DNA from: a virus
Length of the DNA stretch: 45,186 nt
IMG/VR virus record: IMGVR_UViG_3300036945_001118
Span: 1-45,186 of that record
Strand: one strand, 5' to 3'
Translations under genes and position numbers: made by a program
In this document: positions 1 to 45,186 of the stretch, piece by piece
Layout of the letters: the number at the start of each line of letters is the position of its first letter
Numbering within the stretch: position 1 is the first letter of the stretch
Notes under the pieces: model-generated
Told to the model about the DNA's origin: nothing
Database searches by the model: none
The model's input: the letters and a program-made list of their open reading frames with translations, nothing else

Positions 1-80
1 TCTAGTTCTTCCTGAGTGCCTTCAAAGTTATCAAAACATCCAGGAGCAAAAACAATTTCAACTTTTGAATCGTTGTCCAT
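1..80 (-). CDS. Small conserved-type phage protein, C-terminus outside the window
   Basis: The minus strand reads ATG-GAC-AAC-GAT and stays open to the window edge, giving MDNDSKVEIVFAPGCFDNFE and a few more residues. An AAGG ribosome-binding site lies nine bases before this ATG; an in-frame ATG at 86 is too close to it, so 80 is the preferred start. The fragment is acidic, with a hydrophobic VEIVFAPG strand. It follows the 66-residue membrane protein gene by 11 bases and is probably co-transcribed with it. I do not recognise a function. Confidence 0.6.
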   Translation of the reverse strand, partial: MDNDSKVEIVFAPGCFDNFEGTQEEL

Positions 81-91
81 AATCATATACC

Positions 92-292
92 TTATTTTTT
101 CTCAACAGTTGATTTAAACAGTAGACCAAACAGGATCGTAATGCCCCATGCTTGCAACCAAGAAATTTCGTTAACTCCAGTCATTGCCCCGACCAAGCAG
201 CCATTCCACAGTAGCATCACTGGAAAGCTCACAATGAGCCCAACAATAACAATAACAGCAAAAACACCAATGAAAGCCAATAAGATATTCAT
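92..292 (-). CDS. Small membrane protein, 66 aa, two predicted TM segments
   Basis: The protein has a hydrophobic N-terminal segment (about residues 3-30, including IVIVGLIVSF and PVMLLWN) and a second one near residues 45-60 (QAWGITILFGLLF), ending in a charged STVEKK tail. This is an inner-membrane protein by composition. The PVMLLWN...ISWLQAW pattern resembles small membrane proteins seen in bacteria and phages, but no function is known to me. The ribosome-binding site is weak. A sigma-70-like promoter with a hairpin in its spacer lies just upstream (321-349). Confidence 0.7.
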   Translation of the reverse strand: MNILLAFIGVFAVIVIVGLIVSFPVMLLWNGCLVGAMTGVNEISWLQAWGITILFGLLFKSTVEKK

Positions 293-320
293 ATCAATTC
301 TAATTTGTTTATGTGTGTAT

Positions 321-349
321 ATTATAACAGGGACCGAAGTCCCTGTCTA
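321..349 (-). promoter_or_regulatory. Sigma-70-like promoter with a hairpin filling its spacer
   Basis: On the minus strand TAGACA (344-349) is followed after 17 bases by TATAAT (321-326), upstream of the 66-residue membrane protein. Almost the whole spacer is one arm and loop of the UUCG hairpin annotated at 327-346, so the end of nadV transcription and the start of the next unit share the same bases. Confidence 0.6.
327..346 (-). terminator. C(UUCG)G hairpin downstream of nadV
   Basis: On the minus strand ACAGGGAC-TTCG-GTCCCTGT forms an 8-bp perfect stem closed by the very stable C(UUCG)G tetraloop, six bases after the nadV stop codon. No T-run follows, so it may stabilise the 3' end or be a weak terminator rather than a classical one. 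Confidence 0.6.
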
Positions 350-352
350 TAG

Positions 353-1753
353 TTATTTGCAAGCGTTTGCTCGAACTTGGTCAAATGTGTATTCTGTAAT
401 GAGTTGACCATCGCGGAACACTTCCACTAGGGCTTCAGTCCAAGGACCAATACCTCGGTCGGTCCATCCTTTTGGTTGTTCAACACTAGATTGAAACTCA
501 CCACCAGACTGCCAAAGAGTGATACGACCTTTCTTGGAGGCTTTCACTTGGTCAGTAACAGGATCTTTGAACACATCAATCCATTCACCATTGACTTCTG
601 CACTTGAACACTTCATAGCGAACTTTTGAGTATCGCGGTCAAGTTGTTGCAACAGGGCGCCGCCCATACCAAACGCAATGTTATCAGCACTGTAGCCATG
701 CATGTCAACCATTGTGCGCAAGATGCTGGCAATACTCAATTGGTTGATACCGTCACCCCACAGTACACGAACATTGTTCAAGACTTTGTAGCCTTTACTG
801 TTTGTAGTGTAACCGAAGCCTTCAGACAAGATGCGGAACATCTTTGGCAACACTTCAACTGGATCGCCTGAGTCAGGACGAATAACAACTGTAGCACCTG
901 AGTCGATAACTTGTTGTTTCAAGTCACCGGTACTCCACATGCGGCATGCTTCGTAGATATCGTAACTGTCAGACACTACTGCCAACAATGCACCTGGTAC
1001 ACCAAACTGAGTAACCATGTTGCTGTAGGCTTTTACTTCACCTGCACGACCCCAACTTGTGACAGTACTGTGCTCTGCGGCAGGAATACTAAAGCCAGCG
1101 ATGCCAGCACTGTAATACTCGCGAGCAAAAAGAATGCCCGAAATAGTATCCGATCCCATGAAGTTGACAAGGTGGGCTGAACCCCCAATGCCAGCGCTCT
1201 CGAGGCTACTAACACCGCGAGCACCAAAGTCGTGTAACTTAAAATCGATAGCAGTAGGGTCACCTGTTTTCTCTAAGTAGTCAAGAATGACTTGTTTAAT
1301 TGTGTAAGATTGTGTTGCCACAGTAGTACCGTACCATACTGCACGAAGCAATGCAGTTTCAAGCCAAGTAGTTAGGGCAAAGCATTCTGGGTCTGTGTTT
1401 TCAATAGTTGCGAGAACATTTGATACTGGTACAACTGTTCCTTCAGGGACGGCTCTAATAACAACTGGGAGGTATCCGGCGTGCTTGTCAAGAATGTGTT
1501 GCCACATGGCTCTTGGGAAAGGCTCACCGTGTGCGGTAAGGATTTCGTCAGCAATGTCAATATCTGCTTGCGTGATTGGCGCAAGTAAGTACTCTTTGAT
1601 AAAGGCTTGGAGTCCGAACATAACTGTTCGATCGTAACGCCCTCCCCGGCTTTCAATGTAGCTATATACACCTGTAGTTCCTGCTGGGTATTGTTTCAAC
1701 ATGCTAACTTTGTAGCTGTCGGTGTTGAGAATAATGTTTTTTGCGAGTTTCAT
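353..1753 (-). CDS. nadV: Nicotinamide phosphoribosyltransferase (NAMPT)
   Basis: This 466-residue protein is a full-length NAMPT, which joins nicotinamide to PRPP to make NMN, the rate-limiting step of NAD+ salvage. It starts with the typical NTDSYKVSMLKQYP, then has YSYIESRGG, LHDFGARG, the active-site histidine in PAAEHSTVTSWG, the phosphate-binding IRPDSGDP and the FGMGGALLQ motif. The family is about 460-490 residues. AAGGAA lies eight bases before the ATG. The next step, NMN to NAD+, is supplied by nadM at 2702-3724. Promoter at 1807-1835; the ribosome-binding site sits in a small hairpin (1754-1770). A Namat-type enzyme using ADP-ribose pyrophosphate is related, but no partner synthetase is seen here. 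Confidence 0.95.
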   Translation of the reverse strand: MKLAKNIILNTDSYKVSMLKQYPAGTTGVYSYIESRGGRYDRTVMFGLQAFIKEYLLAPITQADIDIADEILTAHGEPFPRAMWQHILDKHAGYLPVVIRAVPEGTVVPVSNVLATIENTDPECFALTTWLETALLRAVWYGTTVATQSYTIKQVILDYLEKTGDPTAIDFKLHDFGARGVSSLESAGIGGSAHLVNFMGSDTISGILFAREYYSAGIAGFSIPAAEHSTVTSWGRAGEVKAYSNMVTQFGVPGALLAVVSDSYDIYEACRMWSTGDLKQQVIDSGATVVIRPDSGDPVEVLPKMFRILSEGFGYTTNSKGYKVLNNVRVLWGDGINQLSIASILRTMVDMHGYSADNIAFGMGGALLQQLDRDTQKFAMKCSSAEVNGEWIDVFKDPVTDQVKASKKGRITLWQSGGEFQSSVEQPKGWTDRGIGPWTEALVEVFRDGQLITEYTFDQVRANACK

Positions 1754-1770
1754 AATAAAGTTCCTTTATT
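1754..1770 (-). promoter_or_regulatory. Hairpin covering the nadV ribosome-binding site
   Basis: The minus strand reads AATAAAG-GAA-CTTTATT directly before the ATG. This is a perfect 7-bp stem with a 3-base loop, and the Shine-Dalgarno AAGGAA straddles stem and loop. nadM has an analogous element (3723-3741), which suggests shared translational control. Confidence 0.45.
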
Positions 1771-1806
1771 TAAATTGCCTGGAGTCTATCTCTAGGACTT
1801 AAATAC

Positions 1807-1835
1807 AGTATAACATTAACCTATTTTAATGTCAA
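1807..1835 (-). promoter_or_regulatory. Sigma-70 promoter for nadV
   Basis: Minus strand: TTGACA (1830-1835), 17-base spacer, TATACT (1807-1812), about 55 bases before the nadV start. The TGA inside TTGACA is also the stop codon of the upstream macro-domain gene. Confidence 0.75.
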
Positions 1836-2305
1836 CCGAATTCGACCAAAGTGACAGTGCCACCTTGAGCCGAAACTTGTTCAGCGAACCATTCGATCAT
1901 AGGGATGATGATATCTTTGTCGCCACCTGCTAAACCCATTCCAATGTAGGGCAAGCCAATTCGTTTGTCACCGCAGAGGTGTAACAATTTCTGGAGAATC
2001 AACTGGAAGGCAGTGTATTCAAACACATCAGTGCCTTGACTCATATTGAATTGAGTGTAGGCGTTGATGATTGTGAAACGGTTCTTCTCACCAGCATCAC
2101 ATTCAGTCCAAGTGCCTAATTTGTTGTAGTCACCTTTTACAGTTTCCATATCAACACTTGCCGCAAGCGGATAGCGTTCACGGATCTCACGGGCAATGCC
2201 GCCGCCCATTGTGTTAAAGCAATTACAGCCTTGTACCACAATGTCAAACTCGCCTGCTTCTGCCAGGTCAAGTAAGTTACCTTTTGTATGTTTAAGCATT
2301 ATCAT
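1832..2305 (-). CDS. Macro-domain (ADP-ribose-binding / Appr-1''-p-type) protein
   Basis: This 157-residue protein is a single macro domain, which binds or hydrolyses ADP-ribose derivatives. Evidence: the opening strand and KGNLLDL loop, VVQGCNCFNTMGGGIAREI (the glycine-rich loop contacting the distal ribose, with an N typical of catalytic members) and the late phosphate loop LPYIGMGLAGGDK. The start at 2305 overlaps the HNH stop as ATGA; an alternative ATG at 2299 is possible. Lying with nadV and nadM, it may handle ADP-ribose or signalling nucleotides released by defence NADases; that role is inference. Poa1/ALC1-like hydrolases are the closest match by motif. Confidence 0.85.
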   Translation of the reverse strand: MIMLKHTKGNLLDLAEAGEFDIVVQGCNCFNTMGGGIAREIRERYPLAASVDMETVKGDYNKLGTWTECDAGEKNRFTIINAYTQFNMSQGTDVFEYTAFQLILQKLLHLCGDKRIGLPYIGMGLAGGDKDIIIPMIEWFAEQVSAQGGTVTLVEFG

Positions 2306-2700
2306 TTTTCTATAATTGGTTTATTTGGGTTAAGCCATCCGTTCTTTTCTGCTACATCACAGCACATTTGAATAAATTCTTTTTCTGTTAAATCGTTCTT
2401 GGCAATGTTAATAGAGGTCGTTACAATTCGTGTATTACGAGATGTATATCCTAGTTTGCTATTTTTTCTATCAATGCTCGGAGCATCAGGGTGCCCAATT
2501 TCAAAAATTAATTTTCTGCCACTGACTGCACACTCCTTACTTCTAACAATTCTATTGATAGTTGTATCAGTATGCAACTGCCATTCGATGCCTCGTTTCT
2601 TTGCGGAATATTTTTGTTTCGAAACTTTTGAAGAAGCAAACAATACAGGGTCACTGTTTAGCGTATCGAGCCGTTTTGTATATTTGTCATATTCGTTCAT
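2302..2700 (-). CDS. HNH-type homing endonuclease-like protein
   Basis: I chose the ATG at 2700 (132 residues, MNEYDKYTKRL) because it follows GGGAG by six bases and begins two bases after the nadM stop; longer frames would run inside nadM. The second half has the layout of phage HNH proteins: RSKECAVSGRKL, then APSIDRKNSKLGYTSRN and NIAKNDLTEKEF. The usual CxxC zinc pairs are missing, leaving the SIDR and N residues as the core. It sits between two NAD-metabolism genes, as a free-standing mobile nuclease would. DNA cleavage is inferred, not shown. Confidence 0.65.
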   Translation of the reverse strand: MNEYDKYTKRLDTLNSDPVLFASSKVSKQKYSAKKRGIEWQLHTDTTINRIVRSKECAVSGRKLIFEIGHPDAPSIDRKNSKLGYTSRNTRIVTTSINIAKNDLTEKEFIQMCCDVAEKNGWLNPNKPIIEK

Positions 2701-2701
2701 A

Positions 2702-3724
2702 TTATGCTCCCAAGAAGTGTTGCAAAATTTCATAGTGGTCTTCAAAGCATTCCTCTGATTTGACCTCTGCGATTGGTACCCAACGTGCTTTTTCTGCATC
2801 GTCACTGCCTTTTACTTTAGGCAGTTCACCATCGGGCAATTGAATGTAAAATGCGTGTGTGATGATACGACCACGAGGTGAGCGGTCAATGGCATCGAAC
2901 ACCTTACTGCGAACGATACTACCACGCAACACGGGTGCGGGCACCTTAATCTGTGTTTCTTCACGCAGTTCACGTATAGCCGCATCTTCTACACTCTTGT
3001 CAGTGTTTGCGTTAACATAACCGCCTGGCAGTGCCCACAAGCCTCGACCTGGTTCAGCGCGGCGTTTGATCATCAGCACATGGCCTGAACAAATTACAAC
3101 TGCATCTGCAGTTGAAAAGATTGGAGGGTATCGCAGGCCTGCATACTGTTTATTGTGTTCTGCAATGAACTTGCGTTCACGAATAATTTGTGCATACTCT
3201 TCAGTGGTTTTAAACGTTGTCAAGAAGTCAAAAGTACTTTCAGGGACAACACCTTTTAAGAAGTTAAAGTTCATGTCTTCTTTAAAGTACAAATCACGAA
3301 TGTTGACTGCACTCAAAAACTCAACCAACTCTACATCTTCGTAACCCCATTGAGGGAACATATCTAGGTAGAACGAGCTGTCATCTTTTTTATGGCCAAT
3401 GATGCCAACCTTGTCACCTGGCAAGGTATATTGTGCCACAATTTGTTGTATACGAACTGCCCATGCTTGGTCATTGTAAATTGTATCAATGTTTGATTCG
3501 ATATTGATTTGCAGGCTTAGGCCAGCAGTGGCACTACGAATCATTGCACGGCGTTCTTCAAATGAGAATGGGTTCTTGTACGTGCGAGGCTGCTTAGAAG
3601 AACCTACAACAATAATCAGTTTATTGCAAAGTGCCGTGGCACGTTTGACGATTTCCAAGTGAGCATTGTGAAATGGTTGAAAGCGTCCGATTAGGACAAG
3701 AGTATCGTATTGTTTTGTTGACAT
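2702..3724 (-). CDS. nadM: Bifunctional NMN adenylyltransferase / Nudix hydrolase
   Basis: This 340-residue protein has two domains. Residues 1 to about 180 are a nucleotidyltransferase with GRFQPFHNAH (the HxGH-type ATP site) and a late SSKQPRTYKNPFSF segment; it turns NMN plus ATP into NAD+. The C-terminal half is a Nudix hydrolase with the box GGYVN...AAIRELREET, likely acting on ADP-ribose. The same fusion is known in bacteria (NadM-Nudix) and phages. With nadV it forms a complete two-step nicotinamide-to-NAD+ route. AAGGA lies seven bases before the ATG. Promoter at 3787-3815. Confidence 0.93.
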   Translation of the reverse strand: MSTKQYDTLVLIGRFQPFHNAHLEIVKRATALCNKLIIVVGSSKQPRTYKNPFSFEERRAMIRSATAGLSLQINIESNIDTIYNDQAWAVRIQQIVAQYTLPGDKVGIIGHKKDDSSFYLDMFPQWGYEDVELVEFLSAVNIRDLYFKEDMNFNFLKGVVPESTFDFLTTFKTTEEYAQIIRERKFIAEHNKQYAGLRYPPIFSTADAVVICSGHVLMIKRRAEPGRGLWALPGGYVNANTDKSVEDAAIRELREETQIKVPAPVLRGSIVRSKVFDAIDRSPRGRIITHAFYIQLPDGELPKVKGSDDAEKARWVPIAEVKSEECFEDHYEILQHFLGA

Positions 3725-3741
3725 ACAAAAATCCTTTGTAT
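3723..3741 (-). promoter_or_regulatory. Hairpin covering the nadM ribosome-binding site and start
   Basis: Minus strand ATACAAA-GGATT-TTTGTAT forms a 7-bp perfect stem. The loop holds GGA of the Shine-Dalgarno and the 3' arm includes the first two bases of the ATG. The arrangement parallels that of nadV. Confidence 0.45.
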
Positions 3742-3786
3742 AGTTGTCTGCTCTGGGTCTATCCCGTTGCTTGTTTACTTAGTCTT

Positions 3787-3815
3787 ATTATACTGCAATG
3801 TTAGAGTTTTGTCAA
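3787..3815 (-). promoter_or_regulatory. Consensus sigma-70 promoter for nadM
   Basis: Minus strand: TTGACA (3810-3815), 17 bases, TATAAT (3787-3792): a perfect consensus. The TGA in the -35 box is the stop codon of the 67-residue gene upstream. Confidence 0.85.
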
Positions 3816-4015
3816 CTTAATTTTGCCAAAATGAGATCTTGTAACTCTGCAACATCTTCGTCAGGCACATAAAAGTCTGTGGTAGGATCGTAGTAGGCGC
3901 CTTCCTTGACATCATAGTACAAGACCTGGCCATTGGGATAGTGGAATGGACCTTCTAGACCCTTACGTGGACCGTATTCCTTTGAGCGGTTGAAAACAGT
4001 ATATGCCATGATCAA
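3812..4015 (-). CDS. Unknown phage protein, 67 aa
   Basis: A small soluble protein rich in Tyr and Asp (FHYPNGQVLYYD, GAYYDPTTDFYVPDED) with a C-terminal helix. The ATG overlaps the stop of the upstream membrane-protein gene as ATGATCATG, so two in-frame starts two codons apart are possible; MAYTVFNR is the alternative. It ends on the TGA embedded in the nadM promoter. No domain recognised. Confidence 0.7.
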   Translation of the reverse strand: MIMAYTVFNRSKEYGPRKGLEGPFHYPNGQVLYYDVKEGAYYDPTTDFYVPDEDVAELQDLILAKLS

Positions 4016-4308
4016 GCCTTTTTCATTGAATAGAACTGAATTTCAGTGCCAAGCACAGTTACCGCAAAGCCGCGGACTTCAGGGTTTGTGGGCTTGCGAA
4101 AGCCAAATCGCTTGGTGCTGGGTGCTGTATCAATTTCCCAACTCACTGCACTCAACATGAACATGAATGCGATCAGCACAATGCTCAATGGCCAGAACAA
4201 GCAGATTGCAAACACTGTTCGAGCTTCTTCGTGCGGAGCACGAATGGCAAACAGGCCTTGCAACACAACGACACCCGCCAAATATGCTACAATCATTTCC
4301 ATGTTCAA
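4012..4308 (-). CDS. Membrane protein, 98 aa, two TM segments
   Basis: Hydrophobic segments at about residues 4-22 (MIVAYLAGVVVLQGLFAI) and 30-54 (TVFAICLFWPLSIVLIAF) flank a short charged loop, followed by a soluble tail with FGFRKPTNPEVRGFAVTVLG. The tail would lie on the same side as the N-terminus. Small membrane proteins of this shape are common in large phages and are often of unknown function. AGGAG lies seven bases before the ATG. Transcribed from the promoter at 4336-4364, with the 67-residue gene downstream in the same unit. Confidence 0.75.
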   Translation of the reverse strand: MNMEMIVAYLAGVVVLQGLFAIRAPHEEARTVFAICLFWPLSIVLIAFMFMLSAVSWEIDTAPSTKRFGFRKPTNPEVRGFAVTVLGTEIQFYSMKKA

Positions 4309-4335
4309 CTCCTATTTGTTGCTGTCTATGTATGT

Positions 4336-4364
4336 ATTATAGCGGTTCTTGGGCCTGTTGTCAA
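4336..4364 (-). promoter_or_regulatory. Consensus sigma-70 promoter
   Basis: Minus strand: TTGACA (4359-4364), 17 bases, TATAAT (4336-4341), preceded by the AACGG edge shared with the promoters at 11921 and 20011. The leader begins ACATACATAGACAGCAA, close to the leader at 20011. The TGA of the -35 box is the stop of the protease gene. Confidence 0.85.
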
Positions 4365-5113
4365 CCGTTTTTTCCTAATTTTATGTCAAAAACCCATGCA
4401 TCTGTCAAGTATTTTGTACAGTATTCAAAGGGAATCCAAAAATAACCGTTTTCTCCCCAGGATTTTCCGAAACTATTACGGGCTAATATACGTTTCTTAT
4501 TAAGATTGTAGCCTACAAATAAAATAGCATGAGCACCAACGGAGTCTTGATTTTCATCTCGTGGCATTTTAAGTACTGGATCAGCTGATGTTATTTCATC
4601 AAACTCATCGAATACAGTAATGCCTGCTACCACTGGACAATTTGCATTTAATGCATCTGTAATATTATCAATAGTTGATAATCGATAATATTTGCCAATG
4701 GAATAGTTTAATGCGTCCTTATAACATTCGTCAGTGGGTCGCACTTTAAAATTTGATATATTATAAGGCCAAAGGGATTCTCTACAAATGCCATATAGTT
4801 TTGCAGCTTTTATTGCATCTCTAGGATATGCACCTATATCTTCGTTAATAGTACCATCGTGTAGCCTTGCATTATAATATAAAAATAAAGGACTCAATTC
4901 CGCAAACGATTCTGGAAAGTCTCGCTTTAGCATTAGTTCATATGCCCCGACAATGGCCTGACTTGTACAACTTCCTAATTTGGATTGTTGCTCAATGTCA
5001 GTGGCCATTGGTCGAAGGTCAACGCTTTCTCGTAACGAAGTCTTTGCAAAGTTATAATATCTATCACGCCAATCAATTTGATCAGCGCTGAGCTTATACT
5101 TTAATTTAGACAT
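4361..5113 (-). CDS. Papain-family (C1) cysteine protease
   Basis: This 250-residue protein shows the full papain tetrad: Gln43 and Cys49 in QSKLGSCTSQA (the six-residue Q-to-C spacing of the family), His195 in GAHAILFVGY and Asn213 in ARNSFGKSWGENGYFWIPF. It lacks a signal peptide and a long propeptide, so it probably acts in the infected cell or in the virion. It is the last gene of the structural-looking operon, directly after the helical paralogue at 5114. Possible roles are prohead or fibre processing, or attack on host proteins; the sequence does not decide. Start at 5113 abuts the upstream stop. Confidence 0.88.
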   Translation of the reverse strand: MSKLKYKLSADQIDWRDRYYNFAKTSLRESVDLRPMATDIEQQSKLGSCTSQAIVGAYELMLKRDFPESFAELSPLFLYYNARLHDGTINEDIGAYPRDAIKAAKLYGICRESLWPYNISNFKVRPTDECYKDALNYSIGKYYRLSTIDNITDALNANCPVVAGITVFDEFDEITSADPVLKMPRDENQDSVGAHAILFVGYNLNKKRILARNSFGKSWGENGYFWIPFEYCTKYLTDAWVFDIKLGKNG

Positions 5114-5770
5114 TTACAAAATAAACTTGTTTGGATACTGTTGAATTACACTATTTGCAAATGTATTTGAAAATGCCGACATTAAGTTTGCAGCCTTGGT
5201 ATGTTCGTTAATTGATCCTACCGAGTCTTTGTTCATAATAGCAGCAGATTCGGCAATCAGTGTATCTATAATTGCTACCCAAGCGCTCTTGACCGTGCCT
5301 GCCGCCCAGGCGTTGTTGAATTGGTTAAACAATACATCTAAGTTATCAAAGTTAATATAAAGTCTGTCAATTAATGATCTAATATCAGTTTTAAATTTCA
5401 AGTTGCGCGAAATGCCAATGGTCGAAAGACCAGTAGCTCTAAAAGCTTGGGTGATTCGTTCTCCAAACTCAATCCCATAATATGGCAACATTAGTTTACC
5501 AATTTGATCTACTTCATCAAAGTATACTGTCTCGGCAGCAACCAGCGAATCCATGTTACCAGTTTCTGTTGCAGACATGATATTTGTTAGCTTAGAATGA
5601 AAATCTGTAAAATATGCATCAACATCGCTTCTAAACTTGTCAGCAGTTGTTGCGCCTAACATGGGACGCTGCTCCGTGTCAAACTTGTTTTCCAAGGTGT
5701 GCTTGATCTCAGCAGCCATTGGGTGACCAAAGTGCTCTTCGGTAATTGTGTGAGTTACTCTTTTATACAT
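5114..5770 (-). CDS. Unknown helical protein, paralogue of the 7852 gene
   Basis: The ATG at 5770 follows AAGGA by six bases and gives MYKRVTHTITEEHFGHP (218 residues), matching the N-terminus of its paralogue at 7852-8553. Both share IxEEHF, a central LxPYYG motif and a C-terminal V-I-x-Q-x-P-x-x-F ending, and both look largely alpha-helical with few charged clusters. No catalytic motif is visible. The two copies bracket the fibre-like genes, suggesting partner roles in the same structure or assembly step. A longer frame to 5800 lacks a ribosome-binding site. Confidence 0.7.
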   Translation of the reverse strand: MYKRVTHTITEEHFGHPMAAEIKHTLENKFDTEQRPMLGATTADKFRSDVDAYFTDFHSKLTNIMSATETGNMDSLVAAETVYFDEVDQIGKLMLPYYGIEFGERITQAFRATGLSTIGISRNLKFKTDIRSLIDRLYINFDNLDVLFNQFNNAWAAGTVKSAWVAIIDTLIAESAAIMNKDSVGSINEHTKAANLMSAFSNTFANSVIQQYPNKFIL

Positions 5771-5784
5771 GATTTTTCCTTGTT

Positions 5785-6255
5785 TTAAATAATGTTCCAT
5801 CGTGTGCCATCAAACACAACAATGATGCTGGCTTCGGTGCCCAGAGTTTTGTCAGAGGCAGTATCTATTTTTTGGCCGCTGGTGCCTTTGACTTTGATAC
5901 TTCCACTAACTTGATTTTTTATGATATAAACTTTGCCTGCCACTCCCAGTGGTAAAGTTATGTCTATATCTTTTTTGGTAGCGCCGATATAATAATCAGT
6001 TATCAATGCGGTGTAATCCGCACTGGTAAGTTTTATGCTTATTAAATCAGTGCCTGTACTGTTTGCTGACAATACACCAGCTGGCGTGATAGACAATCCT
6101 GCGCCAACTTGAACAACGCCGAGACAGGTAGTGTCTGCAATGTCGACATCCAGCGTAACTGGAATAATGCCACCAGGCGATGTGCCACCAGGTAGCGGGC
6201 TTTGCTTGATTGCAACGCCTGCCAGTACTGTTTGCGGTTGTCTATTGTAGGCCAT
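5785..6255 (-). CDS. Fibre-like structural protein, 156 aa (paralogue A)
   Basis: The protein is Thr/Gly/Val-rich, with strand-forming segments and a C-terminal domain ending in SIIVVFDGTRWNII. That closing pattern (a beta-strand, then G-x-x-W-x-ll) is typical of small phage tail-fibre or decoration domains and recurs in the two genes upstream. The middle has VVQVGAGLSITPAGVLS, a repeat-type segment seen in phage fibres. It begins seven bases after the upstream stop and has no clear ribosome-binding site, so it is probably translationally coupled. Virion role is inferred from composition and neighbours. Confidence 0.65.
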   Translation of the reverse strand: MAYNRQPQTVLAGVAIKQSPLPGGTSPGGIIPVTLDVDIADTTCLGVVQVGAGLSITPAGVLSANSTGTDLISIKLTSADYTALITDYYIGATKKDIDITLPLGVAGKVYIIKNQVSGSIKVKGTSGQKIDTASDKTLGTEASIIVVFDGTRWNII

Positions 6256-6261
6256 ACTAGT

Positions 6262-6660
6262 TTATAGTAATTTCCACTCTACGCCAGAATAGACCAACGT
6301 TAATGAACCATACGGAGCATTGATTACGGCAGTGGCAGCACCGTCAATGGTACCAGCGGCTGGTGTAATAGTAATAGGTGTTGCTGGTGCAGCCAATCCT
6401 AGACCATCTTTGATGTAAAATAATTGTCCTGTTACACCTGCGGGCAAGTTTACTGCTACTGCTACTGGCCCAGGTACTTCAACACTGACTACTTCATCAG
6501 TTAATAGAACTGTGTCAGGTGTTGCCACTGCAACTCTAACTGTTAAGATTTCCGGACCGGTACTACTGATAGTAATTGTAGTTGCGCCTGTTGCGGTTGT
6601 TGGTGTTACTGTGATGCCTGCTCCTGCGGCAATCGATAACGAGTTATTTGTATATGACAT
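6262..6660 (-). CDS. Fibre-like structural protein, 132 aa (paralogue B)
   Basis: N-terminal GAGITVTPTTATGATTITIS repeats resemble fibre shaft sequence. The C-terminal domain contains FYIKDGLG, GTIDGAATAVI and YGSLTLVYSGVEWKLL, clearly paralogous with the domains at 5785 and 6692. GAGG lies nine bases before the ATG. No enzymatic motif. The three tandem paralogues with different N-termini look like gene duplication followed by N-terminal exchange. Confidence 0.65.
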   Translation of the reverse strand: MSYTNNSLSIAAGAGITVTPTTATGATTITISSTGPEILTVRVAVATPDTVLLTDEVVSVEVPGPVAVAVNLPAGVTGQLFYIKDGLGLAAPATPITITPAAGTIDGAATAVINAPYGSLTLVYSGVEWKLL

Positions 6661-6691
6661 AGGTGTCTTCCTCTTTTGTTGATAGTGTATC

Positions 6692-7168
6692 TTACACTAT
6701 ATTCCATTCAAATCCGTTGTATATGAAAGTTAAACTTCCGTAGCTTGCATCAATTAATGCCGAAGCCACACCGTCAATGGTTGAAGCAATAGCAGATACC
6801 GTGATTGGATTTATATTGGCCACACCTGCGGTATCTTTAACAATGAATACTGTGCCAATGGGACTTGCAGGCAATACAATGCTTGCAGGTATTACAGCGT
6901 TGGCCGTAACTGCCAACATATAATCTGTGGGCAATGCAATATAAGGGCTTGTATCTACGATGGTCACAGGCACTGGACTAGGGGCGCCAGGAGGGCCAGG
7001 AGGGCCTGGAGGACCAGGAGGGCCAGGAGGTCCAGGTACTGTTGTATTGTAAATGATATCGTTGCCTGCCCCGCCAAGCTGAGCAATAGGCATGAATCGT
7101 CGTAACGCTGGTCTGCGAACAAAAGCAGGTCGACGAATTGGTGCGCGAATTAAGTTGTTAAACATCAT
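6692..7168 (-). CDS. Collagen-like fibre protein (paralogue C)
   Basis: The basic N-terminus (FNNLIRAPIRRPAFVRRPALRR) is followed by at least five GPP triplets near residues 46-61, a collagen-type triple-helix segment, then the same C-terminal domain as its neighbours (FIVKDTAG, STIDGVASALI, YGSLTFIYNGFEWNIV). Trimerising collagen stalks are common in phage fibres. I prefer the ATG at 7168, one base after the upstream stop; a GTG at 7189 would add seven residues (MAKAIIK) and overlap the upstream gene. Likely a virion fibre or head decoration; the attachment partner is unknown. Confidence 0.7.
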   Translation of the reverse strand: MMFNNLIRAPIRRPAFVRRPALRRFMPIAQLGGAGNDIIYNTTVPGPPGPPGPPGPPGPPGAPSPVPVTIVDTSPYIALPTDYMLAVTANAVIPASIVLPASPIGTVFIVKDTAGVANINPITVSAIASTIDGVASALIDASYGSLTFIYNGFEWNIV

Positions 7169-7169
7169 T

Positions 7170-7607
7170 TTAATAATGGCCTTGGCCACCCCACTTTGTT
7201 AGCAAGCTAGAGAACTTTTCTTTTATCTCTGTGTCTGACACTGCATCAACTTCCGGAGCTGGCTCAGTTGTTGACTCGGCTACAACTTCTTCTGTTGGTA
7301 CTTCTGTTGGTACTTCAACTGGCAAAGCGTCTGCTGTGTTGGCAGCTGGTGCGTCAATGACCACTGGCACTGGATTAAGTGCGTTGTAAATTTCCAATGC
7401 ACGATTTACAATATCTTTTTCAGTTGGATAAATTAATTTGACACTGTTTGGTGGAAGCAATGTTCCACGTGTCTGCCATGCCAAGTTGCATGAATCTAAC
7501 CAAACTTGATATGCGTTTGTTTGTCTAGATAGCAATTCCTCATTCAGCGCATCACGTGCCTGTTTTAGAATTTCTCCTAACTTTTTGTTGTGATCAAGTT
7601 GATTCAT
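7170..7607 (-). CDS. Unknown protein with acidic Pro/Val/Glu linker, 145 aa
   Basis: Residues 1-85 look helical (LGEILKQARDALNEELLSR) and include a YPTEKDIVNRALEIYN segment. Residues 86-130 are a low-complexity linker with the repeat VPTEVPTEE and many Thr, Ala and Pro. The tail ends in LLTKWGGQGHY. This resembles a structural or scaffold-attached protein more than an enzyme. It overlaps the upstream coiled-coil gene by four bases (ATGA-like). Confidence 0.6.
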   Translation of the reverse strand: MNQLDHNKKLGEILKQARDALNEELLSRQTNAYQVWLDSCNLAWQTRGTLLPPNSVKLIYPTEKDIVNRALEIYNALNPVPVVIDAPAANTADALPVEVPTEVPTEEVVAESTTEPAPEVDAVSDTEIKEKFSSLLTKWGGQGHY

Positions 7608-7846
7608 AATAATTGATATTTTAAAAATATAGCAACTATTGTGCTAACTACCCCAGTTGCAATTGATACCAAACTGGCTAGTATAATTTTTCTATTAGAT
7701 TTTGCCTGAGCTTCAAACTCAGCAAACTGCGATTCCATTCGCTGTATTCTATCGTCTGTGGCCTTTCGTCGTTGTTCACATAGTACAACATGAGCTTCTA
7801 AATCTGTAAACTCCAGGGGCTTATTTGAAATTGAAATTACTGACAT
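7604..7846 (-). CDS. Small coiled-coil protein with C-terminal TM anchor, 80 aa
   Basis: A charged, heptad-like stretch (VLCEQRRKATDDRIQRMESQ) is followed by one hydrophobic segment at about residues 54-75 (KIILASLVSIATGVVSTIVA) and a short basic tail. The topology is like XhlA-type hemolysin or holin-associated proteins, but there is no sequence proof and the gene is far from the cell-wall hydrolase at 33500. Confidence 0.6.
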   Translation of the reverse strand: MSVISISNKPLEFTDLEAHVVLCEQRRKATDDRIQRMESQFAEFEAQAKSNRKIILASLVSIATGVVSTIVAIFLKYQLL

Positions 7847-7851
7847 ACAAT

Positions 7852-8553
7852 TTACTCTGCAAACATAGATGGGAATTGAGCAATAACTCCGCGACTGAAC
7901 ACGTCAGCTAAACTTGAATATCCATGTTTAACATGATCAGGTACGCCAGTAACAATAAGTTTGCTGATGTAGTCGATTGCAATTTCATCATTGATGATGT
8001 TTCCGCTTGCTCTTGCATTGAGCTGATCTTGCCAGGCACTGACCAAATTGGTTAGTATATCGTTGATCAGCATCTTTGGCCAATGAGTGGGATTTAGCTC
8101 GTTCATCAACTGTGCAACATCATTGATATAAGGCGTCCAACTGTTGACAATTTCTTCAGTTGGTAGTTTTGCCTTCAATGCTTCGACATAGTGCATGCCA
8201 ATGTCGTCAATCCCAATCAGTGCAGTTGCCAAAGCACGGCCAGCAGTCATACCATAATATGGAACTAGGAAGTCCCCAATTGCCACTGCATTTTTATGCA
8301 TGCGGCCTTTTACTTGGTCAGTGCCAGGCAAATTGCCATTTAAACTAACAGCATAGTTCATTAAACTGAATGCCCATTTTGTCCAGACAGATCTTGCATC
8401 CATTCTAAACAACATTGTAGTTTCTGTCATCACATACGGCGGTAGTGCATCGCCAATTTCAATGTCGCTGTTGCCATTTGTATATCCCGCAGTTGGGCGC
8501 TGGCCGTTTGCAAAATGTTCTTCAACAATTTGATGACTAATCTTTGTGTACAT
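7852..8553 (-). CDS. Unknown helical protein, paralogue of the 5114 gene
   Basis: Start at 8553 (AAAGGA seven bases upstream) gives MYTKISHQIVEEHFANGQRP, 233 residues. It shares IVEEHF, LVPYYGMTAGRA and the C-terminal RGVIAQFPSMF with the protein at 5114. Aromatic and Asn/Asp residues are common in the middle; no catalytic motif is seen. The longer frame to 8694 runs back into the Pro/Tyr-rich gene and is not credible. Function unknown. Confidence 0.7.
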   Translation of the reverse strand: MYTKISHQIVEEHFANGQRPTAGYTNGNSDIEIGDALPPYVMTETTMLFRMDARSVWTKWAFSLMNYAVSLNGNLPGTDQVKGRMHKNAVAIGDFLVPYYGMTAGRALATALIGIDDIGMHYVEALKAKLPTEEIVNSWTPYINDVAQLMNELNPTHWPKMLINDILTNLVSAWQDQLNARASGNIINDEIAIDYISKLIVTGVPDHVKHGYSSLADVFSRGVIAQFPSMFAE

Positions 8554-8564
8554 TTTAAATTCCT

Positions 8565-8759
8565 TTACCAAACAACAGTTGGTGTTGCAATTTGTGTACC
8601 ACCAATGGCTCCTGCGCCAATGGTGTTCATGTTTTGATTGGCAATCGCACTGCCAACAATATTCGATCCGTAGTTTACTCCATATGGAGGCCACGGGTAA
8701 GGGTAAGGCATTGGTGATCCAAAGCTTCTATAGTAAGGGTAATAATAACTCGAAAACAT
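8565..8759 (-). CDS. Short Pro/Tyr-rich protein with a GAGAIGGTQ tail, 64 aa
   Basis: The ATG at 8759 follows GGAGAT by a few bases. The N-terminal half is Tyr/Pro-rich (SSYYYPYYRSFGSPMPYPY) and the C-terminal part reads AIANQNMNTIGAGAIGGTQ then IATPTVV. That tail matches the C-terminus of the protein at 9043 (GAGAVGGTQTATPT). The shared tail suggests a common partner or processing signal. Probably structural. Confidence 0.6.
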   Translation of the reverse strand: MFSSYYYPYYRSFGSPMPYPYPWPPYGVNYGSNIVGSAIANQNMNTIGAGAIGGTQIATPTVVW

Positions 8760-8772
8760 TTTATCTCCTTTT

Positions 8773-8804
8773 AAAAATGGGTCAACCTTTTGAGCTGACC
8801 CATT
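8773..8804 (-). terminator. Intrinsic terminator after the Gly/Tyr-rich gene
   Basis: Minus strand AATGGGTCA ... TGACCCATT gives a 9-bp stem with an 11-base loop followed by TTTTT, eight bases after the stop codon of the gene at 8812. The downstream genes may still receive read-through. Confidence 0.6.
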
Positions 8805-8811
8805 GCGTGTG

Positions 8812-9024
8812 TTACAGCAAGCCGCCTGAAATACCACCGTAGTAGCCGCCATAGCCATAGCCTGGGTAACCATAGCCATAACCGTAGCCGCCAATACCTG
8901 GGTATCCATAACCGAGTCCGTAGCCATAACCATAATACGGTAATGCCAAAGCTCCATACGGATAACCAATGCCAGCAGCCATATAGCCGCGGCTGCCATA
9001 ACCAAGTAAACCGGATCTATACAT
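8812..9024 (-). CDS. Gly/Tyr-rich repeat protein, 70 aa
   Basis: After MYRSGLLGYGSRGY the protein is built almost only of Gly, Tyr and Pro (YGYGYGLGYGYP, GYGYGYGYPGYGYGGYYGG). A very strong AGGAGG lies just before the ATG, implying high expression. Gly/Tyr-rich low-complexity proteins tend to be flexible, sticky or phase-separating; here a capsid-decorating or adhesive role is a guess. The overlapping 146-residue frame of the same region is not the real gene. Confidence 0.65.
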   Translation of the reverse strand: MYRSGLLGYGSRGYMAAGIGYPYGALALPYYGYGYGLGYGYPGIGGYGYGYGYPGYGYGGYYGGISGGLL

Positions 9025-9042
9025 ATGATCCTCCTTTAGCGA

Positions 9043-9597
9043 TTAAACGCTTGTTGGCGTAGCAGTTTGGGTTCCACCAACAGCGCCAGCGCCTACAGTA
9101 ACCATACCTTGAGAGGCAATGGCGCTGTTTAATGCATTGATAGCATTTGTGCTGTTAGCACTTTGGTAAGCAGAAACTGCACCACCGTAGGCAAGACCTA
9201 AGCCACCGTATGATACGCCCAAACCAGTCAATGCTGTGTTTGTGTTGATCAATGCTGTGTTCAAGTTTTGTGTGTTCAAGTCTACGATTAGACGACGAGT
9301 GGCCTCAGCCTGTTCCATTGTCAAGCGTTGTGCAGCACTGGCAGTTGCGCCGATCTGTGCGTCTGTACGAGCAGCAGCCAACATAGTTTGTAGCGTACTG
9401 TTAGCAATTTCTTGCTTGATAGCAGCTAGTTCACTTGCATCGTGCAATGCAACCTGCATAGCGCGGTTGTTGATGTCGTTTGTTTGAGCGACTTGGAGTT
9501 TGTAGTTTTCGAAGATTGAGTCCGATACCTTTTCACGAACGCCAGCTACCTGGTTTGTAAGAGAGAAGAACGGATCTGTTGTTAACATGTCAGCCAT
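9043..9597 (-). CDS. Coiled-coil virion-type protein, 184 aa
   Basis: Residues 15-120 form a long helical region (QVALHDASELAAIKQEIANS, AQRLTMEQAEATRRLIVDL) rich in Ala, Gln and Asn. Residues 125-150 are Gly/Tyr (GVSYGGLGLAYGG), and the C-terminus is VTVGAGAVGGTQTATPT, shared with the gene at 8565. AAAGGA precedes the ATG. It is the first gene of the structural-like operon, after the regulator and its terminator. I know of no defined function. Confidence 0.65.
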   Translation of the reverse strand: MADMLTTDPFFSLTNQVAGVREKVSDSIFENYKLQVAQTNDINNRAMQVALHDASELAAIKQEIANSTLQTMLAAARTDAQIGATASAAQRLTMEQAEATRRLIVDLNTQNLNTALINTNTALTGLGVSYGGLGLAYGGAVSAYQSANSTNAINALNSAIASQGMVTVGAGAVGGTQTATPTSV

Positions 9598-9697
9598 ATT
9601 ATTTTTCCTTTAAGTTAAAATAGTCGCTGCAAACAAATCAATTTATTTGCGCAACACACTTAGTTAAAGTGAAAATGTCTAATATAGCTATGGCATT

Positions 9698-9726
9698 AGT
9701 ATTAGAAGTGCGTCAGTATTAGAAGT
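9698..9726 (+). repeat. Tandem 12-bp box AGTATTAGAAGT, candidate operator
   Basis: AGTATTAGAAGT occurs at 9698-9709 and 9715-9726 in the same orientation, 17 bases apart start to start. A third copy with one change (AGTATTAGATGT) lies at 10978-10989, upstream of the regulator gene. The placement in front of the structural operon and in front of the regulator fits binding sites of that LuxR-type protein. Confidence 0.5.
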
Positions 9727-9727
9727 C

Positions 9728-9751
9728 ATAAAAAATGCCCCGAAGGGCATT
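9728..9751 (-). terminator. Intrinsic terminator with UUCG loop after the regulator gene
   Basis: Minus strand AATGCCC-TTCG-GGGCATT followed by TTTT: a 7-bp stem with a C(UUCG)G loop and T-run, two bases after the regulator stop codon. Confidence 0.85.
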
Positions 9752-9753
9752 CA

Positions 9754-10905
9754 TTATGCACGTAGTCCTAATATACTACCGGCCAGTGCTAACTGTGTTC
9801 TGTTTCGAACTTTGTATGATTTTAGAATAGCACTGATATGAACCTTAACAGTGCTTTCGCTGATACTTAAAATTTGAGCAATCTTTTTATTACTCAGTCC
9901 TCGTCTGGCCACAAGGTTAAAAATTTCTTGCTGACGTGATGTCAAGTTAATGCTATTGTTATCTGCGACCAATTTGGCCTTGGGCAGCACACTGCCAGGC
10001 AAAGTTGCTATAATGTGCTTGGGCCAATATGTTTCGTGCAACATGATGGCGTCAATTCCTTTTGCTGTTTCTTCTTTGCCAAATCCTGTCACAGATGGGA
10101 TAATGCCCACAGCAGAGGTTTTTCTAATTTCTTTAATGGTGTCAACATGTGTGTCACGATCTACTGCTACACTAATGGCCACTTCAGAATCTGGTATTAC
10201 AAATTTTATCAATGTTTCAATCATTGACATAAATTCGTAAATGCTTACGCCCAGTTTATTGGTCATTCGAATGTGGAATACAATGTGCGAAGGTCTTTCA
10301 GTTAGTAGTCCAGTTAAATCTCTCCAATTGTTACAGAACTTTGTGGAATAACTTGTTATGCCCAAATCAAATTGTTGATCGTAGTTACTACCAAAATATA
10401 TTTGTAACTGTCTAGTGTCGTCTTGCGGCAGTGTTGCAATGATGTGTTCTGGCCAATTTGAACCCTTGATAAGGATTTGGTTTAAAGATCCGCAACGTTC
10501 CAATGCGCTCCAGGAAGAGCCATGCAAAGAAATTCCGTCGGCACCTGCTTCTCTAAAAGCATTAACTGTTTTTGCCGGTGTCCAATGTCGTATAATAATA
10601 GAAAATTTTGGAAGTTTTGCCCGGCCGCTGGCCAGTTGTTTCAATTCGCCAATAAACTCACTAATGGTAACTCCGCAGGTCTCTGGTAGAGATGCGTGAC
10701 ATTCAATAACTTCTACTGTGTCCGTTTCCAATAAACTTTTTAGTTCTGCAATAGATCTACATTCAACATATCTGTAGCCGGTTATATCACTGATGGCCTT
10801 TTGGATGTCTTTGGAAACTCTAGAAAGCTCAAGGTCTGCAATTGGTCCAACATTCTCAGGTCTATAGTTTACTATAATTCCCTGGGTTGTCAATAAACTG
10901 TTCAT
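9754..10905 (-). CDS. LuxR/NarL-type regulator with two degenerate receiver-like halves
   Basis: The 383-residue protein ends in a GerE-type helix-turn-helix: LTSRQQEIFNLVARRGLSNK, IAQILSISESTVKVHISAIL. The rest is an internal duplication: the halves end in NWPEHIIATLP and YWPKHIIATLP, about 165 residues apart. Each half has receiver-like pieces (EVIECHASLPE, GADGISLHG), but the phosphate-accepting Asp is not where expected, so control by phosphorylation is unlikely. It probably switches the structural operon or its own gene; candidate sites are the boxes at 9698-9726 and 10978. Phage-encoded LuxR proteins exist, but this doubled architecture is unusual. Confidence 0.8.
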   Translation of the reverse strand: MNSLLTTQGIIVNYRPENVGPIADLELSRVSKDIQKAISDITGYRYVECRSIAELKSLLETDTVEVIECHASLPETCGVTISEFIGELKQLASGRAKLPKFSIIIRHWTPAKTVNAFREAGADGISLHGSSWSALERCGSLNQILIKGSNWPEHIIATLPQDDTRQLQIYFGSNYDQQFDLGITSYSTKFCNNWRDLTGLLTERPSHIVFHIRMTNKLGVSIYEFMSMIETLIKFVIPDSEVAISVAVDRDTHVDTIKEIRKTSAVGIIPSVTGFGKEETAKGIDAIMLHETYWPKHIIATLPGSVLPKAKLVADNNSINLTSRQQEIFNLVARRGLSNKKIAQILSISESTVKVHISAILKSYKVRNRTQLALAGSILGLRA

Positions 10906-10922
10906 TTAAAATCCTTCTGCAT

Positions 10923-11017
10923 ATTATTGCATTGTACTACTACTTAGAGCTTTACTGCACCGTTGTTACTGTGCAGGAGTATTAGATGTACACCAGTAGT
11001 AGTTTTGCAATAATAAT
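10923..11017. repeat. Imperfect inverted repeat with internal hairpin upstream of the regulator
   Basis: ATTATTGCATTGTACTACTAC (10923-10943) is mirrored by GTAGTAGTTTTGCAATAATA and two more bases (10996-11017). Between the arms is CTGCAC/GTGCAG (10955-10960 with 10971-10976) and one AGTATTAGATGT box (10978-10989). It covers most of the regulator leader and may be an operator or a structured leader RNA. Confidence 0.55.
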
Positions 11018-11033
11018 ACAGGTAATCGTAGAT

Positions 11034-11062
11034 AAAGGTAAACGTTTTTCACATTTACCTTT
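11034..11062 (-). terminator. Stem-loop after the 48-residue gene
   Basis: AAAGGTAAACG (11034-11044) pairs with CATTTACCTTT (11052-11062), an 11-bp stem including one G-U pair, 15 bases downstream of the small gene. No long T-run follows on the minus strand, so it is a weak terminator or a structured element. Confidence 0.5.
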
Positions 11063-11077
11063 AATTTAATTACAAAA

Positions 11078-11224
11078 TTAGGCCTTTTCAGCGTCCATCA
11101 TATCTTTGATAAACTTGAACAGTTTACGCTGAGTGTCGAATACATAATCCTTTTCGCCTTCCTCCGAGTCAACTGTCAGCACAAAGCCATTGGCCACTTT
11201 ACGAATTTCCATACGTTCAAACAT
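11078..11224 (-). CDS. Small conserved-type phage protein, 48 aa
   Basis: The frame reads MFERMEIRKVANGFVLTVDS, continues with EEGEKDYVFDTQRKLFKF and ends in IKDMMDAEKA. AAGGA lies four bases before the ATG and the codon use matches its neighbours. A beta-hairpin followed by a helix is likely. Small proteins with this E-I-x-K-V-x-N-G-F start are frequent in large phages; function unknown. Confidence 0.7.
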   Translation of the reverse strand: MFERMEIRKVANGFVLTVDSEEGEKDYVFDTQRKLFKFIKDMMDAEKA

Positions 11225-11286
11225 AATATCCTTAGTTAAAATTACACTACCAATGGGATTTTAACCCCAATCCTTTTTTCTCGCTA

Positions 11287-11571
11287 TCACATGCTCCAGT
11301 AAGATTCAGAAGCCGGGTTGCAACACCAAGGAGTGTCACGGTCGATTTCGACATCTGCACCAGTCATCAAGTTCTTTACAGTTTTCATTGTAGGGTGAAA
11401 CTCGATGCGAAAGCCTCGGCTCACGGGCCAAAGTTCGTATTGCAGTTCACGGACTTCACGCTTCATTTCTGCAGAATCACGATGTTGCCAAACTGTAGTA
11501 CTAACCAGACGCTCACCACTTCGGGTGCGCTTGTCTGTTTTGTAAATGTACATGGTGTAAGTCTGTTTCAT
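11287..11571 (-). CDS. Unknown protein, 94 aa
   Basis: A small basic protein (MKQTYTMYIYKTDKRTRSGE) with a central charged helix and a PWCCNPASESYW tail holding two adjacent Cys. AAGGAG lies before the ATG. Transcribed after the GIY-YIG gene from the promoter at 11921-11949. No domain recognised. Confidence 0.65.
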   Translation of the reverse strand: MKQTYTMYIYKTDKRTRSGERLVSTTVWQHRDSAEMKREVRELQYELWPVSRGFRIEFHPTMKTVKNLMTGADVEIDRDTPWCCNPASESYWSM

Positions 11572-11581
11572 ACTGTTCTCC

Positions 11582-11914
11582 TTAAAGTGTGTTCAATGCT
11601 GGTTGCATAACTGCAATCAATTCACGCTCACGAGCATGAGCCGCTGTCTTGCCACGTACCACTTCCAGCAAGTATGGAGTAAAGCCTTCACGGCCATGTG
11701 TACGAAGTGCTTCGCACAAGTTCCAGTTCTTGCTTTCTGTACGAGCACGGCTTAGATGACGGTTAAAACGTCCACGAACAGAGCTAAGTGCAGTACCATC
11801 AACTACTGTGATACCAATGTAGCTTTCGCCAGTGACTTCACAAAACAGTTCGTAGATTGCATGGTTGCGATCTGTACGGCGCTTGCGTTGTACTGGAGTA
11901 GTTTTGCTGTTCAT
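11582..11914 (-). CDS. GIY-YIG-family nuclease-like protein
   Basis: Start at 11914 gives 110 residues. The GIY-YIG fold shows as AIYELFCEVTGESYIGIT near residues 16-33, then RFNRHLSRAR, LCEALRTHGREGFTPYLLE and a C-terminal glutamate helix (HARERELIAVM) ending ALNTL. The domain is compact, as in free-standing phage GIY-YIG proteins. There is no ribosome-binding site; the ATG lies six bases after a perfect TATAAT, so the message is probably leaderless. A longer frame to 12046 would run back through the promoter and is rejected. Confidence 0.75.
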   Translation of the reverse strand: MNSKTTPVQRKRRTDRNHAIYELFCEVTGESYIGITVVDGTALSSVRGRFNRHLSRARTESKNWNLCEALRTHGREGFTPYLLEVVRGKTAAHARERELIAVMQPALNTL

Positions 11915-11920
11915 GTGTTT

Positions 11921-11949
11921 ATTATAACGTACTTTGAACCAGGAGTCAA
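11921..11949 (-). promoter_or_regulatory. Sigma-70 promoter giving a probable leaderless message
   Basis: Minus strand: TTGACT (11944-11949), 17 bases, TATAAT (11921-11926), with the AACGG edge seen at 4336 and 20011. Transcription would begin at or next to the ATG at 11914. Confidence 0.8.
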
Positions 11950-12044
11950 CCGTTTTAAGGCATTTTGGGGTTATTTTTGTGGTTATTTTAGGTTTATTTT
12001 GTTGTTTTGTCCGCAACAAAGGTAATACTTTAGTATAATTGGCC

Positions 12045-12071
12045 AAAACTGCTTAATTTTTAAGCAGTTTT
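12045..12071 (-). terminator. Terminator hairpin after the radical SAM gene
   Basis: AAAACTGCTTAA-TTT-TTAAGCAGTTTT is a perfect 12-bp stem with a 3-base loop, five bases after the stop codon. The stem itself ends in T residues on both strands. Confidence 0.75.
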
Positions 12072-12075
12072 TGGG

Positions 12076-13551
12076 CTATGTCAATGAATCGCCTGTAATT
12101 AAATTGTAATTATAGTTGGCTCTTTGCATTGAATTTTCTCGCATTCGCTGATTGAAGTTAGTCTGTACTGTGGGCAAGTTTTCTACAACATCTTCTGGCA
12201 TGTCATGAAACCAAGCACCGGCCAAATCCCAGGCTGCAATTTTTATGTATTTGGCAGACTTGGCTGTGCAGTTTAGCGCAATTTCTTGGGCTTTATCTGA
12301 CGTCATTCCTGATGTATGCACCCAGCTCAGTGACTGTACATTATTTGACAACTCTTTAGTAATGTAGCCATACGCTCCGGGATTCTTTTCAAACAAGGAA
12401 TACGGAACATCGCCGCGGCCGGTGCGCATCAGGCCCAGTGCATTAAAACTCCAGCTTCTAAACCCTCGATCTCTGTTTTCAATCAGATAATCATTCCATC
12501 TGTAAATCTCTTCTTCAGTGTCATTTGGCAATCCAGCAATTAAACTTGCATGCATTTTAACACCCTTCTCATTGAGAGTCTGAGCCATTTCAAGTACACG
12601 TTCGACATCAATTCCCTTGCCTACCACTTGTCTTGATTCTTTTCTCATGGATTCGAGACCAATGAATCCACCTTTGATGCCCAAATCAAGCAGCATGGGC
12701 AGCATGTCAGGCTTAGTAATAATCAGTTCAGGCCTAATGTAGCTTACAAATTCAAATTTTGATAACTTGGCTATTTCAATTGCTCGTTTAACGATGTCCA
12801 GCTTTTCATAACTGTCATTGAACGTGTCGTCAGATATCATGTATCTGTAGGTACCAAACAAGTCGTAGTTTCTTTTAAGTTCTCGGCCTAAACTTTCTGC
12901 TGTTCTGATATAGTCATACGACTTCTTTCCCAAGAACGGGTGTGTGCAAAACGCACACTTAAAAATACATCCTCTGCTTATTTCAATTGGTAAAGGGTGG
13001 TGAGACAAAAAGCTATCTTCTAGTTTGAAAACAGTCTCGATATCATCTACATTTTCAATTTGATAATCTTTGTCGGCCAATACAATTTTAGTTTCGCCTA
13101 CAGTACCTTGCACATCTGTCGTAAAGATCAAATCAGATGTTTTACCATATAGATAGTTAGCCAATCTGACAAATGCAATATCACTGAATCCGCTAACAAA
13201 CCAGTCGCAGTGATTGTACAACAACGACGATGCTGTAGTTTTAGTTCCACCAACTACAACGGTTACATTTGGGAAAAGTTTTCTAAAACGCTTAAAGAAC
13301 GAATCATCCTGTGCCCATTTGTTAGACGGGAAGTCATACCAAGCAGCACTTATGCCTAAGATTTTTGTTTTATCAGTGATAAGAGTAGAAAGCAAATTAA
13401 TCATTTGGTCTTGATTAAGTGCCCATCCGTAGTCAATGACTTTTAAAGAATACCCTGCGCTTTCAAATGCAGTTCGCAGTCTGAAAGGACCAATTGCCCT
13501 GCCAGACCTATCGTGTGAAATTCCACCGATCAATATTACATCATAATCCAT
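12076..13551 (-). CDS. Radical SAM enzyme with N-terminal B12-binding-like domain
   Basis: This 491-residue protein has the layout of B12-type radical SAM enzymes. Residues 1-135 look like a Rossmann domain (VILIGGISHDRSGRAIGPFR, VTVVVGGTKTTAS), though the DxHxxG cobalamin loop is not seen. The SAM domain has C195-x3-C199-x2-C202 in RGCIFKCAFC, the GGFIGLES strand and HASLIAGLPNDTEEE. The C-terminal 130 residues are unique. The substrate is unknown; relatives methylate or rearrange lipids, peptides and small molecules. It overlaps the lipoprotein gene by one base (TAATG). Terminator at 12045. Confidence 0.85.
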   Translation of the reverse strand: MDYDVILIGGISHDRSGRAIGPFRLRTAFESAGYSLKVIDYGWALNQDQMINLLSTLITDKTKILGISAAWYDFPSNKWAQDDSFFKRFRKLFPNVTVVVGGTKTTASSLLYNHCDWFVSGFSDIAFVRLANYLYGKTSDLIFTTDVQGTVGETKIVLADKDYQIENVDDIETVFKLEDSFLSHHPLPIEISRGCIFKCAFCTHPFLGKKSYDYIRTAESLGRELKRNYDLFGTYRYMISDDTFNDSYEKLDIVKRAIEIAKLSKFEFVSYIRPELIITKPDMLPMLLDLGIKGGFIGLESMRKESRQVVGKGIDVERVLEMAQTLNEKGVKMHASLIAGLPNDTEEEIYRWNDYLIENRDRGFRSWSFNALGLMRTGRGDVPYSLFEKNPGAYGYITKELSNNVQSLSWVHTSGMTSDKAQEIALNCTAKSAKYIKIAAWDLAGAWFHDMPEDVVENLPTVQTNFNQRMRENSMQRANYNYNLITGDSLT

Positions 13552-13859
13552 TATTTTCCATACCCGCGGCGGAATGCTTCGTTTTCACGTTTACGTTGTT
13601 CTTCGTAATAACGTTGACGAGCTCCGCGACTACATGCCGCACGTTCGTTGTAAGTTGGAAATTGCTGGCAAGAATCATTGACAATGATAACTTGTTCTTG
13701 CACTGGTTGAGATACAACTACTGTTTTCGGCTGAGCCATCGCTGACCCAATGACCATACCAACACCGCCTGCAAGTATTGCAGTTTGCGCTCTTGTTGCA
13801 CACCCACTTGAAGTAAGTGTGATACAAATGGCTGCTAAAATGTAAATTAGTTTTTTCAT
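13551..13859 (-). CDS. Small lipoprotein, 102 aa
   Basis: The N-terminus MKKLIYILAAICITLTSSGC is a lipoprotein signal with Cys20 at the lipobox. A glycine-rich hydrophobic stretch follows (AILAGGVGMVIGSAMA), then a Gln/Val segment and a C-terminal Arg/Glu helix (ARQRYYEEQRKRENEAFRRG) with two more Cys before it. It would sit in the cell envelope of the infected Gram-negative host. Superinfection exclusion or lysis help are possible roles for phage lipoproteins; nothing here decides. Confidence 0.75.
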   Translation of the reverse strand: MKKLIYILAAICITLTSSGCATRAQTAILAGGVGMVIGSAMAQPKTVVVSQPVQEQVIIVNDSCQQFPTYNERAACSRGARQRYYEEQRKRENEAFRRGYGK

Positions 13860-13882
13860 ATTATGAGTACTTATGCAGGTTA

Positions 13883-14278
13883 TTATCTGCGCATTTTAGA
13901 AATGTCAACTGCTTCTTGATCTGAAAATACCGGGACTGCATTACTCTTGTGCATAGTTGCAATACCTTTCACTTTGGTACCTGTGTAAACCGGACTGTGT
14001 TTTAGTACTGCTACACCATTGTCCTGGCCCAGGCTTTTAATATGCTTGGTGTCACGGCCCGCTGGCACACTCAACGAATACGACTTGCTGAGTGGTTCAG
14101 CAGACATCGCACGTTTGCGTTTGCGTTCTTCTTCTGCTACGCCATGTTTCTTTTTAATTTCTTTCCAGTCTTTGTCCAATTGTTCCGCCTGACGTTTTGC
14201 TTCTGCTGAAGCCCATTTGACCTTGCCTTTACGCTTTCCAGTTGTAGTAAGTGCTGGGCCACAAAGATGCATTGACAT
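13883..14278 (-). CDS. Basic conserved-type phage protein, 131 aa
   Basis: It opens with MSMHLCGPALTTTGKRKGK, a start I associate with uncharacterised proteins of aquatic phages, followed by a highly charged helix (AKRQAEQLDKDWKEIKKKHG, RKRKRAM) and a C-terminal region with KGIATMHKSNAVPVFSDQE. Likely binds nucleic acid or a virion partner given its charge, but this is a guess. Promoter at 14307-14335. Confidence 0.7.
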   Translation of the reverse strand: MSMHLCGPALTTTGKRKGKVKWASAEAKRQAEQLDKDWKEIKKKHGVAEEERKRKRAMSAEPLSKSYSLSVPAGRDTKHIKSLGQDNGVAVLKHSPVYTGTKVKGIATMHKSNAVPVFSDQEAVDISKMRR

Positions 14279-14306
14279 ATTAAAGGTAAAAAGTTACAAT
14301 AGCTTT

Positions 14307-14335
14307 ATTATAAGTAAACGTAACCATTATGTCAA
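14307..14335 (-). promoter_or_regulatory. Sigma-70 promoter overlapping the start of the divergent GNAT gene
   Basis: Minus strand: TTGACA (14330-14335), 17 bases, TATAAT (14307-14312). The -35 box covers bases 2-7 of the GNAT coding sequence, so the divergent genes share control DNA. Confidence 0.75.
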
Positions 14336-14790
14336 CCTTTAAAGAAATCGGCTCAATCGTCGACAATACAAATACTTCCTATCGCATGTATTATGCAAAC
14401 GAAGTAGCTAATACGCCTGCGCTTGCTTATGTGTTCGAAGGCTGGGCCGAGTTGCTTAAAAACAACATGGCGTTTCCTAGGGTTCACTTTGGCAACAAGG
14501 ATTCGGTTGTTTGGATCGAAAACGATGCAGGCCAAATTGTTGCGCTTATATTGTATGCAATCCGCAAGGACGAAGATGACTGTTGGATCTTACTCACGTA
14601 CACTATTCCTTCCCACCGCGGCAAAGGCATTAACCCCAAACTGCTGGACATTGTAAAAGAAATTGCCAAGACCAAGTTCGAAATTAAAACAATATCAAGC
14701 AACATATTTGCCGCCAACACCAGTGCACTCAAAGCCATTGAAAAGACGGGCCGCAAAATTATTGCTTACCGGACCAGGCTCGACATTTAA
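14329..14790 (+). CDS. GNAT-family N-acetyltransferase
   Basis: This 153-residue protein has the GNAT core: strands around VWIENDAGQIVALILYA, the acetyl-CoA loop in IPSHRGKGINPKLLD (motif A, R/Q-x-x-G-x-G/A) and the late NIFAANTSALKAIEKTGRKI helix-strand typical of motif B. The acceptor is unknown. It is one of five plus-strand genes in the window. No ribosome-binding site is visible before the ATG, and the minus promoter of the neighbour overlaps its first codons. Confidence 0.8.
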   Translation: MSTFKEIGSIVDNTNTSYRMYYANEVANTPALAYVFEGWAELLKNNMAFPRVHFGNKDSVVWIENDAGQIVALILYAIRKDEDDCWILLTYTIPSHRGKGINPKLLDIVKEIAKTKFEIKTISSNIFAANTSALKAIEKTGRKIIAYRTRLDI

Positions 14791-14798
14791 AATTCCCA

Positions 14799-14827
14799 TT
14801 GCCCTTTGTGGCATTATCCGTTATAAT
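14799..14827 (+). promoter_or_regulatory. Probable promoter for the HNH gene
   Basis: TTGCCC (14799-14804), 17 bases, TATAAT (14822-14827) on the plus strand, 50 bases before the ATG at 14878. The -35 box is weak. Confidence 0.5.
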
Positions 14828-14841
14828 AAACTGCTTGTCAA
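14813..14841 (-). promoter_or_regulatory. Possible antisense promoter facing the GNAT gene
   Basis: Minus strand: TTGACA (14836-14841), 17 bases, GATAAT (14813-14818). It points into the 3' end of the GNAT gene on the opposite strand. Confidence 0.35.
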
Positions 14842-14846
14842 ATTTT

Positions 14847-14857
14847 GATAAGTATTG
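14847..14857 (+). promoter_or_regulatory. GATAAGTATTG motif upstream of the HNH gene
   Basis: Plus-strand copy of the motif also found at 36054 and 38547, 20 bases before the HNH ATG. Confidence 0.35.
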
Positions 14858-14877
14858 TTTTATTTGAAGTACAAATT

Positions 14878-15438
14878 ATGATCCTAGATAACCAATATCC
14901 AGCATTGCTACTAAATGCTGACTTCCAACCAGTGCAAATGCACCCGTTGAGCACGATCACATGGCAGGATGCCATTAAGGCTGTATTTTCAGATCGTGTC
15001 ACGGTGATTGAGGAATATGATGTTGATGTTCACAGTGGACATCAAACATGGCGCTTGCCATCAGTTGTGGCTCTTAAAGACTATGTTCGTCGCGACCAAA
15101 CTCCTACGTTTAGCAGGTACAATGTTTATCTGCGCGATCAATTTACTTGCCAATACTGTGGTAAGCCGTTTGAAACACGCCAGCTGACATTCGACCACGT
15201 TATCCCACGTGCAGCCGGTGGTGTTAGCTCATGGACCAACGTTGTTGCTTCTTGCTCACCTTGCAATCACCGAAAGGGTTCAAAGTTGCCAGCTGAAGCA
15301 AAAATGTTCCCATTAAACAAGCCTATTGCACCAAGTGCTTGGGACTTGTATGCTCGTGGTAAGAAGTTGCCACGTCATGGTAATCTCCACGAATCGTGGA
15401 GAGATTACTTGTACTGGGATAGTGAACTAGAAGCGTAA
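14878..15438 (+). CDS. HNH endonuclease, bacterial-type
   Basis: Start at 14878 gives MILDNQYPALLLNADFQPVQ, 186 residues, in line with bacterial relatives. Zinc and nuclease motifs are intact: CQYCG, LTFDHVIPRAAGGVSSWTN and ASCSPCNHRKG. The N-terminal half (TWQDAIKAVFSDRV, PSVVALKDYV) is the companion domain usual for this family. It differs from the degenerate HNH protein at 2302. It probably cuts DNA, as a homing or host/competitor-directed nuclease. The frame extended to 14845 adds an unlikely leader. Confidence 0.88.
   Translation: MILDNQYPALLLNADFQPVQMHPLSTITWQDAIKAVFSDRVTVIEEYDVDVHSGHQTWRLPSVVALKDYVRRDQTPTFSRYNVYLRDQFTCQYCGKPFETRQLTFDHVIPRAAGGVSSWTNVVASCSPCNHRKGSKLPAEAKMFPLNKPIAPSAWDLYARGKKLPRHGNLHESWRDYLYWDSELEA
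15380..15408. repeat. Long dyad inside the HNH gene
   Basis: GTAATCTCCACGA (15380-15392) is matched by TCGTGGAGAGATTAC (15394-15408), a near-perfect inverted repeat with a 2-base bulge and a 1-base centre. It encodes the sequence around HGNLHESWRDYL, near the C-terminus. Confidence 0.5.
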
Positions 15439-15440
15439 AT

Positions 15441-16037
15441 CTAGTACTGACCTGGACCGTCTACCAAGGCGATTGGATTAACATTCAGTCGCCTTGATTC
15501 TTGCCATTTACTTTCTGGCATAAGGTCAAGAATCAAGTGTGTTCTAAATTCAGTGCCTCGATTTGTTGCGCTGTGCATCACACGGTTGTTTAGCTCGTAT
15601 AAGTTGCCCAATTGCATGTGATACTCATCATCTTTCCAAAGTTGTACACACTGATCGTTGGTATGAATTGGAACATGCAATCTAACGCAGTTGTCATGGA
15701 ACCACTGTGGATCTTTGTGCCAACCTAGCGTTACTCCCGGAAGCAGTGTTGCAACTTCGCCGCGTATCCATTTATACCCTGCAAAGCGTGGCAATGCCAA
15801 GATCCAATCCAGTAACGGTTTAGAGGCTCGGAGTATTTCTAACTGCTCTTCTGTATAGTTCTTGGTTGGCTTGCTAATTGGAAAAGGATACTCGACCAGC
15901 TTGCCATCTGACAGGACTTTTTCAAATCTGTCGTAACTGCCATTGCCCCAGTTTGCTTTTTTGCAAGCTTCGATAATTGGGTCAACCAAGTTGGAATCAA
16001 TGGATTCAACTACTCTATAGTTTGATTCAAATAACAT
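15441..16037 (-). CDS. AspH-type non-haem iron oxygenase, 198 aa (no. 1 of 8)
   Basis: The iron/2-oxoglutarate core is visible as GWHKD (His107, Asp109), RLHVPIHTND, the late His155 in NNRVMHSATN and Arg165 in FRTHLILDLMP, the pattern of aspartyl/asparaginyl beta-hydroxylases. It would hydroxylate a protein side chain or a small molecule; the substrate is unknown. It forms a run with the genes at 16039 and 16736 (gaps or overlaps under 15 bases), so the three probably act together. Confidence 0.85.
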   Translation of the reverse strand: MLFESNYRVVESIDSNLVDPIIEACKKANWGNGSYDRFEKVLSDGKLVEYPFPISKPTKNYTEEQLEILRASKPLLDWILALPRFAGYKWIRGEVATLLPGVTLGWHKDPQWFHDNCVRLHVPIHTNDQCVQLWKDDEYHMQLGNLYELNNRVMHSATNRGTEFRTHLILDLMPESKWQESRRLNVNPIALVDGPGQY

Positions 16038-16038
16038 A

Positions 16039-16749
16039 TTACCAATCCAAAATTGTAGGGATAGTTCGTTGACTACGAGGGATGTTCTCTCTCACAGGCC
16101 AATGCTTTGCGTATGGTTCTACTGCACTTTTTAAAATATCAATTAACATAATGATACGTGGTTCTGTGCCTGTATGCTTTGTTCCATGAAATACATTGCA
16201 ATCATCAAAGCCAAACAGTTCACCATCGACCCATTCGTGACGTTCATTTTCAATGTCAAAAACGCAACCACTTGCTTGCTTTAAAACCAAGTGGAATCGT
16301 ATGTGATCGTCAACCAAACCCCAGTGGTGATTTAACTTGCTACCTGGCAATGCAATGTTAAAGGTAACTGCCCCGACTACATCAATGTTGCGCCAAATCC
16401 AATTTTGCATGAATGGCATATCGCATAGTCGATCTTCACGAAACTTGGCCTTGTCCCCGCCTGGACGCTTCCAGTTTTCCCAGCCCATTAATTCGGCCTC
16501 ATGGTGGTCTACAAAATCTTCTTTAAGCAATACAGGCATTGCTTTGAAATCCCCAACATACAAGGGTTCGCCAGTTAGGTCGGTAAGATAATTTGCCTTT
16601 GTGCCCATTTCAGCAGTGCTGGTTACTTTAGCTTCATCTGCTTCTCTTCGAACCACTGACATAAACTCATCGCGGATTGTGGTCCAGTTCTCAGTCAACG
16701 GATCTAGCAACTTGCAAGAATTAAAATAAATGTAATTACTTTGTTCCAT
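16039..16749 (-). CDS. AspH-type non-haem iron oxygenase, 236 aa (no. 2 of 8)
   Basis: The conserved part is LNHHWGLVDDHIRFHLVLK (His141 or His142, Arg151), then GELFGFDDCNVFHGT (His188) and PRIIMLIDIL (Arg198). This matches the two-histidine AspH pattern, including the F-D-D before the distal histidine. The N-terminal 120 residues are variable. It overlaps the TauD-like gene by 14 bases. Substrate unknown. Confidence 0.85.
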   Translation of the reverse strand: MEQSNYIYFNSCKLLDPLTENWTTIRDEFMSVVRREADEAKVTSTAEMGTKANYLTDLTGEPLYVGDFKAMPVLLKEDFVDHHEAELMGWENWKRPGGDKAKFREDRLCDMPFMQNWIWRNIDVVGAVTFNIALPGSKLNHHWGLVDDHIRFHLVLKQASGCVFDIENERHEWVDGELFGFDDCNVFHGTKHTGTEPRIIMLIDILKSAVEPYAKHWPVRENIPRSQRTIPTILDW

Positions 16750-17599
16750 ATAGCTTTTCCTTTAAGCTAATGTCGTGTTCAATGTTACAACGCCACATTA
16801 AACGTTCATCAGTTGCTTTTAAATCCAATTGTGTACGACGATGCACAAACGGCCAGTTGTCGTATAACACCATATCGTTTGGACTCCAGTGATGCTCGTA
16901 CACTGTTTCCGGAACTTGTGCCATTGCTTCCATCAGCTCCTCGACAATACCTGTGCCCATGCTCTTACCGTCGAGTTTGGTATCAATGATCCACGAATCA
17001 GACGTTCCGTGGAAATTGCATCTGGGACTCCACTTGCCTGTGATAGGTTGTTGCTTCATTGAAGGCCATTCAATGATGTCATTGCCCAGATGGTGCCAAT
17101 TTTGTTGCACGACAGTTCTTGCTTCCCAACGTGCCCTGAGTTTTGGATGCACTTGCGGATAGGCTTTTTCCATGTCAAGCCACACTGTAAAACCGGCTGC
17201 TGGATTAGGCACTGTTTTCATGTAAATGATACGATGCGGGAATTGAATACCTCCATCAACACGGTTAGCAATATCAGCATGCCACGGCATTTCCTTATCA
17301 GCAAGACGTCGACTGATCTTGTTACTCATTGCTGTAATGAACTTTGGATCGTTTGGTGATTCGGGATCTTGCACCAACTCCCATTTTTCAGTACTGTCGT
17401 GATAGTTTTTTGCAGTCCACGGTTCTCCCCATAGCTTACAAAATTTCCAATAAGTTAGCTTATCCCAATCTGGTGCATGGAACACCAGCATCTTACGCTT
17501 GTACAATAGAGTCCGAAGGGCAGTTGGGCTCTGCTCAAATATATCACTCATGTCAGTGAATTCGGTGCCCCAATCTGGGAAAATGTTTTTTATTTGCAT
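16736..17599 (-). CDS. TauD/TfdA-type 2-oxoglutarate oxygenase, 287 aa (no. 3 of 8)
   Basis: TauD-like features: MPWHADIANR (His107, Asp109), a long central insertion and the C-terminal NWPFVHRRTQLD (His253) with Arg in ATDERLMWRC. TauD relatives hydroxylate small acids, amino acids or carrier-bound residues, which contrasts with the AspH-type enzymes next to it. The start is uncertain: the ATG at 17599 touches a -10-like TAATAT, and no ribosome-binding site is seen. Confidence 0.85.
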   Translation of the reverse strand: MQIKNIFPDWGTEFTDMSDIFEQSPTALRTLLYKRKMLVFHAPDWDKLTYWKFCKLWGEPWTAKNYHDSTEKWELVQDPESPNDPKFITAMSNKISRRLADKEMPWHADIANRVDGGIQFPHRIIYMKTVPNPAAGFTVWLDMEKAYPQVHPKLRARWEARTVVQQNWHHLGNDIIEWPSMKQQPITGKWSPRCNFHGTSDSWIIDTKLDGKSMGTGIVEELMEAMAQVPETVYEHHWSPNDMVLYDNWPFVHRRTQLDLKATDERLMWRCNIEHDISLKEKLYGTK

Positions 17600-17628
17600 A
17601 TATTATATTTATTGGGATTGATTGTCAA
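17600..17628 (-). promoter_or_regulatory. Possible promoter abutting the TauD-like gene
   Basis: Minus strand: TTGACA (17623-17628), 17 bases, TAATAT (17600-17605). The -10 touches the ATG, so transcription would start inside the annotated frame; either the true start codon is further in or this is chance. Confidence 0.35.
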
Positions 17629-17641
17629 AGTACAATCTTAA

Positions 17642-18223
17642 TTAGCGTACCAACCATTCAGATGCAGTTGCTCCATTGGACAATGGTTTCCAATTTGGAT
17701 TAAGCGGACTTCCATTTTTAATTTTGGCTCTGCCCAACAGAACTACAATGCCCCATTCTTTACGTTCCCATCTTGGCAGATAGTGTTCTACTGTTTTGTT
17801 GGGATTTTTATATTTCTCACTTAGTACCTGCCGAATCAATTTATGTCCGTTCCAAACGTCATTGTAAAATGTAGCACCAGGCGGAACTTCAATGCCAGCA
17901 GGAATACGGTCAGCTTCGTACCAATGCCTATAGCTGTTGTTGGAGTCTATCCATTCAACCATTACTTGTGGTTCCCATAGTAATCGGTTGTATTCGTCAC
18001 GCAGATGTTTACCATGCCATTCTTCAGGACTGGCATTGCTGATTGCTGCCACTGAAGTATTGTCTCCGCCAATGACTCCGATTATGTCAGCTGGCAATGC
18101 ATCTTGGGCGGCAATTGCAATCTTATCATTGACCAGTACCACAGTGTGGCCCACGCGATCTTCATTGTCAGGGTTGCCGTCGACCCATTCAAACATTTCG
18201 GCATATCCAGTTGCTGTTGTCAT
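17642..18223 (-). CDS. Stand-alone Peptidase_G2-like protein
   Basis: The start, YAEMFEWVDGNPDNEDRVGH, then VLVNDKIAIA and DIIGVIGGDNTSVA, is the hallmark of the Peptidase_G2 / IMC autoprocessing domain, which normally forms the C-terminus of phage spikes and fibres and cuts itself off after trimerisation. WHGKHLRDEYNRL also fits. Here it is a separate 193-residue protein with no shaft in front of it. It may act in trans as a chaperone for a fibre, or be the remnant of a split gene. It lies between oxygenase genes and a terminator at 18261. Confidence 0.75.
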   Translation of the reverse strand: MTTATGYAEMFEWVDGNPDNEDRVGHTVVLVNDKIAIAAQDALPADIIGVIGGDNTSVAAISNASPEEWHGKHLRDEYNRLLWEPQVMVEWIDSNNSYRHWYEADRIPAGIEVPPGATFYNDVWNGHKLIRQVLSEKYKNPNKTVEHYLPRWERKEWGIVVLLGRAKIKNGSPLNPNWKPLSNGATASEWLVR

Positions 18224-18260
18224 AACTTTAATTATCTATTGTCAAAGCAAACTGTTAGTC

Positions 18261-18288
18261 AAAAAAAATCCTGCTCAGAGCAGGATTT
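18261..18288 (-). terminator. Intrinsic terminator after the 18293 gene
   Basis: Minus strand AAATCCTGC-TCTGA-GCAGGATTT followed by five more T: a 9-bp stem with a strong T-run. Confidence 0.9.
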
Positions 18289-18292
18289 AATA

Positions 18293-18991
18293 TTACAAAA
18301 CAATTTTAACTCTGGTCAATCTAGTCTCGGGCGTATTATCTCGATCTTGCCCGTGTGCTTTGATTACTCCAACAATGGGAAACTCTTCCGGAGAGTCAGG
18401 CCACATATCAATCATTTTACTCGACGACCAAAAATATAAGTTAGTGCCATCAGTGGCCCGAACCACACTACCAGGAAACGCCTTTCCTTCATACTTGTTG
18501 AGTACAGTTACTAATAACCTGACATGTTGGCCTACACTGCCCTGGTGTGTGCTAGTTCCAGCGATACGCAACATAACTTCTTGCTTGTGTTCCTTTTCAA
18601 TCTCTCTGCGATATCGTGCTGCCATGCAGGCCAAATATGCCATTCCCAAATTGGCATCAATTTCTTTTGCCACCAGCATGTTCATAATTTTCTGATCAAA
18701 ATCACCAAGGGTTCCATTCAGTGCATTGAATGCAAGCCCCTGGTAATGAACTGCCATACGTTCGCCAAATTCCCTATCTCCGGCGGATATATTAACTAAC
18801 CCCAATAAGATTTGATCCTTGATAATATCGCGATTTGGCCGATATGCCACATTACCAGTTGTCAGATCAATTTCAGGTAACTTAATGTATTTCTCATCAT
18901 TGATGCGATCGGCCATTGCTACCAACGCCCAAGCATCTTCAATAGGAATCTTTTGATTTTTTGCAAAAGACTTTTTTTGTTCTGCGTCCAT
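18293..18991 (-). CDS. Unknown phage protein, 232 aa
   Basis: Residues 1-140 are mainly helical, charged and Ala-rich (QKIPIEDAWALVAMADRIND, GMAYLACMAARYRREIEKEH). Residues 145-232 look beta-rich, with VRLLVTVLNKYEG, GSVVRATDGTNLYFWSS and FPIVGVIKAHGQDRD, suggesting an OB-like or nucleic-acid-binding module. I recognise no family. GGAG precedes the ATG. It ends the unit started at 20011 and is closed by the terminator at 18261. Confidence 0.65.
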   Translation of the reverse strand: MDAEQKKSFAKNQKIPIEDAWALVAMADRINDEKYIKLPEIDLTTGNVAYRPNRDIIKDQILLGLVNISAGDREFGERMAVHYQGLAFNALNGTLGDFDQKIMNMLVAKEIDANLGMAYLACMAARYRREIEKEHKQEVMLRIAGTSTHQGSVGQHVRLLVTVLNKYEGKAFPGSVVRATDGTNLYFWSSSKMIDMWPDSPEEFPIVGVIKAHGQDRDNTPETRLTRVKIVL

Positions 18992-19004
18992 GCTTGCTCC
19001 AAAT

Positions 19005-19388
19005 TTATGATACTTTTTTAGTATATGTCACATCCACTGATTCGGAATAGTAGCCGTTGCTCTCACCCAACCATCGAACGTCCACATAACCCTTAAAGGT
19101 TGCAAACTTGTAGAAAGTCCATGTGTAGGACTCTGATGGTTCGGCAGTAGAGTCTGCTGGAGTGTCCCCAAAAGATTCCTCTGCGGTCAAGATTGGTGTG
19201 TTTACCAAGTCTTCAATGTCACCTACAATGCTTTCAATGTACACTGATTCGCAACAATCTTGCTGGTGTGCAAACACATAACGCTCGTTTGCATTTTCAA
19301 AAATCAATTCACTGCCGTTTACGATCACAATAGGAAAGATTGTTCCTACCATGTTTCGCAATGCTTGCTCTGTTGTCATGTAACTCAT
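19005..19388 (-). CDS. Unknown phage protein, 127 aa (DUF7448-like)
   Basis: The segment FAHQQDCCESVYIESIVGDI with two adjacent Cys, followed by YTWTFYKFATFKGYVDVRW and GESNGYYSESVD, matches a conserved small phage family I recall as DUF7448. It seems to be a compact beta-rich domain. Function unknown. Two in-frame starts (MSY and MTT, four codons apart). Confidence 0.7.
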   Translation of the reverse strand: MSYMTTEQALRNMVGTIFPIVIVNGSELIFENANERYVFAHQQDCCESVYIESIVGDIEDLVNTPILTAEESFGDTPADSTAEPSESYTWTFYKFATFKGYVDVRWLGESNGYYSESVDVTYTKKVS

Positions 19389-19397
19389 TTCAATTCC

Positions 19398-19793
19398 TTA
19401 CCATAATATGGGTTCTTGTGTGTGTTCACCTTGAAGCACCAACATCATTTCATCTTCTTCTGTAAAAACTAAACCACAATTTTCAAGTACTGCTCGTCGT
19501 TGTTCTTTGCTTAACCCAGTCCATTCATCAACTGCCGCATAACTTCCACGTGCTTGAGCAGGCATAGTATCTTGCATCCAACCTACCAAGTGCTTTAATG
19601 CGTCAATGGTGTTGGCAGGATGACTACGCTGTACTGCACTGGCGAAATCATTGGCCAAAACTGCTGTAAAGAAACTGCCAGGCCCGTATCCATACACAAG
19701 ATAATTGAACATGGGATCGGCATAGTCCTTGGGCACCGACCATTGTGCAAACGTTGCTAACAATCGATTACGGCTGTGTGCTGTTAGATTCAT
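19398..19793 (-). CDS. Unknown phage protein, 131 aa
   Basis: Start at 19793 (MNLTAHSRNRLLATFAQWSV) is preceded by AAGAAGCACACA, a leader nearly identical to that of the next gene upstream. The protein is helical, with FNYLVYGYGPGSFFTAVLAN, ALKHLVGWMQDTMP and an acidic tail. Small proteins with the Y-G-P-G-S-F-F motif occur in aquatic phages. Function unknown. Confidence 0.65.
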   Translation of the reverse strand: MNLTAHSRNRLLATFAQWSVPKDYADPMFNYLVYGYGPGSFFTAVLANDFASAVQRSHPANTIDALKHLVGWMQDTMPAQARGSYAAVDEWTGLSKEQRRAVLENCGLVFTEEDEMMLVLQGEHTQEPILW

Positions 19794-19803
19794 TGTGTGC
19801 TTC

Positions 19804-19983
19804 TTACTGGTTAAGGGCGGCTTCGCGCTCACAGGCTTCATTCAGTGTGTTCTGTGCATCGTACATCTCATCACGTGCGACACGCAAGGCACGTTCCTTG
19901 TTGCTCCAATCGCTTTGTTGGGCTTCGTGGTAGGCAACCAGCTTCTCAGCGTATTGCAGGGCGAGTAATTGAACTGCTGTCAT
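19804..19983 (-). CDS. Small helical protein, 59 aa
   Basis: Start at 19983 (MTAVQLLALQYAEKLVAYHE) with AAGGAG seven bases upstream. Entirely helical and highly charged, probably a coiled coil (ERALRVARDEMYDAQNTLNE). The longer frame to 20052 would read through the promoter. First gene of the unit transcribed from 20011. Confidence 0.65.
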   Translation of the reverse strand: MTAVQLLALQYAEKLVAYHEAQQSDWSNKERALRVARDEMYDAQNTLNEACEREAALNQ

Positions 19984-20010
19984 TGTGTGCTCCTTGCTGT
20001 CTATGTGTTT

Positions 20011-20039
20011 ATTATAGCAAGAACAGGACCAAGTGTCAA
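20011..20039 (-). promoter_or_regulatory. Consensus sigma-70 promoter
   Basis: Minus strand: TTGACA (20034-20039), 17 bases, TATAAT (20011-20016), AACGG edge, leader AAACACATAGACAGCAAGGAG. Drives the small-protein unit 19983-18293. Confidence 0.88.
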
Positions 20040-20050
20040 CCGTTTTAGTC

Positions 20051-20083
20051 AAAAAAAAAGTGTTGTATTTCTACAACACTTTT
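20051..20083 (-). terminator. Intrinsic terminator after the AAA+ gene
   Basis: Minus strand AAAAGTGTTGTA-GAAA-TACAACACTTTT then five more T: a 12-bp stem and long T-run. Confidence 0.9.
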
Positions 20084-20102
20084 AAAAAGTACTACTTAGG
20101 GT

Positions 20103-21194
20103 TTAAAACGCATCGTAGTAGCTAAAGGTCTTTTCCTTTACTTTATCCAAAGTCAGTGTAATGCCTTCGGGGTTGACAAACACAAACTTACCAACTTGGC
20201 TATCGATTTTCTTCAGGTCCGAAGCACTGAATCGGATACGTTTCCAGTCCCAGTCGTAATCTCCGTCTTCGTCCTTTTCGTCACTGTAATTTTTCACCAT
20301 CAGGTCTACACTGCTTTGAAGTGGGTTACCTTTCCATTCCTGGCGTTCCAGATCTGATTCTTTGACTTCTTCGCCTTCGCGAATCATCTTAAAGGTAAAT
20401 CTATCCCCGCCATCAAACTCTGGCTTGACGTTCAACATACGCAGAGCGTCTTGTGGAGCTTCGTCGTAACGGTTCATTTCTTCAACGGTGGCTTTCAACA
20501 TGTCAAAGTTGAACTGGGCAAACAATGCCGCAATTTGGCACAGTTTTTCGGCGTGATGCTGAAGTGTTGCTTTCAAGTTGTCAGCACAGTACTCCATGAT
20601 GAAGTTGGCATCAAGTCCCTTGTAGTCCAGCATGTAAAACAGTCGGCCTGGCCGGTTGCGCATGTGTTGGTTCACACGCCACTTGTCGTTGCAAGTAAGA
20701 ACAAACAACTTCTTGCTTGGGAATACACCATCCAGCAAGGTCAATGCCTTTTCCTGGTCATCCTCATCGTAGACTTTTTCAAACTCGTCAAAGAGAACCA
20801 TACAAGGCTGCTCGATCATTTGCATGAATGCATTGAACTTGTCACCGACCCAAGGTGCATTGATAACAATACACGGGATATCGAAACGCCGGGCAGATTC
20901 AATTGCCAAGTTCTTGGCCAGCAAACTTTTACCAGAGCCTTTTTCACCTGCCAGCATAACACCTGTACTTGCAGTACGGTCCATGAACGTATTCAGGATA
21001 CGGTCTGTGTTTTTATCCAAGTCGCCGTAACGCTTGCCTTTGATTTCAAAGCTCTCAATGTGCTCAAGATAAAGAGGGCCGTCCATGGGCATTTCTTTTA
21101 CCACATAGTTGCCAGGAGGAAGTGCGTCATGGAGATCCATGGCTTCCTTGGTGCTTACACGGAAAGTGTTACCTGATTTCAAAAAGTAAGACAT
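20103..21194 (-). CDS. AAA+ ATPase, 363 aa
   Basis: Start at 21194 with AAGGA five bases upstream gives MSYFLKSGNTFRVSTKEAMD. Walker A is GEKGSGKS (around residue 85), Walker B is CMVLFDEFEKVYDEDD, and a sensor-1-like LFVLTCND and an arginine near RNRPGR follow. The C-terminal 150 residues have no clear homology. The AAA core resembles ATPases that load or remodel protein complexes; large aquatic phages often carry a similar gene of unknown role. Promoter at 21232, terminator at 20051, so it is a single-gene unit. Confidence 0.82.
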   Translation of the reverse strand: MSYFLKSGNTFRVSTKEAMDLHDALPPGNYVVKEMPMDGPLYLEHIESFEIKGKRYGDLDKNTDRILNTFMDRTASTGVMLAGEKGSGKSLLAKNLAIESARRFDIPCIVINAPWVGDKFNAFMQMIEQPCMVLFDEFEKVYDEDDQEKALTLLDGVFPSKKLFVLTCNDKWRVNQHMRNRPGRLFYMLDYKGLDANFIMEYCADNLKATLQHHAEKLCQIAALFAQFNFDMLKATVEEMNRYDEAPQDALRMLNVKPEFDGGDRFTFKMIREGEEVKESDLERQEWKGNPLQSSVDLMVKNYSDEKDEDGDYDWDWKRIRFSASDLKKIDSQVGKFVFVNPEGITLTLDKVKEKTFSYYDAF

Positions 21195-21231
21195 TTGAAT
21201 CCTTTGCTTATGTCTTTGTTGCTGTATGACT

Positions 21232-21260
21232 ATTGTACAATGGCCACGCAAGATTGTCAA
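21232..21260 (-). promoter_or_regulatory. Sigma-70 promoter for the AAA+ gene
   Basis: Minus strand: TTGACA (21255-21260), 17 bases, TACAAT (21232-21237). Confidence 0.75.
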
Positions 21261-21313
21261 CTGGTATTTGGACAAATTTCCAAATTGTTTTTTAACTTTG
21301 CATATTTGCAGGA

Positions 21314-21321
21314 TATAAATA
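21314..21321 (+). promoter_or_regulatory. TATAAATA box, T4-late-promoter-like
   Basis: TATAAATA lies four bases before the ATG of the aldo/keto reductase gene. It equals the T4 late -10 consensus, but it is so close to the start that transcription would begin at or inside the coding region. AGGA at 21310 could be the ribosome-binding site. The role is uncertain. Confidence 0.35.
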
Positions 21322-21325
21322 TCGT

Positions 21326-22135
21326 ATGACGCAATTTAACACTCAATTGGGCCTTGGCACTAGTGATTTAGGATGTAACCTAGCAAGTGCAGCCAAAGAT
21401 AAAACGGCAATACACTATGCGCTGGACATTGGATACACTGTTATCGACACAGCTGAAAAATACGGCAATGGCAAAACGGAAATTGTAATCGGCGCAGCAT
21501 TGAAAGATTACGGACTTGGTAAAAGAAACACTTACCAAATAGTGTCTAAGGTCCTGCCAATAAATGCTTCCAAGCAAGGAACAATTGATGCATGCAAGGC
21601 ATCTATCAGAAGATTACAGTGCGAGTATATTGATACGTACTTGTTGCACTGGCGTGGACCGGTACCACTTGACGAAACACTCGAAGGTTTCTTGGAACTC
21701 CAACAACAGGGTCTAATTAAAAACTACGGTGTAAGCAGTTTTGATATTATAGATTTAATTGAATGGCGTAGAGCCGAAGAAAAACTTGGAGTGCCTGCTG
21801 GTATAGTAACTAACCAAGTATATTACTCGCTTTCAAATCGACGAATTGAAAAGTCATTGATGAAGTACCAAGAAAAGTATAACATTTCTACTATGGCCTA
21901 TTCCCCACTTGATCAGGGCAAGCTGTTGTCTAATCAAACACTTTTAGATATTGCCAATGAATACAATTTGTCGCCGGCGCAACTTGCATTGGCATGGACT
22001 ATTAGGAATCCCAACGTTATTACTATTCCAAAATCGGGTCAGTTGTTCAGAATCTTAAGCAATTACAATGCCAGCAAACTCAAACTGTCAGACGAGCTAA
22101 TTTCTAAAATGAATACGTTATTCCCAATTACATGA
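21326..22135 (+). CDS. Aldo/keto reductase
   Basis: A full-length 269-residue AKR barrel that reduces carbonyls with NAD(P)H. The catalytic tetrad is Asp in VIDTAEKYGNG, the Tyr of the same segment, Lys in IVSKVLP and His in TYLLHWRGP. The cofactor loop appears as IPKSGQLFRILSNYNA, a variant of the usual IPKSxxxxR. The substrate is unknown. First gene of a three-gene unit, overlapping the next by ATGA. Confidence 0.92.
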   Translation: MTQFNTQLGLGTSDLGCNLASAAKDKTAIHYALDIGYTVIDTAEKYGNGKTEIVIGAALKDYGLGKRNTYQIVSKVLPINASKQGTIDACKASIRRLQCEYIDTYLLHWRGPVPLDETLEGFLELQQQGLIKNYGVSSFDIIDLIEWRRAEEKLGVPAGIVTNQVYYSLSNRRIEKSLMKYQEKYNISTMAYSPLDQGKLLSNQTLLDIANEYNLSPAQLALAWTIRNPNVITIPKSGQLFRILSNYNASKLKLSDELISKMNTLFPIT

Positions 22136-22800
22136 TTGCACCACAAATACTACCCCAACTAAGCAATACATTGCGAGCAGAGTTGCTTGATTGTTTCAAG
22201 CATAACTCCATGCTAAAGGAGTACCCAGGAAGAGCATTTGCACTAGATTTGGGTCCAGCACTTGAACTGATATCGCCTATAATTGACTCAGTGCTTGGCT
22301 CCGGGACTTGGGAAGTCACAGGCGGAAACTTCTTTGAAACAAACACTGGTTATAGGGTGCATGCAGATACAGGTAAGGAAGGTCCCGAAAGAGTATGGCA
22401 AACCTTTGTATTTCCATTGTCAATGGAAGCTAAACCAAATGTGCAGCCATTGCCGGAACAAGTTAGATTGCTCATATTAAATCAGACATGGGCAGGTGAT
22501 GCAGCTTTCTTTTTAAGAGGCAGCCCTGATGAACCAAACGAATACAATATAGTTGTCAAAGACTACAGGGATGTTGGCAACAGAGACGATGAAGGAACAA
22601 TTGATGGCATGCTATTAGAGCAATGCCCGCATCTTAATCCCAGCAATTTTGTTGGATTGTCAGTTGATAAAAGTTTTCAATGGATTCCGGGAATACCAAT
22701 TACATTCCCTCGTAATAGGTTACACGTAAGTTCTGCGTTCCCACGTGTTGGAATCTTAAAGAAAACTGGATTGAGTATTTTTACCTCTAAAAAGCAATGA
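22132..22800 (+). CDS. 2OG-Fe(II) oxygenase-like protein, 222 aa (no. 4 of 8)
   Basis: YRVHADTGKEG (His77, Asp79) is followed by WQTFVFPLSME and a late RLHVSSAFPRVGI (His198, Arg206): the HxD...H facial triad of prolyl-hydroxylase-like oxygenases. The spacing of 119 residues is long but acceptable. It overlaps both neighbours by four bases, so reductase, oxygenase and radical SAM are made together and probably act on one substrate. Confidence 0.8.
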   Translation: MIAPQILPQLSNTLRAELLDCFKHNSMLKEYPGRAFALDLGPALELISPIIDSVLGSGTWEVTGGNFFETNTGYRVHADTGKEGPERVWQTFVFPLSMEAKPNVQPLPEQVRLLILNQTWAGDAAFFLRGSPDEPNEYNIVVKDYRDVGNRDDEGTIDGMLLEQCPHLNPSNFVGLSVDKSFQWIPGIPITFPRNRLHVSSAFPRVGILKKTGLSIFTSKKQ

Positions 22801-23765
22801 CACATCTAATAGAAATTAAAAAGCCAGTGGATACACTGTACATATACTGGACTATAACTGACTTTTGCAATTTCAAATGCTCATACTGCCCTTCTAACTT
22901 GCATGCAGGACTATTTGCTAGAAAAATCAAACCTGGTGCGCCAACCAATGAAGAAATTGAAACGTTCATTGACCGAGTTCTTAACATTCATTTAATGGAT
23001 AGATTTTTGAACATGACACTGTCGGGTGGCGAGCCTACCTTGCATCCCATGTTCAAGACTATTGTTGAACGCATGGGGCCTCGTGGCTCAATTGAAGTGG
23101 TCACAAACGGATCTCGTTCAGTTGAATGGTGGCAAGATATGAAAGTGTTGCCTAACAAGGTAACAATTTCGCTGCATCCAGAATTTAGTAATCTTGACAA
23201 GATCAATGATCTTGGATTATTTCTAAAAGACAACGGGGTGGATTTGGCATTTAATTTGATGTGTGATCCAAAAAATTGGGATTGGGTTATCAATGTAAAA
23301 CAACTGCTCAACGAGCGATTGCATGGTCACATCAATGCAAAAATTCTAACAGACCACTCGGGTACTTTCAAGGACGGCACACCATACGAGTACTATGAAC
23401 AGCAACTGGATTTTATCAAGAAACAGCAATCAACTGTTGCCACCAACACTGATCCTAGAAAACACACATTTGCAATTTATAGCGATGGTACACAAACAGG
23501 TTTAGATGCATTTAAACTGGTTACTAACAAGCAGCATTCTTTTAAAGGATGGGCATGTTCAGCAGGGCATGCAGGTTTAAAGATTGGATTTGATGGGCAG
23601 GTTACTGCCGGGATATGTGAAATTACAAAGCTTGGACGTTTAGATACATTTGAGCTAGGGCCAAAAGAAATTACATGTATAAGACAATGGTGCAAAACTG
23701 CCGGCGATCTTAATCTTAATAAGAGATTACTTGTTCCCAAGATCAGCGACGCCAAGCTGGCCTAA
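22797..23765 (+). CDS. Radical SAM enzyme, 322 aa
   Basis: TDFCNFKCSYCPSN carries C24-x3-C28-x2-C31 for the 4Fe-4S cluster; TLSGGEPTLHP is the SAM-contact motif. A C-terminal region holds further cysteines (GWACSAGH, GICEITK, QWCKTAG) spaced like an auxiliary-cluster SPASM/twitch domain. Such enzymes modify peptides or sugars. The last 39 bases overlap the convergent QueC-like gene. It is not QueE: it is too long and the cysteine spacing differs. Confidence 0.88.
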   Translation: MTHLIEIKKPVDTLYIYWTITDFCNFKCSYCPSNLHAGLFARKIKPGAPTNEEIETFIDRVLNIHLMDRFLNMTLSGGEPTLHPMFKTIVERMGPRGSIEVVTNGSRSVEWWQDMKVLPNKVTISLHPEFSNLDKINDLGLFLKDNGVDLAFNLMCDPKNWDWVINVKQLLNERLHGHINAKILTDHSGTFKDGTPYEYYEQQLDFIKKQQSTVATNTDPRKHTFAIYSDGTQTGLDAFKLVTNKQHSFKGWACSAGHAGLKIGFDGQVTAGICEITKLGRLDTFELGPKEITCIRQWCKTAGDLNLNKRLLVPKISDAKLA

Positions 23766-24374
23766 AGCCCATTCTCGTTCTTTGCAGTTATAGCATTCTC
23801 CGCAACGTCCCACGGTAAGTGCAGTACAAGAGTGTGTTAGCTCAATCAGTGGCCATATATCAAATGTGTCATACAAACTTAAAGTATGACGCTTGTCTAC
23901 CAATGCAAAAGGACATGTAGTACCGGGAAGTTCCACACTGGCAGGGCGATTAGGATACTCACCTGGCAATTCAATCAGTGCGCGATCCGGATGTGCCTGA
24001 CTGCCATAGAACACATGCTCGATTCCATAACGTGTTCTTGCTTCGTGCTCGCCTGTGCGTCCTTGTTGACTGTGATGTACTGTGGCATCTCCGACTTTGA
24101 TAGGATCGGGCAATTGTTCTGCTGTAAGACTTAATTTATTTCTTACCCATTCTACAATAGGCTTAACATAATCCCACGCACCATCAGGCCTGGCAACTGT
24201 AAACGGAATCAACTCTTGTGTGCTGTGATCCATCTTGCGTTCCAGGCAAAGCAGATACAATAACACCGCAGAGTCTGCTCCACCACTTAGCATTACTCCA
24301 ATGCGTTGCTTACCTTCAGGTAGCTTGATATCTACTTGCTGGATGTAATTGTCTTTGCCTACTGTAATTCTCAT
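23727..24374 (-). CDS. QueC-like PP-loop ATPase, 215 aa
   Basis: SGGADS (residues 30-35) is the ATP-pyrophosphatase P-loop, and the C-terminus has four Cys (183, 191, 194, 197) in SCTALTVGRCGECYNCKERE, as in the QueC zinc site. QueC makes the nitrile of preQ0. The middle differs from standard QueC, with YGSQAHPDRALIELPG and EHVFYG, so another amide/nitrile or thiolation substrate is possible. No other preQ0 gene (queD, queE, folE) is in view. Overlaps the convergent radical SAM gene by 39 bases. Confidence 0.75.
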   Translation of the reverse strand: MRITVGKDNYIQQVDIKLPEGKQRIGVMLSGGADSAVLLYLLCLERKMDHSTQELIPFTVARPDGAWDYVKPIVEWVRNKLSLTAEQLPDPIKVGDATVHHSQQGRTGEHEARTRYGIEHVFYGSQAHPDRALIELPGEYPNRPASVELPGTTCPFALVDKRHTLSLYDTFDIWPLIELTHSCTALTVGRCGECYNCKEREWALGQLGVADLGNK

Positions 24375-24375
24375 A

Positions 24376-25122
24376 TCAGTGTCTATGTTGTAAATGTTTT
24401 AGTACACGGTCTACATTTTCTACGGTAAACGGTACATTAAGAATCAAATGCCAGCTGTCATTGACCCAGCTAATTGTTCTGTGTGTCATGCGAGTATTCA
24501 CATAATACACACGACCTATTTCAATGTTGGCTTTGCGATCATCCATCAACCAATCGTAATCTAATGGTCCGCAGTTCTTTAAAAATGCTACAAGTCTAAA
24601 GCAAGGGCGTGGCATGCCAGGATGGTCGCGATGCGGCACAAAATATCCGCCAATGCCCGAGTTGATTAAAAATGAACGTCCCAAGGGTTGCCATTCATCT
24701 AAGAAGTCTTTTAAACTTGTCAAGCCGGGACTTGCACGATTGCAGTCATTGTACAAGGCAGTGGGAACACAGAACTCTGTTTCTTTGGGAGTGTAGCCCA
24801 ATGCATTGGCAGCTTCGGGAATACTTGGTGCCTTCTTGTGGTCCCAACCTGGGATAGTTGTCAGCGTCATTGACCTACGATTGTTAGGACGATCTGTACG
24901 CGGCAAGTAATCAACCCAATCCGCACTGTACTTTTCATTGATAACATTTTCAATACCATGTGTATCTAATTTGTAATCAAGCGGCTCAAAGTTGCCAATT
25001 TGGCCTAGTGCTAACTCTGCGGCAAGACTTGCAGGGTGCATTGCGCCCAGTCCTTGTCGACTACCGCTGACACCTGCACCTTGTACTGCGTTTGGATTGC
25101 TTTTATTGAATAAGTTTGTCAT
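24376..25122 (-). CDS. AspH-like iron oxygenase, 248 aa (no. 5 of 8)
   Basis: FVPHRDHPGMPRPCFRLVAF (His164, Asp166, Arg176) and YYVNTRMTHRTISW (His214) with WHLILNVPF form the core. The N-terminal 100 residues (SGSRQGLGAMHPASLAAELA) are unlike the other oxygenases. It is directly followed by the QueC-like gene with a one-base gap. Substrate unknown. Confidence 0.8.
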   Translation of the reverse strand: MTNLFNKSNPNAVQGAGVSGSRQGLGAMHPASLAAELALGQIGNFEPLDYKLDTHGIENVINEKYSADWVDYLPRTDRPNNRRSMTLTTIPGWDHKKAPSIPEAANALGYTPKETEFCVPTALYNDCNRASPGLTSLKDFLDEWQPLGRSFLINSGIGGYFVPHRDHPGMPRPCFRLVAFLKNCGPLDYDWLMDDRKANIEIGRVYYVNTRMTHRTISWVNDSWHLILNVPFTVENVDRVLKHLQHRH

Positions 25123-25163
25123 GCAAATAGTTATCGCCGGCAGACAACTGCGTACATTCTAAA

Positions 25164-25595
25164 TTAGACGTTGTCTAATCGGTAGTGTTTTATTCTATAA
25201 CTTCTGCTGAGAGTGATGTTGTACTTGGCCAACTGGTCTCTCCATAGAAAGAATTGTGGACCATGAGTCATATTTTCGTTAGTTAGCCATTCCCATTGGT
25301 GTACCATTTCGTGCGCCATAGTGTTAATGAATAAACGCTTGCTTAGAAAGCTCTTGTTAATTTTCATTTTAACTCGAGTAACGTCCCCTTCGATGCCCTG
25401 ACATTCTCCCCAATACGCTTTGGTGTAGATCAATCTAAAACTGGGCATTTTAAGCTCGTTATTAAAAACATTTCGGTTGATGTTTCTAAATGCTTCCCTG
25501 CAATCGGCTATTGTGGGTCTAAACTTAGCATCGTACTCGTCAAAACTTTGAACCATTTTGAATAATTTGGTTCTAGTAATGTTATTGGTTGCCAT
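25164..25595 (-). CDS. SprT-like zinc metalloprotease
   Basis: AHEMVHQWEW is an HExxH zinc site, followed about 20 residues later by GPQFFLWRDQL; the N-terminal half (CREAFRNINRNVFNNELKMP) is the usual SprT helix. Related SprT/Spartan proteins clear protein-DNA crosslinks. The start at 25595 has GAGG eight bases upstream and gives 143 residues; an ATG at 25610 is the alternative. Lies between oxygenase genes. Confidence 0.82.
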   Translation of the reverse strand: MATNNITRTKLFKMVQSFDEYDAKFRPTIADCREAFRNINRNVFNNELKMPSFRLIYTKAYWGECQGIEGDVTRVKMKINKSFLSKRLFINTMAHEMVHQWEWLTNENMTHGPQFFLWRDQLAKYNITLSRSYRIKHYRLDNV

Positions 25596-25689
25596 GGGAG
25601 GATTCCTCATAAACAGCTCTAGTGAGTACTGTACTTAGTAGCTAGATGCAAATCTTAAACTACCTCCCATTGGCGTATTAAGTGGTACT

Positions 25690-26604
25690 TTAACCGTTTA
25701 GAAGCTTAAGACCACTTATAATGTCACCGTCAACCAACATGTCAACTGGATGCTTTTTACCGGCAAATTTGTTTGTGCTCCAACTGTTGGTTTGTTGATC
25801 AAAGTCCCACCAGCAACTGAAGCCCAACATTAAATGGATACGAGGCGGCGCTGTGCGTGTTTTGGCATATGCACGGTGCATTGTGTTAGTGTCCCATGAA
25901 TATGCATAACCAGCTTCAATATGAACTGGGTCGCTGCCTTCTTGTTCCAATAGATAGTCGGGATGTGTAAAAATAGGAATATTAATTCGCAAATTGGTTG
26001 TCATTGCTTCGTCTTTGTGCCAAGTTACACCTGCATACTTGTCGTCGCCAACTGGACCCTCCTGCTCGGCATAGATAATGCGAATTGCAGTTCTGACCAT
26101 GGTACACTTAAAGGAGTCTAAAAATGTGCCCAACGACTTGTGGTAGCTTGCAGGAGTTCGTGTTGCAAATCCAAATGTGTCGTAATGTGTATTACGTTTA
26201 ATCGTCGGCATATTGATATTGGAATATGCAGAATACGGATTTGCTACACCTTTGGTTCCTGGATTGTGATTGCCTTGTACTTGTTCGTGTACGTTTGCAG
26301 AATTGCCATCAACATGATTGGGATTGTACGTTAGTCCAAGACCACCATAACTTGCATCTTTGCGGCCTTCGCCAACCAATCGATAATTCCATTCACCATA
26401 CAATTGCAGTGCTTCTTGTGTGTCGGTTACCAACTGTTGAAAGTCAACTGAGTCAGGCAGTTGAAACTTTAATAGCTTTGGGTATTCGTGTGACAGCGGA
26501 ACATCGGGCACCGACTTGTTAATTTTAAATGGCGTGAGCGTATCAAAGTAAGAAGCAGTAGTTGTGTTTACTGGTATTTTGTTTAAGTCGTTAACGGTAA
26601 TCAT
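25690..26604 (-). CDS. AspH-like iron oxygenase, 304 aa (no. 6 of 8)
   Basis: TWHKDEAMTTNLRINIPIF (His196, Asp198, Arg206), SWDTNTMHRAYAK (His243) and PPRIHLMLGF (Arg255) give the facial triad plus oxoglutarate-binding Arg. The long N-terminal region includes LGLTYNPNHVDGN and DTFGFATRTP. Start at 26604 overlaps the upstream gene as ATGA; the TTG at 26616 lacks proper spacing. Substrate unknown. Confidence 0.82.
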   Translation of the reverse strand: MITVNDLNKIPVNTTTASYFDTLTPFKINKSVPDVPLSHEYPKLLKFQLPDSVDFQQLVTDTQEALQLYGEWNYRLVGEGRKDASYGGLGLTYNPNHVDGNSANVHEQVQGNHNPGTKGVANPYSAYSNINMPTIKRNTHYDTFGFATRTPASYHKSLGTFLDSFKCTMVRTAIRIIYAEQEGPVGDDKYAGVTWHKDEAMTTNLRINIPIFTHPDYLLEQEGSDPVHIEAGYAYSWDTNTMHRAYAKTRTAPPRIHLMLGFSCWWDFDQQTNSWSTNKFAGKKHPVDMLVDGDIISGLKLLNG

Positions 26605-27587
26605 TTTGCAATCCAATCCTTATATTTTTCATAACTTGGCTCCAATGCTTTGAGCCATTCGGTAATCTTTGGTCTACCCTTAACTGCCATAATAATCTTT
26701 GGTTTGGCAAGATCTGCACCGTGTACAAATGCTCCGTTGTTAAACACAAATGTATTTGTGTCTGGCGGCAGATCTACGTATGTGCGTTTTTCACGTGGTA
26801 CACGATTTGCACTAACTCCATAAGCAGCACCTGTGCGTACAGTAATCGGACGCGGATCATAATCTTCTGTTCGATCAGGCCACTGACTAATCCAAAAAGT
26901 TGGACCATCGTTTGTGTCCCATATCATGATTCTCAAACTGTCCGGCCAAGGATAGATAACTGCATCTGGGTCAATGTGCGGGGTCACTTCGTTGATGTTT
27001 GACCAAAGCACAACTTTTTCAATGCTGTGGAATGGCAAGCATGAAAATATTTGCTCAAACATTTTAGGAAAGTGTTTGGTCCAATCGTCAACCACAGTAT
27101 TCTTGTAATTGAATTTGGTGTGATCTACTTCGGGGTGCAAGAAGCAGCAAAGGCCTTTCCAAAACTGAGTTTCTGTTTGTCCACGTGTAATGTCAGCTTG
27201 CTTTTCATTCCATAACTTCCAAAACAATTCCCAGTCATCAGGTTCAATCTTGGGAATGTCCAACGGCACCCAGGAAATTGGCGTCCACTTTTCATCTACC
27301 AATGCAATCTCTGGCCATGCTGCTGGACTAATGCGGCTTAGAAAATCAACGTTGGTGTTGGGCATGTGCATTACACGAGCACCAAGTCTGACCCACTCGT
27401 TGTATGGGCTACGTCCATTTAGTAACTGCATTGCAGAGTGCATATCAAGGACTACCCATTCGCCTGGGTTAAGCTCTGTTGGCAATGGTTGTCCTGCTGG
27501 CAATGTTAGTGTTTTACCAGTTAGTCTGCTGTTACGCCAGTTTACATGGGCCAGTATTGTTACTTTTGGAGGGATAATGGGATTCAT
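26601..27587 (-). CDS. Iron/2OG-type oxygenase-like protein, 328 aa (no. 7 of 8)
   Basis: EVTPHIDPDAVI (His204, Asp206), SLRIMIWDTNDGPTFWIS and NNGAFVHGADLAKPKI (His289) with a following Lys in place of the usual Arg suggest an AspH/2OG fold. A 150-residue N-terminal region with many Trp and Pro is specific to this gene. Co-transcribed and overlapping with the gene at 25690. Confidence 0.72.
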   Translation of the reverse strand: MNPIIPPKVTILAHVNWRNSRLTGKTLTLPAGQPLPTELNPGEWVVLDMHSAMQLLNGRSPYNEWVRLGARVMHMPNTNVDFLSRISPAAWPEIALVDEKWTPISWVPLDIPKIEPDDWELFWKLWNEKQADITRGQTETQFWKGLCCFLHPEVDHTKFNYKNTVVDDWTKHFPKMFEQIFSCLPFHSIEKVVLWSNINEVTPHIDPDAVIYPWPDSLRIMIWDTNDGPTFWISQWPDRTEDYDPRPITVRTGAAYGVSANRVPREKRTYVDLPPDTNTFVFNNGAFVHGADLAKPKIIMAVKGRPKITEWLKALEPSYEKYKDWIAK

Positions 27588-27617
27588 ACTAGTAATTATG
27601 ACTGTAAACTGGCGATG

Positions 27618-28223
27618 TTATTTCATTAGTGCAAGTTGTATTTCTTTCCAGTTACTGAATCGACGAACTGAAATATCCGAGAATCCTCGGTTCCACGGTT
27701 GGTCAATGAGGTAAGTGGCATGCCCGGCTTGTGCAGAGGCTCTTGCAGTTGATTCAGTTGAAGTAACGCACACTGCTGCATCGTGTTCGCGCAAGGCTGA
27801 ATATAAATTTGTAGTGCGGTTAACAACATACAGTTCATCAAACACACCCGGGAACAGAAGTTCTATATTGGCACGTCGAAGTATTGCTCTATTCATATCG
27901 CTGGATGATTTACTGTATCCAACAATGTGCCAACCCCGATCTGCTAGATCACTTAGTACCGACTCTGCGCCCAGCAACGGGTACAATGCACCCCACTGCC
28001 ACGAGTACTCGCAAAACTCTTTCATCCATAAGTCGGCCAATTCTTCAGGAACATTGAGCCATGCACCCAGATGTTCTCGACTTGTTATTGTATTGCCTGC
28101 AACATTTTGCAAACGACCAAGAGACGAAAGCCACTTGACGAATGCAGTTAATGTATCAACACAAGTATCATCAAGATCGACGATTAACTTGTTTTCAAAC
28201 TCTTCATCCTGCAAGCTCAACAC
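27618..28223 (-). CDS. HAD-superfamily phosphatase, 5'(3')-deoxynucleotidase-like
   Basis: LIVDLDDTCVD (Asp16, Asp18) is HAD motif I; VGYSKSSSDMNRA gives motif II with Ser instead of Thr, and late GHATYLIDQPWNRGF contains the acidic motif IV in the spot usual for NT5C-type deoxynucleotidases. It probably dephosphorylates nucleotides or a sugar phosphate. The start is a GTG at 28223, overlapping the ClpS stop by about 20 bases, with GGAG four bases before it. Confidence 0.8.
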   Translation of the reverse strand: MLSLQDEEFENKLIVDLDDTCVDTLTAFVKWLSSLGRLQNVAGNTITSREHLGAWLNVPEELADLWMKEFCEYSWQWGALYPLLGAESVLSDLADRGWHIVGYSKSSSDMNRAILRRANIELLFPGVFDELYVVNRTTNLYSALREHDAAVCVTSTESTARASAQAGHATYLIDQPWNRGFSDISVRRFSNWKEIQLALMK

Positions 28224-28515
28224 TCACTCCAAGCGGGTGTCCATTGGTGCGAGCAATTTGCGTAGACTCCATGGCCTTTTGTTCAGCAACTTCATATGTA
28301 TACACACCAGCAGTACCTTTTCCATTTTGGTGAACCTGCATCATAATTTGCGTTGCGGCATCTTGTGTGTGATGGAAAATTACTTTAAGTAATTCGATAA
28401 CAAACTCCATTGGTGTAGAATTGTCATTTAAAATTACTACGCGGAAACGTTCTGGTTCCTTTGCATTTGTAATGTTATCAGTTTTCTTGATAGTCTGAAT
28501 TGCTGTTTCTGCCAT
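28204..28515 (-). CDS. clpS: ClpS-like N-degron adaptor
   Basis: Start at 28515 (MAETAIQTIKKTDN) gives 103 residues. The ClpS fold is clear: VVILNDNSTPMEFVIELL, MQVHQNGKGTAGVYTYEVAE, MESTQIARTNGHPL. In bacterial ClpS the loop reads NDD-x-TPMEFV; here the second Asp is Asn, which lies by the N-degron pocket. Bacterial ClpS hands substrates to ClpA-ClpP. It sits directly downstream of hsp20 and near a phage clpX; no clpA or clpP is seen. Confidence 0.92.
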   Translation of the reverse strand: MAETAIQTIKKTDNITNAKEPERFRVVILNDNSTPMEFVIELLKVIFHHTQDAATQIMMQVHQNGKGTAGVYTYEVAEQKAMESTQIARTNGHPLGVSVELAG

Positions 28516-28548
28516 TTGTGTTTCCAGTATGTTTAACAATGATATTTA

Positions 28549-28578
28549 GTTGGGACAACGTGGTAGAGTCGCCCCAAC
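28549..28578 (-). other. Strong stem-loop between hsp20 and clpS
   Basis: GTTGGGGCGAC pairs with GTTGTCCCAAC (11 bp with two G-U pairs) around an 8-base loop. No T-run follows, so it may be an RNA-stability or attenuation element between the genes. Confidence 0.5.
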
Positions 28579-28585
28579 ATTTATA

Positions 28586-29017
28586 TTATCCCTTAATTAA
28601 AGGAATCTTTTTTGGTTTTGCTTCTTCGGGTACAATCTCATTAAGATCGATAATCAGCATGCCATCTTTGAGCTCGGCTGTTTTAATCTCAATGCGATCA
28701 CCTAATACAAACTCACGTTTAAAATTGCGAGTAGCAATTCCGCGATGCAAGTAGTTTGCTTTATCTTCTTCGGTCTTTTGACCAGTTACAATAAGTGCAT
28801 TTTCTTGCTGAGTGATTTCGATATCCCGGTCAGTAAAACCTGCAACCGCAAGAGTAATGCGGTAGTCATGCTCTGCAAGTTTTTCTAAGTTGAAAGGGGG
28901 ATATCCACCGTTGCTGGGATTACTAACTTGCATTAGTCGATCCAATTCGTTAAACAAATGATCGAACCCAACACCAAATCTCTGGTATGGCTGTAGATTA
29001 TTACAATGATTAGACAT
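28586..29017 (-). CDS. hsp20: Small heat-shock protein (Hsp20/IbpA family)
   Basis: 143 residues. The alpha-crystallin domain covers about residues 42-130: YRITLAVAGFTDRDIEI, ALIVTGQKTEED, LHRGIATRNFKREFVLGD and the A-x-x-x-x-G-x-L motif in AELKDGMLIIDL, with the I-x-I anchor KKIPLI at the C-terminus. It holds unfolded proteins; phages of this type often carry hsp20. GGAG precedes the ATG. Own promoter at 29103; the leader holds two small stem-loops. Confidence 0.95.
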   Translation of the reverse strand: MSNHCNNLQPYQRFGVGFDHLFNELDRLMQVSNPSNGGYPPFNLEKLAEHDYRITLAVAGFTDRDIEITQQENALIVTGQKTEEDKANYLHRGIATRNFKREFVLGDRIEIKTAELKDGMLIIDLNEIVPEEAKPKKIPLIKG

Positions 29018-29047
29018 AATATAGTCTCCTTATAGCGAGTCTAAATT

Positions 29048-29095
29048 TGTGATCCTATTGGCATCACATTGTGCGTTAGCCCTCTTGGCACTAAC
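29048..29095 (-). other. Structured hsp20 leader
   Basis: TGTGAT/ATCACA (29048-29053 with 29063-29068) and GTTAG/CTAAC plus GGC/GCC (29075-29095) form two hairpins between the promoter and the ribosome-binding site. RNA thermometers are known in bacterial hsp20 leaders, but no FourU or ROSE anti-Shine-Dalgarno is visible here. Confidence 0.4.
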
Positions 29096-29102
29096 ATACA
29101 CA

Positions 29103-29131
29103 ATTATATTTATTTCTTATCAGTTTGTCAA
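29103..29131 (-). promoter_or_regulatory. Consensus sigma-70 promoter for hsp20
   Basis: Minus strand: TTGACA (29126-29131), 17 bases, TATAAT (29103-29108). Not a sigma-32 heat-shock promoter. Confidence 0.85.
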
Positions 29132-29139
29132 GTAGTATT

Positions 29140-29412
29140 TTAATACATTCGACGCTTCACACCATCGCGTGGAGCACGTTTACCGCTTAGTTCGTCAGTT
29201 TCAACTTGCTTTTGGTGACGGCGCTTTGCTTTATTTGCAGCAACACGGCGTTCAGTTGTTGGCTTAACATATTCCATGCGCTCACGGACCTCGTCCATTT
29301 TGCCAGAATCTTGGATCTTATTTTTAAATTTGCGTAAAGCTCTTTCAACTTGATCATCCTTGACCATTACGCTCGTGCCCCTTACTTTTGGGCGGTGGGT
29401 ATCTCTGCTCAT
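29140..29412 (-). CDS. rpsU: Ribosomal protein bS21 homologue
   Basis: 90 residues with the bS21 core (VERALRKFKNKIQDSGKMDE, VRERMEYVKPTTERR) and a very basic tail (NKAKRRHQKQ, KRAPRDGVKRRMY). Bacterial bS21 has about 70 residues, so this copy has extra tail and a short N-terminal extension. bS21 sits at the mRNA exit next to the anti-Shine-Dalgarno; phage copies are thought to bias the ribosome to phage messages. It lies three bases after clpX. Confidence 0.93.
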   Translation of the reverse strand: MSRDTHRPKVRGTSVMVKDDQVERALRKFKNKIQDSGKMDEVRERMEYVKPTTERRVAANKAKRRHQKQVETDELSGKRAPRDGVKRRMY

Positions 29413-29415
29413 ATT

Positions 29416-30642
29416 TTATGCAACTATTTCTAGGTTAGTATAAATTCTAACAACGCTATGGTCTTCCACAGATTGTTCAGTAATTATAACTTTACTTAAT
29501 CCTTCTTTGGCCAATTCAGGTAGATTAAACTGTATATCAAGTAAAATTTGTTCAATAATATTTCTAAGTCCACGGGCACCCGTTTTCTTAAGAACACTAA
29601 GGTTAGCAATGGCCACGCATGCTTCTGGTGTAAATTCCAGTTCAACATGATCAAGCGCAAATATTGCTTTGTATTCCTTTTCAATGCTGTCGTCTGGTTC
29701 TGTCATAATATGAACCAAGTCTTCGACTGTTAAAGTATCAAGTGCAGCAATAACTGGAATACGTCCCATGAATTCAGGAATCATTCCAAACTTGACAAAG
29801 TCTTCTGGCTCTACTTCTGCAAGCCATTGATCAGTTTTGACATCAGCACGTTCTACTTCAGCACCAAAGCCGATTTTGGCACCGCCGCTCATTCGCTTCT
29901 TAACTTGCTCATCTAAACCAACAAATGCGCCGCCAAGGATAAACAAAATGTTTTTGGTGTTTACTGTGTTGGTATCATGTCCGGGATGCTTGCGTCCACC
30001 GTTTTGTGGCACACGGCACTCGGTACCTTCAATCAGCTTTAATAAGGCCTGCTGTACACCTTCGCCTGACACGTCACGGGTAATGCTAGAGCTTTCGCTT
30101 TTGCGACCCTTCTTATCAATTTCGTCAATATAAACAATACCAGTCTCAGCTTTTTTAATGTCTCCACCAGCTGACTGTAACAGCCTATGGATAACACTTT
30201 CCACATCATCGCCTACATATCCACTTTCGGTCAATGTGGTAGCATCAGCAATTGCAAACGGAACATTGAGCTTTTCTGCTAATTTTTTAGCAAGCAGTGT
30301 TTTGCCAGACCCAGTTGGCCCAATGAGTAGCACATTACTTTTCTTAATAAGATCGCCTTTGCCTTGACTTAGTCGTTTGTAGTGATTGCGAACTGCAACA
30401 CTTAAACTACGCTTGGCAAGATCCTGCCCAATTACAAATCGATCCAAGAAAGATTTGATTTCACTTGGTGTAGTTGTGTCTGTAAACTCAGATGGTAGAT
30501 CTTTACCATCTGATGCCATTGCATCTAAACAAAGATGAATACATTCATTGCAAATGTATGCTTTGTCGCCGGCAATAAGTGCCTTGACTTCATCTCTATG
30601 CTTATTGCAGAAGCTACAAGACAGTTGCTGTGCTTTATCCAA
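29416..30642 (-). CDS. clpX: ClpX unfoldase
   Basis: I assign a TTG start at 30642 (408 residues): GGAG lies seven bases upstream, and the zinc domain begins at once (Cys9, 12, 31, 34). All ClpX motifs are present: Walker A GPTGSGKT (108-115), pore loop GYVG (141-144), Walker B IVYIDEID (169-176), RKH loop (217-219), IGF ClpP-docking loop (257-259) and sensor 2 GARGLR (355-360). It can thus probably dock host ClpP and feed it substrates chosen by the phage. The start overlaps the upstream stop (TTGGATAA). The ClpS gene lies 900 bases further on. Confidence 0.95.
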
Positions 30643-31054
30643 GGGTAAGCTCCATGATTGCAAGTAGATGGTCAAAGTCTTCAAAATGTGGAATGTCAAC
30701 AGCATTAAGCAATGCAACAAATTCATCATTCCCGGGTTTAACATGGAACACAATTGGTTGATCTACTTTGGCCATTGCCAGAGCCATACGTATTTCATGT
30801 TCTGAGCAGCTTGCCATGTCAATGAAAATCATACTGCAATTATCAACAACATGCCAATACCAGACCCATGCTTTAGGATCTTTAACTCCGGCGTCATTGG
30901 CATAAAATGTCAACTGGTTTTGGATGCCTTTTTCCAAGATAGAAATTACTGCATCTTGCCAAACTTTATCATTGCTGATTAATGCAAAGCCCAGGCCGCC
31001 GCTTGGCATATGTAAAGTAGGCGGACTTACAACGTAAACACTTGAATCACTCAA
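30635..31054 (-). CDS. Unknown phage protein, 139 aa
   Basis: [20 protein letters not shown] is followed by an alternating strand/helix pattern ([38 protein letters not shown]) suggestive of a small alpha/beta Rossmann-like fold, but without a nucleotide loop. It is coupled to clpX, which starts inside its stop. Similar short proteins occur in aquatic phages; function unknown. Confidence 0.65.
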
Positions 31055-31063
31055 AATAGACCT

Positions 31064-32425
31064 TTAGTTAGTATCATCACGCTTTGGATAGCTTACATTA
31101 AACCATCCTCTGCTTCGTTTTTGTTTGGCAATGTCTTCTGCACTTGCCTTATATATTTTATCTAAATTCTCAGCAGCTTGTTGCTCAGAATGCACTGGAG
31201 TAGACCACGCTTCACCTGGTGTACCAGGTGGTGCAAAGTCATCAGGAGGAGTAATGTAGTCGCCTGGTCGTTCAATATTGTCAAAGTCTTCGGCTACTTC
31301 TTCAACAACTTCTTCAACTGCTTCTTCAACTGCTTCGTCGACTACTTCTTCAACAGTGTCCTCGGGCAGTATAATTGTTGCGCCACCGATTGTTCCTGGC
31401 ATATCTAATATTACTGGCTCTCCCACTGCTTCCATTGTGGTGTCTGGTTGAACACTGGGCTCAAGTAATGTTGCATCATCTGAAGGTGCTTCTTGCTGCT
31501 CTGTTGCTTCAGCAACCACTGGCAAGACTTCTTCGTCAGGTACAGTTTCAATTTCTTTAACATCAGTTTGGACTCCTTCTGATTGTGCGACAGTGGGTTG
31601 CTCAGTTTCCCGAATCCTTACTGGGCTGTCGCCCTCCGCTTCATCTTGCTTACGGAACCATTGGAAGCTGTACTGGCTAGCCAACAATAGTATAACTGCA
31701 AGAGGGTCAAATACTGCTACAATAACAATGATTACCCATGTCACTGCTTTTTCCAACACGTTGGTATTGGGATTATCCCCATACACAAAGGCAGCAATGT
31801 ATTTTATCGGACCAACTTCCGCTTCAACCTTTCGAACCTCAGCGGCAATGGGCGCCCGTTCTTCGCTAACGGCAGTAATAACTTTCTGTTCGGCTTGGAT
31901 GTCAGACTGAAGGCGGGCACGTTCTTTTTGTTGTGAGCGTCTAAGCCCAACAGCTTTGTCAGCACCCGTTTCTGAACTGCTTCTTGCCATGACTTGGTCC
32001 ACAGCTTCATCCATCTGTTTAAGCGCCTTGCGGTTAGCATCAATATTTTCCTTTGCTGTTTTAATCTTGTCATCGTACACTGCAATCTTGCTCATAACGT
32101 CACCACTAACTAGACTTTGGTCACTGTGTGCTTTGCTCAAGAAGCCAAAGATACCCATGCTGGTGATAATCATCAAGATACCGACTGCAACGGTCATGTA
32201 TGTTCTAATAAAAACAGGGGCACGTTGCCAATTTAGCTTTAACCACATAGTGGCAATCAGTTTACTAACCTCCAATGCCACACCCATAACAACAATAGGT
32301 ACAACTGCGGCTGAGAAAATACTAACAAGTCCGGCAACTGAATAATAAACTGCGACTGCGCTAATGCTTAGTCCGCTAATCAGCGCCAAGTAAGCAACAA
32401 TTATATCTGTTCGTGTAATTTTCAT
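31064..32425 (-). CDS. Large membrane protein with coiled coil and acidic tail, 453 aa
   Basis: Start at 32425 (MKITRTDIIVAYLALISGLS), one base overlapping the upstream stop (TAATG). Four TM helices near residues 8-30, 33-58, 72-96 and 227-251; between TM3 and TM4 is a soluble coiled coil (110-200). The 200-residue C-terminal tail is acidic and repetitive (VEEVVDEAVEEAVEEVVEE) and ends with a basic patch. The shape resembles DUF4407-like phage membrane proteins. Which face of the membrane the tail occupies is unknown. Confidence 0.8.
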   Translation of the reverse strand: MKITRTDIIVAYLALISGLSISAVAVYYSVAGLVSIFSAAVVPIVVMGVALEVSKLIATMWLKLNWQRAPVFIRTYMTVAVGILMIITSMGIFGFLSKAHSDQSLVSGDVMSKIAVYDDKIKTAKENIDANRKALKQMDEAVDQVMARSSSETGADKAVGLRRSQQKERARLQSDIQAEQKVITAVSEERAPIAAEVRKVEAEVGPIKYIAAFVYGDNPNTNVLEKAVTWVIIVIVAVFDPLAVILLLASQYSFQWFRKQDEAEGDSPVRIRETEQPTVAQSEGVQTDVKEIETVPDEEVLPVVAEATEQQEAPSDDATLLEPSVQPDTTMEAVGEPVILDMPGTIGGATIILPEDTVEEVVDEAVEEAVEEVVEEVAEDFDNIERPGDYITPPDDFAPPGTPGEAWSTPVHSEQQAAENLDKIYKASAEDIAKQKRSRGWFNVSYPKRDDTN

Positions 32426-33159
32426 TATAGGTGGGTCTTCGCTGTAAAGCAATGCGGCAAGTCGTCAAACAACGGAGCTTCAATCAGCTTGCCATTTAAG
32501 TCATAATCATACGTGTGATTTTTTCCTTGCGGGTTTGGGACCTTGGCATACGGATTATAAAGTTCGCACATACGATCATAATAGTTTTGTGGCATTATAT
32601 CAATCACCAGGTGAGTGCGCCACGTATCGCCGTAGTTTACTGCTGTATGGATAATCTTGTTATTCAATTCCCATACTTCGCCTTCGTTGATATGATCTCT
32701 CTTACCACCATTATTTAAATCATAACTGTGATGATATAACCAGCACTCAGTATTAGTGCTGATTGCAATGTTGTAGCGGCGTGCATATCGTTGATTGATA
32801 CGTGTATCTGTATGTAATACAGTATCGCCTTCGCGTGGGCGCATTCTTGCAATATCTGCTTGCACAATCACTGGATTTTCAATGCCTGTTAAACTTGCCA
32901 AATATTCACATTGTGGTTTAAGAATGTTTTCCCACATGTCCCAAATGCCCGGCGGATATCCTTTTGAAATTTCTGCAAAGCCTTTGCTTCGTTCCTGATT
33001 GACAGGCAAGTATATCAGATGGGTACCATCACCACGAATGTAACGCTTTGGCTGCTCAACCGGATCCCAATCCCAGTTGGCTTCCCAATCGCGATACTCA
33101 TTAAAAATTGCCGAATCAAACTCAGCAATTTTTCTAGCAGTTAAACCTTGTTCGTACAT
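32425..33159 (-). CDS. AspH-type iron oxygenase, 244 aa (no. 8 of 8)
   Basis: VLHTDTRINQRYARRYNIAI (His116, Asp118) and ELNNKIIHTAVNYGDTWRTH (His171, Arg181) followed by LVIDIMP repeat the pattern of the gene at 15441 closely (ELNNRVMHSA, FRTHLILDLMP), so the two are probably recent paralogues. A YHHSYDLNNGGKRDH loop is specific here. Overlaps both neighbours by one base. Confidence 0.85.
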   Translation of the reverse strand: MYEQGLTARKIAEFDSAIFNEYRDWEANWDWDPVEQPKRYIRGDGTHLIYLPVNQERSKGFAEISKGYPPGIWDMWENILKPQCEYLASLTGIENPVIVQADIARMRPREGDTVLHTDTRINQRYARRYNIAISTNTECWLYHHSYDLNNGGKRDHINEGEVWELNNKIIHTAVNYGDTWRTHLVIDIMPQNYYDRMCELYNPYAKVPNPQGKNHTYDYDLNGKLIEAPLFDDLPHCFTAKTHL

Positions 33160-33503
33160 TATTCGTCCTCTTCTTCCTCTGGGGCCTGGAAGCTGGTAGC
33201 CAATCCTTGATCTACCATTGCTTGATTAATATTTAACGTCGGCTCACCAGATTCGTTGGGAATATATGCCCAACCTAACACTCTTCCAAGTTTTGCACGT
33301 TTAGTAATGATAGGTTCTACAATGAGACCATCCTTACAAAGTTCAGTTAGAACAATACGAACGTCAGCATCTTTACCGCATGATGCTACTCCGAACAGTC
33401 TGATCTTTTGACGTGTGTAAACATTAAAGCCAAGATCCAGTTCTACGTCTAGCATGTCAGTGCCGCGTACTTCCAATAATCTTGCAGGGTATAGTCTTCT
33501 CAT
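33159..33503 (-). CDS. SNase-like (thermonuclease-fold) small protein, 114 aa
   Basis: LLEVRGTDMLDVELDLGF, IRLFGVASCGKD, LGRVLGWAYI and INQAMVDQGLA line up with the staphylococcal nuclease fold. One catalytic Arg may survive in RLFGV, but the Glu and second Arg region is altered, so it may be a binding variant. Acidic tail (PEEEEDE). No signal peptide, unlike the copy at 35594. ATGA overlap with the hydrolase gene. Confidence 0.7.
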   Translation of the reverse strand: MRRLYPARLLEVRGTDMLDVELDLGFNVYTRQKIRLFGVASCGKDADVRIVLTELCKDGLIVEPIITKRAKLGRVLGWAYIPNESGEPTLNINQAMVDQGLATSFQAPEEEEDE

Positions 33504-34174
33504 TTTTCCTCTTTTGGTTTAATACGATAAAATACATGGTTGCCAATTTGGCTCACTGAGCTTTTTACTCTTTTCCAACTTGGTTGCCAGTTTATATATG
33601 TAGCATGAAAGTGAGTGGCGCCGTTAGTCGGATCCTCGATATGATCCTTGTCACTCAACATTACCAATGCGATTCCCACTGCTTGCGTCCAAGTTTGACC
33701 AGTTGGTACAGCTTTTGGATTATTGCAAACCCAAGAAAACTGACATCCTTGTTTTACTACGCCACAAACTGTACGAGCATAACCTTCGTTTAATCTGTTT
33801 AACGTGACTTTTGCAACTGCAACTTGGCCTGCTAAACTTTCGCCGCGGCTTTCAAAGTATATATTTTCCGCAAGACATCGAACTTGTTTGTCAACAACTG
33901 CTTTTTTTGTACCGCCAACTTCTTCTAAATTAGATCTCATTAGTCGACGAAGCCTTTGTTCCCAAGATTCGTTTTCGTAACTGTGCAATTGGTCGCTAAT
34001 CCATTCAGTTACTGGTGTCATACTTTTATCGTATGCGCTATTGTTTTTACCTAGTGGTCCTGCAACTGCGTTAACAAATACCACCAATGTCAAAGCGAAC
34101 AAAGACGCTTTAACAAGCAAACGTACTACCGCTTGCTTTGACATGCCCAATAAAAATTTATGGTTCATGTGCAT
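33500..34174 (-). CDS. Cell-wall hydrolase, SleB/CwlJ (Hydrolase_2) family
   Basis: The catalytic domain starts at CLAENIYFESRGES, whose Glu is the expected catalytic residue, and continues with AVAKVTLNRL, VCGVVKQGCQFSWVCN and the DPTNGATHFHATYINWQPSW block. Residues 19-39 are a hydrophobic signal-anchor segment (LLVKASLFALTLVVFVNAVA). 224 residues. This is the best candidate for the phage endolysin; an SAR-type anchored enzyme would need membrane release. GGAGG lies six bases before the ATG. Confidence 0.9.
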   Translation of the reverse strand: MHMNHKFLLGMSKQAVVRLLVKASLFALTLVVFVNAVAGPLGKNNSAYDKSMTPVTEWISDQLHSYENESWEQRLRRLMRSNLEEVGGTKKAVVDKQVRCLAENIYFESRGESLAGQVAVAKVTLNRLNEGYARTVCGVVKQGCQFSWVCNNPKAVPTGQTWTQAVGIALVMLSDKDHIEDPTNGATHFHATYINWQPSWKRVKSSVSQIGNHVFYRIKPKEEK

Positions 34175-34206
34175 TTTACACCTCCTTTCATTAGGATCGC
34201 CTCCAG

Positions 34207-34725
34207 TCAGGCCTTTGACACCATAATAGCATCTAAGACTTCACCTGGGCTCTGGTATCCATAATCAACCTGGGTGTAGGTTATATTATGCTTGTCCAAG
34301 AGCACCGCGATCCTTTGATCGATCTCCAAACTCTTTTGAAGATTATGCACACGGCCACGGTCGTCAAACCACGGGCCGCGCTCTAAAAATGCCACGTGAT
34401 TATCGTAGCGTTTCCAAAGTTCTACTACCACATCCTCCCACCCTGCAGGGTAATCTGTTGGAGCATATATAGCACTCAATAACACAGGGCTGTCGGTTAT
34501 GATATAATCAACTTGCCCTTCCAATCTATGTATTCTTTGGATTTGACGTCCAAATACATAGGCCTGATTTCCCAGCGCACAATGTCGGCCTTCCCAGACT
34601 AGGTCTTTGGCCACTTCCGTGACCAACTCTACATTCCATCCTCGGCGTTTGGCTTCATGATACAAGCCTGACGCTAGGGTGCTTTTACCTGCTCCTGGGC
34701 CAGCAATAACATTAATAACTTTCAT
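34207..34725 (-). CDS. P-loop NTPase/kinase, AAA_28 (NadR-kinase-like)
   Basis: VIAGPGAGKST is Walker A; VTEVAKDLVWEG and IITDSPVLLSAIY match the AAA_28/NadR C-terminal kinase pattern. The domain could phosphorylate nicotinamide riboside or a nucleoside; proof is missing. I favour the second of two tandem ATGs (34725), because it lies six bases after TACAAT, giving a leaderless message; an ATG at 34728 is adjacent. 172 residues. Confidence 0.7.
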   Translation of the reverse strand: MKVINVIAGPGAGKSTLASGLYHEAKRRGWNVELVTEVAKDLVWEGRHCALGNQAYVFGRQIQRIHRLEGQVDYIITDSPVLLSAIYAPTDYPAGWEDVVVELWKRYDNHVAFLERGPWFDDRGRVHNLQKSLEIDQRIAVLLDKHNITYTQVDYGYQSPGEVLDAIMVSKA

Positions 34726-34731
34726 CATATT

Positions 34732-34760
34732 ATTGTAGCAAAATACTTATAAGAAGTCAA
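34732..34760 (-). promoter_or_regulatory. Sigma-70 promoter, probable leaderless message
   Basis: Minus strand: TTGACT (34755-34760), 17 bases, TACAAT (34732-34737), then three bases to the first ATG and six to the second. Confidence 0.75.
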
Positions 34761-34824
34761 GAAAACAGAGTAACCAATGTACCCTGTTTTGCGGCGCCGT
34801 ATGTGGCGATTTGAATTTTCTGAT

Positions 34825-34860
34825 AAAAAAGAAGGTAGTTAACTGCTGTGTTAACTTACC
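34825..34860 (-). terminator. Intrinsic terminator after the alpha/beta hydrolase gene
   Basis: Minus strand GGTAAGTTAAC ... GTTAACTACC, a 10-bp stem with one bulge and a 6-base loop, followed by TTCTTTTTT. It separates the modification island from the lysis/proteostasis unit. Confidence 0.8.
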
Positions 34861-34863
34861 AAT

Positions 34864-35583
34864 TCACGGTAATGTACCAATCCAATCTTGTATTAAATTG
34901 TATTTTAACGGACAAGTTTCGTAGTGAGTGTCACTGGTCAGTATCAGTCGACTGTGCTCTGTTTTTACCAATGGTGCCCAGATTATAGACTCTGCAAGCG
35001 CCTGAGTTTTGTCATTGCTTCCGCTTATCATTAACACACTGATTGGATTTTTTATTTTGTCAATTGACTTTTCCATATTACATGGTCCGTCTTGATCGAT
35101 AAATGAAATGTAATGCAATGGCAGCGCAGGAACATGTATCTTCCTTGTTGAATTAAAGTCAACAAAGTGGTAAATGGTATTACCATGCCCAGCACTGATC
35201 AAATCCTTACTCAGCTGATACAACTTGGCTGCATGGGATTTGTATGGTTGCAAGTGTATGTTATGCGCCGGAGCCAGTAACACAATACTTTTAAAAGTGT
35301 CGGGTAGTTTTGATACACAGTACAAACTTAAATTTGCGCCAAGTGAAAACCCAATCAAATGAATACGGGTTGCGCCTTGCAATTTTAAATCGTCAACTTC
35401 ATTGATTATTTTTTGAACAGTGTTTTCTGCATAATCCGTGAATACATCTTTATACCCCCAATGGTAGGGTTTATAACTTACCAAGTGGCCCCGATGAACA
35501 AATTCGTCTGCCAGTTTACCCAGCGTACATTGGTCATAATTTGGGCCACCTTGCTTGCCATGCAGAAAGATAAATGCATCCAT
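34864..35583 (-). CDS. Alpha/beta hydrolase, 239 aa
   Basis: IFLHGKQGGPNYD is the oxyanion loop, IGFSLGANLSL the nucleophile elbow (G-x-S-x-G with Ser), ISGSNDKT supplies the acid and SDTHYETCP the His. Likely an esterase, thioesterase or lipase-type enzyme. No signal peptide. It ends the carbamoyltransferase-side gene run and could remove acyl groups added or exposed by its neighbours. Confidence 0.85.
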   Translation of the reverse strand: MDAFIFLHGKQGGPNYDQCTLGKLADEFVHRGHLVSYKPYHWGYKDVFTDYAENTVQKIINEVDDLKLQGATRIHLIGFSLGANLSLYCVSKLPDTFKSIVLLAPAHNIHLQPYKSHAAKLYQLSKDLISAGHGNTIYHFVDFNSTRKIHVPALPLHYISFIDQDGPCNMEKSIDKIKNPISVLMISGSNDKTQALAESIIWAPLVKTEHSRLILTSDTHYETCPLKYNLIQDWIGTLP

Positions 35584-35593
35584 AAGTTATGGA

Positions 35594-36037
35594 TTATTCA
35601 CACCAGCTTTGTTTAGCTTCACCGTAGTATTCGCGGGCGAAACCGTTTTGAATCAGCAGCGCACGAAGGCTAACGTTATTGTCTAAAATAATATCTCCAA
35701 GGACACGGCCACCGAATTTGTCCCAGTCAATGATTGCAACTCTAGCTGTTTTACTTTCAGTGATAGTTTTCTTGGTAAATGCACTAGCAGCTTCTCCTCG
35801 CTTGGCTTCTGATTCGCACTTGGCACGAAATCCCTTTTCTGGGGTGTCAACTCCAAACACACGAACTGCAAGTTTTGGTTTAAGCGGCGCTGGTAGAAAG
35901 GGCGCTGCAAATTCCACAGTGTCTCCGTCAACAACTCTGGTAACGGCAAAGTCGTAAACCTTCATCTCAGGCGTCTTCTTCTGAGCAAATGCACTAACCG
36001 ATAATACTGCTAGTAACACAAATAAAAACTTTTTCAT
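35594..36037 (-). CDS. Secreted thermonuclease (SNase family)
   Basis: A 19-residue signal peptide (MKKFLFVLLAVLSVSAFAQ) is followed by the SNase fold with VVDGDTVEF, VRVFGVDTPE (Arg, Asp), KRGEAA (Glu) and FGGRVLGDI (second Arg), so the catalytic set is complete. It would cut nucleic acid in the periplasm, perhaps DNA of competing phages or host DNA after lysis. AGGAG precedes the ATG; an ATAAGTATTG motif lies at 36054-36063. Confidence 0.88.
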   Translation of the reverse strand: MKKFLFVLLAVLSVSAFAQKKTPEMKVYDFAVTRVVDGDTVEFAAPFLPAPLKPKLAVRVFGVDTPEKGFRAKCESEAKRGEAASAFTKKTITESKTARVAIIDWDKFGGRVLGDIILDNNVSLRALLIQNGFAREYYGEAKQSWCE

Positions 36038-36053
36038 AAGTTCTCCTTTAAAA

Positions 36054-36066
36054 CAATACTTATATC
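36054..36066 (-). promoter_or_regulatory. ATAAGTATTG motif upstream of the secreted nuclease
   Basis: Minus strand GATATAAGTATTG. TATAAGTA is one base from the T4 late box TATAAATA. Copies at 14847-14857 (+) and 38547-38557 (-) also precede starts. Late-promoter function is inference. Confidence 0.4.
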
Positions 36067-37522
36067 AGTAAACAGGTATGTTATGTAAACTGTTGAATTT
36101 TAATGCATCTGCCCAGGTATTCACCAATGGCTCGCCCTTGATGTTTAAGCTGGTGTTCATTAGTATAGGGCAACCTGATCTCTTATGCCATTGTTCTAAT
36201 ATTGAACGGAACATTGGATTGTCTTGTGCTGTTACAGTTTGCACTCTACTGGAGTTGTCAACATGGCAAATGCCCGGCAGTGTGTCAGGTGTTGTACATT
36301 GTGCTACAAACTGCATATAAGGACTTTGATCAACTGGCATATCAAAGTATGTGCCAGCATGTTCTGCTAATATTGCAGGCGCAAAGGGACGAAATTGCTC
36401 TCGCTTTTTGATTGTGTTCATTCTGGCTTTTGCATCCGGGCCTCTCGGATCGCATAATAAACTGCGGTTTCCCAGTGAACGTGGACCAAACTCTGCACGA
36501 CCATTGGCCAATGCTACAACATGGCCTGCTTCCAAATCATCAACAATTGCTTCAACATCTACATCTCGTTTGATGTCTGTGCCTAGATAAATGGTTTCCC
36601 ATTTTAAATGACGTTGTGTATATGCTGCAACTGCTCCAATCGCGCTGCCGCTGTCTCCGGGATTGGGCATGATCCAGAATTTATCGAAATAGTTCTCACG
36701 AGCAATCAGTGCATTGGCCACGCAATTTAATGCAACACCGCCCATGAATACCAAGTTATCAGATTCAATTTCAGTTGACATCCAGTCAATTGTTTCTGTC
36801 AAGTACATTTCAATTATGTATTGCACACTGGCTGCAATGTCAAACTTGTTTGCAGTGGGATTTTTAGGTGTCCACCATCGACATCCGCGATGCAAATTGT
36901 GCTTTAACTTAAAGTCAGGTGGTGCCCATTTACTAAAAAATGTTTCTAGTAATTCTTCTGCATACACAGGAGTTCCGTATGCGGCCATGCCCATGAGAAT
37001 ATATTCTTCTTCATTGGGCTTTAGTCCCAGCCATTGTGTCATTGCAGTGTAAAACAGTCCCACGCTGTTGGGATACTTCTTACTCCACTTGCGTTTCATG
37101 TTGGCACCTTGTGCATGCCAAATGCTAACTGTGTCCCATTCACCGATGGCATCTACTACTAAAATTGCAGCATCTTCAAATCCACTGGTATAGTATCCTG
37201 CGGCAGCATGACTTTGATGATGCCCAACAGTATGAAATGGCAATCCGTTTAATCCAACAGTTCGCAATGCATCACGCGGTTCAACGTTCCATGGAGATTC
37301 GCCGCTGTACAGCTTTCTTAAAGTTTTGGCCAGGGGCTTTTCAAACCACACAACTTCAGTTGGATCGCCATACTGTCGCATGTCTGCAATCATGTCATGG
37401 TTCAGCAGAGTATCATTTTTAACTCTACTGTAACGTTCTGCATGAGCAGCCCAGACTATTCGATCACCGTCAATTAATGCCAAACTGGCGTCATGATTTT
37501 GTGCTGTAATACCTAGTATCAT
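36065..37522 (-). CDS. NodU/CmcH/TobZ-family carbamoyltransferase
   Basis: 485 residues. N-terminal ASKHA-type half with ILGITAQNHDASLALI, the metal-binding VGHHQSHAAAGYY (His101, 102, 105) and GVALNCVANALI; C-terminal half with GRAEFGPRSLGNRS and PFAPAI and LMNTSLNIKGEPLV, the full pattern of O-carbamoyltransferases, which transfer carbamoyl from carbamoyl phosphate (via carbamoyl-AMP) to a hydroxyl group. Substrates in the family are sugars and antibiotics; in some phages a hydroxymethylated base. In this operon a sugar or peptide-linked hydroxyl, or a phage-made base, are all possible. Confidence 0.93.
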   Translation of the reverse strand: MILGITAQNHDASLALIDGDRIVWAAHAERYSRVKNDTLLNHDMIADMRQYGDPTEVVWFEKPLAKTLRKLYSGESPWNVEPRDALRTVGLNGLPFHTVGHHQSHAAAGYYTSGFEDAAILVVDAIGEWDTVSIWHAQGANMKRKWSKKYPNSVGLFYTAMTQWLGLKPNEEEYILMGMAAYGTPVYAEELLETFFSKWAPPDFKLKHNLHRGCRWWTPKNPTANKFDIAASVQYIIEMYLTETIDWMSTEIESDNLVFMGGVALNCVANALIARENYFDKFWIMPNPGDSGSAIGAVAAYTQRHLKWETIYLGTDIKRDVDVEAIVDDLEAGHVVALANGRAEFGPRSLGNRSLLCDPRGPDAKARMNTIKKREQFRPFAPAILAEHAGTYFDMPVDQSPYMQFVAQCTTPDTLPGICHVDNSSRVQTVTAQDNPMFRSILEQWHKRSGCPILMNTSLNIKGEPLVNTWADALKFNSLHNIPVY

Positions 37523-37532
37523 TTTAATATTC

Positions 37533-38417
37533 TTAACGCTTATTTCGTATTGTGTTGCCAGGAATTTCTTGCCCCACGATAAAATCTTCTCTGTGTGCTA
37601 GAATGTTGTAAATGGCCGACGGGTCTTTGAGATCGAACGAAGCAGTTGGAATTTCAGCTAGTTGCCCGGCTGTTGCATCATTGATTGTCCATTGTACAAA
37701 TTTGGCCAATTCCATATTGTTATGTTTGGAAAGGTGATTCTGTATATTGTTGCCATGATCACTTCCTCCCCAATTCTCCAATGTACCACGCTCTGCTGCT
37801 GCAATTGATAAAAGAGATGTTGTAACCGGGACTGAATTTGGCTTAGCCATTTTTTCAAAGTAAAACCGCTGGTGCTTAAACGGCATCCTGCCCATATCAT
37901 TGTCAAATCCAAATAAATGAATAACCTTTTTAAAATTTACTGTTAATTCATTTAGCTCTTTGAGCCATGCCAAAAAAGCAAACCTATAAAACTCATGATC
38001 AAACAGTGCGCTGCTATAAAATGTTTTGGCCAGATCAAATAACGCTCCACTTGGGTCCTTGAAATACAATTCGTTCTGTGCTGGATTATTACGATCAGCT
38101 TTGAAGACTTGTGGAGTTACTGCAACATCATTTAGATGCGGAAGCCGTGCGTATTGAGTATGCACAAATATCAGAACAGTATTTTCAACATGTTTCCAGT
38201 CTGACATATGATCCATAAACCATCGTCGTTGATGCCAAAAACTTTGCCCTGGAAAGCTTAAACCAATCAGCTGCCCTGAGTTGTTTGCCTCAATGAGGTT
38301 TACCCACGACCAGTCAAACGAAGGCATTCCTGGTATGCGATTGCGCCGGTTACCGGCAAAGCTGTCGCCAATGACACAAATATATTCTTCATTGGTTTTG
38401 CCTAGCTTGCTATACAT
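37533..38417 (-). CDS. SGNH-hydrolase-like protein, 294 aa
   Basis: VIGDSFAGNRRN (G-D-S, block I) and a C-terminal SDHGNNIQNHLSKHNN region with the D-x-x-H type pair fit an SGNH/GDSL esterase or acetyltransferase fold. Start at 38417 is coupled to the 37-residue gene upstream (TAA-T-ATG); the longer TTG frame overlaps that gene. Like the C-terminal half of the gene at 39700, it may remove or add acyl groups on sugars. Confidence 0.72.
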   Translation of the reverse strand: MYSKLGKTNEEYICVIGDSFAGNRRNRIPGMPSFDWSWVNLIEANNSGQLIGLSFPGQSFWHQRRWFMDHMSDWKHVENTVLIFVHTQYARLPHLNDVAVTPQVFKADRNNPAQNELYFKDPSGALFDLAKTFYSSALFDHEFYRFAFLAWLKELNELTVNFKKVIHLFGFDNDMGRMPFKHQRFYFEKMAKPNSVPVTTSLLSIAAAERGTLENWGGSDHGNNIQNHLSKHNNMELAKFVQWTINDATAGQLAEIPTASFDLKDPSAIYNILAHREDFIVGQEIPGNTIRNKR

Positions 38418-38418
38418 A

Positions 38419-38532
38419 TTAATAGATAAAAGGGTCTCGTTTACGCAATTCAGCAATGCGTTTTTTTAGCTGGCGCTGAGCCTGGAACTTGCGATAAGGT
38501 GCAAGCAAGAAGTTTAACAGTCGTGAAATCAT
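38419..38532 (-). CDS. Small basic protein, 37 aa
   Basis: The frame reads MISRLLNFLLAPYRKFQAQR then QLKKRIAELRKRDPFIY. AAGGA lies five bases before the ATG and an ATAAGTATTG motif just upstream. An amphipathic, very basic helix ending in KRDPFIY is a pattern I recall from other phages. Function unknown. Confidence 0.65.
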   Translation of the reverse strand: MISRLLNFLLAPYRKFQAQRQLKKRIAELRKRDPFIY

Positions 38533-38546
38533 ACAGTTCCTTAAAG

Positions 38547-38557
38547 CAATACTTATC
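38547..38557 (-). promoter_or_regulatory. GATAAGTATTG motif upstream of the 37-residue gene
   Basis: Minus strand GATAAGTATTG, 15 bases before the ATG and overlapping the end of the upstream radical SAM gene. Third copy of the motif. Confidence 0.35.
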
Positions 38558-39707
38558 CAGGAAACTGTTGGATAATTTCTGGCCATAAGTCAGCAAACAA
38601 ATACTTCTTATCGTTTAACTGTTTTACTTCTAGTGTGTCAAGCCACTCATCCAATTGCGGTCTAGTCACATATCCAGTTTTGTCGTTGAGTCTTAGTTCC
38701 AACTGCGATCTGATGTTGATTAATGCACTCATATCATAGCCGCTGCTTTCATACTTGCTGATACATCGATTCAATTCATCAAATGCCTTTGCCTTCAATG
38801 CAGGAGGTAATTTGAAAACGTTCAGTGCATGTATATTTTGCAATGCAGTCCAGTATACTTCGTTAAAGTATCCTTCACTGATGATAAAGTCATAATAATT
38901 ACACAGATCAAATGCAGAGTATGTGCAATACAGCGGATGTGCATTTATTATAGACACACCTTGTTGTTTGAGATATCTTAGATTGTCCACAAACGTAGAC
39001 CAACTTGCTCCATGTCTTACGTATTCAAATTTTGGCCCAACAGTATCAAAGCTGATGCCCCACTGTGCATTGGGGTTGGCTATCAACTTGGGTGCAATTG
39101 TATTATTGGGGAGGTCAATGCTGAGATTTGTAAGAATATAGTAATTCTTTTTTGGTAGTAAATCTATTAAGCGATGATTTTGCTTTTGCAATAATGGCTC
39201 TCCGCCCAATAGATTCACAGTTTCAATGCTGTCAACTGAATTGGTATTTTCTGCAATAAGTGCAAACAAGCTGTCTTCAACATCGGCTTTGTTTGCATTA
39301 ATCTTGATTCCTTTGATTGCGCTCCATTTACTGCTGAAATATTCATAGCAGTACGTGCAGGCCAAGTTGCAAAGGTTGCTCCATCGTAAATCTAACTTGT
39401 GCAACTCAAATGTTTCTTTGGTAGCAGATTGAAATTCGTCAAATTTTGATAAAGAAAATTGATCAATACGTTCACTTCTTGCACCCATTGATTCTAGCTT
39501 TTGGCACTGCTCACACTGTGGATGCCACTGTTCGTTGACAATGGCTTCTCTAATGCTTTGAGCATTAGGGCTTTGCAGTATTTCGTGGATACTTTGTTTA
39601 TTAATGTCGCCAATGTCTTCCTTGGCGCTGCAACAGGTCTTGACGCCGCCGTCGGCTCCTAGAAATACAGTGTTGAATGGATAAGCGCAAAATGTTTCTT
39701 TATTCAT
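38553..39707 (-). CDS. Radical SAM enzyme with N-terminal SPASM/twitch-like cysteines
   Basis: 384 residues. The N-terminal part carries Cys7, Cys25-Cys26 and Cys65-x2-Cys68 (CEQC), usually the auxiliary-cluster segment of twitch-domain enzymes. The radical SAM core follows with C113-x3-C117-x2-C120 (CNLACTYC), LLGGEPL and GISFDTVG. The C-terminal 120 residues are helical. Such enzymes act on peptides or sugars. It overlaps the GT/SGNH gene by eight bases. Confidence 0.88.
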   Translation of the reverse strand: MNKETFCAYPFNTVFLGADGGVKTCCSAKEDIGDINKQSIHEILQSPNAQSIREAIVNEQWHPQCEQCQKLESMGARSERIDQFSLSKFDEFQSATKETFELHKLDLRWSNLCNLACTYCYEYFSSKWSAIKGIKINANKADVEDSLFALIAENTNSVDSIETVNLLGGEPLLQKQNHRLIDLLPKKNYYILTNLSIDLPNNTIAPKLIANPNAQWGISFDTVGPKFEYVRHGASWSTFVDNLRYLKQQGVSIINAHPLYCTYSAFDLCNYYDFIISEGYFNEVYWTALQNIHALNVFKLPPALKAKAFDELNRCISKYESSGYDMSALINIRSQLELRLNDKTGYVTRPQLDEWLDTLEVKQLNDKKYLFADLWPEIIQQFPG

Positions 39708-41469
39708 TGTTTAATAACCTGTCTACTACAATGTCTGCCAGCTGTTCGTGATATCTAATGTGCGGATGGTTAAATCCATGCACCTGTGATTGGTTCCCCC
39801 AATTTACCAAGTTGCCAAAACAAACATCATGATCAATTATGCTGGTAAATTTGTTAATGGATTCGATCATGCTAATGAATCGCTTATTAAGGTGTTTGTC
39901 AGACACAAATCCAATATAGTCATTTACTGTTTGGTGCAAAGGTTGCACCAGTATACGTCCATTGAAGCGCGAGCTAAGGAGGTCAAGATACTTTAATGTA
40001 TTAAAGTAATTGTACAATGTAAAGTAATCGTCTGCAACATGCTCAACAAAGTCATTGTGAAACTTTTCGGTTGGCCACAATCCTGGGTATCCAATAATTG
40101 GAATCGCAGCATGCGGCCATCCTCCTCTTTCTTCTTTGCTAAAATACATCCAGCGATCCATACTGGTAGCTCCAACCAGTATTAAATCGTTATCTGATAT
40201 AACTCCGTCGGCAAAGTCTCTTTCTATCAAATACACAATACTTTGCATACTACCACCTGACAGACCTTTGTTAAGGAATTTGACATCCAGACGCTTTGCA
40301 ACTTGTGCAGCCCAACTCAAATGGCTTTGTGCTTCCATTGCTTCCTGACTACCTAATCTGGGATTTTTATTATAAAAGTCTGTGCGCTTGTCATTGTAAC
40401 TGCGCTTGATCTTGTCAAGCTCAACTGCGGTGATTGGTTCATGCCAAAATAAATGGTCAGCTAATTCACTGCCAGCGGTGTGGCTACAACCGTACGCTAC
40501 AATACGATTAAATGCAATAGTTTGTTGATTTCGTTTGATAAATCTAAGAGGTGCCATATCCCATTCCTTGTGTAAGATTTCAATTACTGCTGGACGCATC
40601 CTATACAAGCACTGCTTGAATGTTTCCCTGAAGAAATTAATTTTCCAGTCACCTACTAAACCTTTTGTGCGTAGGTACTCGCCCAATAAGTCGGCATATT
40701 CTGGAGTGGTATGAAAACGATGCATTGTGATGATGTGTGCATTTTCATCATCGGCCCGTTTGAACTGTTCGACCAGCTGCTCTTTCGTCAAACGATCACT
40801 CTTGTCCAGTCCACCATATTGACCAAACGCCCAGTTTTCTGTTGTATCGGTCCATGATTCTCTGGTCTGCGCAAACACCCAATATAAAGCTGCTTCGCTG
40901 GCTTTGATAATTGGTTGCATTGAAATGTCATAATTCACTGACACGAGTTTATCTAAAAGCGCTCTTACAATGTTGTTGCGCCAAACAAACGGAGTAATAG
41001 GGAACACTTCGGTGGCGCTAGCCACACCCAGTATACGACATGCTTCAGTGTGCGTTGGATCAATTTCAGCAGGCGAACTTCGTGTAAAGATGTTTACTTT
41101 TAGTTTTCCATCATTGAAAAAATCATCCAGTCCCAAATTACTAATTAAAAAGTTCTTGCAATCTAATACAACGCTGTAATCTGCTGTACTTTTGCTTGCA
41201 GCCAATAATTTGAATACCTGCTGTCTATGCCAACCATCTGTTGCTGCAATTAATTCGCCAACCTTGATGTTGAGATTCCAGCCAGTCATTACAGGAACAA
41301 TATGCTCATTGATCCAATTTACAACATGCTGATAATCTACACGATCTTCAACAACAATAGTCCATTGCTTTTGGCTCGTCCAAAACTTCTCCAAGCTTAG
41401 AGCATGATAGTATAGCGGTGCAAGGTCGCCGCTATACGCTATGGTGATTACTTCTGCGGTATATTGCAT
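39700..41469 (-). CDS. Glycosyltransferase-like (DUF6492) / SGNH fusion, 589 aa
   Basis: Residues 1 to about 310 look like the DUF6492 glycosyltransferase-like family: ITIAYSGDLAPLYYHALSLE, GWHRQQVFKLLAA and YSVVLDCKNFLI (D-x-K/N pair near the metal site). Residues about 330-589 are SGNH-like: IVAYGCSHTAGSEL (block I), GLSGGSMQS (block II) and HPHIRYHEQLAD (His at the end). A transferase plus an esterase or acetyltransferase in one chain suggests that a sugar is added and then decorated. It overlaps neighbours on both sides. Confidence 0.75.
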   Translation of the reverse strand: MQYTAEVITIAYSGDLAPLYYHALSLEKFWTSQKQWTIVVEDRVDYQHVVNWINEHIVPVMTGWNLNIKVGELIAATDGWHRQQVFKLLAASKSTADYSVVLDCKNFLISNLGLDDFFNDGKLKVNIFTRSSPAEIDPTHTEACRILGVASATEVFPITPFVWRNNIVRALLDKLVSVNYDISMQPIIKASEAALYWVFAQTRESWTDTTENWAFGQYGGLDKSDRLTKEQLVEQFKRADDENAHIITMHRFHTTPEYADLLGEYLRTKGLVGDWKINFFRETFKQCLYRMRPAVIEILHKEWDMAPLRFIKRNQQTIAFNRIVAYGCSHTAGSELADHLFWHEPITAVELDKIKRSYNDKRTDFYNKNPRLGSQEAMEAQSHLSWAAQVAKRLDVKFLNKGLSGGSMQSIVYLIERDFADGVISDNDLILVGATSMDRWMYFSKEERGGWPHAAIPIIGYPGLWPTEKFHNDFVEHVADDYFTLYNYFNTLKYLDLLSSRFNGRILVQPLHQTVNDYIGFVSDKHLNKRFISMIESINKFTSIIDHDVCFGNLVNWGNQSQVHGFNHPHIRYHEQLADIVVDRLLNNE

Positions 41470-42722
41470 GTTGCGTTTGCCACTGTACGATCATTGATTT
41501 CATGAGTAAAGATCCTGTCAATGCTGCTGTTTTGTCCGCATGTGTCTGCACAATAACTCAAACGTCCTTTTTCAACTTGATCAATAGACCATGTGTCTGC
41601 AAACACACGATCCAAGTGTTGTGCGTCTAGAATTTCTGCCAACGTATGCGTTTCTAAGCTAAAGTGTTCCCAGCCATAATCGTTCATATGATTGTGTAGC
41701 TGTAGTGTTCTAGTATCTGTGTATACACCGTTTAAGTGTGTGCCAATATAACAACAAGGCATTACTCGGCCAAAGTTATCCACAAAGATTTCTTTGCCGC
41801 CAGTCCAGGTTCGGCTCTTGCACTTGATTTCACAGGAATTATTTTTGGTGTTATCTTCTTTGTAAATGCGATCAGTGTAAACATTGGCCACTTCATCTTG
41901 GAATGCTTTAGAAATTTGCTTTGTTTCTTTTAGCTTACGATACTCATCTACACTAAAAGGATAAAATATTACTTCTTGCTCACCTTTTGGCTGTGCTAAG
42001 TTACGATTCTTTTCTTGTACAGGCGCTTCAATAATATAGTCAAGATTGCCATCCTTGTCCAGTACAGGCATCTTGGTCAAATATTCACCATTGTCAACGC
42101 CCAGTGCTTTCTTAGGAACAAACTCAGCAAACTTCATTTGTTCTGCCAAGGCCTGCGCCGCTTCAATTTGATGTTCGTTGTGACGGAAGATTAGATAGTC
42201 CCAGTTGGCAGACCCGCCTGCGTCAATAAACGACTTGACGTTTTCCATTAACACATTCCACTGTACATTTCTACGATAAAGGTGATTGGTGTCTTCTAAT
42301 CCGTCAATGCTAAATGTTATTTGCCAGTATGCTGGATTGTGCTGTCTAGGGAATCTGGCAAACAATGCGCCCATTTTTGCCCACCAATCAGCCCTGCGCA
42401 TACCACCGTTTGTATTCATGCGTACTGCTGTAGTTGAACTAACGCTGGCAATGTATTCACAAATTTCATAAGTGTCACGGGCAACACAAGGGTCGCCATG
42501 AACTCCGCAAAATAAGATCAGCTTGCAACGTTGTATAACTTCTGGTGGGAAATACTGCTTGAACTTGTCCAGTGTAATTTGTCCCACTTCGAGATCAGGT
42601 CTAGCGTGTGGACTGTTGTTGTGAAAGCGCACACACATTGGGCAAGCAGCGTTACAGGCATTGGTCAGCTCAATGTGCAGTTGTGCCAACTCTTCCATGT
42701 TCCAAAATGCATTATTTGCCAT
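41448..42722 (-). CDS. Radical SAM enzyme with C-terminal SPASM-like cysteines, 424 aa
   Basis: HIELTNACNAACPMCVRF has C23-x3-C27-x2-C30. A C-terminal cluster region reads CEIKCKSRTWTGGKEIFVDN and GRVMPCCYIGTH, then LSYCADTCGQN near residue 400. This is the peptide- or sugar-modifying SPASM type. Start overlaps the upstream gene by 11 bases. Confidence 0.9.
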   Translation of the reverse strand: MANNAFWNMEELAQLHIELTNACNAACPMCVRFHNNSPHARPDLEVGQITLDKFKQYFPPEVIQRCKLILFCGVHGDPCVARDTYEICEYIASVSSTTAVRMNTNGGMRRADWWAKMGALFARFPRQHNPAYWQITFSIDGLEDTNHLYRRNVQWNVLMENVKSFIDAGGSANWDYLIFRHNEHQIEAAQALAEQMKFAEFVPKKALGVDNGEYLTKMPVLDKDGNLDYIIEAPVQEKNRNLAQPKGEQEVIFYPFSVDEYRKLKETKQISKAFQDEVANVYTDRIYKEDNTKNNSCEIKCKSRTWTGGKEIFVDNFGRVMPCCYIGTHLNGVYTDTRTLQLHNHMNDYGWEHFSLETHTLAEILDAQHLDRVFADTWSIDQVEKGRLSYCADTCGQNSSIDRIFTHEINDRTVANATCNIPQK

Positions 42723-43947
42723 TATGAGCCTTTACTACCCGACCATATGCAGGGAATGTTTTAAAGAAGTCCTGTTTACGATAGTCATCGTGTGTTTTAA
42801 TGGTGGCCAAGAAGGTATCCCATTCTGAATCAGAACAAGGTGTACCATTTTCAATAAAGCCAATGATGCCGGGCAATTGATACCATGCATGTTCATAGTG
42901 CTTGGGAATGTTATGCAGTCGATCCAGCACTGCTTCTTTGATGTCTGCTGGCAAACTGCTCATGTTAAAGTGTGCAGGACGATGTACCAGATTCAAGTAC
43001 AGGCCAAAGTCTGTAAAGTTGTCATAGTAAGCATCGAGCGTTTCGGGCAAGTTGTAAATATTGATACTGCTTAATGTAATGCACCAGCTTAGACTTAAAT
43101 TGCCATGTTGCTTGGAAAACTCACTGGCTTTCTTCATGTTTTCCACAGCTTCTGTCCATACTGCTGGATAACGCATGTATTCAAACTGCTCGCCTGTACC
43201 GTCAATGCTAAAGCTCAGGTTAACGTGCTTGAAGTTTTTCCAAACTTCTGTTTCTTCTGGCCATGTTGTGCCATTGGTGTTGTAGTGTAGCTCAATGTCT
43301 TTGGCATAGCCGTTGTCTACACAAATCTTCAACACTTCCCACATCTTTTTGCTCAAGAATGGTTCGCCACCGTAAAAGTCAAACTGTTTGATCGTGCTTA
43401 GATTGTTTGCCAAGTCATCCCAGAACGGACTATCTTCATCGTACGTCTGATGATACTTTTTCATTTCAATTGCATAATCTTTGTAGGAGGTACGTGCTGT
43501 GTGATTTAGATCGTAGTCCTCTTTCATCCACAAACTGCTAATGGTAGGATGGCATGTACGGCACTTGATGTTGCAGGTATTGCCTAAATTTAATTCAAAC
43601 TTGGCCAGCCCGTTGAAGGGCTCTTGATTACCGTACTCTAAGCCATGAAAGTATTTTTCATTGTCACGCAGACGCTTGCTCTTGCGTCCGCCATCTTCTT
43701 CTTGCCAGCATTGATTGCAAGCACGATCACGTACACCTGCAGCCAAGTTGGATTTGATACCTTGTGCAATAGGATTGTTAAAGTTTTCGTTGATTGTTTT
43801 AGATCCCAAAAACCAAACACGTTCTTTACCCATGTAGTTGTAGGACTCATCGATCATGCAACACATTTTGCTAGAGCCGTCATTGTTGCCGCTCATGCCG
43901 TGCAGTGCATTTACGCACCAGCTATGTTCATTTTGTTGGTTCATCAT
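42712..43947 (-). CDS. Twitch-domain radical SAM enzyme, 411 aa
   Basis: N-terminal cysteines (Cys11, Cys29-Cys30, ACNQC at 77-80) precede C125-x3-C129-x2-C132 (CNIKCRTC), FYGGEPFLSKK and LSFSIDGTGE. Same layout as the protein at 43928, so the pair is probably duplicated. Overlaps the next gene by 20 bases. Substrate unknown. Confidence 0.9.
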   Translation of the reverse strand: MMNQQNEHSWCVNALHGMSGNNDGSSKMCCMIDESYNYMGKERVWFLGSKTINENFNNPIAQGIKSNLAAGVRDRACNQCWQEEDGGRKSKRLRDNEKYFHGLEYGNQEPFNGLAKFELNLGNTCNIKCRTCHPTISSLWMKEDYDLNHTARTSYKDYAIEMKKYHQTYDEDSPFWDDLANNLSTIKQFDFYGGEPFLSKKMWEVLKICVDNGYAKDIELHYNTNGTTWPEETEVWKNFKHVNLSFSIDGTGEQFEYMRYPAVWTEAVENMKKASEFSKQHGNLSLSWCITLSSINIYNLPETLDAYYDNFTDFGLYLNLVHRPAHFNMSSLPADIKEAVLDRLHNIPKHYEHAWYQLPGIIGFIENGTPCSDSEWDTFLATIKTHDDYRKQDFFKTFPAYGRVVKAHNGK

Positions 43948-45186
43948 AGTTCAAATATACCTGTTTGCATAGTGCATAAAATTCTTTGTATTCTGGGAAT
44001 AACTCTACTAAGTTAGTGCCCAATCGATTGTCGTTTTCATTGAAGAATGAGAAGAAATCTCTGCGGCCGGCTCTTAACTTATCATCACTGATGGGATGCT
44101 CTTTTAAGTAGGTGGTAACACGCTTGAACTTTTCATACTCAACACCAGTGAACCATTCTGGATTGTCTTTGATAAAATCCATATTGGCATCCATGTAAGG
44201 AATAAAGTCTGGTGTTAAAATCTTAATCATCCAGTGTGGCGGTTCTTTCAAGTAAGGGGTATCAAATGCAACTGCATCCTTACCAAACTCCTTGCGCCAT
44301 TCAATTACCTTTTCCAACAGCGCACGGAATGTTGCAACACATAACACGTTGAATGTACACATTAGGTTAATTGTAGCACCAGTTTTCATAACTGCTTTCA
44401 TGTTACGTTCCCAGTGAGCACAATCCATACCTGTTCGCATGTACTCGGCTTGCGGTCCCCATCCTTCAATTGACGTAAAGAAACTGAACTTGCGAATCTT
44501 CTTTTGTGCCAGCAAACTTTCTACACGTTCAATCAAACTGTCAACTTTGGCAAAGCTAACACCCAAGTTGCTGTTCAATGTGATTTCAAGCTGTGGTGCA
44601 GGTTCCTTTTCCAGCAAGTCAAAGAACTGCATGGCGCCTGGATTCATCAATGGCTCGCCACCTGTGATTCGAAGTGTATGCAAGTCGTTGCGTAGGCTTG
44701 GCCACCACTTCCAAAATGCTTCGATATAAGGATTCTCATCTTTGGGCCCGTAGTATGTGCCTTGCTTTAAGAATTCAATTCCATACTGATTGTATGTCAA
44801 GTCATGGTTGCCATATTTCTTTGTTTCTTCCATCCACATTGTGCTGGCTTGTGGGCCACAGTAGCCGCATCGATAGTTGCAATTGTTACCAAAGCTGACT
44901 TCCAAATAACGTGGATTGATAGGAGCGTCCCATGGCAGCTCTGCTAATTTTTCAATATGCGGTGCTGCAAAATCACTACTGCTATGAATCATTCTATCGC
45001 TGATATGGTCACCTGGCAAGTCTTCGATGTTCCAGCAGTAGTAGCATTCATCTGGGCGACCACCTTCTAACATGGTTTTACGCTGTTCTTTTTTCCATAG
45101 TGTGTTATGCAACGCACTTGGATCAGCTGCAATTTCATCCAATGGAATATGATGCGGGCGTGGGTGATAGCAACTGTGGTTGTCAC
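43928..45186 (-). CDS. Twitch-domain radical SAM enzyme, N-terminus outside the window
   Basis: The frame stays open to the window end: before DEIAADPS it reads DNHSCYHPRPHHIPL, typical of this family, so the apparent TTG start at 45142 is not real. Cysteines of the auxiliary segment appear in ECYYCW; the core is NCNYRCGYCGPQ with ITGGEPLMNPG and SIEGWG. At least 418 residues are visible. It closely parallels the protein at 42712 and the two may act in sequence or as a complex. Confidence 0.9.
   Translation of the reverse strand, partial: DNHSCYHPRPHHIPLDEIAADPSALHNTLWKKEQRKTMLEGGRPDECYYCWNIEDLPGDHISDRMIHSSSDFAAPHIEKLAELPWDAPINPRYLEVSFGNNCNYRCGYCGPQASTMWMEETKKYGNHDLTYNQYGIEFLKQGTYYGPKDENPYIEAFWKWWPSLRNDLHTLRITGGEPLMNPGAMQFFDLLEKEPAPQLEITLNSNLGVSFAKVDSLIERVESLLAQKKIRKFSFFTSIEGWGPQAEYMRTGMDCAHWERNMKAVMKTGATINLMCTFNVLCVATFRALLEKVIEWRKEFGKDAVAFDTPYLKEPPHWMIKILTPDFIPYMDANMDFIKDNPEWFTGVEYEKFKRVTTYLKEHPISDDKLRAGRRDFFSFFNENDNRLGTNLVELFPEYKEFYALCKQVYLNYDEPTK

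Follow-up and report, generated by a model that had tools for sequence, protein, structure and literature searches.

A phage locus with eight putative Fe(II)/2OG oxygenases and a recurring cassette of two oxygenases and a PP-loop enzyme

Are eight oxygenase-like genes encoded within 18 kb of virus DNA all Fe(II)/2-oxoglutarate (2OG) oxygenases, and what could they modify? The window, i.e. the whole stretch of DNA analysed here, is a linear IMG/VR virus record of 45,186 bases; no near-identical isolate phage was found. The relatives revealed by searches with the window proteins are uncultured contigs, the longest measuring 244 kb. In one of them, G003, a 676-aa protein showed 32-34% identity to proteins encoded by Salicola phage SCTP-2 (440 kb) and by PA5oct-like jumbo phages, one of these proteins being annotated as structural, so the window is probably a fragment of a large myophage. 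All eight ORFs listed in a preliminary description are open frames present at exactly the coordinates given there, and encode the following putative enzymes:

15441-16037, minus strand, AspH-superfamily 2OG oxygenase, H107-x-D109...H155...R165
16039-16749, minus strand, AspH-type oxygenase with two His ligands, H142-x-G144...H188...R198
16736-17599, minus strand, TauD/TfdA-family oxygenase, H107-x-D109...H253...R266
22132-22800, plus strand, prolyl-hydroxylase-like oxygenase, cassette core, H77-x-D79...H198...K211
24376-25122, minus strand, phage-only oxygenase family, cassette core, H164-x-D166...H214, R176 invariant, His225
25690-26616, minus strand, AspH-like oxygenase lacking a Pfam match, H200-x-D202...H247...R259
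26601-27587, minus strand, orphan oxygenase, H204-x-D206...H289...K297
32425-33159, minus strand, AspH-superfamily oxygenase, H116-x-D118...H171...R181

The bare HxD...H...R/K pattern was found in 13 of the 56 window proteins, compared with 10.8 expected from composition, and six of these 13 are not oxygenases. The facial-triad patterns put forward in the preliminary description are thus not significant by themselves (about 11 of 56 window proteins expected by chance). Motif counting was dropped as evidence, and the case for oxygenases rests on families, folds and conservation. Three of the eight proteins pass the PF05118 cut-off and a fourth passes that for TauD. A fifth was recognised as AspH-like by comparing profiles, and two more were assigned by their predicted fold; the assignment of the eighth, 24376, is based on invariant ligands and weak profile matches. 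Pfam matches were obtained for 15441, 16039, 32425 and 16736 and for none of the other four. Grouping by sequence revealed an AspH-like set of four (15441, 32425 and 25690, with 16039 more distant), one TauD enzyme and three proteins without a detectable link to the others. All eight ORFs are therefore best read as Fe(II)/2OG oxygenases. Their proposed identity as several types of such enzymes is supported; 16039 lacks the acidic ligand. Profiles of ten families detected no further oxygenases in the window, and PF13640, the family of PHD-like phage oxygenases, had no match there. No match to a family of TET/JBP-type base oxidation was obtained.

The genes 16736, 22132, 24376, 25690, 26601 and 32425 are each present in all five related contigs, and 15441 and 16039 each in three of them. 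Gene order of the oxygenases is the same across the five contigs and the orthologs are intact. Comparison with G007 revealed dN/dS values of 0.04-0.05 where computable, with saturated dS for the rest, and shows purifying selection on the oxygenase genes. Overlaps of 4-16 nt between genes at the locus suggest co-translation; because the genes lie on both strands, not all of them share one transcript.

Within the AspH superfamily, PF05118 matched 15441 (9e-9), 16039 (2e-18) and 32425 (3e-5; 24.3 bits, cut-off 22.6), all above the Pfam cut-off. The nearest solved structure for 15441 is L-proline cis-4-hydroxylase, and those for 32425 are free proline hydroxylases. For 16039 the closest solved structures are the protein-modifying AspH enzymes (1.5e-7), and its H142, G144, H188 and R198 are invariant in four orthologs, giving the HxG...H...R arrangement of two-His AspH enzymes. 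It also matched the LpxO model NF033391 (1.5e-12; 47.2 bits, equivalog cut-off 500) and the OlsC model, both far below cut-off. None of the six members of the 25690 family matched PF05118; this family is linked to the superfamily solely by profile-profile comparison (hhalign, 91.7% probability with the 15441 family).

A recent duplication had been proposed for 15441 and 32425, which does not agree with our alignment of only 28% identity over 132 aa. The two families are sister groups in the tree, with long branches between them, and separate orthologs of each are already present in the relatives (72-88% identity for 15441 in three of five). Judged by branch lengths and orthologs, the pair are old paralogs whose split predates the divergence of these phages. 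In the relative G008, the 32425 family is represented by two genes in tandem (positions 21030 and 21762; 52% and 82% identity to the window gene).

16736 matched PF02668 with 7e-19 (69.3 bits, cut-off 27), and its HxD...H...R ligands are invariant in seven sequences, which places it in the TauD/TfdA family. Its nearest solved structures are TfdA-like enzymes and ScoE, and it matches the ScoE model far below cut-off. 16736 and 16039 overlap by 14 nt. In the orphan 26601, H204, D206, H289 and K297 do not vary among 13 sequences, the most distant of which share about 31% identity. Its AlphaFold2 model (mean pLDDT 82) showed a DSBH fold with middling similarity to 2OG oxygenases (Z no higher than 8.9, rmsd 3.6-4.0); the best-ranking chains of characterised proteins belong to the 2OG oxygenase superfamily. 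DSBH fold, HxD...H ligands and a basic 2OG residue together place 26601 in this superfamily. Among the PDB matches listed for the 26601 and 22132 models, the top ones are almost all 2OG oxygenases or their relatives.

The two other oxygenases, 22132 and 24376, form a cassette with a third gene:

23727-24374, minus strand, QueC-like PP-loop enzyme, cassette partner, SGGADS and C-x8-C-x2-C-x2-C

In 22132, the prolyl 4-hydroxylase residues HxD...H...K are present, and H77, D79, H198 and K211 are invariant in all 39 diverse family members. Its AlphaFold2 model displayed a DSBH fold (mean pLDDT 67, residues 118-178 unreliable) with Z up to 11.8 to 2OG oxygenases. The viral collagen prolyl hydroxylase vCPH (Z 11.7) is tied at Z 11-12 with other 2OG enzymes, including the non-protein enzymes SnoN and AlkB.

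The 24376 family showed H164-x-D166 in all 51 members and H214 in all 50 aligned sequences, and R176 is invariant. Position 225 holds a His in place of the usual 2OG-binding Arg, which makes the cosubstrate less certain, and 2OG may perhaps not be used in the usual way. The profile of the family matched structures of BesD halogenase, proline 3-hydroxylase and PolL-type hydroxylase weakly (E 0.03-0.7). One of 25 members, Mosig_00081 (a 27% relative of 24376), matched PF05118 at 0.0028, under the cut-off.

23727 shares the PP-loop SGG-DS and the QueC-type four-Cys motif with the QueC family (PF06508, including QatC and Cap9; 25.5 bits, cut-off 22). It differs from this family in being phage-borne and paired with oxygenases. 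Since it reached only 21 bits with the QueC equivalog TIGR00364, far below the cut-off of 150.3, its sequence is called QueC-like here, not a demonstrated QueC.

23727 adjoins 24376 in all five relatives. A scan of IMG/VR for 24376 revealed 73 loci, down to 44% identity, which were dereplicated to 49. Of these 49, 38 have a 22132-family gene near 24376 (median distance 1.4 kb) and 25 have a QueC-like PP-loop gene. Among the 11 loci lacking 22132, eight are shorter than 9 kb; roughly half of all loci lack the PP-loop gene, including some that are not truncated. The cassette of 24376, 22132 and PP-loop gene hence recurs as a unit in diverse uncultured phages, and this is the new point: in the literature searched, no description of the cassette or of the family mix at the locus was found. 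Short-pattern searches of 84,980 bacterial and archaeal genomes detected no homologs of 24376 or 26601, and no isolate phage matches were found for 22132, 16736, 25690, 26601, 32425 or the QueC-like gene. Radical SAM genes and further 2OG-like families recur beside 24376, as do, by inspection, nitroreductase-, desaturase- and methyltransferase-like enzymes; all of these resemble tailoring enzymes. In loci L066-L138, two more small 2OG-like families were seen beside 24376 relatives, one of about 180 aa with HxD...H...R and one of about 170 aa that is PF05118-like.

Two neighbours of the oxygenase genes in the window were identified by profile:

17642-18223, minus strand, Peptidase_G2 of the tail-appendage chaperone type (PF11962, 5e-19), in 5/5 relatives
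22797-23765, plus strand, radical SAM enzyme beside 22132 (PF04055), in 2/5 relatives

The Peptidase_G2 gene lies upstream of the gene run 16736-16039-15441. The six radical SAM genes described earlier are indeed present in the window. Four of them cluster with a carbamoyltransferase, an SGNH-like ORF and a DUF6492 protein at 36065-45184, and relatives contain up to 12 radical SAM matches. Elsewhere in the window, phage ClpS, Hsp20-like and ClpX genes stand in a row (28204-30753) that is kept in all five relatives; no ClpP was noticed in the window. The usual partner of ClpS is ClpA. At 353-3724 and 34207-34728 we observed genes for a NAMPT-family enzyme, a protein with nucleotidyltransferase and NUDIX domains and a NadR-like kinase, and within the same set a macro-domain-like ORF (1832-2305). 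This set looks like NAD+ salvage or reconstitution, possibly for anti-defence.

Eight oxygenases in 18 kb had been regarded as extreme, but known phages are comparable or richer. The Pelagibacter phage Mosig EXVC030M has, like the window, many annotated 2OG oxygenases in a short region: seven in about 20 kb (40.9-61.0 kb), namely two Asp_Arg_Hydrox, one TauD and four of 2OG-Fe(II) type. Its region also shares radical SAM and carbamoyltransferase genes with the window, and has a nitroreductase and other tailoring genes as well. By profile, the Mosig genome revealed nine PF13640, three PF05118 and one TauD match, some under cut-off; most of its oxygenases are of the PF13640 type, which the window lacks. 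Cyanophage S-SCSM1 reportedly carries 24 2OG-Fe(II) oxygenase genes, compared with 1-5 in most T4-like cyanophages (PMC9602691). It resembles the window in combining many divergent 2OG oxygenases in one phage, whereas its families are PF13640, PF13661, PF13759 and PF05721 (PMC9602691) and those of the window are AspH, TauD and orphan types. Marine phages commonly carry PHD-like oxygenases (PMC12774648). An Asp/Asn beta-hydroxylase has been reported as core to pelagimyophages, an AspH-like enzyme that is a conserved phage gene as in the window; that report names one core protein, whereas the window has four AspH-superfamily genes and four others (PMC7029224). An oxygenase-rich phage locus is therefore already known as a kind.

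The observed gene content, invariant active-site residues, synteny, purifying selection and cassette recurrence are consistent with a tailoring locus conserved within one lineage of large phages, with eight separately maintained Fe(II)/2OG oxygenases and the cassette as its core; we favour this reading with about even confidence. Iron would be bound through HxD...H (in 16039 through two His), and each oxygenase would use O2 and 2OG to oxidise a substrate of its own. As the three cassette genes recur together, 24376, 22132 and the PP-loop enzyme may belong to one pathway, in which a carboxylate or carbonyl-type group would be activated by 23727, with the two oxygenases working on the same molecule at an earlier or later step. 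For the enzymes of the locus we infer catalysis, for 24376 the use of 2OG, and for the cassette a shared substrate. More tentatively, the cassette could be a previously undescribed, phage-specific pathway. Its two oxygenases and its ATP-dependent PP-loop enzyme would then jointly introduce a new modification into a nucleobase, a protein or some cell component while a large aquatic phage infects its host.

The preliminary description had suggested a repeated target such as residues of virion repeats, or else a sugar/base precursor. A single repeated virion target is disfavoured because the closest characterised relatives are not the same from gene to gene: those of 15441 and 32425 are free L-proline hydroxylases, those of 16039 AspH and LpxO, and those of 16736 TfdA, TauD and ScoE. 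Hydroxylation by these oxygenases of Asp, Asn or Pro residues in virion or tail proteins of the phage itself is unlikely. The AspH-like structures closest to 16039 modify proteins, 22132 resembles prolyl hydroxylases including vCPH, the tail-appendage chaperone gene is adjacent and the Mosig oxygenases flank tail fibre genes; however, small-molecule enzymes are the closest relatives of 15441, 32425 and 16736, and the fold of 22132 matches non-protein enzymes equally well. ORF 6692 (6692-7189) encodes a small tail-fibre-like protein with a collagen-like (GPP)5 stretch, the only GPP-rich one in the window. This stretch was rejected as the common target, as it is not conserved alongside the oxygenases: it was not found in the G007 homologs of the ORF 6692 protein, and G007 keeps all eight oxygenase genes.

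Slightly less probable still is a modification of host surface lipids or glycans, such as lipid A or ornithine-lipid hydroxylation, that blocks superinfection. The matches of 16039 to LpxO and OlsC and of 16736 to ScoE, together with the nearby carbamoyltransferase and DUF6492 genes, would fit such a role, and glycosyltransferases of pelagimyophage host-recognition islands have been interpreted likewise (PMC7029224). No protein reached an equivalog cut-off, however, and the 73 loci revealed no association between the cassette and glycan genes.

We consider it rather improbable that the product of the cassette is a modified base of the 7-deazaguanine type, destined for phage DNA, tRNA or protein. 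The four-Cys motif of the PP-loop protein and a PTPS/QueD-family gene in nine of 12 related contigs argue for it, and there are anti-phage systems in which QueC relatives act on proteins as modifying enzymes (PMC13279940, PMC11996544). Against it stand the QueC equivalog score, the position of the PTPS gene, which is not near the cassette, and the 12 contigs, mostly fragments, in which no TGT-family enzyme (PF01702) was detected, though a divergent DpdA could escape this search. In phages with the QueC-like cassette gene, the PTPS/QueD gene was seen to adjoin an Rv2179c-like exoribonuclease gene (L017:18236-18775 and other relatives). A general auxiliary role in lowering 2OG or steering host metabolism, as proposed for cyanophage oxygenases (PMC9602691), is very improbable, since draining 2OG needs no eight divergent enzymes under separate strong constraint.

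The locus also shows that oxygenase-rich phage loci exist beyond the PHD-like (PF13640) types recognised by databases. Phage 2OG oxygenases are abundant in water, and the cassette, with three genes and clear active sites, offers a tractable entry point to their function.

Follow-up and report, generated by a model that had tools for sequence, protein, structure and literature searches.

Nine kilobases of minus-strand genes, among them four radical SAM (rSAM) enzymes and a carbamoyltransferase (CT), close a 45,186-nt stretch of DNA of a bacterial virus, obtained from an environmental metagenome (hereafter the window, meaning the whole stretch analysed), and raise the question of whether they serve one product and, if so, which. 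Open frames, profile matches and gap sizes confirmed the overlapping gene run noticed in a preliminary description: positions 36065-45186 hold a tight run of eight genes, each an open frame at the coordinates listed below, namely three N-terminal-twitch rSAM enzymes, one canonical rSAM-SPASM enzyme, a DUF6492 glycosyltransferase (GT)-like/SGNH fusion, a microprotein, an SGNH-like protein and the CT.

36065..37522, minus strand: CT, predicted NodU/TobZ-type O-carbamoyltransferase, 485 aa (PF16861, PF02543, phrog_1601)
37533..38417, minus strand: SGNH2, SGNH-like protein, 294 aa (invariant GDS, C-terminal NH motif)
38419..38532, minus strand: DPFIY microprotein, proposed CT partner, 37 aa (TAAGGA 5′ of ATG, CT pairing)
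38553..39707, minus strand: rSAM4, N-terminal SPASM/twitch radical SAM, 384 aa (CNLACTYC; PF04055, PF13186, NF033640)
39700..41469, minus strand: DUF6492 GT-like + SGNH fusion, 589 aa (PF20102, CE2-like fold)
41448..42722, minus strand: rSAM3, canonical-order radical SAM with C-terminal SPASM-like Cys, 424 aa (CNAACPMC; Cys map)
42712..43947, minus strand: rSAM2, N-terminal twitch radical SAM, 411 aa (CNIKCRTC; NF033640)
43928..45184, minus strand: rSAM1, N-terminal twitch radical SAM, truncated where the window ends (CNYRCGYC; NF033640)

From rSAM1 to the CT, the intergenic gaps measure -20, -11, -22, -8, +20, +1 and +10 nt, and the T4-late-promoter-like NATAAATA has no match inside the block. 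A kinase-like/hydrolase-like group lies on one side; the other, in a related contig (G001), carries a DNA-ligase-like gene along with small genes. The window also carries several 2OG-oxygenase-like genes.

Against the twitch-rSAM profile NF033640 (curated cut-off, 170 bits), rSAM2 scored 304, rSAM1 259-271 and rSAM4 214 bits, while rSAM3, at 49 bits, fell below the cut-off and is a non-member. PF04055 matched rSAM4 (2.9e-11), rSAM2 and rSAM1, and rSAM3 at 2.5e-4, under the curated cut-off. Cysteine mapping placed the auxiliary-cluster cysteines of rSAM1, rSAM2 and rSAM4 at the N-terminus (in rSAM4, PF13186 (SPASM) matches residues 7-69, 6.1e-11) with the CxxxCxxC motif present, C11, C30, C77 and C80 being near-invariant among aligned N-terminal-twitch enzymes; in rSAM3, it is the core motif that is N-terminal (Cys 23/27/30) and the SPASM-like cysteines that are C-terminal (297-395). 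Three rSAM genes in a row, as first described, are thus present, one of them being of a different type, whose relatives also occur in related arrays. In profile comparisons, the N-terminal rSAM domain resembled the twitch of BtrN (7e-8), and the core resembled both the sugar-nucleoside enzyme BlsE (6e-9) and the peptide enzyme SkfB (1e-9). BtrN is an aminocyclitol enzyme, a twitch radical SAM dehydrogenase; despite the sequence match, its twitch is C-terminal, whereas that of rSAM1, rSAM2 and rSAM4 is N-terminal. Tandem amplification of the array was rejected, as 87 of 91 array rSAMs (43 groups) have their nearest relative in a different contig. The array rSAMs are old, distinct enzymes, in keeping with a multi-step pathway. 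Among isolated phages, a tblastn search with rSAM2 matched two of 50,697 records.

The CT contains both the Carbam_trans_N and the Carbam_trans_C domain (PF16861, 6.7e-54; PF02543, 1.3e-44; phrog_1601, 1.1e-101). H100, H101, H104, D123 and a C-terminal Arg/Lys set are invariant in 24 homologues, an invariance within the alignment as distinct from a one-by-one mapping onto the catalytic residues of TobZ. Relatives of solved structure are the novobiocin CT (9s2t), GdmN and TobZ, and the predicted activity is that of a NodU/TobZ-type O-carbamoyltransferase. TobZ and the novobiocin CT act on a sugar, GdmN on a macrolactam; members of this group decorate antibiotics, nodulation factors and phage DNA, and we know of no job assigned to the small proteins beside them. 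A twitch rSAM lies nearby in 43 of 86 CT loci, so that the CT also occurs in phages without one nearby.

Such a small protein is encoded here. The "tiny basic protein" of the preliminary description is indeed present, although most likely as a 37-aa product (38419-38532) instead of a 55-aa frame reaching to 38586, given the Shine-Dalgarno-like TAAGGA 5′ of its ATG and the length of complete homologues (about 29-51 aa). Its C-terminal DPFIY is invariant in 20 aligned homologues, often with one residue after the Tyr. The microprotein occurs once per record together with a single CT in all 25 records, and the DPFIY pattern recurs in 47 of 49 further records, the distance between the two genes reaching 20 kb. 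It is found in records without a twitch rSAM match (G009, G013), and a pattern search found no DPFIY in the rSAM-bearing Vibrio phage K566. An occurrence in HTVC008M was dismissed as chance, being antisense to annotated genes and not at a C-terminus. Small ORFs ending in PF(I/V)Y numbered 59 of 685 near a CT versus 10 of 9145 elsewhere in phage loci, and 24 of 800 versus 6 of 6884 in bacterial loci. The microprotein matched no Pfam family and, convincingly, no PHROG; tblastn against phages returned nothing, with low-complexity masking the probable cause. Because it follows the CT and not the rSAMs, a role as modified peptide is disfavoured; it is probably a CT partner.

Bacterial CTs adjoin a membrane-type DUF5989 protein as the counterpart of the microprotein. 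SxtK, judged by its size, is presumably DUF5989-like. In both settings, a NodU-type CT stands beside a small protein with a PF(I/V)Y C-terminus, of ~50 aa in the bacterial case. SxtI has been proposed to work with SxtJ and SxtK (PMC2679770, PMC2684587). In an hhalign comparison of microprotein and DUF5989, the tail alone aligned (E 4e-4, prob 35%). Unlike DUF5989, the microprotein has a basic, helix-like stretch in place of a hydrophobic segment, and it gives no PF19451 match; that result, from a search whose control genomes gave no positive either, does not support membership in DUF5989. We tentatively propose, with the balance tipped slightly against us, that a large clade of phage CTs has the microprotein as an obligate subunit. 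Its PFIY tail would be a docking or active-site element that DUF5989/SxtK also possess, whether through common descent or convergence, and NodU/TobZ enzymes would use a general small-protein cofactor not recognised until now. Should DUF5989 be a membrane-spanning protein with an external C-terminus, its tail would be out of reach of a cytosolic CT, and the common PFIY may be coincidence. A literature search for DUF5989 or PFIY gave no direct report.

Two further proteins of the block carry SGNH features. The fusion matched DUF6492 (PF20102, E 1.8e-13). Most of its SGNH half (residues ~307-589) is well modelled, and the match of this half to 2w9x, a CE2 carbohydrate esterase (E 4e-4, prob 1.0), supports an SGNH fold similar to that of such esterases. 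The GT half gave a low-confidence model with weak GT-A matches only. A scan of viral contigs with the fusion protein returned no relative, although two exist. SGNH2, listed as an ORF to 38456 with a TTG start, most likely begins at the ATG at 38417 (294 aa), 1 nt past the microprotein. It had no match in Pfam, PHROG or NCBIfam, and its label derives from a GDS and a C-terminal Asn-His motif, invariant across 10 homologues, several of them adjoining a CT, together with weak, non-significant SGNH fold matches of its AF2 model (pLDDT 68).

Looking up the gene order in viral contigs, as the preliminary description had suggested, showed the block kept together in two relatives and reshuffled in many. 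The two contigs share nearly the same order, rSAM-rSAM1-rSAM2-(SGNH)-rSAM3-GT/SGNH-rSAM4-(B12-like rSAM)-DPFIY-CT, which is not explained by chance. Their rSAM2 proteins are 93% and 91% identical to that of the window, and their rSAM1 homologues are extended by ~38 residues at the start, with an additional rSAM ahead of them. Other relatives have longer, reshuffled rSAM arrays. In related loci, the neighbours that have a recognisable domain are mainly sugar enzymes; among them are GT1, GT2, an epimerase/GDP-mannose dehydratase, a UDP-glucose dehydrogenase, methyltransferases and an aminotransferase. In an uncontrolled Pfam census of 106 array neighbours, a minority appeared to have a match and most were without a domain. 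In the cultured Vibrio phage K566, twitch rSAMs are interleaved with two GT8 genes and a GT4-like gene. By eye, we also read a twitch rSAM near a CT in three Actinomycetota MAGs, with an O-antigen-polymerase-like protein in two of the three loci and a GT4-like or methyltransferase-like gene in one each.

Tight co-linear packing, the order kept in two relatives and the reshuffled versions in many support the earlier suggestion that the set builds and decorates one product. Of the candidates then named, a sugar or glycan is best supported, on account of the neighbouring sugar enzymes, the CE2-like SGNH domain and the BtrN-like twitch; a modified base is disfavoured, and a modified peptide is less likely, its obvious candidate tracking the CT rather than the rSAMs. 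We consider it an evenly balanced prospect that the block is a phage cassette making and tailoring a sugar or glycan, with the microprotein dedicated to the CT. The sequences themselves show the gene set, how it is ordered in relatives, core motifs that are intact and a nearly one-to-one pairing of CT and microprotein. In this scheme, whose sugar substrate, order of steps, product location and microprotein action we infer, the twitch/SPASM rSAMs would act one after another on a sugar, a nucleotide sugar or a glycan by radical oxidation, epimerisation or deoxygenation; sugar transfer would fall to the DUF6492-type domain, and the addition or removal of acyl groups to the SGNH domains. The microprotein would serve as dedicated CT partner, most likely as a small scaffold or membrane-surface anchor, its DPFIY tail docking on or completing the CT in a manner functionally comparable to DUF5989/SxtK beside bacterial CTs, and the product would reside on the virion (tail) or the infected-cell surface. 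Several observations run against a glycan: rSAM-SPASM relatives act on peptides too (the SkfB match), the window's own block holds no nucleotide-sugar synthesis gene, the DUF6492 model is of low confidence, array neighbours are mostly without a recognisable domain, and in the window's own lineage the block does not adjoin tail genes.

Alternatively, the rSAMs and CT might modify a virion protein, e.g. a tail fibre, directly, altering side chains before glycosyl, acyl and carbamoyl groups are attached. In the 607-kb, Gp23-bearing G018, the array adjoins tail/baseplate-like genes, and that region also encodes Gp23 and a portal-like protein; by structural calls made by eye, the microprotein gene of L093 is overlapped by one for a tail-fibre-like protein, and fibre-like genes precede the SGNH-DPFIY-CT trio in L052. 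However, the blocks of the window and G001 do not adjoin tail genes, the arrays have no conserved target protein in common, and sequence cannot separate a protein target from a virion glycan; we regard this reading as unlikely. A RiPP-like pathway, with the microprotein as a precursor peptide that is rSAM-modified and then carbamoylated, would account for several SPASM/twitch rSAMs near a tiny conserved peptide and for the profile match to the peptide maturase SkfB, and we take the C-terminal Ile-Tyr to be similar to the Val-Tyr end of the mycofactocin precursor MftA. Yet the peptide tracks the CT, being present in G009 and G013, which have no twitch rSAM match, and not found by pattern in the rSAM-bearing K566; an extra residue often follows the Tyr, the bacterial counterpart is a membrane-type protein, and the block has no recognised peptidase or exporter, which makes this pathway decidedly unlikely.

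That the genes are a loose collection of auxiliary metabolic genes from unrelated host pathways would suit the reshuffling of cassettes among phages and the occurrence of the CT in phages that have no twitch rSAM nearby (43 of 86 loci have one), but is improbable in view of the translational overlaps, the nearly identical order in two relatives and the fact that twitch rSAMs and glycosyltransferases have come together repeatedly in phages that are not related. DNA base modification, in which the CT carbamoylates 5-hydroxymethylcytosine with rSAMs and 2OG oxygenases as helpers, has a precedent in phage CTs of the same superfamily (PMC8670742), and the window does have 2OG-oxygenase-like genes. 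Against it, a thymidylate-synthase homologue (PF00303) occurs in only 3 of 24 records (the window and most relatives being fragments), all three are of the Asn177, dUMP type (context PFNIASY), and no dCMP-hydroxymethylase-type (Asp177) gene accompanies the CTs in these 24, mostly fragmentary, records. Moreover, CTs flanked by glycosyltransferases, as here, belonged to unmodified contigs in that study (PMC8670742), and base modification appears highly improbable.

Compared with known systems, the glycan cassette proposed here comes close to the hypervariable host-recognition regions of pelagimyophages, likewise T4-like, in which tail fibres, GT8 and radical-SAM cassettes are mixed and reshuffled and for which host O-chain modification was proposed (PMC7029224). 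That text has no CT, SGNH protein or microprotein and no mention of carbamoyl, and the pelagimyophage cassette adjoins a tail-fibre module, whereas the block in the window and G001 does not; tail-like neighbours do occur in G018 and L093. A T4-like environmental genome likewise holds many, namely 12, radical SAM genes, but that paper discusses them in connection with Fe-S cluster metabolism, and describes no cassette there (PMC5332604). A literature search for phage twitch-rSAM clusters gave no direct report. Within the scope of these searches, the initial statement that no such phage system had been described is true of the exact set, rSAM/GT8 cassettes and an rSAM-rich genome having been reported before.

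What is new is thus the DPFIY microprotein paired with the CT. A phage family with a one-for-one, 30-45-aa putative CT partner offers a minimal, cloneable system to probe the partner's role, and the Vibrio phages K566 and K567 provide a cultured relative. Large phages that have not been cultivated encode entire sets of different twitch rSAM enzymes, a type that is, by tblastn, near-absent from isolated phages, pointing to sugar or protein chemistry missed by culture collections.

The block at 36065-45186 on the minus strand comprises seven large frames and one tiny frame, with intergene gaps of -22 to +20 nt, within a complete 45186-base IMG/VR record that is a linear fragment. Pfam, PHROG and NCBIfam identified the O-carbamoyltransferase (CT), four radical SAM enzymes (rSAM1 to rSAM4) and the DUF6492 part of the glycosyltransferase (GT)-like/SGNH fusion, and the tight run proposed in the preliminary description is borne out. 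All four of its radical SAM genes were recovered, but they are not of one type: rSAM1, rSAM2 and rSAM4 exceed the cut-off of NF033640, an N-terminal-twitch radical SAM family (NCBIfam), and carry their auxiliary-cluster cysteines on the N-terminal side of CxxxCxxC, unlike rSAM3, in which motif and auxiliary cysteines follow the usual order. For the tiny frame, the preferred reading is:

38419-38532, minus strand: microprotein of 37 aa, with a Shine-Dalgarno-like TAAGGA

Given this reading, SGNH2, a separate SGNH-like protein, starts 1 nt past the microprotein.

Sequence patterns point to the microprotein as a probable partner of the CT. Small ORFs ending in P(F/Y/W)(I/V/L)Y were concentrated within 1.2 kb of a CT, both in phage loci (59/685 near vs 10/9145 elsewhere) and in bacterial CT loci (24/800 vs 6/6884). 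Among records selected for a CT (or an rSAM2 relative), a selection on which the pairing counts are conditional, whole-record searches with a DPFIY codon pattern gave exactly one match alongside exactly one CT in 25 of 25, the reversed control pattern matching twice overall. The pattern was also present in 47 of 49 further IMG/VR records chosen for a CT (control matches, 0), CT copy number having been counted in the first 25 records only; one of the 47 has DPFIY twice, the second match not C-terminal. The search is blind to variants such as DPYIY, which L077, one of the two pattern-less records, carries. In some records the two genes lie several to 20 kb apart, so that the pairing is more than adjacency. 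DPFIY was not found in the cultured Vibrio phage K566, nor C-terminal DPFIY in isolate phages whose CTs are only distantly related (28-33% identity).

Across twenty aligned microproteins, invariant DPFIY is the sole common feature. Fifteen bacterial CT-adjacent sequences, presumed to be DUF5989-like, keep P, F and Y invariant close to their C-terminal end, and comparison of the microprotein with their profile aligned the tail alone (E 4e-4, probability 35%). PF19451 itself gave no match to the phage microproteins; two of the twenty weakly matched the uncharacterised phrog_5469 (best E 0.003). In DUF5989, this tail may be located across the membrane. The bacterial CT SxtI has been proposed to work with the small proteins SxtJ and SxtK (PMC2679770).

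Judged by sequence, the radical SAM proteins of the arrays are distinct enzymes. Reduction at 85% identity left 91 of 192 array members, 87 of which had their nearest relative in a different contig; the best identity within one contig had a median of 31%, and average-linkage clustering gave 43 groups in partly conserved order. A search of 50,697 isolate phage records with rSAM2 matched only Vibrio phages K566 and K567; in K566, two GT8 genes and one GT4-like gene are interleaved with the rSAMs. In the PDB, the rSAM profile matched the twitch of BtrN as well as BlsE and SkfB. In another viral record (G024:C1:60713-64835), twitch rSAM matches fall within very long open frames (818 and 1423 aa), which suggests fused multi-rSAM proteins.

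Scans of viral contigs returned 9 loci with rSAM2 and 80 with the CT as query. Conservation of the block in viral metagenomes, the check proposed earlier, was seen in two contigs, G001 and G002, which nearly keep the gene order; unlike the window, they have an extra rSAM upstream, a gene for a B12-like radical SAM enzyme precedes their microprotein, and the window's SGNH2 is absent between it and the CT. One or more twitch rSAMs occur in 43 of 86 CT loci and a tandem run of at least three in 15 of 86, with up to 19 NF033640 matches per whole record; since some records nearly duplicate one another, these counts refer to records rather than to independent events. Several records, one of 607 kb, encode the T4-type capsid family Gp23. 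That record (G018; 607744 bases) has 11 NF033640 matches record-wide, and its rSAM set and CT lie near baseplate/tail-like genes. Radical-SAM and GT8 cassettes are already known from a pelagimyophage hypervariable region (PMC7029224), as is one T4-like genome that carries 12 rSAM genes (PMC5332604). We found no report of the exact gene set, the N-twitch array structure or the DPFIY microprotein in the open-licence literature searched, within which the earlier statement that no described phage system has this set holds.

Elsewhere in the window, genes for a nicotinamide phosphoribosyltransferase (353-1753), a nucleotidyltransferase-NUDIX fusion (2702-3724) and a macro-domain-like protein (1832-2305) cluster together and resemble a phage NAD+ re-synthesis set. 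ClpS (PF02617, 7e-30) is encoded near an Hsp20-like protein and a ClpX-like ATPase that carries a Cys motif at its N-terminus (28204-31054), one phage thus having both ClpX-like and ClpS genes. One of several related small proteins, apparently of the tail-fibre or virion-decoration kind, contains collagen-like GPP repeats (6692-7189). Several oxygenase-like genes lie at 15441-17599, 24376-27587 and 32425-33159; those with Pfam matches are listed here, the remainder having been called by eye:

16736-17599: TauD
15441-16037: Asp/Asn hydroxylase type
32425-33159: Asp/Asn hydroxylase type

The T4-late-promoter-like NATAAATA has eight matches (window 17613, 21314 and 29114, plus loci L103 and L104), each of which precedes a gene start by 12-106 nt, and none lies within 36065-45186.

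As to the product, a modified base, one of the earlier suggestions, is disfavoured on sequence grounds: the known 5hmC-carbamoylating enzyme is paired with a dCMP hydroxymethylase (PMC8670742), whereas 21 of 24 records gave no match to PF00303 (thymidylate synthase) and the three that did all have Asn177. One thymidylate synthase gene (G017:C1:63866-64903) has an in-frame insertion midway through its family match. In a census covering related loci only, sugar enzymes (GT1, GT2, UDP-glucose dehydrogenase, epimerase/dehydratase, methyltransferases) predominate among the neighbours with recognisable domains, but most of the 106 neighbours apparently lack Pfam matches. The SGNH half of the fusion resembles CE2 carbohydrate esterases; its GT half gave a poor model. 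In Actinomycetota MAGs, gene context read by eye places a twitch rSAM near a CT, individual loci adding polymerase-like, GT4-like or methyltransferase-like genes. On the strength of the sugar-enzyme neighbours, the CE2-like SGNH half and the Actinomycetota loci, glycan tailoring is the leading reading of the block's role, one to which we give about an even chance.
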